Below, one piece after another: positions 1 to 64,000 of a DNA stretch of 64,000 bases. The notes under the pieces are model-generated. The model did not search any database. It was not told the DNA's origin and was given only the letters and a program-made list of their open reading frames with translations. Source of the DNA: Planctomycetota bacterium (GTDB lineage: Bacteria; Planctomycetota; Planctomycetia; Pirellulales; Pirellulaceae); contig JAPLNL010000011.1 of assembly GCA_026692905.1 (NCBI GenBank), positions 62,001-126,000 of the forward strand. Direction: 5' to 3'. A program made the translations under genes and the position numbers. Numbering within the stretch: position 1 is the first letter of the stretch; each line of letters begins with the position of its first letter.

Positions 1-1
1 C

Positions 2-1159
2 AACGGCATGTGTGATGGCGGTTGTGACAGTGGATGCGGCGGCGGCTGTGGTGGAGGGCTACTCGGCCTCGGTTTGCTCGGAGGCAACTGCAACATCGGC
101 GAGCCATGGAAACTGGCACCCAACGGCATTGCTGGTATCAATGTAGGCGGCTGGACAAGTGTAGGCTATCACAGCAAAGCCAATCCCAATAGCTTCAACA
201 CCTATGCTCGCCGTGTCCAACTCGGCCAACAATGGCTTTGGGCTGAAAAAATTGCGGATGGAAGCGAAGGCCTCGGAATCGGTGGACGAGTTGACTATGT
301 ATATGGTACAGACGCGCCAGATACCCAGTCCTTTGGTATTCCCAACAATCACTGGGACAACGGTTGGGACAATGGTCCTAACAATCTTGGCTACGGCCAT
401 GCAATGCCACAGTTGTACGGTGAAGTTGCAATGGGTGATTTGAGCGTCAAGCTCGGACACTTCTTCACCATCGTTGGGAACGAAGTCGTTCAATCGACTG
501 GAAACTTCTTCTACAGCCGTCAGTTCACCTTCTACAACGCTGAACCGTTTACGCATACCGGTGCCTTGACCACTTACAACGTGGACGCGGATACCCAGCT
601 GTACAACGGATACGTCATGGGATGGGACAGCGGATTCGAAGACAACGGCGATGCCTACCTGGGCGGTTTCAAGAAGAAGCTAAACGATACCTTTACGCTT
701 CTCTACACAACATGCGTAGGTCGATTTGGCGACGGCAACCGTGCAGTCGGCGAGCGAGGGAACATTCAGAATGTGATTTTGACTGCGGCTCTAACGGAGA
801 AGCTGACCTACATTTCGCAAACCGACGTTCTGTACACTCACAACAACACGGGTGCGACTCAACGAAATACGTACGGCAACATCAATTACTTGATCTACAA
901 GGTCAACGATTGTGTGTCCTTCGGTCAACGCTTCGAATGGTTCAATTACAGCGGTGCTGGGTTTAACAACGCGAAGAATGACGACAACCTTAACTACACT
1001 GCTGGTTTGAACCTTCGCAGGAATGCGAACTTGACCTTCAGACCAGAAATTCGTCAAGTTTGGGATCGTACAGGAACGGGTGCTCCTGGATTTGGATTCA
1101 ACGAGAACAATTCAAGAAGCCAAACGTCGGTTGGCGGCGACATTCTCTTTACGTTCTAA
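2..1159 (+). CDS. BBP2-type beta-barrel porin, 5' end outside window
   Basis: Probable outer-membrane beta-barrel protein of the planctomycete porin-like family BBP2 (PF07642, OmpL-like). The reading frame is open to the left edge, so the start and signal peptide are probably upstream; the first Met is at base 8. What is visible begins with a Cys/Gly-rich stretch (CDGGCDSGCGGGCGGG). Alternating aromatic/polar strands follow, with the family-typical GHFFTIVGNEVV and the FFYSRQFTFYNAEPFTHTG region near residues 160-185, and the protein ends in the aromatic residue F (DILFTF), as outer-membrane barrels do. A strong terminator follows about 40 bases after the stop. The family assignment is from remembered motif pattern; the substrate is unknown. 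Confidence 0.75.
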   Translation, partial: NGMCDGGCDSGCGGGCGGGLLGLGLLGGNCNIGEPWKLAPNGIAGINVGGWTSVGYHSKANPNSFNTYARRVQLGQQWLWAEKIADGSEGLGIGGRVDYVYGTDAPDTQSFGIPNNHWDNGWDNGPNNLGYGHAMPQLYGEVAMGDLSVKLGHFFTIVGNEVVQSTGNFFYSRQFTFYNAEPFTHTGALTTYNVDADTQLYNGYVMGWDSGFEDNGDAYLGGFKKKLNDTFTLLYTTCVGRFGDGNRAVGERGNIQNVILTAALTEKLTYISQTDVLYTHNNTGATQRNTYGNINYLIYKVNDCVSFGQRFEWFNYSGAGFNNAKNDDNLNYTAGLNLRRNANLTFRPEIRQVWDRTGTGAPGFGFNENNSRSQTSVGGDILFTF

Positions 1160-1194
1160 GTCCTACTAGGACGAACGAGAAGAAAAAACTCCAA

Positions 1195-1226
1195 GAACAC
1201 CCTGCCGATCGGCAGGGTGTTTTTGT
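1195..1226 (+). terminator. Rho-independent terminator of the porin gene
   Basis: A perfect 12-bp inverted repeat (acaccctgccga / tcggcagggtgt, 1197-1220) is followed by a run of five T. It lies between the porin stop at 1159 and the next start at 1253. Confidence 0.85.
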
Positions 1227-1252
1227 TTGCGCTTTGCTGCAATAATGCGGCG

Positions 1253-1993
1253 ATGAACAAAATCACGAAAGGCTTGATTGCAGCCGCAAAGAAACTTCGT
1301 TCCCAGCTGGATTTGCTTCGATTCTCCTCTCCAGCGACCTGGGTCTACAATCCACTCCACTACGCGTGGTCCGCTCATGAAAAATACATGAAGCTGTATA
1401 CCGGCGGTCCGTGTCGTGTGTTTTTACTAGGTATGAATCCAGGTCCCTGGGGGATGGCGCAGACCGGGGTTCCATTCGGTGAGATCGATGCGGTTCGAAA
1501 CTACCTTAACATCGAAACCGATATCGGTAAGCCAGAGCGTGAACACGCCAAACGACCTATCGAAGGATTCGCTTGTAAGCGCAGCGAGGTCTCGGGAAAG
1601 CGATTGTGGGGGCTCTTTGCAGATCGATATCCAACTGCTAACGATTTCTTTGCTGAGCACTATGTCTCAAATTATTGCCCCTTGGTCTTCATGGATGACG
1701 GCGCCCGAAACGTAACACCTGACAAATTGCCGGCAGCTGAAATGAAGGAGCTGGATACCCTGTGCGATGAACACTTGCATAAATCGTTGGTATTGCTCAA
1801 ACCAGAGTTTGCGGTGGGTGTTGGCGCTTACGCTCAAGACTGCCTCAACCGAGTCTGCCGTTCCGACCCAAAGCTCGATTCGATTTCGGTTTGCAAGATC
1901 CTACATCCCAGTCCCGCTTCTCCATCGGCCAACCGAGGCTGGGCAGAACAAGCCACAAAACAATTGAAAGACGCTGGGATATGGATTGAGTAA
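1253..1993 (+). CDS. SMUG1-type uracil-DNA glycosylase
   Basis: Base-excision repair enzyme that removes uracil (and oxidised pyrimidines such as hydroxymethyluracil in characterised members) from DNA. The 246-residue protein has the family-3 UDG motif GMNPGPWGMAQTGVPFGE at residues 60-77, including the catalytic-type Asn in MNPGP. The second motif HPSPASPSANRGW at 218-230 supplies the conserved His. Both closely resemble vertebrate SMUG1. I chose the ATG at 1253, which gives MNKITKG; the frame is also open upstream to 1217, but that would overlap the terminator hairpin. The gene stands alone between the porin terminator and a repeat block. SMUG1 is patchy in bacteria and is known from some planctomycetes, so its presence fits the lineage. 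A family-4 or family-1 UDG is unlikely given these motifs. Confidence 0.92.
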   Translation: MNKITKGLIAAAKKLRSQLDLLRFSSPATWVYNPLHYAWSAHEKYMKLYTGGPCRVFLLGMNPGPWGMAQTGVPFGEIDAVRNYLNIETDIGKPEREHAKRPIEGFACKRSEVSGKRLWGLFADRYPTANDFFAEHYVSNYCPLVFMDDGARNVTPDKLPAAEMKELDTLCDEHLHKSLVLLKPEFAVGVGAYAQDCLNRVCRSDPKLDSISVCKILHPSPASPSANRGWAEQATKQLKDAGIWIE

Positions 1994-2004
1994 AGTCTCA
2001 AGCT

Positions 2005-2092
2005 TAGCACGACGCGCAAGCTAGTGAATTGGCGTTCGAATTCACTAGCTTGCGCGTCGTGCTAGTAATTCACTAGCTCGCGCGTCGTGCAA
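2005..2092. repeat. Palindromic repeat family A, full hairpin plus half copy
   Basis: The arm tagcacgacgcgcaagctag (2005-2024, continuing tgaatt) is followed by an 8-base loop and its inverted copy ending at 2064. A diverged half copy lies at 2067-2092. The same hairpin recurs near 28.3, 44.3 and 58.0 kb, with a degenerate copy near 7.3 kb. The gap 1994-2382 holds nothing else I recognise. Confidence 0.9.
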
Positions 2093-2382
2093 GTTATGTC
2101 GCGCAAGGCAAATTGAAACCCGCCTCACGACTCATGCGGTGCGTTTCATCATGTTGTAACGGAAGCTCCGAGTTTGGCTTCTGCAAGCGTGATCCGGCTT
2201 AGGGCTAGGGCTAGCATTGATTCGCAACTTTGGCCCTCCATCTGTCGAATGAATACATCGTAGGAGAACCTCGGCAAGGAAGCTGTGGAGCGGTTGCAAC
2301 AAAGCGATCGCAATTTCCTATACGTGGAAATTGAGGAAGGAGCCTGACGACCAGTACAAAAGCGATTGACCGAGGTAGAGCT

Positions 2383-2721
2383 GTGGCAAAGAAAGAAGTT
2401 TTTCGGGTAGTTACTCGAGCTCAGGATGGTTCGCTCCGAATTCGCGATTTCCATAGTGCGGAATCCATCTTCCATACCCATTCTCAAGTGGGGATCGACG
2501 ACAGCAGCACCGACTTGGACCTGCGGGGCATGCCAATTTTCAAGGGCCTGATCGGACCAATTCCAGAAGGCAAAAACGTCGTCCGTTACGAGAGTCCTGA
2601 CGTGTTCGAGATCATGACCAAAGAGTGGGCTGCCAACAAGCCGAGACGACGTCGGCGAGCCAAAGCCCCTGTCGAAGAGGCGGTTGCAAGCGAATGGGTA
2701 ACCCCCACTCCATCGAATTAA
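2383..2721 (+). CDS. Small conserved-looking hypothetical protein
   Basis: Unrecognised protein of 112 residues. It starts at a GTG (GTG GCA AAG AAA) preceded by a purine-rich ribosome site (gaggtagag), which decides the start. The N-terminal ~85 residues look like a compact domain (FRVVTRAQDGSLRIRDF, then GIDDSSTDLDLRGMPIF and GPIPEGKNVVRYESPDVFE). A basic patch RRRRRAK near residue 86 and a Pro/Glu-rich tail follow. It has no signal peptide or membrane segment. The basic tail could bind nucleic acid, but that is speculation. A competing minus-strand frame over its first third lacks a comparable start context. Confidence 0.6.
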   Translation: MAKKEVFRVVTRAQDGSLRIRDFHSAESIFHTHSQVGIDDSSTDLDLRGMPIFKGLIGPIPEGKNVVRYESPDVFEIMTKEWAANKPRRRRRAKAPVEEAVASEWVTPTPSN

Positions 2722-2851
2722 TGGTCCATACCGAGGTCGACGTGTCCAGCGCCCGCCAAACGACTCGTCCTCACAACGCTATCCGGCATGAAAAGTTTTG
2801 GCTAAAGTAGTACGAGTGTTCTAATCATCCACCGCCTACGAACTGCCCCAA

Positions 2852-4714
2852 ATGCCGGATTTAATCGCCCAAGGGCCCAACCCATCCGACCGTTGGCGAC
2901 GCCCTCTTCCAAAAGAGCCTTTGTTTCAGCCCGTTGTTCTGGGCAGAACTTCTCCTGGGTGGTCGGTGCCATGGGATGACCGTATATCGAGAAGTCACGT
3001 TCGCTTGATCTGGAATGGGTCCAGGTTAGAAGTTGCCCGTCTGATCGATGCTCGCAATCCGATCTTCCACAAAGGTTTGCGTCAAGAAGAGTTCGACATT
3101 GGCATCGGCGATCATTTTGTGATCGGTCAAACAACCTTTAGTTTGGTAGACCAGCGCGTTCGGATGGTTTCACAGTCCGATGAGGTTCCGGCGCTAACCG
3201 AACATTCATATGCACCCTCTCAATTGCGACAAGCTCGCTATCGAGACGCAGACCGCCGAATCGAAGTTCTGAGCCGTGTACCTGAAATCATCTCCAGCAG
3301 CAGTACCGATGAGGAGCTATGCGCTCGAGTCGTCAATGTTTTGATGCAGGGTATTCAACAAGCAAGCTTTGTGGCTATCGTTGGCGACCAGCCCAGTAGC
3401 GAACCACCAGTGGCGACGCACAAGGTAAGTGTCGCAAAGGGACGAAGCTCAAGCGAGATCAATGAGTTTGGGATTCGACTGCTTCATTGGGATTCTCGCA
3501 ATTTGATCGGGCACCAATTTTCACCCTCAGCCCAATTGATTCATCAAGCCATCCGTACACGAGAAAGTGTTTTGCACGTTTGGAGCCGCGGCATTGACGC
3601 TAGCCAATCTTACACCCAAAGCGAAAACGTAGATTGGGCATTTTGCACTCCCATCAACAGCGAAGCGTGTCCAGGTTGGGCCATCTATGTGGCGGGCGAT
3701 TTTGGTACCCTGATTCCACAAAACGCCCGAGATGCAACCGCAGCCATTGCAGTGGACTTGCAGGATGATCTCAAGTTTGCCGAATTGACTGCCACAACGC
3801 TTGGGTCCTTACGACAAACCCGCTTGCTGCAGCGTCGCCAAGATTCCTTGCGACCGTTTTTTGCTCCCGTAGTTCAGAAAGCTTTGGCAACCCGTGACCC
3901 AGATGAAGTACTCGCGCCGCGCGAAGCCAACGTGTCGGTTCTCTTCTGCGACTTGAGAGGCTTCTCAAGGCAGAGCGAAGAGTCGGGCGACAAACTACTG
4001 GAATTACTTCGGCGCGTGAGCGATGCTTTGGGGGTGATGACGCATCATATCCTCGACCGAAACGGAGTGGTGGGTGACTTTCATGGCGATGCTGCCATGG
4101 GATTCTGGGGCTGGCCGTTGGAACAGCAAAGCTCCGTCCTACAAGCTGCCCAGGCCGCACTTGCTATCCGAGCGGAATTCGAAGCCGCAGCCGCCATCGA
4201 AAAACATGCTCTCTCCGGCTTCCGTGCCGGACTAGGAATAGCAACCGGTCGAGCCGTCGCTGGACGTATCGGAACCGTAGATCAGGTGAAAGTGACCGTG
4301 TTTGGCCCAGTCGTCAATCTGGCATCTCGCCTGGAGAGTATGACCAAACAACTGCGTGCCCCGATCCTTATGGACGAAGCCACTGCGAGCCGCGTTCGAA
4401 AGGAAGTATCTCCAACCATCGCTAGGACTCGCCGTGTCGCGAGGGTTTTACCCGTTGGCATGACCACTCCGCTCATGGTCAGCGAATTGCTACCCCCAGA
4501 GGGACCCGATGTTTTGCTTACCGACGCACATATCGTTGCATACGAAAAGGCCCTCGATGGTTTGCAAGATGGTAACTGGGGTGAGGCTTTTCGACTGCTG
4601 CACCAAGTTCCTGCAGAGGATCGTGTCAAAGATTTCCTAACGGTCTTCATTGCACAACACGGACGCTCCGCACCACCAGATTGGCAGGGATTTATCCGCT
4701 TGCCAGAGAAATGA
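2852..4714 (+). CDS. FHA-GAF-class III adenylate/guanylate cyclase
   Basis: Probable cytoplasmic cyclic-nucleotide synthase under phospho-peptide and small-molecule control. Residues ~25-105 form an FHA domain (GRTSPGWSVPWDDRISRSHV carries the usual G-R ... S-R-S-H pattern). A GAF-like region spans ~135-320, a short coiled stretch with repeated Leu/Arg follows, and the class III cyclase homology domain spans ~355-550. The two metal-binding Asp positions are visible in FCDLRGFS (D367) and in DRNGVVGDFHGDAAMGFWG. VFGPVVNLASRLE is the conserved second-half motif. There is no membrane segment. It lies 12 bases before the YdcF-like gene, so the two are probably co-transcribed. Substrate specificity (ATP or GTP) cannot be decided by eye. 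Planctomycetes often carry FHA-cyclase fusions. Confidence 0.88.
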   Translation: MPDLIAQGPNPSDRWRRPLPKEPLFQPVVLGRTSPGWSVPWDDRISRSHVRLIWNGSRLEVARLIDARNPIFHKGLRQEEFDIGIGDHFVIGQTTFSLVDQRVRMVSQSDEVPALTEHSYAPSQLRQARYRDADRRIEVLSRVPEIISSSSTDEELCARVVNVLMQGIQQASFVAIVGDQPSSEPPVATHKVSVAKGRSSSEINEFGIRLLHWDSRNLIGHQFSPSAQLIHQAIRTRESVLHVWSRGIDASQSYTQSENVDWAFCTPINSEACPGWAIYVAGDFGTLIPQNARDATAAIAVDLQDDLKFAELTATTLGSLRQTRLLQRRQDSLRPFFAPVVQKALATRDPDEVLAPREANVSVLFCDLRGFSRQSEESGDKLLELLRRVSDALGVMTHHILDRNGVVGDFHGDAAMGFWGWPLEQQSSVLQAAQAALAIRAEFEAAAAIEKHALSGFRAGLGIATGRAVAGRIGTVDQVKVTVFGPVVNLASRLESMTKQLRAPILMDEATASRVRKEVSPTIARTRRVARVLPVGMTTPLMVSELLPPEGPDVLLTDAHIVAYEKALDGLQDGNWGEAFRLLHQVPAEDRVKDFLTVFIAQHGRSAPPDWQGFIRLPEK

Positions 4715-4726
4715 TCGCTCCATCGC

Positions 4727-5602
4727 ATGTCGCTTCCTGACCACGAACGAAAAAGGGGATGGCTCAAACCAACCTTCATTGTCTTTTTCGCAACCGTTGT
4801 TTTCCCTCTCGTTCTGACAGCCTCTGTCAGTGGTAAGAGCGCCGCTGAAAAATTGCTAACCACGATGGTGCAGCCGTTATTCATCGCAATTGCGACTGTA
4901 TTGGCTATTGGCTTTGTGCTGTTACGTCGTAACGAACGCAGAGTCGGCGCGACTCTGATTTGCGGAGCAAGTTTGATGTGGGTAGTGAGTATGCCTTTCT
5001 TTGCTTCGCGGCTCATCGACTCGTGGGAGGCATCGATCGAATCCTCGACGCCATCAGCAAGTGAACCCTTCGACTACCTGATCGTTCTGGGGGGTGGCAC
5101 CAGTGTTGCACCGGATGGGCGTGCGCAATTTAGTTCGGCCGGAGATCGAGTCGGATACGCTGCCAGCTTGTATTTGTCTGGAGTCGCGAAACGATTGGTG
5201 ACCACTGGAGACACTCTTCACTTGGATGGCAGTCTCTCGGGCTCGTTCCAACCGAAAGACGATCCGAGCACTCAAACCAAAAAGATCTGGATGGGGCTTG
5301 GCATCCCTGCCGAAGCGATTTCAGAGCTTGCGGGTCAGAACACTTTTTCTGAAATGGCATCGCTAAAAGAGCACCCGGAATACTGGCAAGGCAAACGCTG
5401 CGGTATCCTGACTAGCGCTTTTCACTTGCCGCGAGCCATGAAGCTAGCAGAACGAGTTGGGGTCCAAGCCAAGCCAATCGCCGCTGACCATCGAACGAGT
5501 ACTGGCCCGGTAACGTTCAACCAGTTCCTTCCCGAAACAGACGGCCTCGTCCGATTTCAAATGATCTTCAAAGAGTGGCTCGCTATGCGAATCAGCCGCT
5601 AG
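4727..5602 (+). CDS. YdcF/SanA-like DUF218 membrane protein
   Basis: A 291-residue envelope protein with two or three N-terminal membrane segments (residues ~14-35, 50-65, 75-95) and an extracytoplasmic DUF218 domain. Family signatures are YLIVLGGGTS near residue 118, an RLVTTGD strand, ENTFSEMAS-like text (QNTFSEMASLKEH) and GILTSAFHLPRAMKLAER near 225-245. Relatives (ElyC, SanA, YdcF) take part in envelope or lipid-carrier metabolism, but this subgroup is uncharacterised. It follows the cyclase gene after 12 bases, so a shared transcript is likely. Confidence 0.82.
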   Translation: MSLPDHERKRGWLKPTFIVFFATVVFPLVLTASVSGKSAAEKLLTTMVQPLFIAIATVLAIGFVLLRRNERRVGATLICGASLMWVVSMPFFASRLIDSWEASIESSTPSASEPFDYLIVLGGGTSVAPDGRAQFSSAGDRVGYAASLYLSGVAKRLVTTGDTLHLDGSLSGSFQPKDDPSTQTKKIWMGLGIPAEAISELAGQNTFSEMASLKEHPEYWQGKRCGILTSAFHLPRAMKLAERVGVQAKPIAADHRTSTGPVTFNQFLPETDGLVRFQMIFKEWLAMRISR

Positions 5603-5707
5603 CCGCGATAGCGGCGACACTTTGTAGCCGTGGGGCTCGTCCCACGGTCCTTTGGCACGATGAATATAAGAGCCGTGAAACGTTACACGGCTGGTCCACC
5701 GTCTCGA

Positions 5708-7222
5708 TCACTGGGTGGGCGGCACGTTGGGCGCCTTTTCTTCTTTCACAGGAAGCTTAAATTTGCCGTGCTCGGCCGCGTAGTGGGCTGTCACATAGAA
5801 CAGTTTGGCCGCAGTCGCGATCTTGTGAAAATTGATCTTGGTTACCTGGTCCGATGGCTGGTGATAATCGGGATGAAATCCACCAAAGAGGAATGCGACC
5901 GAAGTTCCCTTCTTGAAAAAGTTCGCTTGATCGCTTCGGCCAAAGACACCTTCTTCGTCATACTCAAAAGTGAAGTTCACGAATTGGTTTGCTTTCATGA
6001 TGACTTCGTGCAAATCGAGGTCTCCTTGCTTGCTACCGACGAGGTGAATGGATGTTTCATTCTCGCTGGCAGCCTCGCCCGGTTTCTCTTCGTTGCGTCC
6101 AACCATGTCCACGTTGAGCATACAAACCATCTTTTCCAAGGGTAATAACGGATGGTCGACGTAATACGCCGAGCCTACGAGTCCGATCTCTTCGGCAGCG
6201 AACCACATGAACAGGACACTTCGCTTGGGCTTGATTGGGTTCGCTGAAATGGCACGAGCAATATTCAGCAAAGCTGTCGAGCCTGAACCGTTGTCATCCG
6301 CACCAGGAAACATCGAGCCATTTACCAATCCAAGGTGGTCCAAGTGAGCTCCAATGACGACGTATTCGTCCCGAAGGGCTGGATCAGAACCGGGCTGCCA
6401 TGCGAGTACATTAGGGACCGCAGTCGGCTCCTCACGGTAACGAAGCTCGAGTTTAATACTTCCCTCAGGCATGTGCGTTTCGACCCCGTCCATCTCCAGC
6501 GGCTTGAGCCAATTAGGGTCTCCGTTCATGGATTTCACAATCATCTCGGCTGCAGCGGCGGAAATGGTACCAGACAAACTAGCTGCCCTCTGACGACCAC
6601 CTTCTCGTTGCAGTTGCGATCCTGATTTTGGCTCAGACTCGATTACACGAAAGAAAGCGGTTGGCCTTTGGCGCGCCAAGAGCATTTGGGCGCGCCCCTG
6701 AGCCTTTTCGTCAGCAGTATAGAAAACGATTTTGTCCCGAAGCAATTCCGCATTTTCCAAAGCAGGGGAGGCTCCCGCAAGCTTTACGAACGCGACCGAT
6801 CCCGTAACTTCAGGCACATTAGTAAAGCGATCGAGGCCGATGGCTTTGTCGAAGACGAGGGAAAGATCGTTTGGCCCCGTCAATTTGGATTGAGTTGGTT
6901 CCACCGATAGGCGAGACATCGGTAGCATCTGAAAGTAGGTACCGCCATCTCCCATCGGGTCGAGTCCAAACTCGGCTGTCTTGCCCGCTACCCAGTGCGC
7001 CGCGCGGGTATAACCAAGCTGTCCTGTTCCTCGTCCTTCGAAAACGGGGCCAGCCAAAACAGAGAGCCACTCTTGCGCTCGCTCGTCCGTAATCACATCG
7101 AAGCCCGTTTTGAGCTCGGCTGGTGGCTCAACACTGCCGCTGAACTGCGCTCGAGCGACCGGTGCGTTGGAAGCAACCAACAAAAACAGAACAGCCGTGG
7201 AACGCAAAAATCGATTGCGCAT
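5708..7222 (-). CDS. Secreted M28-family zinc aminopeptidase
   Basis: Exported metallopeptidase of 504 residues. A signal peptide spans residues 1-25 (hydrophobic core STAVLFLLVASNA, cleavage after VARA). A PA-type insert probably occupies ~125-240, and the M28 catalytic domain ~265-485. The di-zinc ligands are recognisable: H293 in GAHLDHLG, D309 in GADDNGSGS, the Glu pair in WFAAEEIGLVGS (E344/E345), D372 in NVDMVGRN and H454 in PDYHQPSDQ. It likely trims peptides in the periplasm. The ATG lies just after a divergent intergenic region that holds repeat remnants. Confidence 0.92.
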   Translation of the reverse strand: MRNRFLRSTAVLFLLVASNAPVARAQFSGSVEPPAELKTGFDVITDERAQEWLSVLAGPVFEGRGTGQLGYTRAAHWVAGKTAEFGLDPMGDGGTYFQMLPMSRLSVEPTQSKLTGPNDLSLVFDKAIGLDRFTNVPEVTGSVAFVKLAGASPALENAELLRDKIVFYTADEKAQGRAQMLLARQRPTAFFRVIESEPKSGSQLQREGGRQRAASLSGTISAAAAEMIVKSMNGDPNWLKPLEMDGVETHMPEGSIKLELRYREEPTAVPNVLAWQPGSDPALRDEYVVIGAHLDHLGLVNGSMFPGADDNGSGSTALLNIARAISANPIKPKRSVLFMWFAAEEIGLVGSAYYVDHPLLPLEKMVCMLNVDMVGRNEEKPGEAASENETSIHLVGSKQGDLDLHEVIMKANQFVNFTFEYDEEGVFGRSDQANFFKKGTSVAFLFGGFHPDYHQPSDQVTKINFHKIATAAKLFYVTAHYAAEHGKFKLPVKEEKAPNVPPTQ

Positions 7223-7262
7223 AGAATTTCCTTGTTTGGCTTAAGGCTTGGGCCCATTGGTG

Positions 7263-7352
7263 TAAGGGAGCGGCAGAGTGAAGCAGACCCTAGCGCGATG
7301 CGTAAACGAGTGAATTTCCCGCCAATATCACTTGTTTGCACGCCGTGCTAGA
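7263..7352. repeat. Shared repeat head plus degenerate family A hairpin
   Basis: A variant of the shared head (taagggagcggcag, 7263-7276) is followed by a decayed copy of the family A hairpin: tagcgcgatgcgtaaacgag on the left and ttgcacgccgtgctag on the right (end near 7351). Together with the next element it fills most of the 7223-7625 gap. Confidence 0.6.
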
Positions 7353-7455
7353 TGGATTTGAATCCGTATCGGTCGCTTTGGCAGGCTACAGTCTATTCCG
7401 CTTGATTGATCCTGCAACCCAATCATTCAAAAGTAGTAGGGACCTGTGCGCCGTT

Positions 7456-7626
7456 GCAGTTGGTGTCCGGCTTTAGCCGGTTATGGCCTAATGGCGTTGA
7501 ATTAAACCTGTCCTCATAGTGGAAGTTGTAAAGCTTCCTCGAACTCGAAACACTGCAAGAACTCTAACGCGAATCCACTACTTGCAAACTCAACGCCATT
7601 CGGGCTAAAGCCGGGACACCAACTGC
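7456..7626. repeat. MITE-like element with long terminal inverted repeats
   Basis: The left end gcagttggtgtccggcttta (7456 on) is mirrored by the right end, which finishes ccgggacaccaactgc at 7626. The arms of about 37-45 bases differ by a few indels, and about 85 bases of unrelated sequence lie between them. No reading frame is present. The right end abuts the stop codon of the neighbouring FHA gene. Confidence 0.8.
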
Positions 7627-8060
7627 TACTCAAAAAGTCGTTTCCACCAAGGTTTTTCGACTGGAGCAGCAGGTGTTGGTTCGGGTGGAACGGTCTTCAT
7701 CGGCTGAGTTGCATGGACGCTCCCCCTCGGTTTTGATGCTGGTTTAGGGACCGGCCCGGCACCGGTCGTAAACTCAACATGGACACGTAAAGCGCCAATC
7801 TGCAGCACCTGCCCTGGCATCAAGGCTGCTTGCTTCACTCGAGTGTCATCGATATAGATCCCATTCATGGAGTCCAAATCCTTGACGATCAAGGTCTCTT
7901 CATGATTTAGAGAGAATTGACAGTGTTGTCGGCTGATGGAGGGGTGATCGATGCAAACTTGGCAATTCGTATCTCGACCAACCACGCCAGGTGGCTTAAT
8001 GAGCCAAGTCGTCTGATTCAAATCATCGACGTGATTTTGCAGAATGAGTTGGTAGTACAT
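7626..8060 (-). CDS. Small FHA-domain protein
   Basis: Phosphothreonine-binding adaptor of about 144 residues. I take the internal ATG (MYYQLILQNHVDDL) as the start because the FHA fold begins there; the frame could also start at 8123. The FHA signature is clear: VVGRDTNCQVCIDHPSISRQHC, then DLDSMNGIYIDDTRV and GQVLQIGALRVHVEF. A Pro/Thr-rich tail follows, ending in KPWWKRLFE, which may be an amphipathic or partner-binding end. There is no enzyme domain. Its partner kinase is not in this window. The stop codon coincides with the end of the MITE-like element. Confidence 0.85.
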   Translation of the reverse strand: MYYQLILQNHVDDLNQTTWLIKPPGVVGRDTNCQVCIDHPSISRQHCQFSLNHEETLIVKDLDSMNGIYIDDTRVKQAALMPGQVLQIGALRVHVEFTTGAGPVPKPASKPRGSVHATQPMKTVPPEPTPAAPVEKPWWKRLFE

Positions 8061-8366
8061 TGGATTTCTTTGAAACGAGATGAGGTGAACGAAGAGAGGC
8101 GAAAAGTAGTGTTCGCTATTCAACTATTCTAAACAGACGGCCAAGTATCCACTTCTTTTGAACAATCGAAATTTTCAAGAAATGCAATTTTCGATTTCGC
8201 ACGGCACGTGGCTGATTCATTCTTAAACCTCATTCCTATCACTATCGAAATGAGAAGGGGCACTCTCGGCAAGAGTGAGCCACCTTGCATCGGTCCGACG
8301 GATTGGGTTGGCGGTGATTCTCTCAATCTGGTATCTGGATACACATCTAAGGAACAGAGGTGGAAA

Positions 8367-9299
8367 ATGACAGCAATTCTCCAGAAACGCGAATCTTGGC
8401 GGAAAGCCTTCGAATGGAATTGCCGTCTGGCAATCATGGTAGTGTTCTTTCTCCCAGGCTGCAAAATCTTGGAGCCAAAATCCATCGCTGTCCAGCGCAA
8501 CAATATCCCAACCGACTTGATCGCCAATGGCGAATCACAGATGGAGCGTGGCGCTCCGAGACCCATCATTGATGGCTTTGGTTGGGTCTGGGGAATCCCG
8601 TCCAAACTCCTACTCTGGAATCGCAAGGTCGAGAACCATAACATCTCACCCGAGACGGAGGAATTGCTTGCCGAATACATGGAGACCAATGGGTTGACCG
8701 ATATCAAGGTTCGACTCAATCAATATCGGCCAGGGGATGATTGGCTACGCCTTACTCGCAATACCTCCGTCGCGTGGCCGTGGCGATACTCGTTTGGGGC
8801 TGTTTCGGTCTTGGGTGAAACCATCATCCCAGGGCGATTGTTTGGCGGTGATCATTACAATCCGTACACAGGCACCATCCATATTTATGGCGATGTGCCA
8901 TCGTTGGCATTTCATGAAGCGGCTCACGCAAAGGATTTTTCTAACCGAAAACATCCAGGAAACTATGCTGCGATCTATCTACTGCCTGCAGTTCCGCTAT
9001 GGCACGAACGTGTCGCGTCGAACGACGTACTGTCTTACGTTCAATACAAACACGACCCACGACTAGTACGCGAAGCCTACCACACTCTTTACCCTGCTTA
9101 CGGAACGTATATGGGCAACGCGGGTGGCTACGCGTTTCCGCGATTCTCGAACCCAATTTATCTTGGTGGTGTATTGGTTGGCCATGTCATAGGGCGTCGG
9201 CAAGCTCCCTCACTTAGTGAGCCCCTAGGTAGCGACTTCAATTCAACGCCTCCGTCTTCGCTGGAGACTCGTCGCCCAGATACGGTCGTTCTTGACTGA
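8367..9299 (+). CDS. Lipoprotein with HExxH motif, function unknown
   Basis: A 310-residue predicted lipoprotein. The start at ATG 8367 is supported by an AGAGG ribosome site. A longer frame from 8208 lacks this support and would put extra residues before the signal. The signal segment CRLAIMVVFFLPGC ends in a lipobox with Cys at residue 32. A conserved-looking core (SFGAVSVLGETIIPGRLFGGDHYNPYTGTIHIY) is followed by FHEAAHAKDF, an HExxH arrangement typical of zinc metallopeptidases, and a later WHERVASNDV that could give the third ligand. The core order (strand-edge, GGDHYNP, HEAAH) suggests a peptidase or a catalytically inactive relative. I recognise no named family. Confidence 0.72.
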   Translation: MTAILQKRESWRKAFEWNCRLAIMVVFFLPGCKILEPKSIAVQRNNIPTDLIANGESQMERGAPRPIIDGFGWVWGIPSKLLLWNRKVENHNISPETEELLAEYMETNGLTDIKVRLNQYRPGDDWLRLTRNTSVAWPWRYSFGAVSVLGETIIPGRLFGGDHYNPYTGTIHIYGDVPSLAFHEAAHAKDFSNRKHPGNYAAIYLLPAVPLWHERVASNDVLSYVQYKHDPRLVREAYHTLYPAYGTYMGNAGGYAFPRFSNPIYLGGVLVGHVIGRRQAPSLSEPLGSDFNSTPPSSLETRRPDTVVLD

Positions 9300-9338
9300 A
9301 CGGCAATCAACTTATGCTGCCCGCGACGTTGGCATTCG

Positions 9339-10028
9339 CTAATCTTCGCGAAAGCGGTACCCCACTCCGCGTACCGTTTCAATCGCTTCGGCTTTTTCGC
9401 CAATCTTCTTGCGAAGAGCACGGATATGGACGTCGATCGTTCGCTCCAAAACCAAAGTGTCTTCTCCTAATGCCGAATCGATCAACTCCGAACGATCAAA
9501 CGCTCGGCCCGGTTGACGAATCAACGTATCGAGCAACTTGAATTCGCTCTTGGTCAAGTCGACATTATGCTCATCCACGGTAACGCGATAGCGACGTCGA
9601 TCCAACATGATTCCAAAACGAGCCACTGTTTCGGTATCCTCCTCCATCGGTTTAGCTTTACGGCGGGTTAGAGCCTTGATACGCTCCAAAAGAACTCGCA
9701 CGCTAAATGGTTTGGTAACATAATCATCTGCTCCGACGGAGAAGCCGATCAGCTGATCTGCTTCCTCGGACTTGGCCGTCAACATGATGATTGTGGCCGA
9801 CGCCGTTTCAGGGGTCGCTCGGAGACGTCGGCAGACCTCAACTCCATCCAAAACCGGCAACATCACGTCGAGCAATACGATATCTGGTAACCGCAATTGT
9901 GCTTGGTTTAATCCATCGCGGCCATCCATGGACTTCAATACGTCGTATCCCGCTTTTTCCAAGTTGTAGACCAAGATCTCGGATAGAGCTCGGTCGTCTT
10001 CTACGACTAGTATTTTGCTTTTTGACAT
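9339..10028 (-). CDS. phoB: PhoB-type response regulator
   Basis: OmpR/PhoB-family transcription regulator of 229 residues. The receiver domain at 1-120 has the acidic pair E10/D11-D12, phospho-acceptor D54 (VLLDVMLP), T84 and K106 (DYVTKPFS). The C-terminal winged-helix domain at ~135-228 ends in RTIDVHIRALRKKIG and VRGVGYRF. It is transcribed 35 bases after phoU, which makes phosphate control the likely role. No PhoR-type histidine kinase lies beside it: the next gene downstream is on the other strand. The kinase must be encoded elsewhere if the system is complete. Confidence 0.9.
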   Translation of the reverse strand: MSKSKILVVEDDRALSEILVYNLEKAGYDVLKSMDGRDGLNQAQLRLPDIVLLDVMLPVLDGVEVCRRLRATPETASATIIMLTAKSEEADQLIGFSVGADDYVTKPFSVRVLLERIKALTRRKAKPMEEDTETVARFGIMLDRRRYRVTVDEHNVDLTKSEFKLLDTLIRQPGRAFDRSELIDSALGEDTLVLERTIDVHIRALRKKIGEKAEAIETVRGVGYRFRED

Positions 10029-10063
10029 CGAAGGTTCTGCACGCGAGTAGTGGGCAACGAAAA

Positions 10064-10741
10064 CTACGTTACGTTAGATCGTTGTAGGATTTGACGGTGG
10101 CGCACAATTACGCCATCGACCATGTAAATAATGTCCTCGGCAATGCTGACCGCGTGATCTGCGATCTGCTCAAGGTGGCGTGAAGCGGAAAAACAGTGCA
10201 TGGCCGCTGCGATCTGACTGTTATCACGGGACATCAAGGAATTGAGTGTCTCAATCACCTCGACGTTTTTTGCGTCGACTCGGTCATCTTCCTCGATCAC
10301 TTGGCGAGCTTGTTCGGTACTGCGTTGAACAAACGAGTCGAGGCTTCGACGGACCATCGAGGTGGTCATCGAAGCCATTTCGTTGATCCCGGGCGGAATT
10401 GGAAATTCAGGATGCGGGCAGAGACTGTCCGCTCTTTGAGCAATATTGCAAGCTAGATCAGCGATCCGTTCTAAGTCGTTGTTGATTTTCATCATGGTGG
10501 TAATCCGTCGCAAATCCGCTGCGACGGGCTGGTGCAAGGCCAGCATCTTGAGACAATCTTCTTCGATCCGAACTTCGCTGCGATCGATTTGACTGTCCCG
10601 TTCAATCACTTCTGCCGCCAAAGCACCTCGCCTTTCAACCAACGAACGTACCGCGGACGCAATCATATCCTCAACGCTTCCAGAGAGCTTGAGCAATGAA
10701 TTGTGGGCTTCGGTTAGGTCTTGGCTCAAATGAAGTGACAT
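10064..10741 (-). CDS. phoU: PhoU phosphate-signalling regulator
   Basis: A 225-residue all-helical protein made of two three-helix PhoU repeats. The metal-binding signatures are NNDLERIADLACNIAQ near residues 88-103 and its duplicate SRHLEQIADHAVSIAED near 189-205. PhoU links the Pst transporter to the phosphate two-component system and damps signalling when phosphate is sufficient. An AAGGAAAG ribosome site precedes the ATG. It is first in a phoU-phoB transcript, and a candidate Pho box lies just upstream. No pst genes are present in the window. Confidence 0.93.
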   Translation of the reverse strand: MSLHLSQDLTEAHNSLLKLSGSVEDMIASAVRSLVERRGALAAEVIERDSQIDRSEVRIEEDCLKMLALHQPVAADLRRITTMMKINNDLERIADLACNIAQRADSLCPHPEFPIPPGINEMASMTTSMVRRSLDSFVQRSTEQARQVIEEDDRVDAKNVEVIETLNSLMSRDNSQIAAAMHCFSASRHLEQIADHAVSIAEDIIYMVDGVIVRHRQILQRSNVT

Positions 10742-10773
10742 GGGTTATTCTTTCCTTGCAAAAGGCTATTCGC

Positions 10774-10806
10774 TTTACATTAAGAACAGATGAATATAAC
10801 GTTAAG
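10774..10806 (-). promoter_or_regulatory. Candidate Pho box upstream of phoU
   Basis: Read on the minus strand there are three contiguous 11-bp units: CTTAACGTTAT, ATTCATCTGTT and CTTAATGTAAA. The outer two share CTTAAyGT at exactly 22-bp spacing. This resembles the PyTTAAPyPy repeats of cyanobacterial Pho boxes and fits an OmpR-family dimer-array site. It begins about 33 bases before the phoU start, consistent with autoregulation by PhoB. The position and repeats are seen; the function is inferred. Confidence 0.5.
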
Positions 10807-10883
10807 AGAGGATGCAGGTCATGCTAAAATGATGCCAGGATCTAGCCCCAACGTTAAATTCTGGAGTGCTTCAAGGTTGAAAC

Positions 10884-11819
10884 GTGCATCCATCCCCACC
10901 AAATTCTATTGATTTGACAAATCAGGCTTCGGACCGCGAACGTACGGAGCCTGAGCACGTGCCTGCCGAGTACAGGTATGACAACGCCGTCGTTCAAGCG
11001 AGCTTGATTGGCCTGCTGATCCAATTCTTCTTGGCAGTGACGATCGCGATGCTTTTGGCATTCATTCGTTTCGCAAGCGGAACCTCGCTCGTGCAGTGCT
11101 TAGTCCTCGGAGGGATTTGGGCTGAATTTGGTTTAGGACTCTTTCTTTGCCATTGTATCTATCTTTTTCCTCGCGAGTCACCTAGCCGGATTGTGGGTGC
11201 AAGCGGCAGCGTTGTCATTGCAGGAATACAGCTAGCGACTGCCACTGCGGGGTATGGTCTTGGCCCGTTGTTCGTATTTGTAGTAGGGATTTCAATTACG
11301 GGTTGGTTAATGCACCGTGTGTTTGGAGCCGGTCTTTCCATGCGGCGAGTGGACGTTTATCAAGACGCATTCAACACAAAGGTGCTATTACTGCTCGCGC
11401 CTTTGCTATTACTCCTCGGAATCGTTCCGATTGTGACTTTTGCCGCGATGGGTGGTGGGCAAATGACGGCCGAATTTGGCTCGATGATTGTCTATGCAGC
11501 GATCATCATGCTGGGTGTCTGTATCGTCCCTATATTCACTATCTACCTCGGTTTCTTTGTGCTCCGCTTGCGCGGCGGCTTATCGTTCGCCGCTTTTGTC
11601 TTCCTGTTTTTGCTCGCCGCCGCGCCAATGATCTTGGAATGGATTCAGTTTTCTCGGGTGAGCAACAGCTTATGGGTCACAGTTTCCGGCCTTTCGTATT
11701 TTTTTGGGCTAGGGCTTGGCTATCTGCCGTTTTACTTACGTGGATTTCGTCCAGTCTGGGCAAAGCGCAAGCACAGGCCGGACGTCGAATCTTCGGTGTC
11801 GTTTGATGACGTCCAATAA
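10884..11819 (+). CDS. Polytopic membrane protein, unknown function
   Basis: Unrecognised 311-residue inner-membrane protein. After a polar N-terminus of ~36 residues, about eight hydrophobic segments follow (roughly 38-62, 70-92, 102-120, 122-142, 165-190, 198-222, 228-250, 265-287). It ends in a short charged cytoplasmic tail (WAKRKHRPDVE). There is no transporter signature I can name. It is divergent from phoU and closed by a bidirectional terminator shared with the NRDE gene. The ATG at 10884 is the first in frame, but the ribosome site is weak. Confidence 0.7.
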   Translation: MHPSPPNSIDLTNQASDRERTEPEHVPAEYRYDNAVVQASLIGLLIQFFLAVTIAMLLAFIRFASGTSLVQCLVLGGIWAEFGLGLFLCHCIYLFPRESPSRIVGASGSVVIAGIQLATATAGYGLGPLFVFVVGISITGWLMHRVFGAGLSMRRVDVYQDAFNTKVLLLLAPLLLLLGIVPIVTFAAMGGGQMTAEFGSMIVYAAIIMLGVCIVPIFTIYLGFFVLRLRGGLSFAAFVFLFLLAAAPMILEWIQFSRVSNSLWVTVSGLSYFFGLGLGYLPFYLRGFRPVWAKRKHRPDVESSVSFDDVQ

Positions 11820-11825
11820 GCCAAT

Positions 11826-11866
11826 AAAAAAGCCCTGTCTTGTTGACCAAGGCAGGGCTTTTGTTT
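11826..11866. terminator. Bidirectional terminator
   Basis: A 15-bp stem (aaaagccctgtcttg at 11828-11842 with its complement at 11848-11862, one G-U pair) is flanked by an A run on the left and a T run on the right. It serves the two convergent genes ending at 11819 and 11889. Confidence 0.85.
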
Positions 11867-11888
11867 TCGTTGGAAGGAACTTTTCGAG

Positions 11889-12668
11889 TTAGTCCGCCAT
11901 CGAAACTTTCGAACGAGCTTCGCGTAGGCCACGGCTTAAAATGTCTCTTAGCAAGGGCGAATAGTCTTCGTATCTCGCTTCGTCGGCTGGACCATCTGCA
12001 TACTGGTAGATCGCATCGCGGGGTTTTGCCCCTAAAGCAATCAAGGTGCTGGATACTGTTCCGTAGTCTGCACCACGAAGAACCATATTTGCACGGCCAG
12101 TTGGTGAAGGTGATCTAGCAAACACTTTGCTCGCAACTGCTAGGAACTTCACAGGTGAGTCCAGCGTTTGCAGGGTCAGAAGTCGATTTGCCAGTTGGAC
12201 ACGTTCATCTCGGGGATCGTTTAAATTACGACCACCAATAATATTCAGCCCAGATTGCATCTCGATAATTTCGTTTTCCGTTTCGTGGTGAATCGCAAAA
12301 CCAGCATCGCGGTCTACAACAATAAGGTTGCAGGCCTCAAACTGATGTTTGTCAAATTCCTCCAAGATCCGTTCGAGTGCTGTTCGTGAGCAAGTTGCTT
12401 TGAGGGCTTCTTTGCACAACAGTCCTCGAGAACGATTGCTCCCAAGAGGCTCCATGGTACGGCGATTGCAGATACCTACGAATACACCGTGCTGATTTAC
12501 TCCAAGCCATGTTCCACCGTTGCGTTGATCGGTGGGACATAGGATGCGCGGCTTGCCCGATTGAATGGCGGGTGCCGTGCTTCTTCTATCAAAAAACTCC
12601 TCTCGATTTGCAGCGACTAAGATCGGACTTTCGGAAACCACGCGATATTGAATGGCTAGTAAGCACAT
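11889..12668 (-). CDS. NRDE/TANGO2 family protein
   Basis: A 259-residue protein of the NRDE (Ser/Thr-rich TANGO2) family. It shows the family start MCLLAI with Cys2, then the defining NRDE-type motif AANREEFFDR at residues ~19-28, and RNGGTWLGVNQHGVFVGICNRR near 49-70. The family has an N-terminal-nucleophile-like fold; the eukaryotic member is linked to heme or lipid handling, but the bacterial role is not settled. It is a single gene convergent with the upstream membrane protein. Confidence 0.88.
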   Translation of the reverse strand: MCLLAIQYRVVSESPILVAANREEFFDRRSTAPAIQSGKPRILCPTDQRNGGTWLGVNQHGVFVGICNRRTMEPLGSNRSRGLLCKEALKATCSRTALERILEEFDKHQFEACNLIVVDRDAGFAIHHETENEIIEMQSGLNIIGGRNLNDPRDERVQLANRLLTLQTLDSPVKFLAVASKVFARSPSPTGRANMVLRGADYGTVSSTLIALGAKPRDAIYQYADGPADEARYEDYSPLLRDILSRGLREARSKVSMAD

Positions 12669-13097
12669 CGCAACATCAGCACTTTCTATGGTTGGAGTTT
12701 ACGAATCGAGCCGTGCGTAAAGGCAAAAAATCGCACATACAAAGTGCAATCCTGCGGCTCGCAAGTTGACTCAATTTAACGTGCCACTATGCCACGAGTC
12801 ACCCCCCAAAAGGATGTCAGGGCGGAAAATGTTGAATACTTGTCAATAAAATTAGGGGGGCCTGATCACGTCGAATCGACCATGTGTTCTCCGTTTTGCC
12901 TAAACCGGAAAGATCGCCAAGGTTACTGTGGATTGCTGTACGAGTAAACATTTCACCAATCCGCAATATTGGTATACTCGTAAACCGAACAAAACATTGG
13001 CATTCATGCGATAGATGGCTTTTTTGGACCCCTCACTTTTGGGAACAACTGGCCCCTGACTCGCCTTTTACCTTGAAACCCCTGACTTCTTAAAATC
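12669..13097. other. Gene-free region upstream of fabH
   Basis: 429 bases between two divergent starts. I see no convincing gene, hairpin repeat or RNA. It must hold the promoters of the NRDE gene and fabH, but I could not place them with confidence. Confidence 0.5.
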
Positions 13098-14153
13098 TTG
13101 GCGACAATCGACTCAACTATTTCCGCGAAAAACTCTCTTAGCAACAGCGGGCGTAGTCGCATAGGTACCTGTCCAGATTTCGCGATTGTCGCAACTGGTT
13201 CGTATGCTCCAGACCAAATTGTCACCAACGAAGACCTCTCAGCCCTTGGCTGCGACAGTGATTGGATTGTTCAGCGAACAGGCATTCTCGAGCGGCGCAA
13301 AGCGGCTGAACACCAAGCGTCTAGCGACCTAGCGTACGAAGCGGCCTTACGTTGCCTCGACAGTGCAGGCGTCCGACCATCTGACGTGGATCTCGTGATC
13401 TGTGCCACGATGACACCCGACCACGCGACCCCATCTACCGCTTGCTTATTGCAGAGGAGACTGGGCTGCATCGCTCCTGCATTCGATGTCAGTGCGGCTT
13501 GCTCTGGATTTATGTACGCGTTGGTGACGGGGGCTCAGTTCGTTCGCAGCGGTTCGGCAGGCAATGCACTGATTGTGGGCTGCGAAGTCATGAGTCGGAC
13601 CGTTGATACCAACGACATTAAGACTTACCCGCTCTTTGGGGATGGAGCCGGCGCCGCATTGTTGCAACCCCGTCAATCTGAACCGAACAAGACAAATGGA
13701 CTTATTCGATACACACTGGGTTCCGAAGGGGATACACAAGCTTTGTGCATTCCCGCGGGCGGCTCGAGAGAACCTACGTCGGTCGAGTCACTTGGTCGCG
13801 GCCGCCAATACTTGGCCATGGATGGCAGAACCGTTTTTAAATGGGCAGTCCGAGTTGTTGCTGAAAGCGCGTTGGATATTTTAGACTCAGCAGGCTTAAC
13901 ACCAGCCGACGTGGATCTCGTGATCCTGCACCAAGCCAACATTCGAATTATCGACGCAGCGGTAGCTCACTTCGGAATCTCAAAAGAAAAGGTCTTCGTC
14001 AACCTGGACAAATACGGAAACACGTCCGCCGCAAGCATCCCAATGGCACTCGACGACGCCAACCGCCAGGGGCTGCTTAAGCGTGGAGATCTCTTATTGA
14101 TGTGCGGATTTGGAGCAGGACTGTCCTGGGGAACATCGCTGCTGCGATGGTAA
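13098..14153 (+). CDS. fabH: 3-oxoacyl-ACP synthase III
   Basis: Condenses an acyl-CoA with malonyl-ACP to start fatty-acid synthesis. The thiolase-fold protein has the full catalytic triad: C135 in VSAACSGFMY, H278 in ILHQANIRI and N308 in DKYGNTSAAS. PLFGDGAGAALL is also present. The first possible start is a TTG at 13098, giving 351 residues with an unusual N-terminal extension of ~27 residues before the first strand (FAIVATGSYAP). No good ribosome site is seen, so the true start may lie further in. It is not next to plsX, rpmF or other fab genes, so it stands alone. Confidence 0.92.
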   Translation: MATIDSTISAKNSLSNSGRSRIGTCPDFAIVATGSYAPDQIVTNEDLSALGCDSDWIVQRTGILERRKAAEHQASSDLAYEAALRCLDSAGVRPSDVDLVICATMTPDHATPSTACLLQRRLGCIAPAFDVSAACSGFMYALVTGAQFVRSGSAGNALIVGCEVMSRTVDTNDIKTYPLFGDGAGAALLQPRQSEPNKTNGLIRYTLGSEGDTQALCIPAGGSREPTSVESLGRGRQYLAMDGRTVFKWAVRVVAESALDILDSAGLTPADVDLVILHQANIRIIDAAVAHFGISKEKVFVNLDKYGNTSAASIPMALDDANRQGLLKRGDLLLMCGFGAGLSWGTSLLRW

Positions 14154-14433
14154 AAGGAGTGTAGCGCGATCTGATCAGTGACTTAAAGCAGAAAACTACA
14201 AATCTAATAGTTGCCTGGCACGAATGGTACTGTCGTAGGCTCAAGTCCGATTGGCTTCCTGGTACCTGGCATCAAGTGTCTCGACTCAAACTCCATCCAG
14301 AAGCAACACAGTAAAGCGGCCATGCAAGAGATAATGCGACGCTAAAGACCTTTCGACGGTGACGCTGCTGGTCTAAGGCAAGAACTGAAAGCCATCGGTA
14401 GAGATTGGCAAGATGGAAAGTGGGCTTTGTAAA

Positions 14434-15048
14434 ATGAACCAGTACTACAGCGTTTGGGCAGACGGCGAGAACTTCCGGCCGATGATTTCTCAGAATGAAG
14501 AAGATATCGCGAGAAGACTTTATGACGCTACGTCTCTCGCTAGCCTCGAACCGCTCGAGCTTAGCCCCAAAGACATCCAGGAGGAGCTAGACGAAGAAGC
14601 TGAGATCAATCCTGTGAATGCAGAAGCAATCGTAAAAGCAAGATACGAGCGAGGCTACGCTGATTGCATCTACGTTTGGCCGGACATTGGCCCAGTACTG
14701 ATATTGAGCCAGCGCGCTGTAGACAGAATTGGAACCATAGTCGGAAATGATGGCGAGTACTTTCGCTTTGATGTTGATGGGACAACTGTTTACCTTTTTC
14801 ATTGCACCAAGGTGTTGAATTGCCTGGATGTTGACCGAAGTGAAATCATCTGCCATTCAAACGGTGTCAGTGAGCGCCTAAAAGGGGCCAGCGCTAGGCG
14901 CTTCAAAAGGGGCCAGTTCGACAGGAAAGGCATGGTTCATTCAGATAGCGGGTTTCTTCGTAAACCCTCTACTGGAGTTGGAACGTGGTACGTCGTCTGG
15001 ATATGGACAAAACGCAGGGAATTGAGCAGTTATTCGCTTCAGGGATGA
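14434..15048 (+). pseudogene. Hypothetical gene with 3' end replaced by IS21-type sequence
   Basis: The frame from ATG 14434 (MNQYYSVWADGENFRPM) codes an acidic, soluble-looking protein of unknown function for about 144 residues. From about 14866 (tgtcagtgagcgcc) the DNA becomes insertion-sequence end material with repeated aaaaggggccag units. The remaining ~60 residues, through to the stop at 15048, are therefore foreign and overlap the transposase fragment in another frame. I read this as a gene truncated by insertion. An alternative is that the whole frame is a chance extension of a shorter real gene. The region 14154-14433 contains only degenerate tgcctggcac repeats. Confidence 0.5.
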
Positions 15049-15287
15049 GCAGGCGGCAGATCGCCAGGACCCTTAATATCAATCGAAAGTCGGTTGATCG
15101 TCATTTGGCGTCTTTGGAGTCAAAAGGGGCCAGCGGTCCGGTAGCGTCCATCGACCAAGCGCCCACCGGGTCGGAAGTTTCAAAAGGGGCCAAAGCGCTC
15201 ACCGGGTCCGGTGACCCAATTTCAGAGCCGCAGGCGCCTAAAAAAGAAAGCTCAACAGCAGTCAATTCTCGTAGGAAATCTAATTAG
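14866..15287 (+). mobile_element. Left-end remnant of an IS21-type insertion sequence
   Basis: Starts with tgtcagtgagcgcctaaaag, followed by multiple copies of the terminal motif aaaaggggccag (near 14880, 14907, 15122 and 15180). Multiple terminal repeats of this sort are typical of IS21 elements. Only the 5' piece of the transposase gene remains. No istB gene and no right end are seen before the Y1 transposase gene begins. Confidence 0.55.
15003..15287 (+). pseudogene. Truncated IS21-type transposase (IstA) N-terminus
   Basis: About 94 residues remain. The N-terminal helix-turn-helix is clear (MDKTQGIEQLFASGMSRRQI followed by ARTLNINRKSVDRHLASLE) and matches the DNA-binding head of planctomycete IS21 transposases. 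A low-complexity Gly/Ala/Pro-rich linker follows, then a stop. The DDE catalytic domain is missing. The fragment is probably inactive, though it could still bind the element's ends. Confidence 0.65.
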
Positions 15288-15302
15288 GTGCCTGGCACCT
15301 AT
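15285..15302. repeat. Short palindrome before the Y1 transposase
   Basis: taggtgcctggcacctat is a near-perfect palindrome about 50 bases before the transposase start. Related tgcctggcac sequences occur near 14210 and 14260. It may mark a boundary of the mobile unit. Confidence 0.55.
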
Positions 15303-15351
15303 CTAGACGAAGCTGCCCGTTGTTGTTATATTTCGGGAAAGGAGATATCAA

Positions 15352-16527
15352 ATGCCTCGTACACCACGTGCCGAACAGTTTGACCCGAGCCAAGTTTGCA
15401 TCGTTCATTTAATCCAACGTTGCGTTCGCAAGTCGTATTTGACCGGTTTCGATGAAACCACAGGAAAAGACTATTCTCACCGTCGCGAATGGATCCGCTG
15501 TCGGATGGAACGACTCGCTTCGGTCTTCGGGATCGATGTCCTGACATATGCGATCCTTTCGAATCACCTTCACTTAGTCGCTCGAACCCGTCCGGACGTC
15601 GTGCGGGAATGGTCCGATAAGGAAGTCGCTCTTCGCTGGCTAAGAATCTTCCCCGGCCAACGAATCGACGAACATCTCGCCGACCCCACTACCAATTCTG
15701 TCGACACCCTCGCCAATAACGTAGAAAGGATTCAGTTGATCCGCTTGCGATTATCGGATCCCTCTTGGTTCATGAAAGCCCTGTGCGAACCCATCGCGCG
15801 ACTTGCCAATTTCCAAGACAAAGTCACTGGTCACTTCTGGGAAGGTCGCTTCAAAGCCCAAGCTATCACCGACGAAGCAGGCTTGCTCGCTTGCAGCATG
15901 TACGTCGACCTAAACCCAATCCGCGCCGCAATGGCTTCGTCTCCCCAAGAGTCGATCCACACTTCTGCTTACGATCGAATCAAAGCACTCGAAGGAAAAA
16001 CAATCCAATCAGCCGCCGTCGACTTGGTGGCCATCGAGACCGAAGAAGCGGGCCGAATCCGCCGCACAACGACTCCAGCCGAACTGCGCAAAAGAAAATC
16101 CGAAGCCAAAAAGAAAAGAGGCCCCTCGATCCTCCGAGACGCTTGGCTATCGCCGCTAACGCTCAACGAACGGGACAAACCTGGCGTACAAACAAGCCGC
16201 AACGGAGTTCGAGCAAGCGACAAAGGTTTCCTCTGGATGAACCTGTCCGACTACTTGAAACTACTCAACTGGACAAGCCGACAACGCGTTGGCAGTCTCG
16301 AAAGACCGAACATCCCCAAAGACCTTGAGCCGATAATTCAAAAACTCGGCATCGATGGCAAAATGTGGTGCGACTTGGTCTGGAACTTCAAAAAATACTT
16401 TGGCCGGGGCAGCGCTGCGGGCTCACCCAAGAGCCTCAAGGAATCGGCCCAAAATCGCAATCGCAAATTCGCGTCCGGCCAGAAATCGGCTTCCGCTTGC
16501 TTTACCAGTGTCCTCCCGGCAATTTGA
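15352..16527 (+). CDS. Y1 (RAYT-like) transposase
   Basis: A 391-residue HUH-type single-strand transposase related to IS200 and to REP-associated tyrosine transposases. The HUH metal motif is seen as LSNHLHLVAR (residues ~65-74). The candidate nucleophile Tyr lies in CSMYVDLNPIRA near 185, with HFWEGRFKAQAITDEAGLLA just before it. The N-terminus MPRTPRAEQFDPSQV is typical of a large planctomycete subfamily. Residues beyond ~220 form a basic C-terminal extension absent from short TnpA proteins. A ribosome site (aaaggagat) precedes the ATG. All motifs look intact, so it may be active. RAYTs mobilise or maintain REP palindromes in other bacteria, which makes it a candidate partner of the repeats in this window. 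Confidence 0.85.
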   Translation: MPRTPRAEQFDPSQVCIVHLIQRCVRKSYLTGFDETTGKDYSHRREWIRCRMERLASVFGIDVLTYAILSNHLHLVARTRPDVVREWSDKEVALRWLRIFPGQRIDEHLADPTTNSVDTLANNVERIQLIRLRLSDPSWFMKALCEPIARLANFQDKVTGHFWEGRFKAQAITDEAGLLACSMYVDLNPIRAAMASSPQESIHTSAYDRIKALEGKTIQSAAVDLVAIETEEAGRIRRTTTPAELRKRKSEAKKKRGPSILRDAWLSPLTLNERDKPGVQTSRNGVRASDKGFLWMNLSDYLKLLNWTSRQRVGSLERPNIPKDLEPIIQKLGIDGKMWCDLVWNFKKYFGRGSAAGSPKSLKESAQNRNRKFASGQKSASACFTSVLPAI

Positions 16528-16660
16528 AAACATTCGGAATGCAACACGAAACCGAATACGGTTCTAGCGACAATCGAAGTGCTCCATAGCGAAATAATTG
16601 TGTTAAGCAAAACCTATTCGCATTACGATTCCGCAACCCAAAGTTCCGAACGGATAGCCC

Positions 16661-16782
16661 TAAGGCGAGCGGCAGAATGAAAACGAAAACTACCAGTTGT
16701 AGTTTGGGACCATTATCCCGTACGCATAAACGGACGGGACAATGGTCCCATCCTACGATAAATCTAGGTCTGCCGCTTGCCT
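16661..16782. repeat. TIR-bounded element with family B hairpin
   Basis: The left end taaggcgagcggcagaatga (16661-16680) is mirrored by the right end tctgccgcttgcctca (16769 on). The core is a hairpin of gggaccattatcccg (16706) and cgggacaatggtccc (ending 16749). The same core recurs after hom at 47240-47300. It occupies most of the gap 16528-16845. Confidence 0.75.
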
Positions 16783-16845
16783 CAGAAGGAAAGGAGCATG
16801 AGCGCCCAATCCTTTAAACAACCCGATCAGTCTACCGCCAGACGC

Positions 16846-19560
16846 CTATAGCGTTTTGCTCTTAGCCTCTGGAGTTAACTCAGACGCGGGAACCATCTTG
16901 GCGACTTTATCGTCGGACTTCAAAAGTGCCGTATCTAGTTCTATCTCGCGGCCCACGCTTTCGTGTTCGATCGAATGCTGCAGATACTGAACCGCTTCGT
17001 CGATCGTGTCCGCTTGCATGAGCAAGAACTCACCCTTACGAATCAGCTTCAGAGCTCGATCGACCGCGTTTTGCCAGCCTTGCATTTCGTGAATTTCCTT
17101 CACGCGTTTGCCACCATCCATTCCTTGCTTGAATAACGACATGATCTCGCCAGGCTGTCGCCCTCGCAGATACTGGTCTTCATACAAAATAATCCGATCG
17201 AAATGGTCAGCCAGGATTTCACCTTGGCGAATCATGTCGACATCTCGTCGATCTCCAGCCGCCGAATAGATTACCGTTCGGCTTGGGTGCGGGAATTGAT
17301 CGAGTGTTTCCGCGATAGCAAGAAGCGAGGATTGGTTGTGACCGTAATCGACAACGACAGTCGCACCATGGATTTCCATCAAGTTAAAACGGCCCGGAAC
17401 CTTGTCCATGTGCGACGAGAAGGACTCCAGCCCAAGCCGAATCTGCTCACATGGCATTCCAAGAGCCCAGCAAGCGCCGGCAGCAGCCAAAACGTTTTCC
17501 ACTTGGAACCCAATCCGGCCGTTGTGAGTCAACGGAATGCGATCCAACGATAGCAGGACAAAATCGGTGTCCCCTTCGGCGAGTATAACAGCGTTATCCC
17601 GAACAAATGCTCCGCGTCCGCCCTTGGCGCGGTGAGCCGAAAGAACAGGATCATTGCCATCCAGAGCAAAGAAGACGACACTACCTTTGCATTTTTCCGC
17701 CATCTCGGCGGTGAGAGGATCGTTGGCTTTCAGAACCCCGTAACCATTCTTGTGAACCGCTTCAATGATGCAACGCTTCACTCTCGCAAGTTGTTCAATT
17801 GTCTCGATATCTGCAAGCCCCAGGTGATCCCCTTCACCGATGTTGGTCACAACACCAACATCGCACATATCAAAACCGAGACCCTCGCGAAGAATGCCAC
17901 CACGGGCTGTTTCCAACACGGCGGCCTCTACCGATGGGTTCATCAGGACTGATCGAGCGCTCTGCGGACCGCTGCAATCACCCGAGTCGATGCGTCGACC
18001 TGCGATGTATATTCCATCGGTGCAAGTCATCCCAACCTTTTTGCCTGTGCACGCAACCAGGTGTGCAATCAATCGAGTTGTTGTTGTTTTTCCGTTCACG
18101 CCTGTGACGCTAACGATAGGCACTCGACCGTTGTTGTTCGAAGGATACATCATATCGATGATCGCTTGCCCAACAGGTCTCGGTGTTCCAGAGGAAGGTT
18201 CGATGTGCATACGCAAGCCAGGTCCGGCGTTGACTTCCACGATCACTCCGCGCTGGCCCTGGAGCGGCTGCGTAATGTCCTGAGCAACAACGTCGACGCC
18301 TGCGATGTCCAATCCAATGACTCGGGCCGCTTCTACGCATTGACGAGCAACATCCGGGTGGACGAGATCGGTAACGTCAGCAGCCGTTCCGCCGGTACTC
18401 AGATTCGCATTGCGTCGAATCAGGACCTTCTTGTTGAGCGGCGCGATGGTGTCTGGCGTAAGTCCTTGCTCGAGCAAAACTCCCAACGCAACCGCGTCGA
18501 TTTTGATTTTGCTCAGCGAAGTGCTGTGTCCATCGCTGCGACGTGGATCTAGATTCACAATGTCGATCAGATGCTGAACTGTAGACTGGCCATCGCCGAT
18601 CACATGTGCTGGCTCGCGACGTGCCGCGGCCACCATCTTGCCACCGATGACGAGTACGCGATAGTCGTCGCCGGGTGCATGGCGTTCGCAAATGATCGAA
18701 CTACCTTCTTCGCGAGCAGCAAGGTATGCGGCTTCGACTTGTTGTCGATCTTGAAGATTCGTAGCAACTCCTCTTCCGTGGTTGCCATACTGAGGCTTAA
18801 CAACAACAGGCAATCCGATTTCTTCGGCAGCTTCCCAAGCATCTTCAGCGCTCTCAACAGGACGACCTTCAGGAGTGGGAACTCCGATCGTTTTGAGCAA
18901 CATTCGAGTCAAGTCTTTATCCTGTGCGATCGACTCGGCAATGGCGCTCGTGCTGTCCGCTTCCGCTGTGCAAATTCGTCGTTGAAGATGGCCATGTCCG
19001 AGTTGAACTAGACTTCCCTCATTCAAACGTCGCCAAGGAATACTGCGAGCTCGGGCCGCTTCGACAATAGCCTTGGTGCTTGGCCCTAAGCAAACGTCGT
19101 AACCGTACTCCTTGAGCTTTTCCACTTCTGCGTTCACGTCGAAGGGAGTGTCATGAACAGCAGCGAGGATCAGTTCGAAGGCTTTTTCAATGCAAGCCAG
19201 CCCAAGCTTCTCTTCTTTGAAAGCGATGGCGACTTTGTAGATTCCGTCCGTATTGGTCTCGCGAGCTCGGCCATAGCCGACCGGAGTTCCAGCCAGCGAC
19301 TGAAGCTCCAACGAAACGTGCTCAAGAATATGGGCCATGTACGTCCCGCGTCGAAGTCGCACAAAGAATCCACCGCGTTCGCCAACGCTGCAGCGATGTT
19401 CGACCATTGTTGGCAACCATGCCATGAGTCGTTCGTTAAATCCCGGAATCATTTCCGAAGAAGTATCCTTGAGTTCTTCTAGGTCTACCCAAGCTTCGAG
19501 CACTGGGAAATTCGCCCAGATGTTCGGACCTCGGAGTTTGTTTACCTTGAGAATCTGCAT
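16846..19560 (-). CDS. cphA: Cyanophycin synthetase
   Basis: ATP-dependent synthesis of the storage polymer multi-L-arginyl-poly-L-aspartate. At 904 residues it has the usual CphA length and order. An N-terminal domain (1-~160, with AHILEHVSLELQSLAG) comes first, then an ATP-grasp domain (~215-480, with VVVKPQYGNHGRGVATNL and VEVNAGPGLRMH). A Mur-ligase-like domain follows (~485-880), with P-loop GVNGKTTTTRLIAH near 487-500 and VVDYGHNQSSLLAI. All ligase motifs look intact. No cyanophycinase (cphB) or arginine/aspartate catabolic gene is adjacent, so polymer breakdown must be encoded elsewhere. A relative acting on other substrates cannot be excluded. Confidence 0.93.
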   Translation of the reverse strand: MQILKVNKLRGPNIWANFPVLEAWVDLEELKDTSSEMIPGFNERLMAWLPTMVEHRCSVGERGGFFVRLRRGTYMAHILEHVSLELQSLAGTPVGYGRARETNTDGIYKVAIAFKEEKLGLACIEKAFELILAAVHDTPFDVNAEVEKLKEYGYDVCLGPSTKAIVEAARARSIPWRRLNEGSLVQLGHGHLQRRICTAEADSTSAIAESIAQDKDLTRMLLKTIGVPTPEGRPVESAEDAWEAAEEIGLPVVVKPQYGNHGRGVATNLQDRQQVEAAYLAAREEGSSIICERHAPGDDYRVLVIGGKMVAAARREPAHVIGDGQSTVQHLIDIVNLDPRRSDGHSTSLSKIKIDAVALGVLLEQGLTPDTIAPLNKKVLIRRNANLSTGGTAADVTDLVHPDVARQCVEAARVIGLDIAGVDVVAQDITQPLQGQRGVIVEVNAGPGLRMHIEPSSGTPRPVGQAIIDMMYPSNNNGRVPIVSVTGVNGKTTTTRLIAHLVACTGKKVGMTCTDGIYIAGRRIDSGDCSGPQSARSVLMNPSVEAAVLETARGGILREGLGFDMCDVGVVTNIGEGDHLGLADIETIEQLARVKRCIIEAVHKNGYGVLKANDPLTAEMAEKCKGSVVFFALDGNDPVLSAHRAKGGRGAFVRDNAVILAEGDTDFVLLSLDRIPLTHNGRIGFQVENVLAAAGACWALGMPCEQIRLGLESFSSHMDKVPGRFNLMEIHGATVVVDYGHNQSSLLAIAETLDQFPHPSRTVIYSAAGDRRDVDMIRQGEILADHFDRIILYEDQYLRGRQPGEIMSLFKQGMDGGKRVKEIHEMQGWQNAVDRALKLIRKGEFLLMQADTIDEAVQYLQHSIEHESVGREIELDTALLKSDDKVAKMVPASELTPEAKSKTL

Positions 19561-20155
19561 GACTTCCTCTGTTTACTTTAGTTGTTGTTTGGAGAGAACC
19601 TTTGCTAGCACTCTATTGTGTTTCGAACGAGACTCAGGCGATACAGCCTATAGCCCAGTTTTTCAAATCCCACGATTTGACTGGCTGATCCACGATCGAA
19701 GCGAGCTCAAGTGCTTGCGGTCTGAGCCGGATAACGTTGCAAACCGCGGGCCAAGGGCATTTTGTTTGGTATTGATCTCTAATTCCATTGGAAAAATCGC
19801 AAAAGGTGGTCTTGGCCGACTCTCGGTTTGCAAAGGACTGACATCGTTTCGACGGCAAGCCACATTCACAATGATGTCAATTCATTTGGCCTCCAGGACA
19901 ACAAGATCAATCTGTCGGTCAGCTGGCCTGATAACATGACAATACAATCGCATTTGTCGCCATAACCCAAAAACTTCGTCCAACGATAATTGGTATGGAA
20001 GAAAAAACGGCCTTTTTTCCAGACTCCGACGTAACACTATCCTGAATACTCGTTTCCCACGAATACGTTCATTCCGAAACTCATATCCGCCCTTCGCCGC
20101 AAGATTTTGTTGATTGAAAACGACGACGAGCACCTTGGCCCCAAAAGGGAGCAAA
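19561..20155. other. Gene-free region upstream of the tRNA-Leu/rpsL locus
   Basis: About 600 bases with no convincing gene, hairpin or repeat. It should hold the cphA promoter on one side. Frames seen here are short and lack ribosome sites. Confidence 0.45.
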
Positions 20156-20320
20156 ATGTCTGAATTAAATGGCCAAGCTAGTCGAAACACGACTGTGTCG
20201 CACAACTCTGGGAAAGCTACCATTCCTTGGGCCACCTTGGGAAAACGAAACCAATTGTCTCGGCTGAAATGGTGCCGGGAGGAATTTGGAGGAAAAACCG
20301 CGGTTGGACTTGTCCGATAG
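20156..20320 (+). CDS. Possible small basic protein
   Basis: A 54-residue frame (begins MSELNGQASRN) is preceded by a good ribosome site (aaagggagc, 6-8 bases before the ATG). It is basic in its second half (GKRNQLSRLKWCREEFGGK). It has no signal peptide or known motif. The upstream site is the main support, and the frame could be chance. Confidence 0.35.
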   Translation: MSELNGQASRNTTVSHNSGKATIPWATLGKRNQLSRLKWCREEFGGKTAVGLVR

Positions 20321-20377
20321 TACTGGTCAGCATTAAACTCATCCTCCCAAATTCATCGTCATGCGGTTGATACACTT

Positions 20378-20462
20378 GCCAAAGTGGCGGAATCGGCAGA
20401 CGCGCTGGACTCAAAATCCAGTGTCCTTAACAGACGTGTGGGTTCGATTCCCACCTTTGGTA
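20378..20462 (+). tRNA. tRNA-Leu (anticodon CAA)
   Basis: Complete class II tRNA. The acceptor gccaaag pairs with ctttggt (20455-20461; G-U at the first pair). The anticodon stem ctgga/tccag flanks the loop ctcaaaa with anticodon CAA at 20412-20414. A long variable arm (tgtccttaacagacgt) and the T-arm gtggg-ttcgatt-cccac follow. CCA is not encoded. It reads UUG codons and lies about 80 bases before rpsL. Confidence 0.93.
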
Positions 20463-20541
20463 CTGCTCAAATGACGATGGTTTTGGAATTTGGTACTTCC
20501 TCAATGTAATTCACTCAGTTCGCAAGGCGACTGCCGTCCGT

Positions 20542-20910
20542 ATGCCAACCATCAATCAATTGGTTCGAAAAAACCGCGTTGTTCAACACAAGACAACGAA
20601 AAGCCCTGTTCTTGAGCAATGTCCACAAAAGCAAGGTGTTTGCTTGTTGGTCAGGACAATGACTCCAAAGAAGCCTAATTCTGCACTTCGCAAAATCACC
20701 CGGGTTCGCCTGAGCAACGGCAAGGAAGTCACTGTTTACATTCCAGGCGAAGGCCACAATTTGCAAGAACACTCGATCGTGCTCGTGCGCGGTGGTCGTG
20801 TTCGCGATTTGCCAGGAGTGCGTTACCAAGTCGTCCGCGGAAGCCGAGATACTCTCGGAGTTGTCGGCCGCAAGCAATCTCGCAGCCGCTATGGCGCGAA
20901 AAAGGCTTAA
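20542..20910 (+). CDS. rpsL: 30S ribosomal protein S12
   Basis: Decoding-centre protein of the small subunit, 122 residues. Conserved blocks [50 protein letters not shown] and [16 protein letters not shown] are present. Lys in TPKKPNS is the wild-type residue at the streptomycin-critical site. The region just before it, [13 protein letters not shown], departs slightly from the common CTRVYTTTPKK. It is followed by rpsG after 50 bases. The usual companions fusA and tuf do not follow. Confidence 0.97.
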
Positions 20911-20960
20911 TCCTTATCCAGTATCTCCAGCTTCCTTGTAGACTAACTTAGAATATACCT

Positions 20961-21431
20961 ATGGGCAAAATTACCGCTTCTCGCACCAGCCTGCGACCTG
21001 ACCCTCGATTCAATTCCTTGCTCGCATCCAAGTTTATTAACTGCTTGATGTACGACGGGAAGAAAACGACCGCCCAAGGCGTGTTTTACAGCGCTCTCGA
21101 TGAAATAGCCGAAAAGATCAAGGATCGGCCATCGATTGAAGTTTTCGAGCAAGCGATCGAAAACGTAAAGCCATACATCGAAGTTCGCTCCAAGCGAGTT
21201 GGTGGTGCTTCCTACCAAGTTCCAATGCAAGTGAACAAGAACCGCCAGCAAAGTTTGGCGTTTCGCTGGGTACTAGGCGCAGTTCGGGACAAAAAGGGCC
21301 GAGCGACTCACCAAAAACTTGCTGACGAACTGATGGCCGCTTACCGCAAAGAAGGTACAGCGATTACCAAACGAGAAAACACTCATCGTATGGCAGACGC
21401 AAACAAAGCATTCGCTCACTTCGCTTGGTAG
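20961..21431 (+). CDS. rpsG: 30S ribosomal protein S7
   Basis: Small-subunit head assembly protein that binds 16S rRNA, 156 residues. Typical blocks are [52 protein letters not shown] and [20 protein letters not shown]. It is the last gene of a two-gene rpsL-rpsG unit and is closed by a strong terminator, so the str operon is truncated here relative to most bacteria. Confidence 0.97.
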
Positions 21432-21454
21432 TTTCTCACGGAACCTCCGACTCA

Positions 21455-21488
21455 TCAAAAGCCCGCTTGTTGCAAGCGGGCTTTTTTT
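21455..21488 (+). terminator. Terminator after rpsG
   Basis: The stem aaaagcccgcttg / caagcgggctttt with a 3-base loop is followed by a T run (21457-21488). Confidence 0.9.
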
Positions 21489-21585
21489 ATGCGCTAGCTG
21501 TGGTTGACGCGGCTCCTCGATTTCTGATATCGGTTCCTTGCGTTCCGAAAATCTCATTCTCGAAGCTCTCGCAAACCCAACACAA

Positions 21586-22443
21586 ATGGTCACCATTTCC
21601 CCTCCAGTCTCTGCCAACACGTCCAAATCGGAACGCAACCAGAGGTTCCTAAGATCCTTCACGAAAGTCCTCAAACGGACCGTTCCTCCGCTTCTCGCTC
21701 TCTATTTCATCCCCTGGATTTTCTTGACCTACTTGGCCATGGGATTTGCGGATGTGCTTCGCAACAGACCAAGAACCATCAGGACAATGGATCGATACTT
21801 TGCAGGCAACGGCGTATTCACTTGGTTGCTGTCTCCCTTTAACCTACTCATGGACCTGTTCTGCTTACCCTACTGGAATCGCGGAATCTATCGTTTGCAA
21901 GACTTGCCCGAGGGCTACCGATCCGAGATTCAAACGCTGATCGATGCTGCCGCAGATCGCAATCTTGTCGGTCTCCTCGAATCCAAAATGCAAGAGAAGA
22001 AACGGGGCATGATCTTCTTCAAGTGGTATGGCACCAACATTTCTGGCTCTGTCGAAATGCCAGAATACCACCAGCCATTCAAGTATATCCGAACCATTGG
22101 CGTTTCGATTTTCAACAAAAGACAATCCACCGGTGAGCACTTCGGACCTTTGCGTGTGACTCTGCGAGTTTTGTACAACATCAACGATATCGACAATAAG
22201 AACGTCTATATCAAGGTTGGGGACAAGACTCACTATTGGCAGGAAAACAAACTCTTCATATTCGATGACACACTGCAACACCAATCGTGCAATGAGTCCG
22301 ATGCGATGCGATACTGTCTCTTCGTAGACATACTCCGCCCGTCACCATTCCCTTGGTTGATGAGCGGCGTCTTGACCGGTATTCGATTGATGATGGCTCC
22401 GCTGCGAGCGATTTTCTACAAGCACTGGACAGTGATCAAGTAA
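21586..22443 (+). CDS. Aspartyl/asparaginyl beta-hydroxylase-like membrane protein
   Basis: A 285-residue protein with one membrane segment near residues 34-54 (PPLLALYFIPWIFLTYLAMG). Its C-terminal domain resembles the 2-oxoglutarate/iron AspH family (PF05118). Matching blocks are GEHFGPLRVTLR (H185), VGDKTHYWQENKLFIFDDT (212-229) and LQHQS (H232), then FVDILRP. In characterised AspH the first iron ligand is the His of the HLGL motif. Here the equivalent segment reads RVLYNIN, with no His, while the second-ligand His (H232) is kept. The protein may therefore be inactive or use a different metal site. I chose ATG 21586; a TTG at 21538 is the alternative. Confidence 0.7.
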   Translation: MVTISPPVSANTSKSERNQRFLRSFTKVLKRTVPPLLALYFIPWIFLTYLAMGFADVLRNRPRTIRTMDRYFAGNGVFTWLLSPFNLLMDLFCLPYWNRGIYRLQDLPEGYRSEIQTLIDAAADRNLVGLLESKMQEKKRGMIFFKWYGTNISGSVEMPEYHQPFKYIRTIGVSIFNKRQSTGEHFGPLRVTLRVLYNINDIDNKNVYIKVGDKTHYWQENKLFIFDDTLQHQSCNESDAMRYCLFVDILRPSPFPWLMSGVLTGIRLMMAPLRAIFYKHWTVIK

Positions 22444-22597
22444 GGTCCTACCGAACTTAGCCGGGGAAGCCCAGGCCTAACGCCCGTCATCGCCTGAGCG
22501 AACTTGGGCCCGGCGAACTCGTGCCCAACGTTCGCAACATGCTTGGTGTGCTAAGAACCAACTCATGTGCAGACTCGGGAAGGATGGCGCTTGAACA

Positions 22598-23614
22598 CTA
22601 TTTACCAAGCTCCGGCCGCAACAGCCGATTGTAGGGCTCCTTAGATTGATTCTCTGGCGTAGCCACATACTCGCCTGTCGAGATCACCGGCTCTACTGGT
22701 TCTTTACGCACATGCTTGGCCAACGCCAAAACCGATTGCCGACCCATTTCAAATGGGTCTTGCAGGACAATGCCAGCCACCGTGTTTTCGCTCATGCCTC
22801 GGATCATCGTGTCGCTCGAGTCGAAGCCTACGAATTTGACTTTGCCGGCCAGCCCCGTTTGGGTGAGCGCCTCAAGCGTACCGTTGCAGTTCGGCTCGCA
22901 GACAGCAAAAATCCCCGTCACTTGATCTCGGTATTTGTTAAGTACTTGGGTCGCTTTGGCGAATGCCTCCTCGGTTTTGGTACCTGCATACTGATCTGAT
23001 GAGAGAACTTCGATTCCCTTTTCTTCTGCCATGGCTTCTAAGAATCCAACCTCGCGTTGCTCGGTGCTTTCGCTACCTGGGTTGTAACGGAGCATAATGA
23101 CTTTGCCTTGATGTCCGATCGCTTCGGCCAAGCATTTTCCGGCCAAGATACCACCGCGATGGTTATCGGTTGCAACATAGCTCACGATCTTGGGTCCCTT
23201 GCCCAGCCCGCTGTCGAAAATGACGACCGGGATATTTTCCGAGTCGGCTTCTGAAACAACATCCACGAGGGATTGCGAGTGATTTGGAGCCAAGACAATG
23301 CCGTCGACTCGGTTGGTAATGAAACTCTTTACGACCGCAATTTGACCAGATGTGTCTGCCTCCGTTTCCGGACCTTTCCAAATTACTTCCACGCCACCGG
23401 CTTCCTTGGCGCCCGCTTCGGCACCAGCGTGCACCGATCGCCAGAATTGGTGGCTAGTTCCCTTTGGAATGACGGCAAACCGAAGCTTGCCCGTCTTTGC
23501 GCTAGGACCTGAAACGCTTACGCCCGTTGGGGTCGAGTCGCAGCCGGTAAATGCGCATAGCGAAATGCAAAATAGGAATACGAATCCTCGGGCAGCATGG
23601 GAGAGATGCAGCAT
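22598..23614 (-). CDS. Sugar-type ABC substrate-binding lipoprotein
   Basis: A 338-residue periplasmic binding protein of the RbsB/PBP1 class (peripla_BP_4). The signal peptide ends in lipobox AFTGC with Cys25. Two alpha/beta lobes follow: the first strand reads RFAVIPKGTSHQFWRSVHAG, then VDGIVLAPNHSQSLV, PVVIFDSGLG, YVATDNHRGGILAG and KVIMLRYNPGSESTEQRE. It likely binds a sugar or autoinducer-2-like ligand. No permease or ATPase gene is adjacent, so it is an orphan binding protein that must pair with a transporter encoded elsewhere or act as a sensor. Confidence 0.87.
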   Translation of the reverse strand: MLHLSHAARGFVFLFCISLCAFTGCDSTPTGVSVSGPSAKTGKLRFAVIPKGTSHQFWRSVHAGAEAGAKEAGGVEVIWKGPETEADTSGQIAVVKSFITNRVDGIVLAPNHSQSLVDVVSEADSENIPVVIFDSGLGKGPKIVSYVATDNHRGGILAGKCLAEAIGHQGKVIMLRYNPGSESTEQREVGFLEAMAEEKGIEVLSSDQYAGTKTEEAFAKATQVLNKYRDQVTGIFAVCEPNCNGTLEALTQTGLAGKVKFVGFDSSDTMIRGMSENTVAGIVLQDPFEMGRQSVLALAKHVRKEPVEPVISTGEYVATPENQSKEPYNRLLRPELGK

Positions 23615-23636
23615 GAATAGTACCTTTTCATTTTGA

Positions 23637-23672
23637 TTTAAAAAAGGCGGCGTTGATGACGCCGCCTTGGTG
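23637..23672 (-). terminator. Terminator downstream of the M16 peptidase gene
   Basis: The inverted repeat aaggcggcg / cgccgcctt is followed, on the minus strand, by TTTTTT. It separates the M16 gene from the binding-protein gene. Confidence 0.8.
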
Positions 23673-23800
23673 GTAAGGCCCCATTTGGGTCACTCTTGAC
23701 GTGAGTGACTAGTCACCGGACGGCTTGCGCCGTTACGCTAACACAAGAGAGTAACGGCTAGAGCAACAATTGGGACAATTGTGCGACACTCGACGCAAAG

Positions 23801-26548
23801 CTACTTGATATCGCCAGCTCGGATGATAACAAGTTTTTTTGGATCGATAAGCTTTTGGAAGGCTTCTCGAACATCCTCGGCTTTCAAATTTGCGATTCGG
23901 GTTTCCTTTTCAGCGGTAAACGCAAAGGTTCGTCCCAAATTCAAATTCGAAGTGAGCTGACCCGCGATGGCCTGGTCTTGCGATCTTGAGATCTTAAGCT
24001 GTTCCAGGAATGCTTTCTTGGAGTCAACCATTTCCTGTTCGGTTGGCCCGTCCTTGATAAATCGCTTGAGCTCTTCCATGGCGGCATCTTCGACCTTGTC
24101 GATGTTGACGGGGTTCGTGATCGCATTGATCGTAAACCTGGAGTCTGTTCCCCGCGAAGGGATGGTGATGGAGCTCGTAACACCATAGGAGAGCCCTTCT
24201 TTTTGACGGATTCGATCACCGAGTCGGGACGACAAGGTACCACCTCCAAGAATAAAGTTGCCGATTTGCAAAGGAATACTGCTTGGCGATTCGTCATTCA
24301 TCTGGAATGAAAGTCCCGCCAAGAAAACAGCGTTGGCTTTATCCGGTGTAACGATGTTGTCTTTGGAGCCGGCCACATCGGTTTTGGCCGTGCGCTCGAT
24401 GGACTGATACTTGGTATCGGATTTCCAGTTGTTGAGGATCTTTTCGATGGCAGGAACGACTGCTTGCGGATCGAAGTCGCCGACGATTCCGATCTCGACT
24501 GTTGCAGCTGAGAGCTGTTTGCTGTAGATGTCGACGACTTGGTCCAAGCTCACGTTTTTGACATCTTCGATGCTTTCCTTGGTCGTTGGAACGTATCTCA
24601 CGTCGCCCTTGGAATAGAGGGAGAGAGACCGCGCGAGTTGATTACCCGCGAGTGCAGCTGGGTCATTGAGCATCTCGGTCATACCAGATGTCGATCGAAG
24701 CTTCATCTGTTCGAAGTCATCGCTGCCGAAGGCTGGGCTGCGCAAGATTTCGCCAAGCAGTTCAATGCCAGGTACCAGCGAATCGCGTTTCGCAGTCACG
24801 GACAAGCTGAGTTGCCCAGCCGATCCGCCGCCACCGCCACCGCCGCGACCGCCACGTCCACGACCACCGCCACCACCGGCTGAAATTTGAACACCCAAGG
24901 CATCCATTTTTTCCTGCAAGGCTTGTCGATCCATCGTCTTTGTGCCCGACATCATCAACATTGGCAGCATACCAGCTGCAGTATTCATTCCTTTGAGAGA
25001 TTCTTCGTTACCGTAGTGGAGTGTCATGGAGAACGCGACCGTCTCGCCACGATTCTTCTTTGGAATCATCGCGACCTTGATGCCATCGACTTCCATGCGT
25101 TTGGTTCTGGTATCCAAGTTCTCTGGGGTTGGATCAAAGGATTCGCCAGCAGCACCTGCTGTTCCACCTTTGTAGTCTTTGACCACATCAGCAATGGATG
25201 CTACGGCTGGCACGGTGAGACGTTGTGGCGAGTCGGACGGAATAAACATCCCAACGGTCCGATTGTGCTTTTTGAAGTAGGTCTTTGCGACTCGACTGAC
25301 ATCGTCGACGGTCACAGCTGCGATTCTGTCTCGCTGCAAAAAGTACAATCGCCAGTCACCAAGCGAACTTGCGGAGCTAAGCAATTGCGACATCGTTTCG
25401 GCGTTCGAAATGATTTGTTCACTTCTTCGCTTCGAGCGAATTTTCGCCCGTTCGATCTCTTCTGATTTGAACGGTGTATTCTCAATTTCGTCGAGGGTCT
25501 TCAGCAACAGATCATGGACCTTGTCGAGTTTGCCTTCGGCGGGTTGAACTGAGAAAGAGAATAGGCCTGGATCATGTGAGTTGTCGGCAAATGCATTTGC
25601 CCGGGTTGCAAGTTTGGTTTCCACGAGGGTTTGCTCGAGGAGTCCAACCTTATCTTCGCCAAGAACGCTGGCCAAGATGGAAAGCGGAGCCCAGTCCGTG
25701 TGCGATGCGGCAGGAATGTGATATACGGCGTTGATAGCGCCTACGCTGCCAACGCGTCGAAGCACGACCGAACGCTCGCCATCTTGCGGCGGTTCTTCGG
25801 TATAGGTTGGGTCAAGTCGACGAGTGGGTTTGGGAATCGATCCGAGGTACTTCGTTATGAATCCCAGCGCCTTGGCTTCCTCGAACTTGCCCGTGACTAC
25901 GAGCACGACGTTATCCGGCTGGTAGTATTTACGATAGAAATCTTGCAAGTTATCGATGGGCACGCGTTCAATGTCGGAACGGTTGCCGATCGTGCTCTTG
26001 CCGTAATTATGCCATTCGTACGCAACAGCTTGGACGCGTTGCGAGAGAACACCTTGAGGGCTGTTTTCGCCTCGTTCGAATTCGTTACGAACTACGGTGA
26101 ACTCCGACATCAGGTCTTCGCGTTTGATGTAGCTATTGACCAACCGATCGCATTCCATATGGATCGCGAATTCCAAGTTCTCATCGTTGGCGGGCAACGT
26201 TTCGAAGTAGTTGGTTCGATCGACGTTGGTCGTGCCGTTGAAATTCGCTCCGTGATCTCGCAATGCTTTTGGTACCTCTGGAAACGTCGGCGTTCCTTTG
26301 AACACCAAGTGTTCGAGCAAGTGAGCCATCCCTGCTTCGCCGTAGCCCTCATGTCGCGAGCCTACGAGCACGGTCATATTGACGGTGATCGTCGGTCTGG
26401 AATTGTCAGGTAGCAAAAGGACTCGAGCACCATTGGAATATCGATACTCCGTGACACCCTCAACGGTGGTAACTTTTTCGAAGGCTTCGTTGGCTATAAG
26501 TGTGTTCGCCATGAAAAGCATCATGGCAAGGCCTAAGCGTTTACGCAT
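23801..26548 (-). CDS. Secreted M16-family zinc peptidase, two-domain
   Basis: A 915-residue periplasmic protease of the pitrilysin/insulinase family. I chose ATG 26548 because it begins a signal peptide (MRKRLGLAMMLFMANTLIAN) with a GGAG ribosome site; the frame continues upstream but is non-signal-like. The active inverted zinc motif HLLEH is at residues 76-80, followed by LVFKGT. The N-terminal half (~30-430) is catalytic, and the C-terminal half (~480-900) is the inactive M16 repeat. A low-complexity Gly/Arg linker (GGGGGRGRGGRG and GGGGGGG) sits near residue 590-610 at the start of the second half. Peptides are the probable substrate. Confidence 0.9.
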   Translation of the reverse strand: MRKRLGLAMMLFMANTLIANEAFEKVTTVEGVTEYRYSNGARVLLLPDNSRPTITVNMTVLVGSRHEGYGEAGMAHLLEHLVFKGTPTFPEVPKALRDHGANFNGTTNVDRTNYFETLPANDENLEFAIHMECDRLVNSYIKREDLMSEFTVVRNEFERGENSPQGVLSQRVQAVAYEWHNYGKSTIGNRSDIERVPIDNLQDFYRKYYQPDNVVLVVTGKFEEAKALGFITKYLGSIPKPTRRLDPTYTEEPPQDGERSVVLRRVGSVGAINAVYHIPAASHTDWAPLSILASVLGEDKVGLLEQTLVETKLATRANAFADNSHDPGLFSFSVQPAEGKLDKVHDLLLKTLDEIENTPFKSEEIERAKIRSKRRSEQIISNAETMSQLLSSASSLGDWRLYFLQRDRIAAVTVDDVSRVAKTYFKKHNRTVGMFIPSDSPQRLTVPAVASIADVVKDYKGGTAGAAGESFDPTPENLDTRTKRMEVDGIKVAMIPKKNRGETVAFSMTLHYGNEESLKGMNTAAGMLPMLMMSGTKTMDRQALQEKMDALGVQISAGGGGGRGRGGRGGGGGGGSAGQLSLSVTAKRDSLVPGIELLGEILRSPAFGSDDFEQMKLRSTSGMTEMLNDPAALAGNQLARSLSLYSKGDVRYVPTTKESIEDVKNVSLDQVVDIYSKQLSAATVEIGIVGDFDPQAVVPAIEKILNNWKSDTKYQSIERTAKTDVAGSKDNIVTPDKANAVFLAGLSFQMNDESPSSIPLQIGNFILGGGTLSSRLGDRIRQKEGLSYGVTSSITIPSRGTDSRFTINAITNPVNIDKVEDAAMEELKRFIKDGPTEQEMVDSKKAFLEQLKISRSQDQAIAGQLTSNLNLGRTFAFTAEKETRIANLKAEDVREAFQKLIDPKKLVIIRAGDIK

Positions 26549-26846
26549 AAGGGGCTCCGGTAATAAATAAATGGAAAAATCGAGAAATTGGATCAGGATA
26601 AACGTATTGCAAATCGGATCGAGCGCAGAGAGAGCTGCATTCGCTTCGGGCAGAGCCACCAGTCTAACAATCCGATGGCCGCAATGTAGAGCAAAATGGC
26701 ATAGAGCCTGAAAATTGGCTGCCAATGGTAACCCGACGCGTAAGCGAGGAACTTGATTGCAAATCCAAGCTCGCCTAAGATGCCAACCTTCGATTCTTTA
26801 GCAATCGATAAACCAAGAAACCCCCATAGCTAGGTAGTGTGTCGGC

Positions 26847-28295
26847 ATGCATTGCGAGAGTTTTTCTAATGATTTGATCCTGTCCGCTTGCGATTGCCTT
26901 GTCCTGGGACTCGACAATGAGTGGGCAAAGTCATCGGAATTTGCGATTCTTGACGAGGCCACGAACGGTCTACTGAAGCGGCTGATCGAGACCGAGGAGA
27001 TCTCGACCAAACCTCTAAAAGTGACGCAAATCGTTGCCCCCGCCGGCTTGCAAGTGAAACTGCTGCTGACGATTGGACTTGGCTCGCCAGGCTCATGTGA
27101 TCCAAATGTTTACACGCGCGCTGCCGCTGCAGCGTTGAAAGTCATCGCGTCCAAGAAACGCGGCATCGTACGGGTTGTCGGCTTCCAAGGAACGGGGCTT
27201 TCGCTTCGAGGTGCGGTTTCGGGCGCGATGGTCGGTTGCGTGGGCCAAGACCTCTTTCGCAAAGAAAAATCGCTTTACCAGCCCGATTGCATCCAATGGG
27301 TTGGGCTCGATGAAGCGACCGTCCAAGCTGGCGTTATTTTGGGGGAAGCGATCAACTTCACCCGTCGGCTTGTCAATTTGCCGCCCAATTACCTCTATCC
27401 AGAAACTCTGGCGGATGAGGCAATGCAATTGGGGCGAGAGCATGCGGTGACAGTCGAAGTTTGGGATCGAAAGAGACTGGAGGCGGAGGGGTGCGGCGCT
27501 CTCCTGGGCGTAGCTCGCGGCTCCGTCCGCGATCCTCGCTTGGTCATTTTGCGATATTACGGCGCTGCGTCGGACGCAGCTCCAACCGTACTCGTGGGCA
27601 AGGGCGTGACGTTTGACAGCGGTGGATACTCGATCAAACCGACCGATGGAATGTTAACCATGAAATGCGACATGGCTGGCGCGGCTACCGTGCTCGGGAT
27701 CATGAAAGCCGCCGCTCAATTCCAGGTGAAACACAATCTGGTCGCTATCATCGGCCTGGTGGAAAACTTGATCTCTGGGGACGCGTTCAAACTTGGCGAT
27801 GTCCTAACAGCCCGAAGTGGCAAGACGATCGAAATCCACAACACCGATGCCGAAGGACGTTTGGTACTAGCCGATTGCCTGAATGTCGCGCTCGACCAAA
27901 AGCCCGCTAGGATTGTCGACTTTGCGACTCTGACCGGTGCATGCTGTGTTGGATTGGGACTCGAAATTTCCGGATTGATGACCAACAACGAAGCGTGGCA
28001 GAGCGAAATCAAAAAGTCAGCCGATGCGTGCGGTGAATACACATGGCCATTGCCGATGCACGCGTTTTTTTCCGAGCAAATCGCAGGCAAAATCGCAGAC
28101 ATCAAGAACGTCGGCGAAGGACGATACGGCGGTGCTATGACGGCCGCCAAGTTCCTCCAAGAGTTTGTGGCGGATGTCGCTTGGACCCACATCGATATCG
28201 CAGGACCTGCGTTTCTCGATAGCCCAAAACCATGGTGCGACGCCGGTGGAACCGGGACGTTGGTACGAACCTTCGTCGAGTTGCTTTGTAGCTAA
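26847..28295 (+). CDS. pepA: Leucyl aminopeptidase, M17 family
   Basis: Cytosolic two-metal aminopeptidase of 482 residues. The C-terminal catalytic domain has the metal and substrate residues of the family: VGKGVTFDSGGYSIKP near 250-265, MKCDMAGAATVLG near 271-283 and the family signature NTDAEGRLVLADCL near 331-344. The N-terminal domain (~1-165) is the usual macro-like domain. It probably forms a hexamer and takes part in peptide turnover. The stop codon TAA is also the first three bases of a repeat head (taaggcggggcggcag). Confidence 0.92.
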   Translation: MHCESFSNDLILSACDCLVLGLDNEWAKSSEFAILDEATNGLLKRLIETEEISTKPLKVTQIVAPAGLQVKLLLTIGLGSPGSCDPNVYTRAAAAALKVIASKKRGIVRVVGFQGTGLSLRGAVSGAMVGCVGQDLFRKEKSLYQPDCIQWVGLDEATVQAGVILGEAINFTRRLVNLPPNYLYPETLADEAMQLGREHAVTVEVWDRKRLEAEGCGALLGVARGSVRDPRLVILRYYGAASDAAPTVLVGKGVTFDSGGYSIKPTDGMLTMKCDMAGAATVLGIMKAAAQFQVKHNLVAIIGLVENLISGDAFKLGDVLTARSGKTIEIHNTDAEGRLVLADCLNVALDQKPARIVDFATLTGACCVGLGLEISGLMTNNEAWQSEIKKSADACGEYTWPLPMHAFFSEQIAGKIADIKNVGEGRYGGAMTAAKFLQEFVADVAWTHIDIAGPAFLDSPKPWCDAGGTGTLVRTFVELLCS

Positions 28296-28466
28296 GGCGG
28301 GGCGGCAGAATGAAAACGACCTTAGCACGACGCGCAAGCTAGTGACTTAGCACGACGCGCAAGCTAGTGAATCGACTATCCAGTTCACTAGCTTGCGCGT
28401 CGTGCTAGCTAGTGAATCGACTATCCAGTTCACTAGCTTGCGCGCCGTGCAAGCTATGTGCCGCCC
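28293..28466. repeat. Composite element: shared head plus clustered family A hairpins
   Basis: The head taaggcggggcggcag (28293-28308) begins at the pepA stop and runs on as aatgaaaacgacc. It is followed by two right-facing and two left-facing arms of family A (28322-28456), partly tandem. The right side shows tgtgccgccca, an imperfect inverse of the head. Confidence 0.75.
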
Positions 28467-28493
28467 AAACATTCAGGCCCCGTAAAAGCCTTT

Positions 28494-28564
28494 GGGGAGA
28501 GCGAGGCTCCTGCCGAGCTTGCGACGCCACGGTTCGGCTGGAGCCTCACCCGCCTCACCCTCCC
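28494..28564. repeat. Palindromic repeat family C
   Basis: The arms ggggagagcgaggctcctgc and a mirrored right side ending caccctccc enclose a short loop. Related hairpins are at 44504-44564 and 61471-61532. It lies just downstream of the DUF1501 stop. Confidence 0.8.
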
Positions 28565-28579
28565 AAGTAGTTCACCGAG

Positions 28580-30049
28580 CTACACCAAGATATCCTTGAC
28601 CACATGCGCATCTTCGACCCCCGTCAAGCGTGTGTTCAAGCCGCGAAACTTGTAGGTGAAGCGACTGTGGTCGATGCCCAGGCAATGCAAAATAGTTGCA
28701 TGCAAGTCTCTCAGGTGCACCGGCTTGTCCGCAATGTTGTAACAGAAATCGTCCGTCGATCCGTATTCCATACCTCCGCGTATTCCCCCACCTGCGAGCC
28801 ATACCGTAAAGCTTCGGCCATGGTGGTCTCGGCCCATGCCTGGGTCCCCCATCTTGCCCTGACTAAACACAGTCCTACCGAACTCGGTCGCAAACACTAC
28901 AAGCGTATCTTCTAACATTCCGCTTTGCTTCAAATCACGGATCAATGCTGCCGTCGGTTGGTCGATGTCTCTGCATTGATTTGGCAGCTGCCTCCCTAGG
29001 GCGACATGCTGGTCCCAGCCTCGATGAAAAAGCTGTACAAAACGAACATCTCGCTCCAACAACCTTCTGGCCAACAAACAGTTTGCGGCGTAACTGCCCG
29101 GCTTTAAAACTTCCGGGCCATAGGCGTCGAGCGTCGCCGCAGATTCCTTGCTGATGTCCGTCAATTCAGGTACCGAAGTTTGCATTCGATACGCCATCTC
29201 GTACGAATGGATACGAGCAAGCGTTTCTGGATCACCTAGTTCGGCGGCTCGAAGCGAATTCAATTGAGACAAGTCTTCGAGCATCTCGCGGCGTTGACTC
29301 GACTCAACTCCCGGAGGATTGCTCAAGTATAAGACCGGATTCGCACCCGGACGAAGACCGACTCCTTGATGCGATGATGGCAAAAACCCACTTCCCCAAA
29401 GCCGCGAGAAAATGGGCTGCCCCGGGTTCTTGCCTGTCCCCTGCGAAACCATCGCGATGAACGCTGGCAAGTTTTCGTTCTCTGTTCCAAGCCCATAGCT
29501 TGCCCACGCTCCCATGCTTGCGTAACCAGGCTGTTGGTTGCCCGTATTCATAAACGTGATGGCAGGGTCGTGATTGATAGCCTCCGTATAGAGGCTCTTC
29601 ACCAAGCAGATGTCGTCTGCGATTCCTTGAATGCCTGGCAGCAAGTCGCTAATCCACGTGCCGTTGAGTCCACACTTTTTACCCGTCTTGAGCGGTGGCA
29701 CGACTGGATAAGTCGACTGTCCCGATGTCATACCCGTCAGTCGCTGTGTTCCTTTGATCGATGGCGGTAACTCTTTGCCCGCGTGTTCGTGCAACATGGG
29801 TTTATCATCGAACAAATCCACGTGCGAAAGTCCACCGCTCTGAAATAAGCAAACGACCCGCTTCGCTTTTGGAGCAAAGTGCGGCAAGCCAGCGATGCCA
29901 CCACCAGTACGCTTCGACTCTTGCCCTCGGGCTAGTTCCGGAAACAGAAGCGATCCAAGAGCAATACTCCCCAAACCACGCGTCGCGTCACCAAGAAATG
30001 TTCGGCGCAACTGTTGTTGTTGTTGTTGATACTGTCCCATTCTATTCAT
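28580..30049 (-). CDS. DUF1501 secreted protein
   Basis: A 489-residue member of a planctomycete-expanded family with an alkaline-phosphatase/sulfatase-like fold. A Tat-like leader is visible: LRRTFLGDATRG followed by a hydrophobic stretch. Family blocks are RVVCLFQSGGLSHVDLFDDK, GSGFLPSSHQGVGLRPG, FATEFGRT and GRDHHGRSFTVWLAGGGIRGG. It follows its usual partner, the DUF1549/DUF1553 gene, on the same strand; a hairpin element lies between them. The pair is thought to act in polysaccharide handling, but the biochemical role is not established. There is a poly-Gln run (QQQQQQ) near the N-terminus. Confidence 0.9.
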   Translation of the reverse strand: MNRMGQYQQQQQQLRRTFLGDATRGLGSIALGSLLFPELARGQESKRTGGGIAGLPHFAPKAKRVVCLFQSGGLSHVDLFDDKPMLHEHAGKELPPSIKGTQRLTGMTSGQSTYPVVPPLKTGKKCGLNGTWISDLLPGIQGIADDICLVKSLYTEAINHDPAITFMNTGNQQPGYASMGAWASYGLGTENENLPAFIAMVSQGTGKNPGQPIFSRLWGSGFLPSSHQGVGLRPGANPVLYLSNPPGVESSQRREMLEDLSQLNSLRAAELGDPETLARIHSYEMAYRMQTSVPELTDISKESAATLDAYGPEVLKPGSYAANCLLARRLLERDVRFVQLFHRGWDQHVALGRQLPNQCRDIDQPTAALIRDLKQSGMLEDTLVVFATEFGRTVFSQGKMGDPGMGRDHHGRSFTVWLAGGGIRGGMEYGSTDDFCYNIADKPVHLRDLHATILHCLGIDHSRFTYKFRGLNTRLTGVEDAHVVKDILV

Positions 30050-30068
30050 AGTACTTTGTTCGATCTAA

Positions 30069-30175
30069 TAAGGCGAGCGTAAGGTTAAAAGCGACTAAAG
30101 TGGCATAGGCTTCTAGCCTGTGTATGAACGTTTTCCCAGGCTGGAAGCCTATGCCACAGCAAAGCTGCCGCACTA
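30069..30175. repeat. Palindromic repeat family D inside the DUF1549-DUF1501 unit
   Basis: The head taaggcgagcg (30069-30079) is followed by the hairpin tggcataggcttctagcctg (30101-30120) and its inverse caggctggaagcctatgcca (30137-30156). gctgccgcact follows on the right. It sits between two genes normally read together. Confidence 0.75.
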
Positions 30176-33100
30176 CTAATTGCGGGTAACGGATTCGCTG
30201 AGATTGAGCAGCGTGGCTGCGACTTGGGACCAAGCGGCTAGCTCGACGACGTCCAGGGTTGCATCGACGGACGATTCGCCGACTCCAATGTATGCTTTGG
30301 CCAAATCGCGGTGGGCAGCATAGCGTGCTCGCTCGCGCGACAGTGCCTTCAAAAGAATTTGCCCTTCTTGCGGGCTGGGTGTTCGAGACTTCGACTCTTG
30401 AAAGGCCCATCTCAATCGATCTTCATCGGCCTTTTCGGACCGAAGCAAAATTCGCTGAGCAAAGGCTCTTGAAGCTTCGACGAATTGCGTATCATTGAGC
30501 GTAACCAACGCTTGAAGCGGTGTCGTGGTATTGCCTCGCGATACCGTGCAGACCTCGCGATTGGGCGTATCAAAGGCCATCATGTTGGGTGGCGGTGCCG
30601 TCCGTTTCCAATAGGTGTAAAGACTTCGTCGATACAGCTTTTCGCCGTGGTCTTGAACAAACGTTTGCGAGGTCGCTGGCGAACTACCATAGTGACTCAC
30701 CTCCCGCCAAAGATCACCGGGCATATAAGGATTCACGCTCGGGCCACCGATGCGTGGAACGAGTAGTCCACTTATCTTGAGCGCAGAGTCTCGAATCAAC
30801 TCCGCAGGCAAGCGAAAGCGGGGCCCGCGTGCTAGCAGACGATTGTCGGGATCGCGTTCCAATAATTCAGGCGGCGTTACCGACGATTGGCGATACGTTT
30901 GCGATAAGACAATTTTTTTGATTAGCCCCTTGGTGTCCCAGCCGCTTTCTACAAAATCAACAGCTAACCAATCCAACAACTCTGGATGACTTGGCCATTC
31001 CCCTTGTGAGCCAAAATCGGCCAGTGAGTTCACGATGCCAGCCCCGAAAAGCATCTTCCAAAAGCGATTCACTGCCACACGACCGGTAAGCGGATGATCT
31101 TTTGTCGTTAGCCAACGCGCCAACCCTAGTCGATCTGGACTTGCATCCGCAAAGGGTGGCAGGACCGAAAGCGTTCCTGGCTGAACCTTGTCCGTTGGCC
31201 GTGAATAATCACCTCGTTGCAGTATGAAGGTCTCACGAGGCTTTGCCGCGACGTCCATAACCATCGTCGAGAATGGTTTTGTCAGCACGTCCAATCGGTC
31301 TTGCAAGTTTGCAAGCTCGATCCGATCTCGAGCAAGCTCAGATGCATGTTGGGAACAGTAACTCCAGAGGGAAGCGGATTGTTCCCCGGAGCGCTGTGCC
31401 TTTGAGATCGCCAACATTTCGAGAACGTTGCTCGGCAAATCCGTACCATCATCGGTCCCCGAGATCACTTGCAATTCGATCAGCTCAGGAATTTGGTTTC
31501 GTCCGTTGCCGAAGTTCAATTGAACCGTGAGGTATGGTGTCGCGGTGGACGAGATGGGCTCCGCGAAAGTCGTGGTCAAATGCACTGGGCCATCGGTTGC
31601 AAGATCGGGGGCCCAACCCGTTTCATTGAGCGGATTCAAACAACCGATCGGTTCACGACCGTTCGCCCAAGAGTTTGCGGTAACTCTCGCAATCGGCAGC
31701 ATCTTGAAAAGATTGATTTGATCTCCAGGCACTTTGTCGGCTGTGGCGGCAATCGCCGTCAACATGAACGAACCTTTGGTTGTTTTTTCGGGTACTGTGC
31801 CAGCGGCCGGCTCGGGCGCATCTTTTGGTTTTTTCGGCTTAAGCTTTTCGCCTTCTGGGAGCCCCTTGCCCCAACCGCCGCCGGGTAGCTCCACGACCGG
31901 ATGCATGATGACTCGTAAGCCCGTGATGGGCTGTTCTAATTTGGGGAGCACGGTCGAAATATCAAAAGCACCCATGCCACCAGGCTCTTTCAATCGAACG
32001 CGACTCTCGCCCTCGACTTCAAAACCCGCGCCCCGGTTGGGCGTCGAAACCTTGACCGTCTTAACGGGATGGACAGAAAAGCCTTGCCCTCGTTTCGCGA
32101 GGATGGCTTTTTCGCGAGCTTCCCAAGCCGCAAGAATCTGGTCGTCGGCTTTTCCAAGTTTCGCTCGAAGTGTTGCGATTTGTTGTTCGAGAGCGCTTTC
32201 CTCGCCGGTACGAAGGACCGTTCGGGCTTGGATGCGTGGCCCTGGACTCACACCGCCATCGCCATCGTGTCCCTTATCGCTCAGCGAATTGTAGAAGGCG
32301 AACATCTGATAGTATTCTCGCTGTGTGATCGGGTCGTATTTATGGTCGTGGCATTGTGCGCAGCCAAGAGTCAATCCAAGAATGGATTCGCCCAACGTCT
32401 TGATTCGGTCGGCGTTGTAGTTGGTGAGGTTCTCTTCTGCAATGGTTCCACCCTCGTGTGTCACCATGTTGTTGCGTTGAAAGCCAGTCGCGATCAGCTG
32501 CGACTCGGTTCGATTCGGCAGCAGATCGCCGGCAAGCTGCTCAATCAAAAAGCGATCGTAGGGCATGTTGTCGTTCAGGGCTTGAATGACCCAATCTCGC
32601 CAAAGCCAAAGATGTCGCCCACCATCGATCGAATAGCCATTGGTATCGGCATACCTAGCAGAGTCGAGCCACTCCATTGAGACCCTCTCTCCAAAGTGCG
32701 GGCTTTGGAGCAAGCGGTCTACCAGTTCACCATAAGCATTACTCGATGTGGAGTGAACGAATGCCGCTACCTCTTCGGCTGACGGAGGCAGTCCGGTTAG
32801 ATCCAGTGTGACACGTCGGATCAACATCGCCCGATCCGCTTCCGGAGATAGCCGCAGCCCCTGTTCGGTCAATCGAGCTTGAACAAAAGCATCGATTGGG
32901 TCATCGGATGTTCCGGCAGGCAAGTCTGATTTTTGGGGAGTAATAAATGCCCAGTGACCTGCATAAGGAGCCCCCTGTTCGATCCACGCTTTCAGTTTTT
33001 CCTTTTGCGAGATACTCAAATGAAAATGAGATGAGGGAGGCGGCATCACTTGCTCCTCGTCTTGACTGGTGATTCGAGTCCAGACTTCGCTTTTTTCGAG

Positions 33101-33343
33101 ATTTCCCGGCGCGATGGCGATGGCCCCATTTCGCTCAGCGTACGAGGACTCGGAGACGTCCATTCGTAGTTCAGCCTTGCGGGCCTTTTCATCGAAGCCA
33201 TGGCAAGGCAGACAGTTTTCGCTCAAAATTGGACGAATATCTCGGTTGTAATCGATTTTCGAGTCGGCCATGGCACGGCACTGGTCACAAGCCATTAGCA
33301 GTGCAAAGAGGATCAAGACTCTGCCGATAGGAAAAGGTTTCAT
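30176..33343 (-). CDS. PSCyt1/DUF1549/DUF1553 secreted cytochrome-like protein
   Basis: A 1055-residue planctomycete-type protein. The start at ATG 33343 gives a signal peptide (PIGRVLILFALLMACDQC region). A C-type heme motif CLPCH is at residues 44-48 within the PSCyt1 domain (to ~125), followed by DUF1549 (~145-350; the MLIRRVTLDLTGLPPS block is typical), a central beta-rich region and DUF1553 (~740-1020; FWKMLFGAGIVNSLADFGSQ block). It is first in a pair with the DUF1501 gene and is presumably exported. Function within the family is unknown; carbohydrate binding or degradation is often proposed. Confidence 0.92.
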   Translation of the reverse strand: MKPFPIGRVLILFALLMACDQCRAMADSKIDYNRDIRPILSENCLPCHGFDEKARKAELRMDVSESSYAERNGAIAIAPGNLEKSEVWTRITSQDEEQVMPPPSSHFHLSISQKEKLKAWIEQGAPYAGHWAFITPQKSDLPAGTSDDPIDAFVQARLTEQGLRLSPEADRAMLIRRVTLDLTGLPPSAEEVAAFVHSTSSNAYGELVDRLLQSPHFGERVSMEWLDSARYADTNGYSIDGGRHLWLWRDWVIQALNDNMPYDRFLIEQLAGDLLPNRTESQLIATGFQRNNMVTHEGGTIAEENLTNYNADRIKTLGESILGLTLGCAQCHDHKYDPITQREYYQMFAFYNSLSDKGHDGDGGVSPGPRIQARTVLRTGEESALEQQIATLRAKLGKADDQILAAWEAREKAILAKRGQGFSVHPVKTVKVSTPNRGAGFEVEGESRVRLKEPGGMGAFDISTVLPKLEQPITGLRVIMHPVVELPGGGWGKGLPEGEKLKPKKPKDAPEPAAGTVPEKTTKGSFMLTAIAATADKVPGDQINLFKMLPIARVTANSWANGREPIGCLNPLNETGWAPDLATDGPVHLTTTFAEPISSTATPYLTVQLNFGNGRNQIPELIELQVISGTDDGTDLPSNVLEMLAISKAQRSGEQSASLWSYCSQHASELARDRIELANLQDRLDVLTKPFSTMVMDVAAKPRETFILQRGDYSRPTDKVQPGTLSVLPPFADASPDRLGLARWLTTKDHPLTGRVAVNRFWKMLFGAGIVNSLADFGSQGEWPSHPELLDWLAVDFVESGWDTKGLIKKIVLSQTYRQSSVTPPELLERDPDNRLLARGPRFRLPAELIRDSALKISGLLVPRIGGPSVNPYMPGDLWREVSHYGSSPATSQTFVQDHGEKLYRRSLYTYWKRTAPPPNMMAFDTPNREVCTVSRGNTTTPLQALVTLNDTQFVEASRAFAQRILLRSEKADEDRLRWAFQESKSRTPSPQEGQILLKALSRERARYAAHRDLAKAYIGVGESSVDATLDVVELAAWSQVAATLLNLSESVTRN

Positions 33344-33726
33344 TGGTGAGCTCTGGAAAACGGGAGGGGTTTTGGCAAATGTCCGTTCAATTATTTGGTT
33401 AACCGTCAGCCGGCACGGCTGGAAGTAAGCCTTCGGCTGACTGTTAAACAAATTTTCATGATATCCCAATCTAACATCTGAAACACGAAATCGTGAGTCT
33501 TGACACAAGTTTCGATGCCCTTTCCTTCAGCTCTGCCGCTGGACGGAAGTTGCGAGTGCGACAAACCACGAAACACCCGAAACACAAGAAATTGATGGAA
33601 TTTCAAATAGGAAGTCATTTCTAAAAGTATCGTTCATAGTCGAATGACTCACGCGAATCTTTGCGGCGTTTTGTCTACAATCCTTGAGATAGATTTAGTA
33701 CCCGGTAATACGGCATAAGGCATTTG
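33344..33726. other. Gene-free divergent region
   Basis: 383 bases between the divergent DUF1549 and small membrane protein genes. I see only short repeated words (ccacgaaacacccgaaacac) and no hairpin or RNA that I can support. Confidence 0.45.
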
Positions 33727-34152
33727 ATGATTCTGACGACATCTTTGGCGATCTTGCTCGCGATTGGACGACAAGCCACTTACATCGTTGCTTACTCGGG
33801 CCATGAGTTTTTGATTTTCGCGTTTCTCGCGCTAGCGGTTTGCATCATTTGCTTGCCAATCGTCTTTTCCGTTCTCGCATTACGCCGATGGCTCTTTCCA
33901 ACAATCAGTGTTCTTCTCTTGTCTGGAGTGGCGACTTTAGGCGAATACAATCTGTTCCAATCGCTTCGGATGTCTGGCCCCAAGTGGATTGACTTCGCGT
34001 GGATCAACACTCTGACCTTTCTTCCCGTCCTATTGGCTTCGCTTGGATTGCGATTTTGCGGATATCGGTTGGTTCGGCAACTCAATGTTACCGCTGATGT
34101 CACCACTGACGCCACCTACCTACTTCATGGATCAAACCAATATGGCTCGTAA
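33727..34152 (+). CDS. Small membrane protein upstream of the sulfatase
   Basis: Unrecognised 141-residue protein with about four hydrophobic segments (residues ~2-18, 24-50, 56-72, 90-110). I use ATG 33727; a TTG lies three bases earlier. Its stop at 34152 overlaps the sulfatase start at 34142 by 11 bases, so the two are likely translationally coupled. There is no motif to name a role. Confidence 0.6.
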   Translation: MILTTSLAILLAIGRQATYIVAYSGHEFLIFAFLALAVCIICLPIVFSVLALRRWLFPTISVLLLSGVATLGEYNLFQSLRMSGPKWIDFAWINTLTFLPVLLASLGLRFCGYRLVRQLNVTADVTTDATYLLHGSNQYGS

Positions 34153-35707
34153 TATTGCTTTCCTTCTTCTGGTCGCTTGCTTTGCGAGCCAAAAATTCGC
34201 GAGCGCGATCGATTCGCCGACAGCGACTCGTGTCGAACAGCAGTCCCCTCCAAACATTCTGTTGATCCTAGCGGATGACTTAGGGTATGGAGACGTCCAG
34301 TGCTACAATCCCGAATCTCGCATTCCAACTCCCAACTTAAACCGACTAGCCAGCGAGGGGATGCGGTTCACCGATGCACATAGTCCGTGCACCGTTTGCA
34401 CGCCGACTCGATATAGCTTGATGACTGGGCAAATGGCCTTTCGAGTACCCAACGGCGGCCGCGTTTTCACTGGAGCGGGCGGGCCGTCCTTGATTGCATC
34501 CGATCGTCTGACGTTGCCAAAAATGCTCCGCGATCATGGCTATTCCACTGCATGCGTTGGCAAGTGGCATATCGGGCTGACGTTTTACGATCACGATGGC
34601 AAGCCGATTCACAAGGACAGTGTCGAGTCGGTGAAGTCGATAGACTATTCACGACGGATCGATGGAGGACCACTTGATTGTGGATTTGATCGCTTCTTTG
34701 GAACTGCTTGCTGCCCCACGACCGATTGGTTGTATGCTTACATCGATGGCGATCGAATTCCGGTCCCACCGACCGAGTTGCTCAACAAAACGAATCTGCC
34801 CAAGCATCCGTACGCGAACGACAATCGTCGAGGTTGGCATGCTCCCGATTTTGACTTAGAAGAAGTCGACATGAAGTTTCTGGAAAAGAGTCAGCAGTTT
34901 CTGCGCGAACATGTCCGTGTAACGCCAGACAAGCCATTCTTCCTTTTCCATGCAACGCAGGCCGTTCATTTGCCTTCGTTTCCAGGTGCCGATTTTAAGG
35001 GCAAGACAAAATCAGGCCCTCATGGCGATTTCATTTTTGAGTTTGACCACATTGTTGGCGAGTTAACCAAGACGCTGACGGAGTTAGGCTTGGCCGACAA
35101 TACATTGGTCATCGTCACTAGCGACAATGGCCCTGAGGTTCCGACTGTGGTTCATATGCGTCAAGATCATAATCATGACGGTGCCAAGCCGTGGCGTGGG
35201 GTCAAGCGTGATAACTGGGAAGGTGGTCACCGGGTTCCATTCCTCGTTCGTTGGCCAGGCAAGGTTGCAGCTGGTTCGACTTCGTCTCAGATCACATCTC
35301 TGTGTGACGTATTCTCGACTGCCGCTGACTTGGTTGGACAGAAAGTGCCCGACAATGCGGGAGAAGATAGTTTTAGCTTGTTGCCTATTTTGCTGGGCAA
35401 CGATCCCGAGCCCATTCGACCTTATCTATTGCAGCAAGCCTTTTCCGGTGCGCGAGACCTAGCGATTCGGCGAGGTAAGTGGAAGTACTTGGCGCACAAA
35501 GGTTCCGGCGGCAACAACTACGAAACCAACCCAGAGCTCAAGCAATATGCGTTGCCGGATACGGCGCCAACGGCGGCTGGCCAATTGTTTGATCTCGAAA
35601 AAGATCCAGGTGAAACGGAGAACCTAGCGTTAAAGAACCCGGAGATTGTCGTAGAACTAAAATCGCTATTAAAGCAATCGATCGAAACAGGCCGAAGCCG
35701 ACGCTAG
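34142..35707 (+). CDS. Secreted sulfatase
   Basis: Type I sulfatase of 521 residues that probably removes sulfate esters from polysaccharides. The signal peptide MARNIAFLLLVACFASQKFASA is at the start. Metal-binding DD (D45, D46) lies in LILADDLGYGDV. The formylglycine site CTPTR is at residues 86-90, with the following YSLMTGQ. GKWHIG and SDNGPE also match the family. Maturation needs a formylglycine-generating enzyme not present here. Its last ~300 bases are repeated as a fragment at 38575-38890. Confidence 0.92.
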   Translation: MARNIAFLLLVACFASQKFASAIDSPTATRVEQQSPPNILLILADDLGYGDVQCYNPESRIPTPNLNRLASEGMRFTDAHSPCTVCTPTRYSLMTGQMAFRVPNGGRVFTGAGGPSLIASDRLTLPKMLRDHGYSTACVGKWHIGLTFYDHDGKPIHKDSVESVKSIDYSRRIDGGPLDCGFDRFFGTACCPTTDWLYAYIDGDRIPVPPTELLNKTNLPKHPYANDNRRGWHAPDFDLEEVDMKFLEKSQQFLREHVRVTPDKPFFLFHATQAVHLPSFPGADFKGKTKSGPHGDFIFEFDHIVGELTKTLTELGLADNTLVIVTSDNGPEVPTVVHMRQDHNHDGAKPWRGVKRDNWEGGHRVPFLVRWPGKVAAGSTSSQITSLCDVFSTAADLVGQKVPDNAGEDSFSLLPILLGNDPEPIRPYLLQQAFSGARDLAIRRGKWKYLAHKGSGGNNYETNPELKQYALPDTAPTAAGQLFDLEKDPGETENLALKNPEIVVELKSLLKQSIETGRSRR

Positions 35708-35824
35708 AATTCTCAACACAAGAATGTAGGCAACGAGTCTCTGCGGTGGTAGTGGAAGAAGCAACGAGTCCAGGCGATCCCACCGATATTACCTATTATC
35801 CAGTCGCCAGGCACGATCCTTGAT

Positions 35825-36757
35825 TCAAGGAGAACTTGTTGGAGTCTCGCTGAAATTCAATTTAGCGAACTCGTTTGGCTGATTCGGTTTCGCGCGAGGA
35901 TCCTCAAACAAACTATCGGGCACGCTTTCGCCTAAAACCCATTTCATCTTGAATATGGCCTCCCGCTCACAATCACGGCCATCTGTTCTCACTTGCGATA
36001 TCATCTTGACTTCTTTGGGAACCCAAAGGTCGTCATTCACTTTGGCCCACTTCACAATATTGCGAGTGGTTCGATTGGATCGCTGCTTTTGCTTTTCAAT
36101 CGTCCAGCCTCCTTCCACAGAGGGCAATAGAACTAATTCTTCAGGCGGACCAGCCTGGCCAATACGATGCTTCAAAATCGTGATTCGATTGACTCCTTCG
36201 CACTCCTTCATTCCCCACTTGCTGACGTTAAAACCATCTCGATTCTCGGCACTTAGGCAATCGCGACCCGAAAGGACTCCACTGGTCGTCCAACGAGTCA
36301 AGGAATGATCAATAAAGTCACAATTGCAGACAAAAATATTCTTCGGATTGAAGATTGCACAAAGTCTTGGTTCGTCCGGAGTCCACTTACCTCGCCCCTT
36401 GTTATCTGACCACTCGACACCATTTTCTGCAATCCACAAGTTTACGTGGCCTTGGGTTGGAGCGTTCAAATCCCAAACCGACTCTTGATCCGCCATGACC
36501 CTAGAAACTTTTGATTTTGAATCAAACGCAAAATACTGCGAGGACCGAACTTGTAGTACCGAATCACCCTCGTCAAAGGCGGCCTCGTAATTGCAGTAAA
36601 CTGCATATCTTTTCGGGAAATCGGTGTCGATCAGACAGAGTTCCAACATTTTCTCAACGGCCTCTGACTCCTGTGCTATACAGATCGAAAATCCTGTTAG
36701 GAAGTACACAAAAGTACCAACACACATCAATCTTGCTCGAAATCTCTGGTAAACCAT
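35825..36757 (-). CDS. Secreted hypothetical protein
   Basis: A 310-residue protein of unknown family. The start at ATG 36757 is supported by ggaaaaag upstream; a TTG at 36775 is also possible. The signal peptide spans residues 1-28 (LMCVGTFVYFLTGFSICIAQ). The mature part is beta-rich with several Cys (VYCNYE, NIFVCNCDF, GRDCLS). Its pattern is like other planctomycete secreted LolA-like proteins, but I cannot assign it. It lies convergent with the sulfatase. Confidence 0.6.
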   Translation of the reverse strand: MVYQRFRARLMCVGTFVYFLTGFSICIAQESEAVEKMLELCLIDTDFPKRYAVYCNYEAAFDEGDSVLQVRSSQYFAFDSKSKVSRVMADQESVWDLNAPTQGHVNLWIAENGVEWSDNKGRGKWTPDEPRLCAIFNPKNIFVCNCDFIDHSLTRWTTSGVLSGRDCLSAENRDGFNVSKWGMKECEGVNRITILKHRIGQAGPPEELVLLPSVEGGWTIEKQKQRSNRTTRNIVKWAKVNDDLWVPKEVKMISQVRTDGRDCEREAIFKMKWVLGESVPDSLFEDPRAKPNQPNEFAKLNFSETPTSSP

Positions 36758-36855
36758 CGTTACATCTTTTTCCAACTGACTTGCTCAATCGCAATAGTTA
36801 AACCAACCGTTGTCTTCGCTGCAAAAAGCGAATACGACCGATCATCCAAGGCAAA

Positions 36856-37346
36856 CTAAAACTTTGTAGACCTTGCACAGGTACTGTTCGGATCTGGGTC
36901 CGGCTTGAAAACATTTGCTTCATCTACCTTAACAGTTTGCTGAACTGTAAGGATGCATTCATTAGACTGATCATCGTACTTGCATTTTTTCCAAATTACA
37001 CAGATTTCTTTTTCAAGAATGTGACCAGGTCGTTGCCCGAAGTCGCTTGGGAATGTAGAGTAATTACGACCCTCCACTGTGGTGCTTACAATTTGCGGGC
37101 CAATTTGTTTGTCGCAATCGCCAATAATTGGAGAAAAACAGACCGGAAAAGCCTGATACTTTTTTGTACTTTCGCTTGAATTAAGTCGCAAACCTTATAA
37201 TACCCAGACGTAAATTGAATGCAGTTGTAACCCGTAGAAGTTTGCGGCAAAATTGGTACGCCATCTTCAATTTCCTGAGAAAAAAGACTCTCAGGGTGCG
37301 AAAAAGTGAAGATCGCTAGTGCGAAAATAATTGACTTGTAAATCAT
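36856..37346 (-). pseudogene. Secreted Cys-containing protein, split by a frameshift in an A run
   Basis: The first frame (MIYKSIIFALAIFTFSHPES) gives a signal peptide and continues to VQK. The second frame then carries on KYQAFPVCFSPIIGDCDKQI to the end (NSTCARSTKF). The two join at a run of six A on the minus strand (six T at 37160-37165); one extra base would restore a single protein of ~163 residues. The ATG overlaps the previous gene's stop as ATGA, so it is coupled to the DUF1573 gene. It could be a broken gene, slippage-regulated, or a sequencing error. Confidence 0.6.
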
Positions 37347-38344
37347 CGTTTTACCTTTACAGATATAGGGACAGCAAATTTTTTCAAACCGCGATAAGTC
37401 AATATCAATGAATGATAGCCAGCTGCTTCAGTCTCACTGACGCGTAGAAAATCCCCCTTAATGACCACGCACGCATCATTTATTTTACGCATTGATATCC
37501 TCAATTCGTCGGACTGAATGTCCTTACCTACAAGTTTAGCAACCCAGCCTTCTTCGAGATCTGATTCAGCCACCCACTTTCCGACAATCATTGCCCGAAA
37601 GGAATTCACTTCACTTTCATAATCGAGAATAATTGTACTTGGGATGGAGCGAACTAAAAATGGAAGCTCTATTGTAAACGGCACCTCATGTATGCTTGCA
37701 TCAGCAAGCTTCGCAATTAAAGTGCGAGCGTTGACCGCCGATTGATTGACACGGAAATTGCATTCGACCAAGGCTTCATGGGGTCCAAGAAGCTCGTAAT
37801 CCTTTACAATCAAATCTTCACTACTAGAGGTGAACTCGGCTCCGGCCAGTGACACGTCGTTTCTTGCATTTATTTTTAACCTAAAATTCCCTTCATCAGT
37901 TTCAGATAAATTGACACGAGATGCCGAAATCGGCGGAATCGATTCACCAAGCAAAGCAATCTTGATTTCACCACAGCTCGCCTCAATTGTGATTGAACGC
38001 ATAAATGGTCCCGGTTTGGTGCCGACCGACAGTTTTGTTGCCAGATTCACTGATTCGCCAGGTCCAAGTTTGGTAATTGGTGTATCATTTTTTGGGGTAA
38101 CGCTTTTTAATTTTGTTTCCAAGCAACCGCAAGACACAGCAATCCTTGAAAACGATATTGGATGTGGAAGGCGGTTAACAATTATTGCATTATTTTCGAC
38201 GTGGCCACCTGAAGCAAGACATCCGCAATCTATCTCAAACTCAAACGGAAAATTCTCCCGAAGCTCTAGTGGTTTGGGTTCCTCTAGTGAATAGAGGATA
38301 AGAATGAGAGCGGGAAGAATCAAAATGCACCTCGGTAAGATCAA
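37343..38344 (-). CDS. DUF1573-like secreted or membrane-anchored protein
   Basis: A 333-residue protein with an N-terminal hydrophobic segment and Ig-like/HYDIN-like DUF1573 features. AVSCGCLETKLKSVTP and then LGPGESVNLATKLSVG match the cysteine pair and Gly-rich region of the family. The remaining ~200 residues are beta-rich. The first start is TTG at 38344. A second TTG at 38323 has a better site (gaggtg) and would shorten it by 7 residues. It is read into the frameshifted gene through an ATGA overlap. The region is visibly richer in A/T than the flanks. Confidence 0.65.
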   Translation of the reverse strand: MILPRCILILPALILILYSLEEPKPLELRENFPFEFEIDCGCLASGGHVENNAIIVNRLPHPISFSRIAVSCGCLETKLKSVTPKNDTPITKLGPGESVNLATKLSVGTKPGPFMRSITIEASCGEIKIALLGESIPPISASRVNLSETDEGNFRLKINARNDVSLAGAEFTSSSEDLIVKDYELLGPHEALVECNFRVNQSAVNARTLIAKLADASIHEVPFTIELPFLVRSIPSTIILDYESEVNSFRAMIVGKWVAESDLEEGWVAKLVGKDIQSDELRISMRKINDACVVIKGDFLRVSETEAAGYHSLILTYRGLKKFAVPISVKVKR

Positions 38345-38574
38345 CTAGCTTTTCGATTTGTTGAAATGATAAAGATATTTGTCGTTTTCGCAACATAATT
38401 GCGGCGTAAAATTCAATAAAAAGCGAAGTTTCCCCCGGCAACCCCAAAAAAAGAAGAGTGGCTTTGTTGGGCGCGCGGGCGATTAAGGGGCCATCTATTG
38501 TGGTTGTGTTGCGATTTTGCTCTTGATGGATGTCTAACTTAGTTTTGGGCGTTGCATTTTCTATAAGGCGAAGA

Positions 38575-38890
38575 TCGCGAGCCCATTCGACCTTGTCTTT
38601 TGCAGCAAGCCTCCACTGGTGCACGAGACTTAGCGATTCGGCGAGGTAAGTGGAAGTACTTGGCGCACAAAGGTTCCGGCGGCAACAACTACGAAACCAA
38701 CCCAGAGCTCAAGCGATATGCGTTGCCGGATACGGCGTCAACGGCTGTTGGCCAGTTGTTTGATCTCGAAAAAGATCCAGGTGAAACGAAGAACCTAGCG
38801 ATTAAGAAACCGGAAATCGTCGAAGGACTAAACGCGTTATTAAAGCAATCGATCGCAACAGGCCGAAGCCGACCACTCGCTGAGCGCTAG
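38575..38890 (+). pseudogene. 3' fragment of a second sulfatase copy
   Basis: From agcccattcgacctt (about 38580) to the stop this matches 35409-35707 closely at DNA level: the DLAIRRGKWKYLAHKGSGGN and LFDLEKDPGET blocks are nearly identical. The metal site and CTPTR motif are absent, so it cannot be active. The end differs (PLAER instead of R). It is probably a relic of a duplicated sulfatase. Confidence 0.8.
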
Positions 38891-39298
38891 AATACTCGAC
38901 TGCGATTAGTCCTGAAGGGACGTCATTTGATAGCCTGGGGTAAAGTTCGCATAGCGAACGAAACCCCAGGTACCGCGTCCCGATCGATTGAGAGCTCTGA
39001 AGGAGCGGCATTGTCCGCGAATCGATTGCATAAACAATCGGATCGTTGATTTCGGTTTGCCTCGCGAGCAACGCGGAATGCCGTCGCGTTGCGACTCAAT
39101 CGCAATAAAAACACGGTTTACCACGGATTGCATCCGTGGCTTTCCAATGCCACTGCTCCGCAGTTCAGGACACTGCTCCGCAGTTCAAGACATTATGCAA
39201 CTTCGTTGCGGTCAGCGTGGTAAGATATTCTGATGACCAGACCCTTTCGAATTGCCCCCAACATTCCAACCGCAATACCCCTCGCACCCCATACCATC
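38891..39298. repeat. Non-coding region with hairpins and a 20-base tandem repeat
   Basis: Contains a hairpin cctggggt ... accccagg (38934-38970) with inner stem gttcgc/gcgaac, a small hairpin ccacggattgcatccgtgg (39121-39139), and a 20-base unit repeated twice (39151-39170 and 39171-39190, one mismatch). Confidence 0.6.
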
Positions 39299-40480
39299 AT
39301 GCGACTTACTCTTTTCGTAGCCGTCTTCTCGATCGTGATGGTTTCCAATCCGAAGCTGTTCGCGATGCAAAAGGATGCGCCTGCCGAACCCAAAAAGGCG
39401 GTTGCCAAGTACCAGTACAAGTCCGAGGGGATCGAAGTCCCTGCGGCTACGGCCGATGAACCCAAGATTGCCACCTTTGGGCATGAGAGCATCTTGGCTG
39501 CTAAAAAATATCTCGACGACGGAGCTAACTTTTGGGTGCGTGAACGAAGTTGCGTCGCTTGCCATAGCACTGGCGTTTATATGGTCGAACGACCACCTCT
39601 GACGCCGTTGCTTGGGAAGCCGAGCACCGAGGTCCTCGATGAGTTTGTCGAAAGTGTCACCGACAAAATTGGCCCTCCTGAAATTCGAGATGGCGTCAAG
39701 TATTGGGGAGTTAGCATCCAATCCGTATGGCGAAGCTCAGGGCTGGCAGCTTGGGACAAATACGTTACGGGATCCCTCTCGGAACCAACCGACAAGTCAC
39801 TTCGTCACACCCTACAGTGCCTAGCCGATGAAGGTTTCATAAAAACGATTGATCAAGTCGAGATCCCTTATATTACGACCGATTTCGAACTGACCGTCCA
39901 AGCGGCCAGAGCCATTGCCAGTGCACCAGGATGGCTGGCTACGGTCAAGGATAACGATACACTCGAGCGGTTCGAGCGGATGAAGAAGTACTTGAGGCAG
40001 CATGTTCCAATTAGCGACTACGAACACGCAGTCAAATTGCAATTGTCGGTGTTCATGCCGGAATTGGTTTCTCAAGAACAGCGCGAAGCGTCCATAGCGA
40101 TGTTGTGGCGTCAACAGTTGCCCGACGGTGGTTGGTCCACGCGACGAATGTCTGAGCTTATGCGTTGGCATCGCAAAATGGATCCCAAAGTTGTAACCAT
40201 GATTCAAGCGGAACCGGACGCAGCTAACCCAGAAAGCGACCCCTACATGACCGCCTTCGCGATTGTTTTGCTTCGAGAGGCAGACGTTCCTGCGTCGGAT
40301 GCCCGAATTCAAAAAGCGATCGAATGGTTAAAAGAGAATCAACGCGTCAGCGGTCGCTGGTGGATGAAGTCTCTGTTCCGCGACACCTACCACTACAGCA
40401 CGTACATCAGCACCGCGCAGGCGTTGCGAGCACTAGCGCTGTGCGGCGAGATACCTCAAGGGCTGGCGTCGGGGCTTTAG
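39299..40480 (+). CDS. Secreted heme-motif protein with terpenoid-cyclase-like repeats
   Basis: A 393-residue exported protein. I use the ATG at 39299, which starts a signal peptide (MRLTLFVAVFSIVMVSNPKL). An upstream ATG at 39233 would add non-signal residues. A CxxCH motif (CVACH, residues 85-89) suggests covalent heme. The rest looks like an alpha/alpha toroid: QLPDGGWS at ~281-288 is the squalene-cyclase-like repeat, and AIEWLKENQRVSGRW and YISTAQALRALALCGE are further repeats. Planctomycetes carry several such proteins of unknown role. It does not look like a functional squalene-hopene cyclase because no DxDD-type motif is seen. Confidence 0.75.
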   Translation: MRLTLFVAVFSIVMVSNPKLFAMQKDAPAEPKKAVAKYQYKSEGIEVPAATADEPKIATFGHESILAAKKYLDDGANFWVRERSCVACHSTGVYMVERPPLTPLLGKPSTEVLDEFVESVTDKIGPPEIRDGVKYWGVSIQSVWRSSGLAAWDKYVTGSLSEPTDKSLRHTLQCLADEGFIKTIDQVEIPYITTDFELTVQAARAIASAPGWLATVKDNDTLERFERMKKYLRQHVPISDYEHAVKLQLSVFMPELVSQEQREASIAMLWRQQLPDGGWSTRRMSELMRWHRKMDPKVVTMIQAEPDAANPESDPYMTAFAIVLLREADVPASDARIQKAIEWLKENQRVSGRWWMKSLFRDTYHYSTYISTAQALRALALCGEIPQGLASGL

Positions 40481-40727
40481 AGCACTTTAAGGAATTATGT
40501 GGGCTGTATACTCTTGCTGATAGATAATCGGTCTTGTCGCACGCCACCTTCGCAGAGCGAAGGGCGACATTTTCGCTCGTCGCTCCGCGACGATTGCGTA
40601 CACCTTACGGGGATGCTAGTTTGTAACGATCGCCTCGACGATATGCACCAACGCGATTGCATAAGGGGACCGTCTGATTCAGCACGTCCGAATGCTCAAG
40701 GGTTAGTGCATTGATTTGAATCTTGCA

Positions 40728-41160
40728 TCACTCCTTCGTCTCATTTGGAGTCCATTTGAGAACCCAAGGCGACTTGGATTCTACGATGAGCTTCCCATTT
40801 CCGAGATCAGCAATCCTGAAGTCACTTACCGCATCCAAGGCGACATCGTTGGGGAACTCGCATGGACCGCGAATGGGAAAACGATGTGTTCAAAAGATCA
40901 ATCGCGAATCCCTGTGCATACACAAAGCAGCAACCGTCGGTATTTGAGTCATCCGTGACAATCTCGATTTTCCCATCGGCGTTGGACAGTCGCAAGTTAG
41001 GCTGGTAGGTGGAGCCGGCTGTGGCCTCGGAATCCTGTTCGTCGATCGTCGATTGCACGGGCTGACCTGATAGGTCAACGAAACTCAATTCTAGGCTTGC
41101 TGAAGACTTAGACTGCAAACACGAAACTACGAGCAATAGGAAATAGAAAAGGATACTCAT
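40728..41160 (-). pseudogene. Secreted protein with frameshift
   Basis: The ATG at 41160 has a good GGAG site and a signal-like start (MSILFYFLLLVVSCLQ). The first frame codes a beta-rich domain like carboxypeptidase-regulatory folds (SLELSFVDLSGQPVQS). The downstream frame reads EFPNDVALDAVSDFRIADLG to VLKWTPNETKE and a stop at 40728-40730. A +1 change somewhere between about 40822 and 40890 joins them into a protein of ~143 residues. It is either a pseudogene or a sequence error. Confidence 0.5.
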
Positions 41161-41218
41161 TTGGACTCCGGGAATATCACATCACGATTGTTCCAGAATG
41201 GACACTCGCCCGAATGTA

Positions 41219-41332
41219 GATGGTAACCCGACGCGTAAGCGAAAAATAGTACTGGCGAAACGATCTAGTCCAGATCCTCGTTCTCTTTGGCGTTGGGGTA
41301 CGGTATTGACTCGCTCACGCTTCGGGTTACCA
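41219..41332. repeat. Diverged family E palindrome (outer arms)
   Basis: The left part ggtaacccgacgcgtaagcg and the right part cgctcacgcttcgggttacc (ending 41332) are imperfect inverse copies separated by about 70 bases. A half copy of the left arm lies at about 26728. Compact copies are at 56439 and 61703. Confidence 0.6.
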
Positions 41333-41351
41333 ACTTCCGCGAGTCGAATAT

Positions 41352-41795
41352 CTACGCAGCGCGGCGAACCGCTGGAGTGCGTGTCAGGCCCAAAGGCAAC
41401 GCCAACGGCTGTTCGTCTGTCACGACGGCTTGAATGGCGATATGGCGAGTCGCATTCAACAGAATTGGGCTCTTCAAATTCGCCGTTAGAGTTACGCCAC
41501 TTTTGCTGACGACGCTCAAAACGTAAAGCTGATCATTCGTATGAAGATTGAGTGCGGCCAATTCCCGTTTGTGGACGTGAGCGCGATAATTGGGGGCGAA
41601 TCGACGGGGACTGACCACTGGAAGAGCGACGTTTGCTAACGCCACCGACTGCAGCCAAGCGACTTCGTCATTCCCTTCGCTGGACAGCAAAATCCAATGC
41701 CTGCAGGTTTCAAATCCAATCAAACCATGCGGCATAAGCAGCATATCTGAGTGGCTGATGTCCATTTTACCGAAACGGGAAGATTGAATTTGCAT
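41352..41795 (-). CDS. fliW: Flagellar assembly factor FliW
   Basis: A 147-residue protein that, in characterised bacteria, binds flagellin and antagonises the RNA-binding regulator CsrA. Family features are MQIQSSRFG, MPHGLIGFETCRHWILL, VAWLQSVALANVALPVV and QLYVLSVVSK, then LTANLKSPILLNATRHIAIQ. csrA usually lies next to fliW, but no csrA is seen downstream here, and no other flagellar genes are in the window. It is divergent from prfB. Confidence 0.88.
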   Translation of the reverse strand: MQIQSSRFGKMDISHSDMLLMPHGLIGFETCRHWILLSSEGNDEVAWLQSVALANVALPVVSPRRFAPNYRAHVHKRELAALNLHTNDQLYVLSVVSKSGVTLTANLKSPILLNATRHIAIQAVVTDEQPLALPLGLTRTPAVRRAA

Positions 41796-41928
41796 GACGT
41801 CACCGTGGACTAAAATGTTACCGATATGCTACAATCGTCCTCATCGGCAGGCGTGGCCTGACCGCGTTAGTCTAAAACCGGACATCCTCCTTTTTTCATC
41901 CCTTCATCCGTTAGTTCTTGTCAGCCTG

Positions 41929-43039
41929 ATGAGTGATAGCAATCTTCTAAGTCGTATCGATTCGGTTCGTGCTCGTTTGGTTCCTCTACGAGACGGTCTT
42001 TGACTACGCTAACAAAGTTGCGCAAATTGAAAAACTGGACGCCGAAATGGCGAGTCCAACTTTTTGGGATGTTCCTGAAAAGGCACAGGAAACCGTTCAA
42101 CAGCTGAAGAATCTTCGTTCTGTCGTCGAACCGCTGCGAGGTGCAATCAACTCCTGCAACGATTTGGCTGAGTTAGTCAGCATGCTCGACGAAGATCCCT
42201 CCGTTGCTGCAGAGGTTGAAACCGAGATTGGCAAGCTCGAAATCAGTCTAGAACAACTGGAGCTGAAAGCCCTTTTGAGCGGCCCGATGGATGAATGTGG
42301 GGCTATCCTTTCGGTGCACGCCCGTGAAGGTGGTCTCGATGCCAACGATTGGGCCGAGATGCTGCTTGGCATGTACACTGCTTGGGCTCAGAAGAATGGC
42401 TACTCCGCCGAATTGGTTGACCGGTCCGACAACGAAGGAGCCGGGATCACCCAAGCAACCGTGATCATTCGCGGCCCATCGGCTTATGGATATCTCAAGG
42501 GAGAGGAAGGGATCCATCGTTTGGTCCGAATCAGTCCTTATAACGCAGAAGGCAAGCGGCAAACCAGCTTCGCCGCCGTCGACGTATCCCCTGAAGTCAG
42601 CGATTCGGTCGAGATTGAAATCCTTGAAAAGGACGTTCGCGAAGACGTCTATCGAGCATCCGGCGCAGGTGGACAGCACGTCAACAAAACAAGTTCTGCG
42701 ATCCGACTGACGCACATCCCAACCGGTATTGTTGCGCAATGCCAAAGCGATCGAAGTCAACACAAGAATCGAGCGCAAGCCTGGAAGATGTTGCGAGCTC
42801 GCATGGCGCGCGTTGAAGAAGAGAAACTAGAAGCCGAGCAAGCGATCAAGTACCAGAACAAAACAGTGACTGGCTTCGGCTCTCAAATTCGAAACTATTT
42901 CTTACACCCTGATCAACGAGTGAAAGACTCGCGATCAGGCTTCCAAATCGGAAACTTCCACGTCGTATTGGCGGGCGAGCTCCAAGGATTTTTAGAAGCG
43001 TTCCTCAAATACAAAATGGTCAAGGAAGCTCAATCCTAG
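41929..43039 (+). CDS. prfB: Peptide chain release factor 2, programmed +1 frameshift
   Basis: Releases proteins at UGA and UAA. Translation starts at ATG 41929 (MSDSNLLSRIDSV), reaches the slippery CTT at 41998-42000 and an in-frame TGA at 42001-42003, and resumes in the +1 frame at GAC 42002. The product is about 369 residues. This is the classic RF2 autoregulatory CTTTGAC shift; the usual internal Shine-Dalgarno just before it is not strong (ctacgagacggt). The catalytic GGQ is at residues 247-249 (GAGGQHVNKTSSA). The stop-recognition tripeptide reads SPY (202-204) rather than the common SPF. Confidence 0.95.
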
Positions 43040-43181
43040 TGGGGCACACCTGCCGGGTTTGCCGTTCTGGGTAGGTCTTCACGACTTTTTGGGACAGATG
43101 AACAAATTGGCCGAACGGCTAATTGACAGTGAGGACACGTGGCAATGAGCTTATCGAAAGTACGGCTACAGGATGAATCGG

Positions 43182-44243
43182 CTAACGCATGCACGGCTCC
43201 TCAAGCAACGTCAAGCATTTTCGGTCCGCATCTAGTTCGACCATAGCCCCATGTGGCAAGGTTGCATTTTTTGGTACGTGCCCAACCGGGAAATTGGCGA
43301 CAACCGGACAGCTCAGTGGCTTCATCGCTTCACTCAGGACTCGATCGATTTCTTTCGCGTCATTCGGGTCCTTGTTGGTAAATTGCCCGAGGACAATCCC
43401 TGCAACGGAATCGAGAATGCCTGCCAGTCGAAGTTGCGATAGAAGTCGATCGACTCGATAGGGAGCTTCATTGACATCTTCGAGAAAGAGGATGTTGCCA
43501 GTCGCTTCGATGGCAAATGGAGTTCCAAGAGTCGCGCATACAAGCGACAAATTTCCGCCCATCAATCGACCGCGAGCTTTTCCCGCGTTGATCGTCTTGA
43601 TTGGATCGGAAGCTGGTGTCTCAATCGTTTCGCCCGTCATCTCTTTAGGGTAGCGATCGACAAACAGTGTTCTTTCAAACGCTTTGTGCGAATAAGCGTG
43701 CTCGGGCAAATGTCCTTGTGCAAGATTGCTCATGGGCATCGGTGAATGAAACGAGACCACTCGCGACTTGCAAGCGATGGCGAGATGCAACGCGGTAAGA
43801 TCCGAGTAACCGATGATGACTTTTGGGTCGCGACGAAGGCTTTCGTAGTCGACGCGATCGAGGATGCGAGTCAGTCCATATCCGCCACGAACGGGAAACA
43901 CGCCTCGAACGTTAGGGTTTCGTATTGCTTGGTTTAGTTCGTTCAAGCGATCGTCGTCCGAGCCTGCTAAGTATTCTTTCTTGCGATCAAGCATGCGTTC
44001 GTCGCATTGGACTTGGTAACCGCTTTTCTCCAATTGCAATTGATACGCAAGGACAACGGCGCGATCGACGGGCCCAGCTGGGGCGACCAGCGCGATCGTG
44101 TCCCCAAGCTTGAGCCCTTTCGGCTTGAGCCATTCCAATTCAAGTGGGCTGGCCACAGGTTTCGCATGAAGCAACGAGGGCATCAGAGATGCAAATGCGC
44201 AGAAACGCGCCACGGTTCGACGCGATAATAAAGTGGTATTCAC
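43182..44243 (-). CDS. LD-carboxypeptidase, S66 family
   Basis: Serine peptidase that cleaves L,D-bonds in peptidoglycan tetrapeptides, 353 residues. The leader is hydrophobic and Arg-rich at its start (LLSRRTVARFCAFASLMP), suggesting export, possibly Tat-like. The nucleophile block GYSDLTAL is near residue 140, with RGGYGLTRILDRVDY before it and GRLMGGNLSLVCATLGTPF near 225. FLEDVNEAPYRVDRLLSQL carries the catalytic Glu region, and VGHVPKNATLPHGAMVELD holds the His near the C-terminus. Planctomycetes have thin peptidoglycan, so a recycling role is plausible. Single gene. Confidence 0.87.
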   Translation of the reverse strand: MNTTLLSRRTVARFCAFASLMPSLLHAKPVASPLELEWLKPKGLKLGDTIALVAPAGPVDRAVVLAYQLQLEKSGYQVQCDERMLDRKKEYLAGSDDDRLNELNQAIRNPNVRGVFPVRGGYGLTRILDRVDYESLRRDPKVIIGYSDLTALHLAIACKSRVVSFHSPMPMSNLAQGHLPEHAYSHKAFERTLFVDRYPKEMTGETIETPASDPIKTINAGKARGRLMGGNLSLVCATLGTPFAIEATGNILFLEDVNEAPYRVDRLLSQLRLAGILDSVAGIVLGQFTNKDPNDAKEIDRVLSEAMKPLSCPVVANFPVGHVPKNATLPHGAMVELDADRKCLTLLEEPCMR

Positions 44244-44298
44244 GTTGTTGATCTCGTTTTCGTTCTAACATTCGTTCTAACAGATGGGTTGCCACGAT

Positions 44299-44385
44299 TA
44301 AGCGAGCGGCAGCCTGAATAATACCTTAGCACGACGCGCAAGCTAGTGAAGAGGATAGTGGATCACTAGCTTGCGCGTCGTGCTA
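44299..44385. repeat. Shared head plus family A hairpin
   Basis: A head variant taagcgagcggcagcctgaa (44299-44318) is followed by a family A hairpin (tagcacgacgcgcaagctag at 44327, inverse ending 44385). It lies upstream of the LD-carboxypeptidase start. Confidence 0.8.
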
Positions 44386-44441
44386 AGCATACTTCGAACT
44401 CGTTCCAAGGCTCCGCCTGGCAACGAGAATAATAACCCATG

Positions 44442-44637
44442 GGAGGGCGAGGCCACCGCTCTAAACATGTTTCCAACGAGTTTACCTAAGTCATTCATTG
44501 CTCGGGAGGGTGAGGCTCCTGCCGAACCTTTGCACCGTTGGCTCGGCAGGAGCCTCGCCCTCCCTAAGGTTTTCAATGGAATTGACTTTGCAAAGATGTT
44601 TAAAGATGTTTACAGCGGTGGCCTCACCCTCCCGAGT
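44442..44637. repeat. Nested family C palindromes
   Basis: An inner hairpin (gggagggtgaggctcctgcc at 44504 and its mirror ending at 44564) lies inside an outer inverted pair: gggagggcgaggccaccgct at about 44442 and agcggtggcctcaccctccc ending about 44635. The gap 44244-44748 contains only such repeats. Confidence 0.75.
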
Positions 44638-44748
44638 AACAAATTGCTTGGTTGAGGTCGAAAAGAACAGGTTGAAAGCGGTGGCATGGGTATCTCGTGA
44701 TTCTGAGGTTGCACGCACTTTCCATGCACGTCCGGTATTCAAATCTTC

Positions 44749-45702
44749 CTAACCTTTTTTGCGTTGTTTTGAGATCGTGATCAGTGCCACTCCGACAATA
44801 ATGATCACGGAGGCGATCGCGAGTCGTGGGCTAACCGTTTCACTCAGAATGAGCCAGCCCAGAAAGACAGCTACGATCGGATTGACGTAGGCATACGTCG
44901 AAATCACCGAGGGTGAAGCATGGTGCATTAGCCATACGAATGTTGTGTAAGCGATGAGTGAACCAGCGATGACGAGATAAAGCCAAGCGTAAAAGGACTC
45001 GGCACTCACTTTCGCGATAGAGAAGTCTTTCGTCTCGCCAAGGATCAGACTTATCGCAAGAAGCCAACCTGCACCACAGAGCATCTGAGCCGCGGAGCCA
45101 GCAAAAGGCTCAGCCGCAGCGGGTAGCAATCGATTGTAAACGGAGCCTATTGTCCAACATAAACATGCGAGGACTAACGCGAACACTGGGAGCGGCTGTA
45201 GCTGCGTTTGGTTTGTATCGAAAAATGCTGGCCCCACCAAAACGACCAATCCAATTGTCCCCAATGCGAGTCCCACAAAAGTGAGAGTTTTTGGGCGCCC
45301 TTCGCCGGCAGGAGCACCACGCCACCAGGCAACGCCCCATTCCGCGAATACGAAAAACAAAGGATTGACGGCGACAATCAACGTCGCAATTCCGGATGGA
45401 ATGGTGGTCTCTGCCCACGAGACCAAACCGTTTCCTCCAAGAATCATGAAGGCCGATATGATGAAATTGTCAATCCACTGTTTTTTCGTGAGATGAAATC
45501 CTCGCAGCCATCCGACCACACCCGCAAGTACCAGACCAGCCACCAAAAAGCGAGTGCTCGCCATCAAAAAAGGTGGAATCGTGTCCACAGCGACACGAAT
45601 TGCCAAATACGTTGAGCCCCAAATCAAATAGATCGTCAGCATTCCAGCCAAGACCATATAGGGAGATGGCGATGGCGAAGGCTTGGGATTTGCGTCTGGC
45701 AT
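44749..45702 (-). CDS. EamA/DMT-family exporter
   Basis: A 317-residue inner-membrane protein with ten membrane segments in two EamA repeats. The first repeat opens with GMLTIYLIWGSTYLAIRVAV and the second near residue 168 (FALVLACLCWTIGSVYNRLL). YAYVNPIVAVFLGWLILSE near 265-283 is the typical final-repeat signature of YedA-like members. It probably exports amino acids or metabolites. It lies divergently from hom, which makes an amino-acid exporter role conceivable, but nothing in the sequence decides this. Confidence 0.85.
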   Translation of the reverse strand: MPDANPKPSPSPSPYMVLAGMLTIYLIWGSTYLAIRVAVDTIPPFLMASTRFLVAGLVLAGVVGWLRGFHLTKKQWIDNFIISAFMILGGNGLVSWAETTIPSGIATLIVAVNPLFFVFAEWGVAWWRGAPAGEGRPKTLTFVGLALGTIGLVVLVGPAFFDTNQTQLQPLPVFALVLACLCWTIGSVYNRLLPAAAEPFAGSAAQMLCGAGWLLAISLILGETKDFSIAKVSAESFYAWLYLVIAGSLIAYTTFVWLMHHASPSVISTYAYVNPIVAVFLGWLILSETVSPRLAIASVIIIVGVALITISKQRKKG

Positions 45703-45921
45703 ATTTTTTGATTATTCGAGGAATTTGGTGCGTTTCCACGCTTTTGCCTCGAGTTGGGAGCAATGCAACTGGCTTTGTGATGATATCAGGATTCTTGGAA
45801 AGGAAGGGACATGGCGAGGTCGATTTGGTTCACTTGCCTGTCAACACGGTTTGCTAGTCGGGCAACTTGGTTTACTATTTCCCTTTTGGAAATTCGGAAC
45901 CTCGTAGGATTGCTATCTGTC

Positions 45922-47232
45922 ATGGAGAAAACCAGGGTTGCCATCGTTGGCATGGGCACCGTGGGAACCGGTGTGGCCCGTTTGCTTTTGGACCATGGCG
46001 ATCGGCTTGCTAGGCATGCCGGGCGCATTCTTTGGCTGGAAAAAGCGACCGTGCGGGACTTGAAAAAAGACCGCAATATTAACTTGCCTGCTGGTATCCT
46101 GACCGATGATTTGAGTTCCATCCTAAACGATCGGGAGATCGAGGTTGTTGCGCATTTGGTCGGCGGGCTCGAACCTGCTCGCACGATTATGCTGCAGCTT
46201 CTCGAAGCGGGCAAAGATGTGGTCACTGCCAACAAAGCTCTCTTGGCCGAACATGGCGAAGAGCTCTTTGATCGGGCGAGAGCATTGGGACGAACCATTG
46301 CGTTCGAAGCCAGCGTCGGTGGCGGCATCCCCATCATCGCCAACATCAGTCAATGCTTTTCCGCCAATCAAATCCTCTCGCTGCGAGGCATCCTCAACGG
46401 GACCAGCAACTACATCATCTCTCAAATGGATGAGCAAGGAGCCGACTATGCTGTGGCCTTGAAGCTTGCTCAAGAACTCGGGTACGCCGAAGCCGATCCG
46501 ACGATGGACGTTGACGGTAGCGACGCGGCCCAAAAACTTGCGATCCTGGCTCATTTGGCTTTTGGCGTACGAGTTCGCTGGCGAGATATCTATCGCTGCG
46601 GCTTAGAAGCGTTCCAGCTCGCCGATTTGAAGTATGCGTCTGAGCTCGGGTATCGCATCAAGCTGATTGCGACAGCGCAGTTGCGATCGGATGGTTTGGA
46701 GTTGCATGTGTCACCAACGTTAATTCGCAAAGGACGACCACTGGCCGAAGTACGCGGAGCTTACAATGCGGTGACGGTCGTCGGAGATGCCGTGGGAGAT
46801 ATGTTCTTTCACGGGCAAGGGGCCGGACAAATGCCGACCGCTTCGGCTGTGGTCGCTGACATGATCGATACTGCTGCCGGCAGAACCGACATCACGTTTC
46901 GAAGATTGGAGCTGTGGTCGGATCGGGAGTCCAAGATCGAATTGCTGCCGTATGCTCAAACGACAGGTCGATATTACATGCGGTTCTTTGTTGCCGATGA
47001 ACCAGGTGTGCTTTCTCAAATAACAGGCATCTTGGGCAGGCATCAGATCTCGATTGCCTCGATCATTCAACACGAGCCAACTATTGACCAGCAACCTCGC
47101 AAAGTTCCATTGGTCATCATGACCCATGAAGCCACTGAGAAAGCTGCCGCAGCAGCCAACGACGAAATACGAAAGTTGCCAAGTGTAAGCAACGAATGCG
47201 TTAAGCTTCGCGTCACCGAGGGTGGCAAATAA
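45922..47232 (+). CDS. hom: Homoserine dehydrogenase
   Basis: NAD(P)-dependent reduction of aspartate semialdehyde to homoserine, 436 residues. I chose ATG 45922 because the dinucleotide fold starts directly after it (VAIVGMGTVGTGVARLL). Catalytic and substrate regions VTANKALLAEHGEELFD, FEASVGGGIPIIANI and GILNGTSNYIIS are present, as is YAEADPTMDVDGSDAAQKL. A C-terminal ACT domain (~350-430, RFFVADEPGVLSQITGILG) implies feedback control by an amino acid, usually threonine. It is the first gene of the hom - ApgM-like - lysC cluster. Confidence 0.95.
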   Translation: MEKTRVAIVGMGTVGTGVARLLLDHGDRLARHAGRILWLEKATVRDLKKDRNINLPAGILTDDLSSILNDREIEVVAHLVGGLEPARTIMLQLLEAGKDVVTANKALLAEHGEELFDRARALGRTIAFEASVGGGIPIIANISQCFSANQILSLRGILNGTSNYIISQMDEQGADYAVALKLAQELGYAEADPTMDVDGSDAAQKLAILAHLAFGVRVRWRDIYRCGLEAFQLADLKYASELGYRIKLIATAQLRSDGLELHVSPTLIRKGRPLAEVRGAYNAVTVVGDAVGDMFFHGQGAGQMPTASAVVADMIDTAAGRTDITFRRLELWSDRESKIELLPYAQTTGRYYMRFFVADEPGVLSQITGILGRHQISIASIIQHEPTIDQQPRKVPLVIMTHEATEKAAAAANDEIRKLPSVSNECVKLRVTEGGK

Positions 47233-47239
47233 GTAGGAT

Positions 47240-47300
47240 GGGACCATTGTCCCGTCCGTTTATTTATATCCTCCTATTAATTGTTCGGGACAATGGTCCC
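47240..47300. repeat. Family B palindrome after hom
   Basis: gggaccattgtcccg (47240-47254) pairs with cgggacaatggtccc (ending 47300). Its core matches the element at 16706-16749. It begins 8 bases after the hom stop. Confidence 0.8.
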
Positions 47301-47359
47301 AAACAACAACCCACCGCGACACAATTCACCGATCAATAACTACAAAAAGGCGTTCTGCA

Positions 47360-48574
47360 ATGAAATGGGTCATCATCATCCCGGACGGATGCTCCGACTA
47401 TCCGGTCGAATCGTTCGGAGGCAAGACGCCTCTGCAACAAGCCAACATTCCAGCCATGGACGAAATCGCCAAGCTTGGTTTGGTGGGACAAAGCGACAAC
47501 GTTCCGTTGCATTTCCCGGCTGGCAGTGAAGTCGCCAACATGTCGTTGCTCGGATACGATCCGAATCAGTTCTTCACAGGACGAGCTCCCATCGAAGCGG
47601 CCGCGCAAGGCATCCAGCTCGGCCCCGACGACTGGGCCATTCGCTGCAATTTGGTGACAGTTCAAAATCAAATCATGGTCGACTTCACCGCTGATCACGT
47701 TTCCACAGCCGAAGCGGTTCAACTGTTGCGAACCGCTCAGGAAAGGTTCGGAAACGAATCGCTCGAGTTCATTCCAGGAGTCAGCTACCGAAACTTGCTC
47801 ATTTATCGCGGCAAGCCTGGAACGCCATCGCCGTTTTCCATCGACTCACGAACCACTGCACCGCATGACTTGACCGACGGCACGGTACTCGATGATTTCC
47901 CAAAGGGACCGGGATGCGACTTGCTCTGCCATTTGATGGAGCAGAGCGTGGCGTTGTTTGCCGACCATCCTGTGAACCTGGCTAGAGTGGCGTGCGGCAA
48001 GCGACCGGCGACGAATCTTTGGCTTTGGGGATTGGGCAAGACGCCACAATTGGCATCGTTTGATTCGCGGTTTGGACTTCGCGGCGCGATGATTACAGCG
48101 GTCGATTTGCTCCGAGGTTTGGCTGCACTGATTGGATGGGATCGGATTGAAGTGGACGGTGCAACCGGTTATTTGGATACCAACTACGCAGGCAAAGGGG
48201 CTGCAGCCATTGAAGCACTCAAGAAGTACGATGTGGTTTGTGTCCATATCGAGGCGACTGACGAAGCTAGCCATGAGGGGCGTGCCGATGAAAAGGTCAA
48301 AGCACTAGAGGCCATCGATCGGCATATCGTAGGTCCGATTCATGCGGCTCTCAAGGAGCAAGGCGACTATCGAATCCTGGTAATGCCAGACCATTCGACG
48401 CCGGTCAGCACCAAGAAGCACTCGCACGGTTGGGTCCCCTTCGCCGCTTGCGGAAAAGGAATCTCGCAAAACGGAAGTTCGTCGTACGATGAATTGTCGG
48501 CGGCAAAATCTGGACTATCGTATGCAAATGGCTGGGAGCTGATTCCCAAGCTGACGCGAGGCGATTTGCTGTAA
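47360..48574 (+). CDS. ApgM-like protein, proposed homoserine kinase
   Basis: Alkaline-phosphatase-superfamily protein of 404 residues. It resembles archaeal-type cofactor-independent phosphoglycerate mutase and the subgroup TIGR02535 described as a proposed homoserine kinase. The metal ligands of the fold are visible in WVIIIPDGCSDYP, GSEVANMSLLGYDP (Ser nucleophile region), VHIEATDEASHEGR, LVMPDHSTPV and KKHSHGWVPF. It lies between hom and lysC and no thrB is present, so homoserine phosphorylation is the favoured role by context. Phosphoglycerate mutase activity is the alternative. Confidence 0.8.
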   Translation: MKWVIIIPDGCSDYPVESFGGKTPLQQANIPAMDEIAKLGLVGQSDNVPLHFPAGSEVANMSLLGYDPNQFFTGRAPIEAAAQGIQLGPDDWAIRCNLVTVQNQIMVDFTADHVSTAEAVQLLRTAQERFGNESLEFIPGVSYRNLLIYRGKPGTPSPFSIDSRTTAPHDLTDGTVLDDFPKGPGCDLLCHLMEQSVALFADHPVNLARVACGKRPATNLWLWGLGKTPQLASFDSRFGLRGAMITAVDLLRGLAALIGWDRIEVDGATGYLDTNYAGKGAAAIEALKKYDVVCVHIEATDEASHEGRADEKVKALEAIDRHIVGPIHAALKEQGDYRILVMPDHSTPVSTKKHSHGWVPFAACGKGISQNGSSSYDELSAAKSGLSYANGWELIPKLTRGDLL

Positions 48575-48649
48575 GAATTTTATGTGCTTTTCCCCCCCTA
48601 AAAAGGCGACGTTGTGAAGCAATTTCTGCTGCAAAAACCCCTCTTTTTT

Positions 48650-48718
48650 GTAGCGAAAGTCGTCAAGACTTTCGGCTGCATCGCGCAAACGACCGAAACT
48701 CTTGACGAGTTTCGCTAC
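48650..48718. repeat. Palindromic repeat family F
   Basis: The left arm gtagcgaaagtcgtcaagac and the inverse right arm ending gacgagtttcgctac form a 69-base hairpin. A second copy is at 58123-58191. A half copy of family E (ccctcgctcacgcgtcgggtt) follows at 48773-48793. The gap 48575-48832 holds only these. Confidence 0.85.
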
Positions 48719-48832
48719 AGAATGCTTCACAGCGTTGCCTAAAAGGGGCGAGGGGAGCAAAGTCATGAGATGCCCTCGCTCACGCGTCGGGTTGTGAATT
48801 AAAGGTTTTTAGAAAACGGTTAAGGATTTGAA

Positions 48833-50611
48833 ATGCCATTGATTGTTCAGAAGTTCGGTGGAACCAGTGTTGCGACACCCGAAAAAATTCAGGCTGCCGC
48901 ACGCAAAGCGATTCGCGCTCAACAAGAGGGCAATCAAGTTGTCGTGGTCGTGAGCGCCATGGGTCACAACACAGACCATCTCATCGACTTGGCAAAGGAA
49001 GTCAACGAAGAGCCACCGGCTCGCGAGATGGACATGTTGCTCAGCACGGGCGAACAAGTCAGCGTGGCGCTGATGGCCATGGCCGTCCATCGATTTGGTC
49101 ATAAAGCGGTGTCGTTAACCGGCGCTCAGATGGGGATCCGCACCGACAATTCGTTCACCAAAGCGCGAATCAAAACGATTTCAACCGAACGCATTCGCCG
49201 CTTGCTCGATGAAGGAAACATTGTGATCGCGGCTGGGTTTCAGGGGGTCGATGATGACCTCAACATTACGACTCTCGGGCGTGGAGGAAGCGATACGACG
49301 GCAGTGTCGTTGGCCGCTGTTCTTCGCGCGGACGCTTGCGAGATCTACACCGATGTCGACGGTGTTTATACGACCGATCCGAGGTTGTTGCCTGAGGCCA
49401 GGCAGATGGGGCAAATCAGCTACGACGAAATGCTCGAGTTGGCCAGTCTCGGGGCTGGTGTCATGCACAACCGATCGATCGAGTTTGCAAAGAAGTTTGA
49501 TGTGCCTATCCGAGTGCGAAGCAGTTTCTCGGATGCACCAGGATCGATGATTGTGACTGCGCCAGAGTCCAGCTCGGTGCCTGTTTGTGGTGCTGCACTG
49601 ACCAGAGACGAAGCTCGGGTCACTATCTTGGGTGTGCCAGACAAACCCGGAACCAGCTTCGAAATCTTCAAACGCCTAGCCGATCGCAAGGTGACGGTGG
49701 ACATGATCGTTCAGAATATCGGACAAGGCGATCTGGCCGACATTTCGTTCACGGTCCCCAACTCCGAACTCAAGGACGCGCTCAAGGCTGTCAACGAAGC
49801 GGCCAAAGTCGTCGGGGCCACCGGCGTGACGCACGACGATGCGGTAGCCAAAGTATCGGTAGTGGGCCTGGGTATGGCTGCTCAGACCGGGGTTGCTCAA
49901 AAGATGTTCGAGTCGTTAGCCGACGCTGGCATTAACATTCAAATGATCACCACCAGCGAAATCAAGATTAGCGTTTTGGTTCAGCGATCCGAAGCGACTT
50001 CTGCGTTGCGTGCCGTTCACCAAGCATTCGATCTCCACTTAAAGCCAGCCGACGCCAATCTTTGGCAAATCGGTCAGAAGAACACCAGTGACTTGAGTGT
50101 CAATGAGATCATCGAGCGATTGCGCAACTCCAATATGGAACAGTTAACCTTGCTCGACATCTCCATGGTGGGTGATCAAGCACGCGTGACATTGTCAGGC
50201 GTTCCCGACACCCCTGGACTTGCACAAAAGGTCTTCAAACGCGTAGCGGAAGCCGGCGTGTTCGTCGACATGATCGTTCAAAGTTGCGATGGTTATCAAG
50301 GTGAAACGAGCATCAGCTTTACCGTACCCGAAGAGCAGATGGGGCATTGCATCAAGGTGCTCGAAACGATGGACTACAAGTTTCGCAAGATCAGCGGTTC
50401 GACCGAAATCGCCAAGTTGTCCGTAAGTGGCATTGGTCTTCGAAGCCACACCAGCGTTGCAATTGCGATGTTCAAGTCGCTAGCCGAATCCGGTATCAAC
50501 GTGCTGATGATCAATACCAGCGAGTTGCGAGTCAATGTGGTTATCGATGGCAAACAAGGCCAGAAAGGGCTTGAGTGTTTGCAAAAGACATTTCAGGCTT
50601 CGTTGCTCTAG
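48833..50611 (+). CDS. lysC: Aspartate kinase with four ACT domains
   Basis: Phosphorylates aspartate, the first step to lysine, threonine and methionine. At 592 residues it is longer than the ~400-450 usual in bacteria. The kinase domain is 1-~245 (KFGGTSVATPEK, VVVVSAMGHNTD, TLGRGGSDTTAVSLAAVLRA, EIYTDVDGVYTTDPR). Four ACT modules follow: ~262-335 (GVPDKPGTSFEIFKRLADR), ~343-405 (GMAAQTGVAQKMFESLADAG), ~445-510 (GVPDTPGLAQKVFKRVAEAG) and ~520-592 (GLRSHTSVAIAMFKSLAESG). The doubled ACT pair resembles cyanobacterial aspartate kinases. Feedback control by more than one amino acid is likely. Confidence 0.95.
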   Translation: MPLIVQKFGGTSVATPEKIQAAARKAIRAQQEGNQVVVVVSAMGHNTDHLIDLAKEVNEEPPAREMDMLLSTGEQVSVALMAMAVHRFGHKAVSLTGAQMGIRTDNSFTKARIKTISTERIRRLLDEGNIVIAAGFQGVDDDLNITTLGRGGSDTTAVSLAAVLRADACEIYTDVDGVYTTDPRLLPEARQMGQISYDEMLELASLGAGVMHNRSIEFAKKFDVPIRVRSSFSDAPGSMIVTAPESSSVPVCGAALTRDEARVTILGVPDKPGTSFEIFKRLADRKVTVDMIVQNIGQGDLADISFTVPNSELKDALKAVNEAAKVVGATGVTHDDAVAKVSVVGLGMAAQTGVAQKMFESLADAGINIQMITTSEIKISVLVQRSEATSALRAVHQAFDLHLKPADANLWQIGQKNTSDLSVNEIIERLRNSNMEQLTLLDISMVGDQARVTLSGVPDTPGLAQKVFKRVAEAGVFVDMIVQSCDGYQGETSISFTVPEEQMGHCIKVLETMDYKFRKISGSTEIAKLSVSGIGLRSHTSVAIAMFKSLAESGINVLMINTSELRVNVVIDGKQGQKGLECLQKTFQASLL

Positions 50612-50648
50612 GGGCTGTCCCGAAATTTCGGCGCGTCTTCCATAAGTC

Positions 50649-50931
50649 ACCCTCCCTCTGGGAGGGTCGGGCCTTCGGCCCGGGGAGGGTGAACTGACTT
50701 GTGCGATGGTTGTTGGCACTTCAACCTCCCCTCGCTACGCTCGACCCTCCCTGAGGGAGGGTGTCTATCGACCCCGGTTTGTTCTACAGGGATTTAAGTT
50801 CTGCAGGGATTTAAGTTACCCTCCCTCTGGGAGGGTCGGGCCTTCGGCCCGGGGAGGGTGAACTGACTTGTGCGATGGTTGTTGGCACTTCACCCTCCCC
50901 TCGCTACGCTCGACCCTCCCTGAGGGAGGGT
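50649..50931. repeat. Two 114-base direct repeats with internal hairpins (family G)
   Basis: Copies at 50649-50762 and 50818-50931 differ at one base (tcaacctc versus tcaccctc). Each contains accctccctctgggagggt, gggccttcggcccgg and a closing accctccctgagggagggt-type hairpin. The 55-base spacer carries a small tandem (cagggatttaagtt twice). Confidence 0.93.
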
Positions 50932-51055
50932 TACAAGATGTTAATCCAAATCGCGATTCGCGTTTTGCTCCCATCCAGTTACACTACAACGCATCCTTCA
51001 CGGGTCCCCCTTTCCCTCTCCCCCAACATTTCTCAACTCCATTTTTGTGGCTTTT

Positions 51056-51910
51056 ATGGTTTGGCAGCGCGTTTGCATCATTGGAGTTGGATTGCTCGGA
51101 GGCTCAATTGGTCTCGCTCTGAAACGGAAACGCCTGGCCAAAACCGTTGTCGGAGTCGGTCGGACCGTTTCGAAATTGGACACGGCTCTCGCTCGGGGAG
51201 CGATTGATATCGCCACCGATGATATCCTCGCCGGGGCAAAAGAAGCAGATTTAATAATCGCGTGTACGCCGGTCCAATCGATCGTCGACTCGTTAGAGGT
51301 TGCGGCGAGTGTCGCACAGCAGGACGCCATACTTACGGACGTTGGCAGCACCAAGCAGAGCATCATACGGGCAGCCCAAGGCAGGCTTTCCCCTTCTCAG
51401 TTCATTGGCAGCCATCCTATTGCCGGCGGGCATCACAGCGGCGTAGAGCACGCTTTGGGCACACTTCTGGATGGCGCCCTGGTCGTTATCACTCCCGCTG
51501 AGGACACGGCGCCTGAATTAGTTACGCGAATGATCGGTTTTTGGGAATCGATGGGTTCGCGAACGTGTTGTCTTTCTCCCAAGGATCACGACGAAGCGTT
51601 GGCGACGGCCAGTCATTTGCCACACATGGTAGCGTCAGCCCTAGCCACTTCGACTCCTCCGGAAATCTTGCAGTTTGTGGGGAAAGGGTGGATGGACTCA
51701 ACCCGGATCGCGGCCAGCAATACCCAGATGTGGCGGCAGATCTTGGAAGAAAACCATGCGCCTGCCTTACAAGCGATGAGGAACTTTGCCACAATTTGCG
51801 CATCTTGGGTCGAAGCGTTGGAAAAATCCGACTTCGACCGTATCGAACAACTACTCAAAGCGGGAAAAGCAACACGTGAGGCTGTGGCAAGTAGACATTC
51901 ATCCGGCTGA
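51056..51910 (+). CDS. tyrA: Prephenate/arogenate dehydrogenase
   Basis: NAD(P)-dependent step of tyrosine synthesis, about 284 residues. The Rossmann motif IIGVGLLGGSIGLALKR is at the N-terminus, followed by IIACTPVQSIVDSL, LTDVGSTKQSI, FIGSHPIAGGHHSGVEHA (substrate His) and DHDEALATASHLPHMVASAL. I chose ATG 51056; a GTG at 51047 would add three residues. The last 35 bases overlap the purL start. There is no ACT or chorismate mutase domain. Confidence 0.92.
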   Translation: MVWQRVCIIGVGLLGGSIGLALKRKRLAKTVVGVGRTVSKLDTALARGAIDIATDDILAGAKEADLIIACTPVQSIVDSLEVAASVAQQDAILTDVGSTKQSIIRAAQGRLSPSQFIGSHPIAGGHHSGVEHALGTLLDGALVVITPAEDTAPELVTRMIGFWESMGSRTCCLSPKDHDEALATASHLPHMVASALATSTPPEILQFVGKGWMDSTRIAASNTQMWRQILEENHAPALQAMRNFATICASWVEALEKSDFDRIEQLLKAGKATREAVASRHSSG

Positions 51911-54830
51911 TGGCCAACCGGATTCTCTCGGGCATTCTGCGCTCACATCGACGCGCGAACTTGGGATTGCAAACGACCTTTCGATTCGAGCCGCTTACGG
52001 TTTTCTTCTCCAGGGCGCGCTCGCTCACGAGAAAGTCAAAAAGATCGCGACGGAGCTTCTCTCCGACCCAATCGCGCAGTGTTGCGTTGCCACAACCGTT
52101 GGTGACGCATCTTTGAATCAACCACTTGATCAAGAGTCCAGTGGTTCACCATGGACGCTGATCTATGCCATGCTCAAGCCTGGGGTCATGGATCCTGTCG
52201 CACAAAGCACGCTCAAGATGCTGCGCGATCTCAAGTACGAAGTCGACGAAGTGCGAACGTTTCGAAAGTACTGGGTACGATCGACCAGTGGCACTAGTGC
52301 TGTCGACAAAGCGGTCATTCAGCGTATTTGCCAAAAGGTGTTGGCCAATGACTCCATCGAGCAAATCGTAGTCGGTCCATTGAATCTAGACCAACTCGCC
52401 GTAGGCTCGCCCTACGAATTTAAAATGACGGTGGTTCCGATTCGCGAACTGAACGACGACTCGCTCATGCAGTTGAGCAAGTCCGGTCAGCTGTATTTAT
52501 CAATCGCGGAGATGAAAACGGTTCAGGATCATTTCCAAGAACAAGATCGAGATCCTACCGACATCGAACTTGAGACGATCGCACAAACCTGGAGTGAACA
52601 CTGCAGCCACAAAACGCTTGGCGGCAAAATCGAGTATCGCGACGAAAACGGTACGCGTCATTTCAAGAGCATGCTCAAGGAAACGATTTTCGCGGCGACT
52701 GTTCAAATCCGCGCAAGCTTGGGGCAGGACGACTGGTGCGTTAGCGTGTTCAAGGACAATGCTGGGGTCGTCAAGTTTGACGACGAAGACCACGTTGTGT
52801 TCAAGGTCGAGACGCACAACCATCCGTCCGCGATCGAACCTTACGGTGGCGCCAACACAGGTCTCGGTGGTGTGATCCGCGATCCGCTTGGTACAGGGCT
52901 TGGTGCGAAGCCGATTTGTAGCACGGACGTCTTTTGTTTTGCGTCTCCTAACTACAACCCCAACGATTTGCCACCTGCGGTTTTGCATCCTCGTCGAGTC
53001 ATGAAAGGTGTTGTGTCGGGCGTTCGCGACTACGGGAATCGCATGGGTATCCCGACGGTTAACGGAGCCGTGTACTTCGACGATCGTTACCTTGGCAATC
53101 CCCTCGTCTATTGCGGCAATGTTGGCATTATCCCGGTTGATAAAGTCGAAAAACAAGCCATGCCAGGCGATTTGATCGTTGCCATCGGTGGACGGACTGG
53201 TCGCGATGGGATCCATGGAGCGACCTTTAGCAGCGTTGAATTGACCGAAGAGAGCGAAAACATCTCGGGCGGCTCGGTTCAAATCGGAAATGCGATCACC
53301 GAAAAAATGGTGATGGACGTTTTGCTTCAAGCTCGCGATCAAGGACTCTACAGTGCCGTGACGGATTGTGGGGCTGGTGGCTTCAGCAGCGCGGTTGGCG
53401 AAATGGGTGAGTCGATTGGGGCGGAGGTTTGGCTCGAACAAGCACCGCTGAAATATGAGGGACTCAGCTACACCGAAATCTGGATTAGCGAAGCGCAAGA
53501 GCGAATGGTGATGGCGGTCCCACCTAGCAAAATCGAACGCTTGAAGAAGCTTTGCAATGACGAAGACGTTGAGGTTGCCATCCTCGGTGAGTTCACTCCG
53601 ACTGGCCTGCTCCGGCTGATGTTTTACGGCGTAGAAGTGGGTTGTGTCAGCATGGAGTTCCTGCATCAAGGCCGCCCACCGGTCGTACGTCAAGCTGTCT
53701 ATCAGCCAGCCCAGAGCTTGCCATGCCATTTAGGAAGCCTCGATCGCTCGGCAATCGAATCAACCCTGGAAAAAATCTTGGCCAACCCAACGGTAGCCAG
53801 CAAGCATTGGATCATTCGTCAATACGACCATGAGGTGCAAGCGGGAAGCGTCGTCAAGCCGCTCGTCGGTCCATCCTGCAACGGGCCAAGCGATGCGGCA
53901 GTTGTTCGACCCAAACTGAACAGCCAGCGAGGATTGGTTTTGTCCTGCGGCATGAACCCGCGATTAGGGGATTACGACCCTTACCATATGGCCACCTCAG
54001 CCATCGACGAAGCGGTTCGAAACGCAGTTGCTGTAGGCGCGGATCCGAACCGACTGGCCATCCTCGATAATTTCTGTTGGGGCAATACCGAGCGGCCGGA
54101 GACGCTAGGAACTTTGGTTCGAGCCGCGATCGCGTGTCATGATCTAGCGATCCAATGGAAGACTCCGTTTATCAGCGGCAAGGACAGTCTCAACAATGAG
54201 TTTTCTTGGTTCAATGCCAATGGCGAGAAGAGTACGATCGCGATCCCTTGTTCGTTGCTCATCAGTGCAATGGGTCAAATCGACAACTGTGCTGACGCCG
54301 TAACGATGGATTTCAAACGTGCGGGAAATTCGGTTTATTTGATCGGTGTAACTCGCGATGAGATGGCCGGTTCGTATGCGGCTTTGGCGTTAAACAAATC
54401 GGGTGGCACAGTACCCAAGGTGGACGCTGCGGTAGCGATGCGAAGCTACCAAGCGATCCATCAAGCGATCAAGAGCAAGCTGATCGCATCGTGCCACGAT
54501 TTGAGCGAAGGCGGATTGGCTGTATCGCTTGCAGAGATGGCGTTTGCTGGCGAGCTGGGAGTCTCGGTCGATATTACGAGCTTGCGACAAGCCAGCTTCG
54601 TCGACCGCGAAGTTGCCTTGTTTTCCGAATCGAACAGTCGACTGCTTTGCGAGGTCCCTGCCGCGTTGGCCAAGCAATTCGAAACCGCCATGCAAGGCTT
54701 ACCTTGTTTCAGAATAGGCCAAGTCGCCACACACGACCGCGTGGTTGTCGAGTGCGATAAAGAGGTTCTCATAGATAAGCCATGGCAAGAGCTTCGCAAC
54801 ATTTGGCTTGCGCCATTGGATTGGGAATAA
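51876..54830 (+). CDS. purL: Phosphoribosylformylglycinamidine synthase, PurS-PurL fusion
   Basis: Purine synthesis step converting FGAR to FGAM. The 984-residue protein starts at GTG 51876 (preceded by gcgggaaaag), inside the tyrA 3' end. Residues 1-~230 contain a PurS-like or linker part (WTLIYAMLKPGVMDPVAQST is PurS-like, and ELETIAQTWSEHCSHK begins the core). The PurL synthetase half follows, with THNHPSAIEPYGGANTGLGG near 315, VTDCGAGGFSSAVGEMGES and the second ATPase-like half with GKDSLNNEF and CHDLSEGGLAV. There is no glutaminase domain; PurQ must be separate. Confidence 0.95.
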   Translation: MRLWQVDIHPADGQPDSLGHSALTSTRELGIANDLSIRAAYGFLLQGALAHEKVKKIATELLSDPIAQCCVATTVGDASLNQPLDQESSGSPWTLIYAMLKPGVMDPVAQSTLKMLRDLKYEVDEVRTFRKYWVRSTSGTSAVDKAVIQRICQKVLANDSIEQIVVGPLNLDQLAVGSPYEFKMTVVPIRELNDDSLMQLSKSGQLYLSIAEMKTVQDHFQEQDRDPTDIELETIAQTWSEHCSHKTLGGKIEYRDENGTRHFKSMLKETIFAATVQIRASLGQDDWCVSVFKDNAGVVKFDDEDHVVFKVETHNHPSAIEPYGGANTGLGGVIRDPLGTGLGAKPICSTDVFCFASPNYNPNDLPPAVLHPRRVMKGVVSGVRDYGNRMGIPTVNGAVYFDDRYLGNPLVYCGNVGIIPVDKVEKQAMPGDLIVAIGGRTGRDGIHGATFSSVELTEESENISGGSVQIGNAITEKMVMDVLLQARDQGLYSAVTDCGAGGFSSAVGEMGESIGAEVWLEQAPLKYEGLSYTEIWISEAQERMVMAVPPSKIERLKKLCNDEDVEVAILGEFTPTGLLRLMFYGVEVGCVSMEFLHQGRPPVVRQAVYQPAQSLPCHLGSLDRSAIESTLEKILANPTVASKHWIIRQYDHEVQAGSVVKPLVGPSCNGPSDAAVVRPKLNSQRGLVLSCGMNPRLGDYDPYHMATSAIDEAVRNAVAVGADPNRLAILDNFCWGNTERPETLGTLVRAAIACHDLAIQWKTPFISGKDSLNNEFSWFNANGEKSTIAIPCSLLISAMGQIDNCADAVTMDFKRAGNSVYLIGVTRDEMAGSYAALALNKSGGTVPKVDAAVAMRSYQAIHQAIKSKLIASCHDLSEGGLAVSLAEMAFAGELGVSVDITSLRQASFVDREVALFSESNSRLLCEVPAALAKQFETAMQGLPCFRIGQVATHDRVVVECDKEVLIDKPWQELRNIWLAPLDWE

Positions 54831-54861
54831 CGCACGCCCGCGCGAAGCGTCTTTATGCTCT

Positions 54862-54908
54862 GACTCCCCTTCTCCTCCTCGGGAGGAGAAGGGGTCGGGG
54901 GATGAGGA
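54862..54908. repeat. Short hairpin after purL
   Basis: tccccttctcctcctcggga with a mirrored gaggagaagggg just after it, then gtcgggggatgaggagg. It may act as a terminator-like structure, but no T run follows. Confidence 0.5.
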
Positions 54909-55002
54909 GGTGGGTTTGTTGTGAGTGAGCGAATTCTGTATGCGGTCTTCCCTGGCTAGCAAATAGACATAGGTCGTTTCGCTTTGGGGTGCGACACGAG
55001 GC

Positions 55003-55449
55003 TTACTCTTCTTCTTCCTCTGCGGGGGCCACCAGTCGGACTTGGGTGGTGAACTCCTCTTTGGTTACCGAACCGTCGGTGTCCTTGTCAAACGCGCGCA
55101 TTTGGTCTTTGACTCGACCACGAACTTCGGCCCCCTCAAGGATTCCGTTGCTGTCTGTATCCAGAAACTTGAAGTAGACTTCTGGGTCTAGCGACGTGCT
55201 TCCAGGCTTCTCGGCCTCCATTTTCTTTTTTGCAACCGTGATTTCGACTTTAGGCGAATCTTCTGGCTTGATCGAGGCCTCAAACCTGGCTTTCGCCTTG
55301 GCTTGTTCGTCTAGCAACATCATTTTGGTCATGATCGCGGGAATCACAAAATAAGCCCCCGCAGCGAGAACTCCCAGCCCAAGAATCAAAGGAAGTGAAG
55401 AACGCTTTTTTGGGTTTGGATTTTCCGTGTAGGGTTCTGCAGAGCTCAT
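55003..55449 (-). CDS. Membrane-anchored EF-hand protein
   Basis: A 148-residue protein with one membrane segment (residues ~19-40, LPLILGLGVLAAGAYFVIPA) and two calcium-binding loops: DTDSNGILEGAE (~97-108) and DKDTDGSVTKEE (~120-131). The C-terminus is acidic (EEEEE). Both loops keep Asp/Asn at positions 1, 3 and 5 and Glu at 12. Planctomycetes carry many EF-hand proteins; the role is unknown. Confidence 0.85.
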   Translation of the reverse strand: MSSAEPYTENPNPKKRSSLPLILGLGVLAAGAYFVIPAIMTKMMLLDEQAKAKARFEASIKPEDSPKVEITVAKKKMEAEKPGSTSLDPEVYFKFLDTDSNGILEGAEVRGRVKDQMRAFDKDTDGSVTKEEFTTQVRLVAPAEEEEE

Positions 55450-55665
55450 GAAACGACTTGGCCTAAGTTAAGTAAAAAGGAATCTCTACCTGTACTGTCG
55501 TAATTTGGCATTGCCTTGGAAGTTTGTCAAACCGTCCGGCGTTCTTCAACCCCTTCAATCCGAGTTAACAGCCATTCCGATGGAAGGGTATTTGAACGAG
55601 CGGAGCCGGCTGCTATGATTAGGGAGGACTTGGTTTGAACCGATCGCTAACCCGGGGGGGATTCT

Positions 55666-55878
55666 ATGCTAAAGTACATTGCGGTCCGACAAAACAGCAC
55701 TACCAGCCCAACACCCGTGCCGCGAGCACGTCAGAGGCAATTGATTCGAGAGTCAGCGGCGCCTTTGTCGATTGCGAAACGAGGCTCCTACCAACAGTCG
55801 ATTGGTATGGGTGGAACCAATGGTAGGCGAGTTTTGGCGGCGATCAATCGGAATTTGGGGACGTTACATCTGCGGTAA
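55666..55878 (+). CDS. Possible small basic protein
   Basis: A 70-residue frame (MLKYIAVRQNSTTSPTPVPR) with a G-rich stretch (cggggggatt) before the ATG. It is basic, with no motif, signal or membrane segment. It could be a real small gene or chance. The surrounding 55450-55889 holds nothing else. Confidence 0.3.
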   Translation: MLKYIAVRQNSTTSPTPVPRARQRQLIRESAAPLSIAKRGSYQQSIGMGGTNGRRVLAAINRNLGTLHLR

Positions 55879-55889
55879 ACTCGCTCGTT

Positions 55890-56351
55890 TCAGAAATCCC
55901 CATTGTCTTTTTCGAGACTGGTTTTGATCTCGGCTAGGCTGTAAAGCCGGCCTTGATTGCAGCCTGGGCAGTTCTTTGCCGCTTGAGACCAAGCTCTCGG
56001 GGATTTGACGTTGCTTTTCCAAAATGGCCAAGTTCGACATTGGACTGGCCGCACTTCGTAGACGGAGCAAGTTCGAGATTTAGGATCTAGGAAAATGCAA
56101 TCGCCGTCGGAATATTCGACCAGACTGGTTAGTTCGCCAACCTGGCGAGTGAACTTGCGTTCGAATTCCTCTTGCTGCTCGGACATTCCGATTGCAGCCG
56201 CAAGAGCCACGATTTCCTCAGGCGTGACCCATACATAGCCTTCGCCTGGGCCACTACAACAATCTCCGCATTGCGTGCATTCAAAGGAAAGACCTTTCGA
56301 ATACCAAGGACTCTCGTTGGATGGATCGTTTTGGATTGCTTTGTTTTTCAT
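55890..56351 (-). CDS. YkgJ-like cysteine-cluster protein
   Basis: A 153-residue protein with the zinc/iron-cluster pattern of the YkgJ (UPF0153) family: FECTQCGDCCSGPG near residues 24-37, CIFLDPKSRTCSVYEVRPVQC around 85-105 and CPGC near 126. The start at ATG 56351 is chosen because family similarity begins there; the frame continues to 56426. Function in the family is not established. Confidence 0.85.
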   Translation of the reverse strand: MKNKAIQNDPSNESPWYSKGLSFECTQCGDCCSGPGEGYVWVTPEEIVALAAAIGMSEQQEEFERKFTRQVGELTSLVEYSDGDCIFLDPKSRTCSVYEVRPVQCRTWPFWKSNVKSPRAWSQAAKNCPGCNQGRLYSLAEIKTSLEKDNGDF

Positions 56352-56438
56352 GATTTGAGTTAGTCTAGTTTCCCAAATCGGTCCGACCAAGGGGCTTGTT
56401 GGTTTAATGGGTTTGCCGTTAGGCAAAGTTCCGATCCT

Positions 56439-56489
56439 AACCCGAAGCGTGAGCGAGGGGCACGGAATCCCTCGCTCACGCTTCGGGTT
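56439..56489. repeat. Palindromic repeat family E, compact copy
   Basis: aacccgaagcgtgagcgagg with an inverse right arm ending cacgcttcgggtt; 51 bases. An identically sized copy is at 61703-61753. Confidence 0.9.
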
Positions 56490-56617
56490 CGGAAGTTTTA
56501 CAACCTTCTATGAGGAACGGATATCCTCTCGAACCGCTTGGTCAACCAGCATCTTCGGAATACACTGCGTGTATGCGGCCAGTTCTAAGACTATGGGGAA
56601 AAAAGCGAGGCGGACGA

Positions 56618-57619
56618 ATGTCCGGCTGGTGGTTCGTTGGTTCGCTGGGCGAAGCTCTCTTTTTCGCGTCGTTCTTTCTTGTCGGTGTTGTGTGCCTTAC
56701 CACCATTGTGGGTTGGCAATTTCTGTCGCCAAAGACCCAAGTTGTTCGTATTGGCTATGGATTTTGGCTACTTACGACCGTATCCGCGTCTTTTATCGTG
56801 ATGGGAGCGGTTGGTTTTTGGTACCGTGTGCTGAAGGTTGCAACCAGCGACGAGCATCGAGAGATCATCGCAAAACATGGATTGGTCTCACGCCCAAACA
56901 AACCTCGCAACAAAATCCTACTGCCTCCGATGGTCCCGTTGCTGACCCCATTTACGGATAGCCCAGGGGCAAAACTAGCCTACCGATTACCCGGTGAATG
57001 GCCTGGGACGGGGGCTCTGATTTCCATTGGTCTGTTTGCAATGGCATGGAATGCCATGATTGCTGTCTTTTGCGTTTTCGCCGTCGGCGGATTCTTTCGA
57101 GGCGAGATTCAATATCGACTCCTAATCCTACTCGTTCCGGGTATCTACATTGGCTTGCGGTCAGGCCAATTGTTTTTCCGATCTTATATTCGGGAGATTG
57201 GCATCGGTTCGACGACAGTCGAGATCGAAGATTTGCCGTTGGTGCCCGGCAGAACGTACAAGTTACTTTTAGTCCAGTATGGCCGACTCGTGATCAAGAA
57301 ACTCTCAATTCGACTAGTATGTGAGGAAGAAAGCACTTATCATTTTGGAACAGATGTTCGGACTGAGCGGGAGATCGTTCGCTTCCAAAATATTTTGGAT
57401 GTGGGACGTTCGCGAATCGATTGGGGACGACCATTGGAACTGGAATGCCAGGTCTCGATTCCCTCTGATGCGATGCACTCTTTTCAGAGTTTACACAATG
57501 CAATTCACTGGAAAATTATTGTTGAAGGAGAGGCGAATCGATGGCCATCGTACTCCCGAAGTTTTCCCGTAATCGTGTACCCTCACGTTCGCATCAAACC
57601 GGTCAGTCAGCCGTCATGA
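56618..57619 (+). CDS. Membrane protein with arrestin-like domain
   Basis: A protein of about 333 residues. The ATG at 56618 has a gagg site 8 bases upstream; the frame is open further up (to 56510). Two N-terminal membrane segments (~10-32, 42-64) are followed by a cytoplasmic loop, two more segments (~125-150, 155-175) and a C-terminal beta-rich domain. The segment LELECQVSIPSDAMHSFQ ... IHWKIIVEGEA has the look of an arrestin/Spo0M-like sandwich. Function unknown. Its stop overlaps the next gene as ATGA. Confidence 0.7.
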   Translation: MSGWWFVGSLGEALFFASFFLVGVVCLTTIVGWQFLSPKTQVVRIGYGFWLLTTVSASFIVMGAVGFWYRVLKVATSDEHREIIAKHGLVSRPNKPRNKILLPPMVPLLTPFTDSPGAKLAYRLPGEWPGTGALISIGLFAMAWNAMIAVFCVFAVGGFFRGEIQYRLLILLVPGIYIGLRSGQLFFRSYIREIGIGSTTVEIEDLPLVPGRTYKLLLVQYGRLVIKKLSIRLVCEEESTYHFGTDVRTEREIVRFQNILDVGRSRIDWGRPLELECQVSIPSDAMHSFQSLHNAIHWKIIVEGEANRWPSYSRSFPVIVYPHVRIKPVSQPS

Positions 57620-57987
57620 TTCGATTGCTTGGATTACAGCCGACATACATGTCGAACGATGTTATCGAGTTCGAGTACCGTGTTTCCAACATCCCTCAAA
57701 ATTCCATTGCAGCGGTCGAAGTCTCTGTCGTGTGGCTCACTGAAGGCAAAGGAACCGAAGACCTTGGGGTGCATTTCTTCCAGAGACTGACGGGCAATTC
57801 ACTAGCCGCATCGGACTGGTCTATCCCTCAAAGTGTCCAAGTCCCACTTCCGGATTCGCCACTTTCCTACGAAGGGAAATTGCTGAAAATCTCCTGGTGC
57901 GTTCGAGTTCGTTTTTATCTCAACGACGGCACAGAACTGGTTGCACAGCAACCCTTTTATTTGGGAACGGTTACTCGCGAAGTTTAG
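57616..57987 (+). CDS. Small arrestin-like protein
   Basis: A 123-residue protein starting MIRLLGLQPTYMSNDVIEFE at the ATGA overlap with the upstream gene. It is all-beta in appearance: EVSVVWLTEGKGTEDLGVHF, then VQVPLPDSPLSYEGKLLKIS and WCVRVRFYL. The pattern repeats that of the upstream protein's C-terminal domain, so the two probably act together. The frame also reaches 57541, but the coupled start is preferred. Confidence 0.7.
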   Translation: MIRLLGLQPTYMSNDVIEFEYRVSNIPQNSIAAVEVSVVWLTEGKGTEDLGVHFFQRLTGNSLAASDWSIPQSVQVPLPDSPLSYEGKLLKISWCVRVRFYLNDGTELVAQQPFYLGTVTREV

Positions 57988-58013
57988 TCGCGAACGATTG
58001 TCCTCAATCGTTT

Positions 58014-58119
58014 TAGGCGGGCGGCGGGTTCAATCTTGCCTAGCACGACGCGCAAGCTAGTGAATTGGATAGTTGTTCACTAGCTTGCGCGTCGTGCTAA
58101 GGTTGTTTTCATGTTGCAG
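58014..58119. repeat. Shared head plus family A hairpin, inverse head on the right
   Basis: A head variant ttaggcgggcggcggg (58014-58029) precedes a family A hairpin (58041-58099). The right side ggttgttttcatgttgcag (58101-58119) is the inverse of the head's gcagaatgaaaacgacc part. Confidence 0.75.
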
Positions 58120-58122
58120 TTC

Positions 58123-58191
58123 GTAGCGAAGGTCGTCAAGACTTTCGGCTACATCGCCTAAACGACCGAAACTCTTGACGAGTTTCGCTAC
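58123..58191. repeat. Palindromic repeat family F, second copy
   Basis: Closely matches 48650-48718. Its right end (tttcgctac) contributes the stop codon of the SelA-like gene (58188-58190 on the minus strand). Confidence 0.85.
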
Positions 58192-59555
58192 TCAGTTGCA
58201 GAGCACAACTGCTGAACAAGAATCCGGTCTTCATCCGGTTCCATGGAACGCAGTACGAGCTCGACATGGTCGGACTGCACGTTTGTCCAGACTGGCACTT
58301 CACTGGCCGCAAACAACTCCGCCATCGCGGATGGGCTCATCGATTTTGGAAACAGCTGAATCGTGGTGGAATCCAAGCGTTGGCTGCTCCAAACACCCGC
58401 CCCGATGCGACACGATTTGCGAGCCACAACGACTCGTTCGAACATCGGATTCACGGTAAGCTGAGCCATGATTCGTTCGGCTCGGTTTTGCAAGTTTTCG
58501 AAACTCGTCGAAAGCGATGCACCGATTGGCAACTGCCGCCATTGCTCGATCGATTCGGATGCTTGCAATGTACGTAGTAGCGCCGCCTTGGTAATGCTGC
58601 TAGCATGCCCCCCCATTGCATCCACAATCTTGAGGACATTTTCCATGGCGGTTTGCTTCCCAAGGATAATGCCGCATTCTGGGCCGCCGAGAAGTGCGTC
58701 ACCTGGCACGATGATAAGTTCGACACCATCGTCCCATGCGTCCGCGATCACTCTGCTCGTTATCCCTAGCCCGGACAAGTCATGAATCGTTCCATCCAAC
58801 AGGATTTCCGCAATATCAGCACCTGCTTGTTTTGCCGCCGTTAGCCCGCGATTGCGATGCTCCAATCGAGATTCAGCTGGCAGTGAATTCGGCGAAGCGA
58901 TCAGCAATCGTGCCCCCGGTTCCTGCAACGCCTCTGCAAAATCGCTCGGCATGCAATCTTGATTGGTCCCAATCTCATAGGTCTTCGCGTTCGCTTGATC
59001 GAGAATCGTTCGAACATTGCCTCCTTGCGTTGCTCCAGCCTGAGGAAGCCGAACACAATCGACCCGCGGCAAGACCCAACGTGCGCGGTCCTTTGATGAG
59101 GTATCGGCCAAGGCAAGAACAAAAAGAGCTAGTGTCGTACTGGGAACAACCGCGACGACTTGCGCGCTGGTCAAGCCGATCAATAAACTTCGGAGTTGCT
59201 GATCGAGCTTGACCGTCTCTGCAAAATGACTTTGGAGATGATTCACTTGCGTGATGGCATCGGAACACATTCGATGCGAGCACCATCGATTGGAAAAAAA
59301 CTCGCCTGTTGCGTTAATGCCCGGCAAAAGGCCGGGCTGTGCGTTTCGCAGCCAAGGCTCTGCAGCACTTTCCATCCATCGACCGGCTTGCTGCAAAATT
59401 TGTTGAATATTGCCCGATTGAAATTGGTCTTTGAGTCCTATCTTCTGTGCTGCCTCCTTTATCGCATTGACAAGCGTCGGTTGAGAAACCAATTGGGAGA
59501 GCTGTTTAATAGCTTCGATAGGTAAGAGATCTTTGAATGGAATTGGGAATCTCAT
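58188..59555 (-). CDS. SelA-like PLP-fold protein lacking the PLP lysine
   Basis: A 455-residue relative of L-seryl-tRNA(Sec) selenium transferase and of D-glucosaminate-6-phosphate ammonia lyase. The N-terminal GINATGEFFSNRW (79-91) matches the SelA INATG block. IIVPGDALLGGPECGIILGK (281-300) matches the SelA block that normally reads GDKLLGGPQAG. The PLP-binding Lys is replaced by Ala at residue 287. The usual PLP chemistry is therefore unlikely, and a structural or regulatory role is more probable. No selB or selC is nearby. The stop lies inside a family F repeat. Confidence 0.82.
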   Translation of the reverse strand: MRFPIPFKDLLPIEAIKQLSQLVSQPTLVNAIKEAAQKIGLKDQFQSGNIQQILQQAGRWMESAAEPWLRNAQPGLLPGINATGEFFSNRWCSHRMCSDAITQVNHLQSHFAETVKLDQQLRSLLIGLTSAQVVAVVPSTTLALFVLALADTSSKDRARWVLPRVDCVRLPQAGATQGGNVRTILDQANAKTYEIGTNQDCMPSDFAEALQEPGARLLIASPNSLPAESRLEHRNRGLTAAKQAGADIAEILLDGTIHDLSGLGITSRVIADAWDDGVELIIVPGDALLGGPECGIILGKQTAMENVLKIVDAMGGHASSITKAALLRTLQASESIEQWRQLPIGASLSTSFENLQNRAERIMAQLTVNPMFERVVVARKSCRIGAGVWSSQRLDSTTIQLFPKSMSPSAMAELFAASEVPVWTNVQSDHVELVLRSMEPDEDRILVQQLCSATE

Positions 59556-59798
59556 GCGAGTTTGGAATCTTGGTAATAGTGAGAGTAACAGGCACCTTCC
59601 ATGTGCCGTCCATGTGCCGTCCGCAAGCTACGCTGAAATCTAGTTTAACAGTCAGCAATCCGGTGTGCGATGAATCGCGAATGACACCTCGCTTAAATCG
59701 TACCTGAAAACCGATCCTATTCCGAGCCTTGCCACCCAGCATAGCGAAAACGGTACAATGGTCTCGTAAACGTCCAATGCCTTCGAAAAGGACTTGAA

Positions 59799-60170
59799 AT
59801 GATGTCAGCACCAAAAAATGTGTTAGGGACCAATATTCAACCGTGCTCCATGGATCCGCCAACGGGGTTTTTTCGCGACGGTTGCTGTCGATCTGGAGCC
59901 GACGATCAAGGGCTTCATTTAGTCTGTGCCGAAATGTCGCAGGAATTCCTCGAGTTCTCGCGGGACAGCGGCAACGACTTGATCACTCCTGTGCCAGCCT
60001 TCCGTTTCCCGGGGCTTAAGCCTGGAGACAGATGGTGTTTGTGTGTACAAAGATGGAAGGAAGCGTTTGAGGCGGGCATCGCGCCGAAAGTCGTACTGGA
60101 ATCCACACATATTTCAACACTCGAGTTTGTCGATCTCGAAGATCTTCAAGCTCACGCCGTTGAAGCTTAA
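59799..60170 (+). CDS. DUF2237 family protein
   Basis: A 123-residue conserved protein. The family pattern is very clear: NVLGTNIQPCSMDPPTGFFR, DGCCRSGADDQGLHLVCAEM, EFLEFSRDSGNDL and FPGLKPGDRWCLCVQRW. Several Cys are conserved (CSMDP, CCRSG, VCAEM, WCLC). Function unknown. Two ATG codons are adjacent at the start (59799 and 59802), with aaagga upstream. The next gene, kbl, starts about 20 bases after the stop. Confidence 0.88.
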   Translation: MMSAPKNVLGTNIQPCSMDPPTGFFRDGCCRSGADDQGLHLVCAEMSQEFLEFSRDSGNDLITPVPAFRFPGLKPGDRWCLCVQRWKEAFEAGIAPKVVLESTHISTLEFVDLEDLQAHAVEA

Positions 60171-60190
60171 ACCTGTCAAAAGAATTTTGA

Positions 60191-61363
60191 ATGAACGCAT
60201 TATTTTTAGAGCACTTAGCGGCTACCAACCAGACCATTCGGGACGCTGGGACATTCAAGACCGAGCGAGTCATCGATTCGTCGCAAGGGACGATGGTACG
60301 GATTGCTGACGGCCGTGAGTTGCTCAATATGTGCGCGAACAACTATCTCGGACTCGCGCAGCATCCGATGGTTCGGCAAGCCGCTAACGATGCTCTCGCG
60401 CGTTGGGGATACGGTTTGGCCTCCGTTCGTTTCATTTGCGGCACCCAAACGATTCACAAAGATTTGGAAAATCGCCTCAGCCGATTCTTGGGGATGCAAG
60501 ACACGATTCTTTACAATTCTTGTTGGGACGCAAACGGCGGATTATTCGAGACCATTCTTGGGCCAGAGGATGCGATCATTTCCGATGAGCTCAATCATGC
60601 GAGCATCATTGATGGCATCCGTCTTTGCAAAGCGCAGCGACATCGGTACTTGAACAACAATATGGACGACCTCAAAGCAAAACTTGAGGCAGCACGCTCC
60701 GCGCGCTTCCGTTTGATTGCGACCGACGGGATCTTCTCAATGGACGGAACCATTGCGAATCTTGCGGCCATCTGCGAACTAGCAGATCAATACGATGCAA
60801 TGGTGATGGTGGACGATTCTCACGCCGTTGGCTTCGTGGGTCCACGTGGTCGAGGAACACATGAACATTGTGGTGTGATGGATCGCGTCGACATTATGAC
60901 TGGAACGCTTGGAAAAGCCCTCGGTGGTGCAAGCGGAGGTTACACGTCCGGGAACAGCGAAATGATCGATTTGCTACGACAGCGATCGAGGACTTATTTG
61001 TTCTCCAACACCATTGCTCCGCCGATTGTGGCCGGTTCGATTCGAGCCCTAGAACTGCTAGAGGAATCGACCGAATTGCGAGATACGCTCGAGTCCAATA
61101 CTCGGCTATTCCGTGAGGAAATGGAGCGCTCTGGGTTGAACATTTTGCCCGGCTCCCATCCGATCGTACCGGTCATGTTGGGAGACGCAGCCAAAGCTGC
61201 ACATGTAGCCAAAGCGATGCTGGACGACGGAATCTATGTGATAGCATTCTCCTATCCGGTCGTCCCACAGGGCAAAGCTCGGATCCGCACTCAAGTTTCC
61301 GCAGCGCACACGCACGACCAACTTCGGGCGGCTGCTCTTTCTTTTGCCAAGCGTGCAAGCTAA
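60191..61363 (+). CDS. kbl: 2-amino-3-ketobutyrate CoA ligase
   Basis: Glycine C-acetyltransferase acting in threonine breakdown, 390 residues. Class II PLP enzyme with [60 protein letters not shown] and the PLP lysine K242 in [16 protein letters not shown] threonine dehydrogenase (tdh) gene is usual beside kbl, but none is seen here. An alpha-oxoamine synthase of another specificity is less likely because of the overall match. Confidence 0.92.
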
Positions 61364-61371
61364 GAAGGTGG

Positions 61372-61573
61372 TAAGGCGAGCGGCAGCACTGATTATGTCG
61401 GGAGGCAGAGGCTCCTGTTGTAAACAGACGTCGTCCGCGCTATTTGTTACTCGGGGAGGATTTGTTACTCGGGGAGGGTGAGGCTCCCGCCGAACCGTGG
61501 CGTCGCAAGCTCGGCAGGAACCTCGCTCTCCCATTGGAACCTTGGCGGGTTGTTTTCAGCCTGCCGCATACCT
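61372..61573. repeat. TIR-bounded element containing a family C hairpin
   Basis: The left end taaggcgagcggcagcactg (61372-61391) and the right end gttttcagcctgccgcatac (to 61573) are imperfect inverse copies. Inside is a family C hairpin (ggggagggtgaggctcccgc at 61471, right arm ending 61532), preceded by a small tandem (ttgttactcgggga twice). Confidence 0.75.
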
Positions 61574-61702
61574 AAATAGTTGATCGGGAATTGGAGAATT
61601 CCCCCCCAGCTTGCCCCATCCCCCCTTTTTCATTTTGGGATGGTTACTACTTTATTGCGTATTCAACTGTGATTTAAAAAGAGCGACGGACTGTGTTATC
61701 CC

Positions 61703-61753
61703 AACCCGAAGCGTGAGCGAGGGGCAGAGAATCCCTCGCTCACGCTTCGGGTT
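61703..61753. repeat. Palindromic repeat family E, compact copy
   Basis: Matches 56439-56489 in length (51 bases) and arms, with a slightly different loop. It lies about 60 bases before cysD. Confidence 0.9.
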
Positions 61754-61812
61754 GTGATCTGCCGCAGGGAATTTCGACCAATAGGATTTCTAATGCTCAC
61801 GGAAGCGAACCA

Positions 61813-62724
61813 ATGAACTCATACAACTTAACCCACCTTAAACAGCTGGAAGCGGAAAGCATCCACATTATCCGCGAGGTGGCTGCGGAATTCAAAAAGC
61901 CGGTGATGCTCTACTCCGTGGGCAAGGACTCAGCGGTCATGACCCACCTTGCGCTCAAAGCATTTTACCCAGCCAAGCCTCCGTTTCCGTTCCTCCATGT
62001 CGATACGACTTGGAAGTTCAAGGAGATGATCCAGTTTCGCGACAATTACGTCAAAAACGAGCTGGGCATCGAATTGCTGGTCCACATCAATCACGAAGGG
62101 CTCAAGCTGGGAATCGATCCGGGCGAGAACAGCGAAAAACATACCGAAGTGATGAAGACGGATTCGCTCAAAAAAGCGCTGACTCATTATGGGTTCGACG
62201 CTGCCTTCGGTGGTGCGAGACGCGACGAGGAAAAGTCGCGAGCCAAAGAACGGGTATTCTCCTTCCGGGACAAGTTTCACCGCTGGGACCCAAAGAACCA
62301 ACGACCAGAACTTTGGAATCTCTACAACTCACGCGTCAATCCAAACGAAAGCATCCGGGTCTTTCCGCTTTCGAATTGGACCGAGTTGGACGTGTGGCAG
62401 TACATCTATCTAGACAAGATTCCGATTCCCGATTTGTACTTTGCGAAAATGTTGCCGGTAGTCCAACGCAACGGAACCCTGATTCATCTCAACGACGACC
62501 GATTGCAGCTTCGGCCAGGTGAAGTTGTCGAACACAAAATGGTTCGCTTCCGAACACTCGGTTGCTATCCACTCACAGGGGCGGTTGAGTCGACGGCGAC
62601 AACACTGCCCGAGATCATTCAAGAGATGCTTTTGACAAAGACGTCAGAACGTCAAGGCCGGGTTATCGATCAAGATGGCGGCGGTGCTGGTATGGAACTC
62701 AAAAAGACGCAAGGGTACTTTTAA
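61813..62724 (+). CDS. cysD: Sulfate adenylyltransferase subunit 2
   Basis: Small subunit of ATP sulfurylase, 303 residues. The PP-loop reads [19 protein letters not shown] near residues 35-53. [34 protein letters not shown] and [16 protein letters not shown] are family-typical. It makes adenylyl sulfate with CysN. A cggaag site lies about 10 bases before the ATG. cysN follows after 4 bases. Confidence 0.96.
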
Positions 62725-62728
62725 GCAT

Positions 62729-64000
62729 ATGTCTCACCAAAGCGATTTGATTGCCGAGAACATCCTGGCATACTTGGACCAACATGAACGCAAAGAGCTT
62801 TTGCGATTCATCACTTGCGGAAGCGTCGACGACGGCAAGAGTACCCTCATCGGCCGATTGCTCTTTGACAGCAAGATGATCTACGAAGATCAACTGGCAC
62901 AGCTTGAAAACGAAAGCAAAGTACACGGCACAACCGGCGGTGGCTTTGACCCAGCCCTCGTAACGGATGGTCTCAAGGCTGAACGCGAACAGGGCATTAC
63001 AATCGATGTGGCCTATCGGTATTTTTCGACGGCCAAACGCAAGTTCATCATTGCGGACACTCCCGGCCACGAGCAATATACGCGCAACATGGCAACCGGT
63101 GCGTCCACCGCGGACTTGGCGATCATTCTGATCGATGCACGGTATGGTGTTCTGACTCAAACGAAACGACACAGCTTTATCGTTTCGCTTCTCGGCATTC
63201 GGCACGTGGTCGTTGCGATCAACAAAATGGACTTGGTGGGTTATAGCCAAGAGCGCTTCGATGAAATCTGCAGCGACTACCGAGACTTCGTATCGCGACT
63301 CGATCTGCCTGATTTGCATTTCATTCCGATCGCTGCACTTCACGGCGAAAACGTGGTGGACCCGAGCGTCAACATGCCTTGGTATCGCGGCAGCACCTTG
63401 ATGAACTTCCTCGAGTCGGTTTACATAGGCTCCGATCGCAATTTAGAAGACTTCCGATTGCCTGTTCAAATCGTGAATCGCCCTAACCTCGACTTCCGCG
63501 GTTTCTGCGGTACGGTGGCTTCGGGCATTATTCGACAAGGGGACCAAATCATGGTCCTACCCTCGAAACGGACTAGCAAGGTCGAACGCATCGTAACCCA
63601 GGATGGCGACTTAAAAGAAGCGTTCAGTTCGCAGTCGATCACGTTGGTACTCGAGGACGAAGTGGACTGCTCTCGAGGCGACATGATTGTTCGACCTGGC
63701 AACGTACCGAAGATCAGCAACTCGTTCGATGCGACCATCGTTTGGATGAGTTCCGATGCCATGGTGCCAGGCAAGACGTACTTGTTCAAGCACACGACAC
63801 AAACGGTGACCGGTCAAGTTGACTCGCTCAAGTACCGTGTTGATGTGAATACGTTGCACCGCACCCCAGCTCCCGACTTGCAACTCAATGAAATCGGACG
63901 CTGTGCGGTAACATTGAGTCAACCGATTTTCTTCGATGCTTATCGACGCAACCGAGGCACCGGCGCATTCATCATTATCGATCGAATGAGCAACACGACC
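62729..64000 (+). CDS. cysN: Sulfate adenylyltransferase subunit 1, 3' end outside window
   Basis: GTPase subunit that drives sulfate activation with CysD. 424 residues are visible and the frame is open to the end. The G1 motif [16 protein letters not shown]2 region [14 protein letters not shown]3 [11 protein letters not shown] and G4 NKMD are all present, then elongation-factor-like beta domains. Whether a C-terminal APS kinase (CysC) is fused cannot be seen. It starts 4 bases after cysD, so both are one transcript. Confidence 0.95.

Follow-up and report, generated by a model that had tools for sequence, protein, structure and literature searches.

A MITE-like shell that probably carries exchangeable REPIN-type cores in a freshwater planctomycete

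The draft genome of a freshwater, Pirellula-like planctomycete (G000) contains short elements that share their ends and differ in the hairpins between them; some related planctomycetes have them too. We consider it probable that these are copies of a non-autonomous, MITE-like shell, moved by a putative trans-acting DDE transposase, which has repeatedly acquired and sometimes exchanged a REPIN core. The shell is proposed to consist of two inverted ends of ~25 bp, each comprising GGCGAGCGGCRG, two variable bases and TGAAAACTACC or a core-specific variant thereof. A presumed DDE transposase would cut these ends in trans and insert the element at TTA or TAA, duplicating 3 bp. The REPIN-type core between the ends would belong to a separate machine, the RAYT tyrosine transposases, and the same place in the shell could be taken by cores of seven families. 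The chimeras would then have multiplied as lineages, each with a second end of its own, and a core may be replaced in place if the shared arms recombine or allow template switching.

The window analysed here is a 64,000-nucleotide stretch of G000, in which an earlier note had listed a short head sequence at seven places. Its recurrence was confirmed by a pattern and by a 28-nt profile. Allowing up to three mismatches, TAAGGCGAGCGGCAG has 8 matches in the window against 1.77 expected, a count reached by none of 100 shuffles. It is exact at 16661 and 61372, has 2–3 mismatches at 30069, 44298 and 58013, and occurs without a recognised hairpin unit at 16490 and 42548. The ends at 7262 and 28293 lie outside the three-mismatch list, yet score with the profile. 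Genome-wide, 172 matches with up to two mismatches compare to 22 for the reversed pattern. The head corresponds to the constant end of the shell, for which one consensus holds across cores; the short sequence described previously is present, but the ends in fact reach ~25 nt. The idea that the head might be attC-like, judged by eye, was given up.

The palindrome family given for each head also holds, with A at 7.3, 28.3, 44.3 and 58.0 kb, B at 16.7 kb, D at 30.1 kb and C at 61.5 kb. All these units lie on the forward strand. The unit at 16661–16784 (shell 16664–16781) is complete, contains a 58-nt B core (16699–16756) and has non-identical flanks (TAA left, TCA right). The second complete unit, at 61372–61575, is flanked by TAA on both sides and contains a C hairpin pair (family D6, 61472–61532). 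Of the three inverse copies said to close a unit, those at 16784 and 61575 are clear, whereas the one at 58 kb is degenerate (gttttcatgttgcagttcg). The corresponding unit (58013–58122) has a left end, a 61-nt A core (family D9, 58041–58101) and no clear flanking duplication, and is adjoined outside the shell by an F REPIN (family D8, 58120–58191). Elsewhere, a left end is followed by an A core (44298–44387) or a doubled A core (28293–28454), both with no recognised right end, and by a D core with a GTGGCATAGGC hairpin (30069–30157). At 7262–7352 both the left end and the A core are degenerate. The 7262 and 16661 insertions predate the species split, because the sister species (G026) has both in the same positions. 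Folding is better than in shuffles for five window units (z -2.5 to -10.2). Hairpins are also present apart from the head, as in an A REPIN (2003–2094) and two C hairpin pairs (28495–28555 and 44504–44564) without recognised ends.

The interchangeable palindromes are REPIN-type repeats. In the sample, families A–G are mostly inverted pairs of short hairpins with a GTAG or comparable tag, and I forms a pair in L108. Seven families (A, B, C, D, E, G and I) were found as cores in the shell and F hardly ever, with nested layers of E inside A and H inside G. RAYT-like genes (PF01797) lie between repeats of A (L130), B (L131, the family of the 16.7-kb core) and G (L310 and L316), with no shell ends there. 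F repeats border a RAYT-like gene on one side, and a single I half adjoins relatives (58%) of that same RAYT, whose partner may be either family. The NCBIfam REP-associated tyrosine transposase model matches RAYT-B (8e-18), RAYT-F (6e-17) and RAYT-A (5e-5), all below the curated cut-off. RAYT-A aligns with RAYT-B at 23% over 65 residues. It is 41% identical to RAYT-G, hence the A and G cores may be related. No RAYT gene flanked by C, D or E repeats was found, and the C, D, E and I cores are presumably REPINs of a resident RAYT. The earlier note had missed that the hairpins are REPIN-type repeats, several of them tied to RAYT-like transposases and also present outside the shell.

Pairing of ends with cores was determined in a census of 1.235 Mb (21%) of G000, for which contigs were picked not at random but by length and known matches. 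Among A elements, 32 of 55 have a neighbouring end, as do 5 of 10 B, 9 of 14 E and 2 of 10 D elements (fractions that omit 16 mixed clusters, 5 of them with an end), compared to 9 of 3000 random stretches. Under a 60-nt rule, only 2 of 43 C and 0 of 37 F elements have an end alongside; looser clustering places an end near two F clusters, and F also lies beside an end at C4:33312 of G026. In this part of the genome, the association of head and hairpin is thus beyond chance but selective. The sample holds 53 single ends versus 27 pairs, which counts against the model. Armed A, B, D and E copies were located in divergent gaps in 11 of 38 cases, compared to 3 of 41 free copies of these families (P 0.017).

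A search for units up to 420 bp yielded 81, spanning 36–401 bp (the 36-bp match is probably due to chance). These have the features of a MITE: 25-bp terminal inverted repeats, a length below ~500 bp and a putatively gene-less interior. Identical 3-bp flanks occur in 31 of 79 complete units against 16.9 expected (0 of 5000 shuffles as high), with orthologous copies that differ in sequence counted twice. Where both flanks are TTA or TAA, 28 of 32 units agree (binomial P 2e-5). Judged by these flanks, shell insertion makes a 3-bp TWA target duplication, its fixed length being a feature of MITEs. Duplications of 2 bp and 4 bp were rejected in favour of 3 bp, the 4-bp measure holding for only 1 of 79 units. 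The 48 of 79 units with no identical 3-bp flanks count against the duplication model, and, broken down by core class, identical flanks are in clear excess within E (P 0.02) and G (P 0.003) but not within A (P 0.18) or B (P 0.10).

Comparison with G026 revealed clean empty sites in the part of the genome covered, consistent with the 3-bp duplication. The B unit at C119:206377 of G000 (TTA..TTA) corresponds to an empty site with one TTA in G026. Conversely, the E unit at C4:250 (TCA..TAA) and the G unit at C5:26630 (TAA..TAA) of G026 correspond to empty sites in G000 with one TAA and one TGA, respectively. Together with pairing beyond chance, these sites make the original proposal of one non-autonomous element type with interchangeable hairpins largely right.

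An autonomous partner with shell ends was not found among DDE_Tnp_1 and DDE_Tnp_1_2 genes in seven draft genomes or DDE_Tnp_4 genes in G000, which weighs against the model. DDE_Tnp_1 gave 15 hits in G000 and six relatives, a few with a single end-like match and none with paired ends within ~1.5 kb; DDE_Tnp_1_2 gave no hits in the seven genomes, and DDE_Tnp_4 none in G000. Three inverted end pairs 320–3500 bp apart were found in the sequence scanned, enclosing a phosphatase-like frame (by eye, C99), a 660-codon frame (C29) or no frame longer than 79 codons (L120). A 2.1-kb end pair on C76 proved to be two E units.

The case for core exchange comes from orthologous loci, counted by hand in ~334 kb aligned from 1.07 Mb of G026. 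An end and a core are present in both species at 16 loci: 13 carry the same core (the decayed G000 core at C119:280181 and C11:47262 was assigned by eye rather than by script), and at 3 the G000 core is A but the G026 core is E, two of these lying within 4 kb on one contig. Ambiguous loci were omitted (C119:296991, C112:49231, C119:161352, C11:38128, C119:280544 and C20:28788; at C119:161352 and C11:38128, E or F is nested in A in one species), as were C29:48172 and C29:145903, where one species has no arm, and rows in which an end lacks a core. The dinucleotide in the arm serves as a lineage marker: CA is present in 16 of the 30 A arms, AC in 17 of the 24 G arms and GC or AA in 26 of the 38 E arms.

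It is possible, though we rather doubt it, that no core was replaced and that the three differences reflect two independent insertions at one TWA site, or loss of a layer from an ancestor in which A and E were nested; this alternative bears on the exchange step and leaves the shell itself untouched. Nested A(E)A units do exist, and at C29:185092, the third of these loci, which is messy and contains tandem arrays, a collapsed E mini persists next to the A unit of G000. Against this, the E core of G026 at C22:19631 sits on the CA-type arm otherwise seen with A; it is the one E found in such an arm, and G000 carries A there. A second unit runs from an A-type arm through nine bases of A into E, and the C22:23364 unit of G000 consists of half E and then A with an A-type arm. 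A full cassette system, in which a near-fixed-length DDE-type shell serves as the dock of a two-machine transposon and REPIN cores belonging to several types of RAYT replace one another in situ, is put forward only tentatively. If it were true, one and the same insertion could come to be recognised by a different RAYT while keeping its genomic address.

Unlikely, in our view, is an origin by nested insertion only, with RAYTs placing REPINs into the palindromic centre of an existing MITE as a preferred target, such that every REPIN with arms would have arrived by its own secondary insertion, with no exchange. REPINs do occur free and beside RAYT-like genes, and the nested layers noted above are of the expected kind. 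However, the second-end consensus and linkers are specific to each core class, which argues that chimeras multiplied as units. Furthermore, the commonest total length is 111–112 bp in A, B, E and G despite cores of 54–61 nt, with 36 of the 81 units exactly 111 or 112 bp, and no convincing case without REP-type sequence was found among the 81 (one J core could not be classified). That the ends are merely long tails of an extended REPIN, with RAYTs moving everything, is highly improbable even though nearly all complete units have a REP-type core: the ends are absent from REPINs beside RAYT-like genes, different REPIN families occur under the same ends, C and F are seldom found with ends, and the TWA duplication largely refutes it, as IS200/IS605-type tyrosine transposases are not known to make a target duplication.

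The shell with acquired, sometimes exchanged cores joins two classes of tiny bacterial repeat usually handled separately, MITEs and REPINs. It offers a concrete route by which the transposase of another element might carry REPINs into promoter-side gaps, in which free copies are rare, and a testable case of in-place repeat-core exchange in bacteria. It also provides a natural series of elements in which the ends, and often the length, are constant and the inside varies.

BIMEs are mosaics of REPs without target duplication, and assignment to them is excluded by the 3-bp duplication and by several REPIN families in one shell. PIF/Harbinger elements make a 3-bp TWA target duplication. A similar 3-bp repeat with preferred TNA is described for the IS1031 group of the IS5 family (PMC12016507); the ends of its member ISLrh start with GAACCTG, unlike the shell, and no transposase with shell ends was found. 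The TNA/TWA duplication fits either family, but the shell is filed under neither because no DDE transposase of these families was found between its ends in the genomes searched. The REPIN/RAYT system (PMC3116915) is matched by A, B and G in that these are inverted pairs of hairpins and flank RAYT-like genes too; here, in contrast, the repeats also ride in a shell with inverted ends and target duplication. Neisserial intergenic mosaic elements combine a short inverted repeat (dRS3) with various inner repeat families (RS) (PMC3898611). However, dRS3 is a 20-bp repeat and phage integration target, REPIN cores and a 3-bp duplication are not mentioned in the available part of that source, and its ATTCCC(N8)GGGAAT is not found at the shell ends (GGCGAGCGGCRG..TACC).

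The earlier note did not know the arrangement as described, and this holds in part: REP dimers enclosed by palindromes have been published, as has a MITE containing a REP, whereas searches of open-licence PMC papers revealed no account of several REP families sharing one shell. QMITE2 of Coxiella burnetii is a MITE containing a GTAG REP; it has one REP type and 7–11 nt direct repeats, and core exchange is not mentioned in the available part of the source (PMC5896051). REP dimers lie inside flanking palindromes for A. variabilis GTAG-15, H. neapolitanus CGTC-1 and T. roseum GTAG-23 (PMC3733652), within a longer conserved palindrome, which was found only together with REPs in A. variabilis and H. 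neapolitanus. Each of those palindromes has one REP family, and section 7 of that paper mentions no target duplication. The planctomycete shell, in contrast, takes seven core families, duplicates TWA, has empty sites and can differ in its core between orthologous loci.

An earlier note proposed that a shared head sequence recurs in the window, and this was borne out, with 8 matches against 1.77 expected. Across the source draft genome (G000; 5.96 Mb in 148 contigs, the window being C11:62001-126000) the head pattern gives 172 matches versus 22 for the reversed pattern. Over 1.235 Mb of G000, a 28-nt end profile scored ≥14 bits at 100 positions, versus 6 on the reversed sequence, an excess somewhat inflated by the profile having been trained on the sequence later scanned. 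Exact copies of GGCGAGCGGCAGNNTGAAAACTACC occur in 21 stretches among named genomes, contributed solely by five metagenome-assembled genomes of Pirellula or Planctomycetaceae, in a search that possibly omitted the window's own genome. When 27 genus genomes were scanned for GGCGAGCGGCAGNNTGAAAAC (≤2 mismatches), 125 copies were found in the sister species G026, 87 in G000, and 60, 41, 33, 23 and 9 in the relatives G010, G023, G024, G025 and G015, respectively, with just 0–1 in each of the remaining 20. The window also contains direct repeats at 35380-35679 and 38551-38850 (300 nt, 89% identical, 3.2 kb apart) and at 50643-50762 and 50812-50931 (120 nt, 98% identical).

The pairing of this end with hairpin cores was determined in the 1.235-Mb sample of G000. 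With 16 mixed clusters excluded, at least one flanking end accompanies 32/55 A, 5/10 B and 9/14 E elements, but 2/10 D, 2/10 G, 2/43 C and 0/37 F elements; the end lies beside 9 of 3000 random 66-base stretches. The head–hairpin pairing thus exceeds chance but is selective by family, with C and F seldom carrying an end. The F family is abundant and adjoins a RAYT-like gene, yet is nearly absent from the shell (the MITE-like unit with two ~25-bp inverted ends); looser rules place a few F copies near an end, and F REPINs (GTAGCGAAAGTCGTCAAGACTTTCGG) lie at 48647-48718 and 58120-58191 in the window. Among fetched loci of relatives, shell ends enclose G cores in G010, G023, G024 and G015, I in G025, C and an unclassified core J in G015, and A and B in G026. 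G024 further contains a B variant and a G core with a nested H palindrome; in its shell units L107, L114 and L121, the G core encloses a GACGGACTTCCAAGTCCGTC palindrome.

We extracted 79 distinct complete units from the sequence examined, scoring without regard to the three flanking bases. Script-assigned cores were E (23), A (15), B (13), G (12), C (3), G+H (2) and A+D, I and H (1 each), with 8 unassigned; by eye, seven of the latter have shortened or variant REP sequence (four half-E minis of 63–64 bp, one A, one G and one D) and the eighth is J. The 3-bp flanks are identical in 31/79 units compared to 16.9 in shuffles (0/5000 reach 31), with orthologous copies of differing sequence entered separately. 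Both flanks are TTA or TAA in 32 units and agree in 28 of these (A 5/7, B 6/6, E 7/8, G 4/4, the remainder in other classes). Within-class shuffles of flank identity gave P values of 0.18 (A), 0.10 (B), 0.02 (E) and 0.003 (G).

Empty sites in one of the two sister species were found for B, E and G units by comparing G000 with G026, which is ~90% identical (91% on the first query, 83–93% on longer matches). G026 has a single TTA where the B unit at G000 C119:206377 stands between two copies (TTA..TTA). The E unit at G026 C4:250 (TCA..TAA) corresponds to GCTCTAAGGTCG with a single TAA in G000, and the G unit at G026 C5:26630 (TAA..TAA) to a single TGA plus a nearby mismatch. E insertions at G026 C4:815, C5:42075 and C31:14194 and an A insertion at C4:53910 were seen in just one of the two species, with untidy edges, while the window units at 16661 and 7262 are common to both. 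Together, the matching flanks and the empty sites mark the shell as a transposon.

One consensus, GGCGAGCGGCAG, NN, TGAAAACTACC, describes the better-matching end of A, B, C, E, G and I units. The second end varies with the core (A GGTTCCAATATACC, B ACCTAGATCTACC, C CTCTGCTTATGCC, E GGAAAAACATACC, G ATTGCAGTATCCC, I GGTTCGAATGTACC), although orienting units by the better-matching end favours this contrast, and n=1 for I and n=3 for C. A rescan down to 30 bp found 81 units, 36 of which are exactly 111 or 112 bp long; exceptions are C (190–291 bp), I (124 bp) and J (145 bp). By eye, E units combine a 54-nt core with a 7-nt linker and G units ~56 with 6, while A units have a 61-nt core and no linker and B units 58 plus 4. 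Either an end-to-end spacing constraint or length-neutral replacement would explain the 111–112 bp length. The 63–64 bp E minis, which keep these ends around only half a REP (G000 C29:207683, C112:54579, L006 and L014), are apparently a further shortened form that has also multiplied. Tandem expansion of A half-sites or a GTGTAGTCGTGCTAG unit was seen in or near shell units at G000 C29:185181-185300, C99:20713 and C119:304900, and paired 117-nt E units flank a purD-like gene by eye (L129, G000 C76, 2042-2158 and 4062-4178).

The cores are repeats of the REPIN type. In G000, A and B repeats border PF01797 genes on both sides (L130, L131), as do G repeats in G024 and G010 (L310, L316), all without shell ends; F repeats border another PF01797 gene on one side in G000 and G026 (L132, L299). 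One I half adjoins genes related (58%) to the F-bordered RAYT-like gene, and no RAYT-like gene was linked to C, D or E cores in the genomes examined. The NCBIfam REP-associated tyrosine transposase model clearly matches RAYT-B (64.8 bits) and RAYT-F (61.8) and weakly RAYT-A (23.1; IS200 26.1), all below curated cut-offs. Alignments give 23% over 65 residues for RAYT-A/B, 22% over 104 for B/F and 41% for A/G, so the repeats are served by no fewer than three RAYT types, A and G sharing one. Since these types are distant while the ends are near-identical, the sequences argue for cores having been captured or exchanged, as opposed to one diverging composite, an argument weaker for A versus G. At the related RAYT-like genes L033 (G000), L299 (G026) and L318 (G023), the repeats are F in G000 and G026 and an I half plus H palindrome in G023; L033 and L318 are 58% identical and by eye have a neighbour gene of the same kind. 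It is possible the repeats changed beside one transposase gene.

With genes called by crude open-frame prediction, 11/38 intergenic A/B/D/E copies with an end lie in divergent gaps, compared to 3/41 without (Fisher P 0.017); for all families this is 13/50 versus 11/117 (P 0.008). This fits two delivery routes: TWA (TTA or TAA) insertion for the shell and RAYT for free copies.

Core exchange was assessed by hand count at 16 orthologous loci where both species retain an end and a recognisable core. The core is the same at 13; at C22:19631, C22:23364 and C29:185092, G000 has A and G026 has E. Such differences may represent loss of one layer from a nested unit, and nested layers do occur in shell units. 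The two bases 3' of GGCGAGCGGCRG provide lineage markers: CA in 16/30 A arms, AC in 17/24 G arms, GC or AA in 26/38 E arms and GA in 5/9 B arms. CA arms carry A (16), E (1), G (1, a decayed A by eye) or no recognised core (2), and the sole E is the G026 unit opposite G000 C22:19631. At G026 C113:12901 a CA arm leads into nine bases of A sequence, after which an E core begins, and G000 C22:23364 contains the left half of E, then A, then an A-type arm. We read these cases as probable core replacement inside an existing shell.

A literature search of open-licence PMC papers found no account of multiple REPIN families sharing a single shell. Related arrangements are described in passages of individual papers: QMITE2 contains a GTAG REP (PMC5896051), neisserial mosaic elements join one repeat to many others (PMC3898611), and IS1031-group elements generate a 3-bp TNA repeat (PMC12016507). 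REP dimers within palindromes are reported in three species (PMC3733652, section 7). According to that section each involves a single REP family, whereas here several families share one shell.
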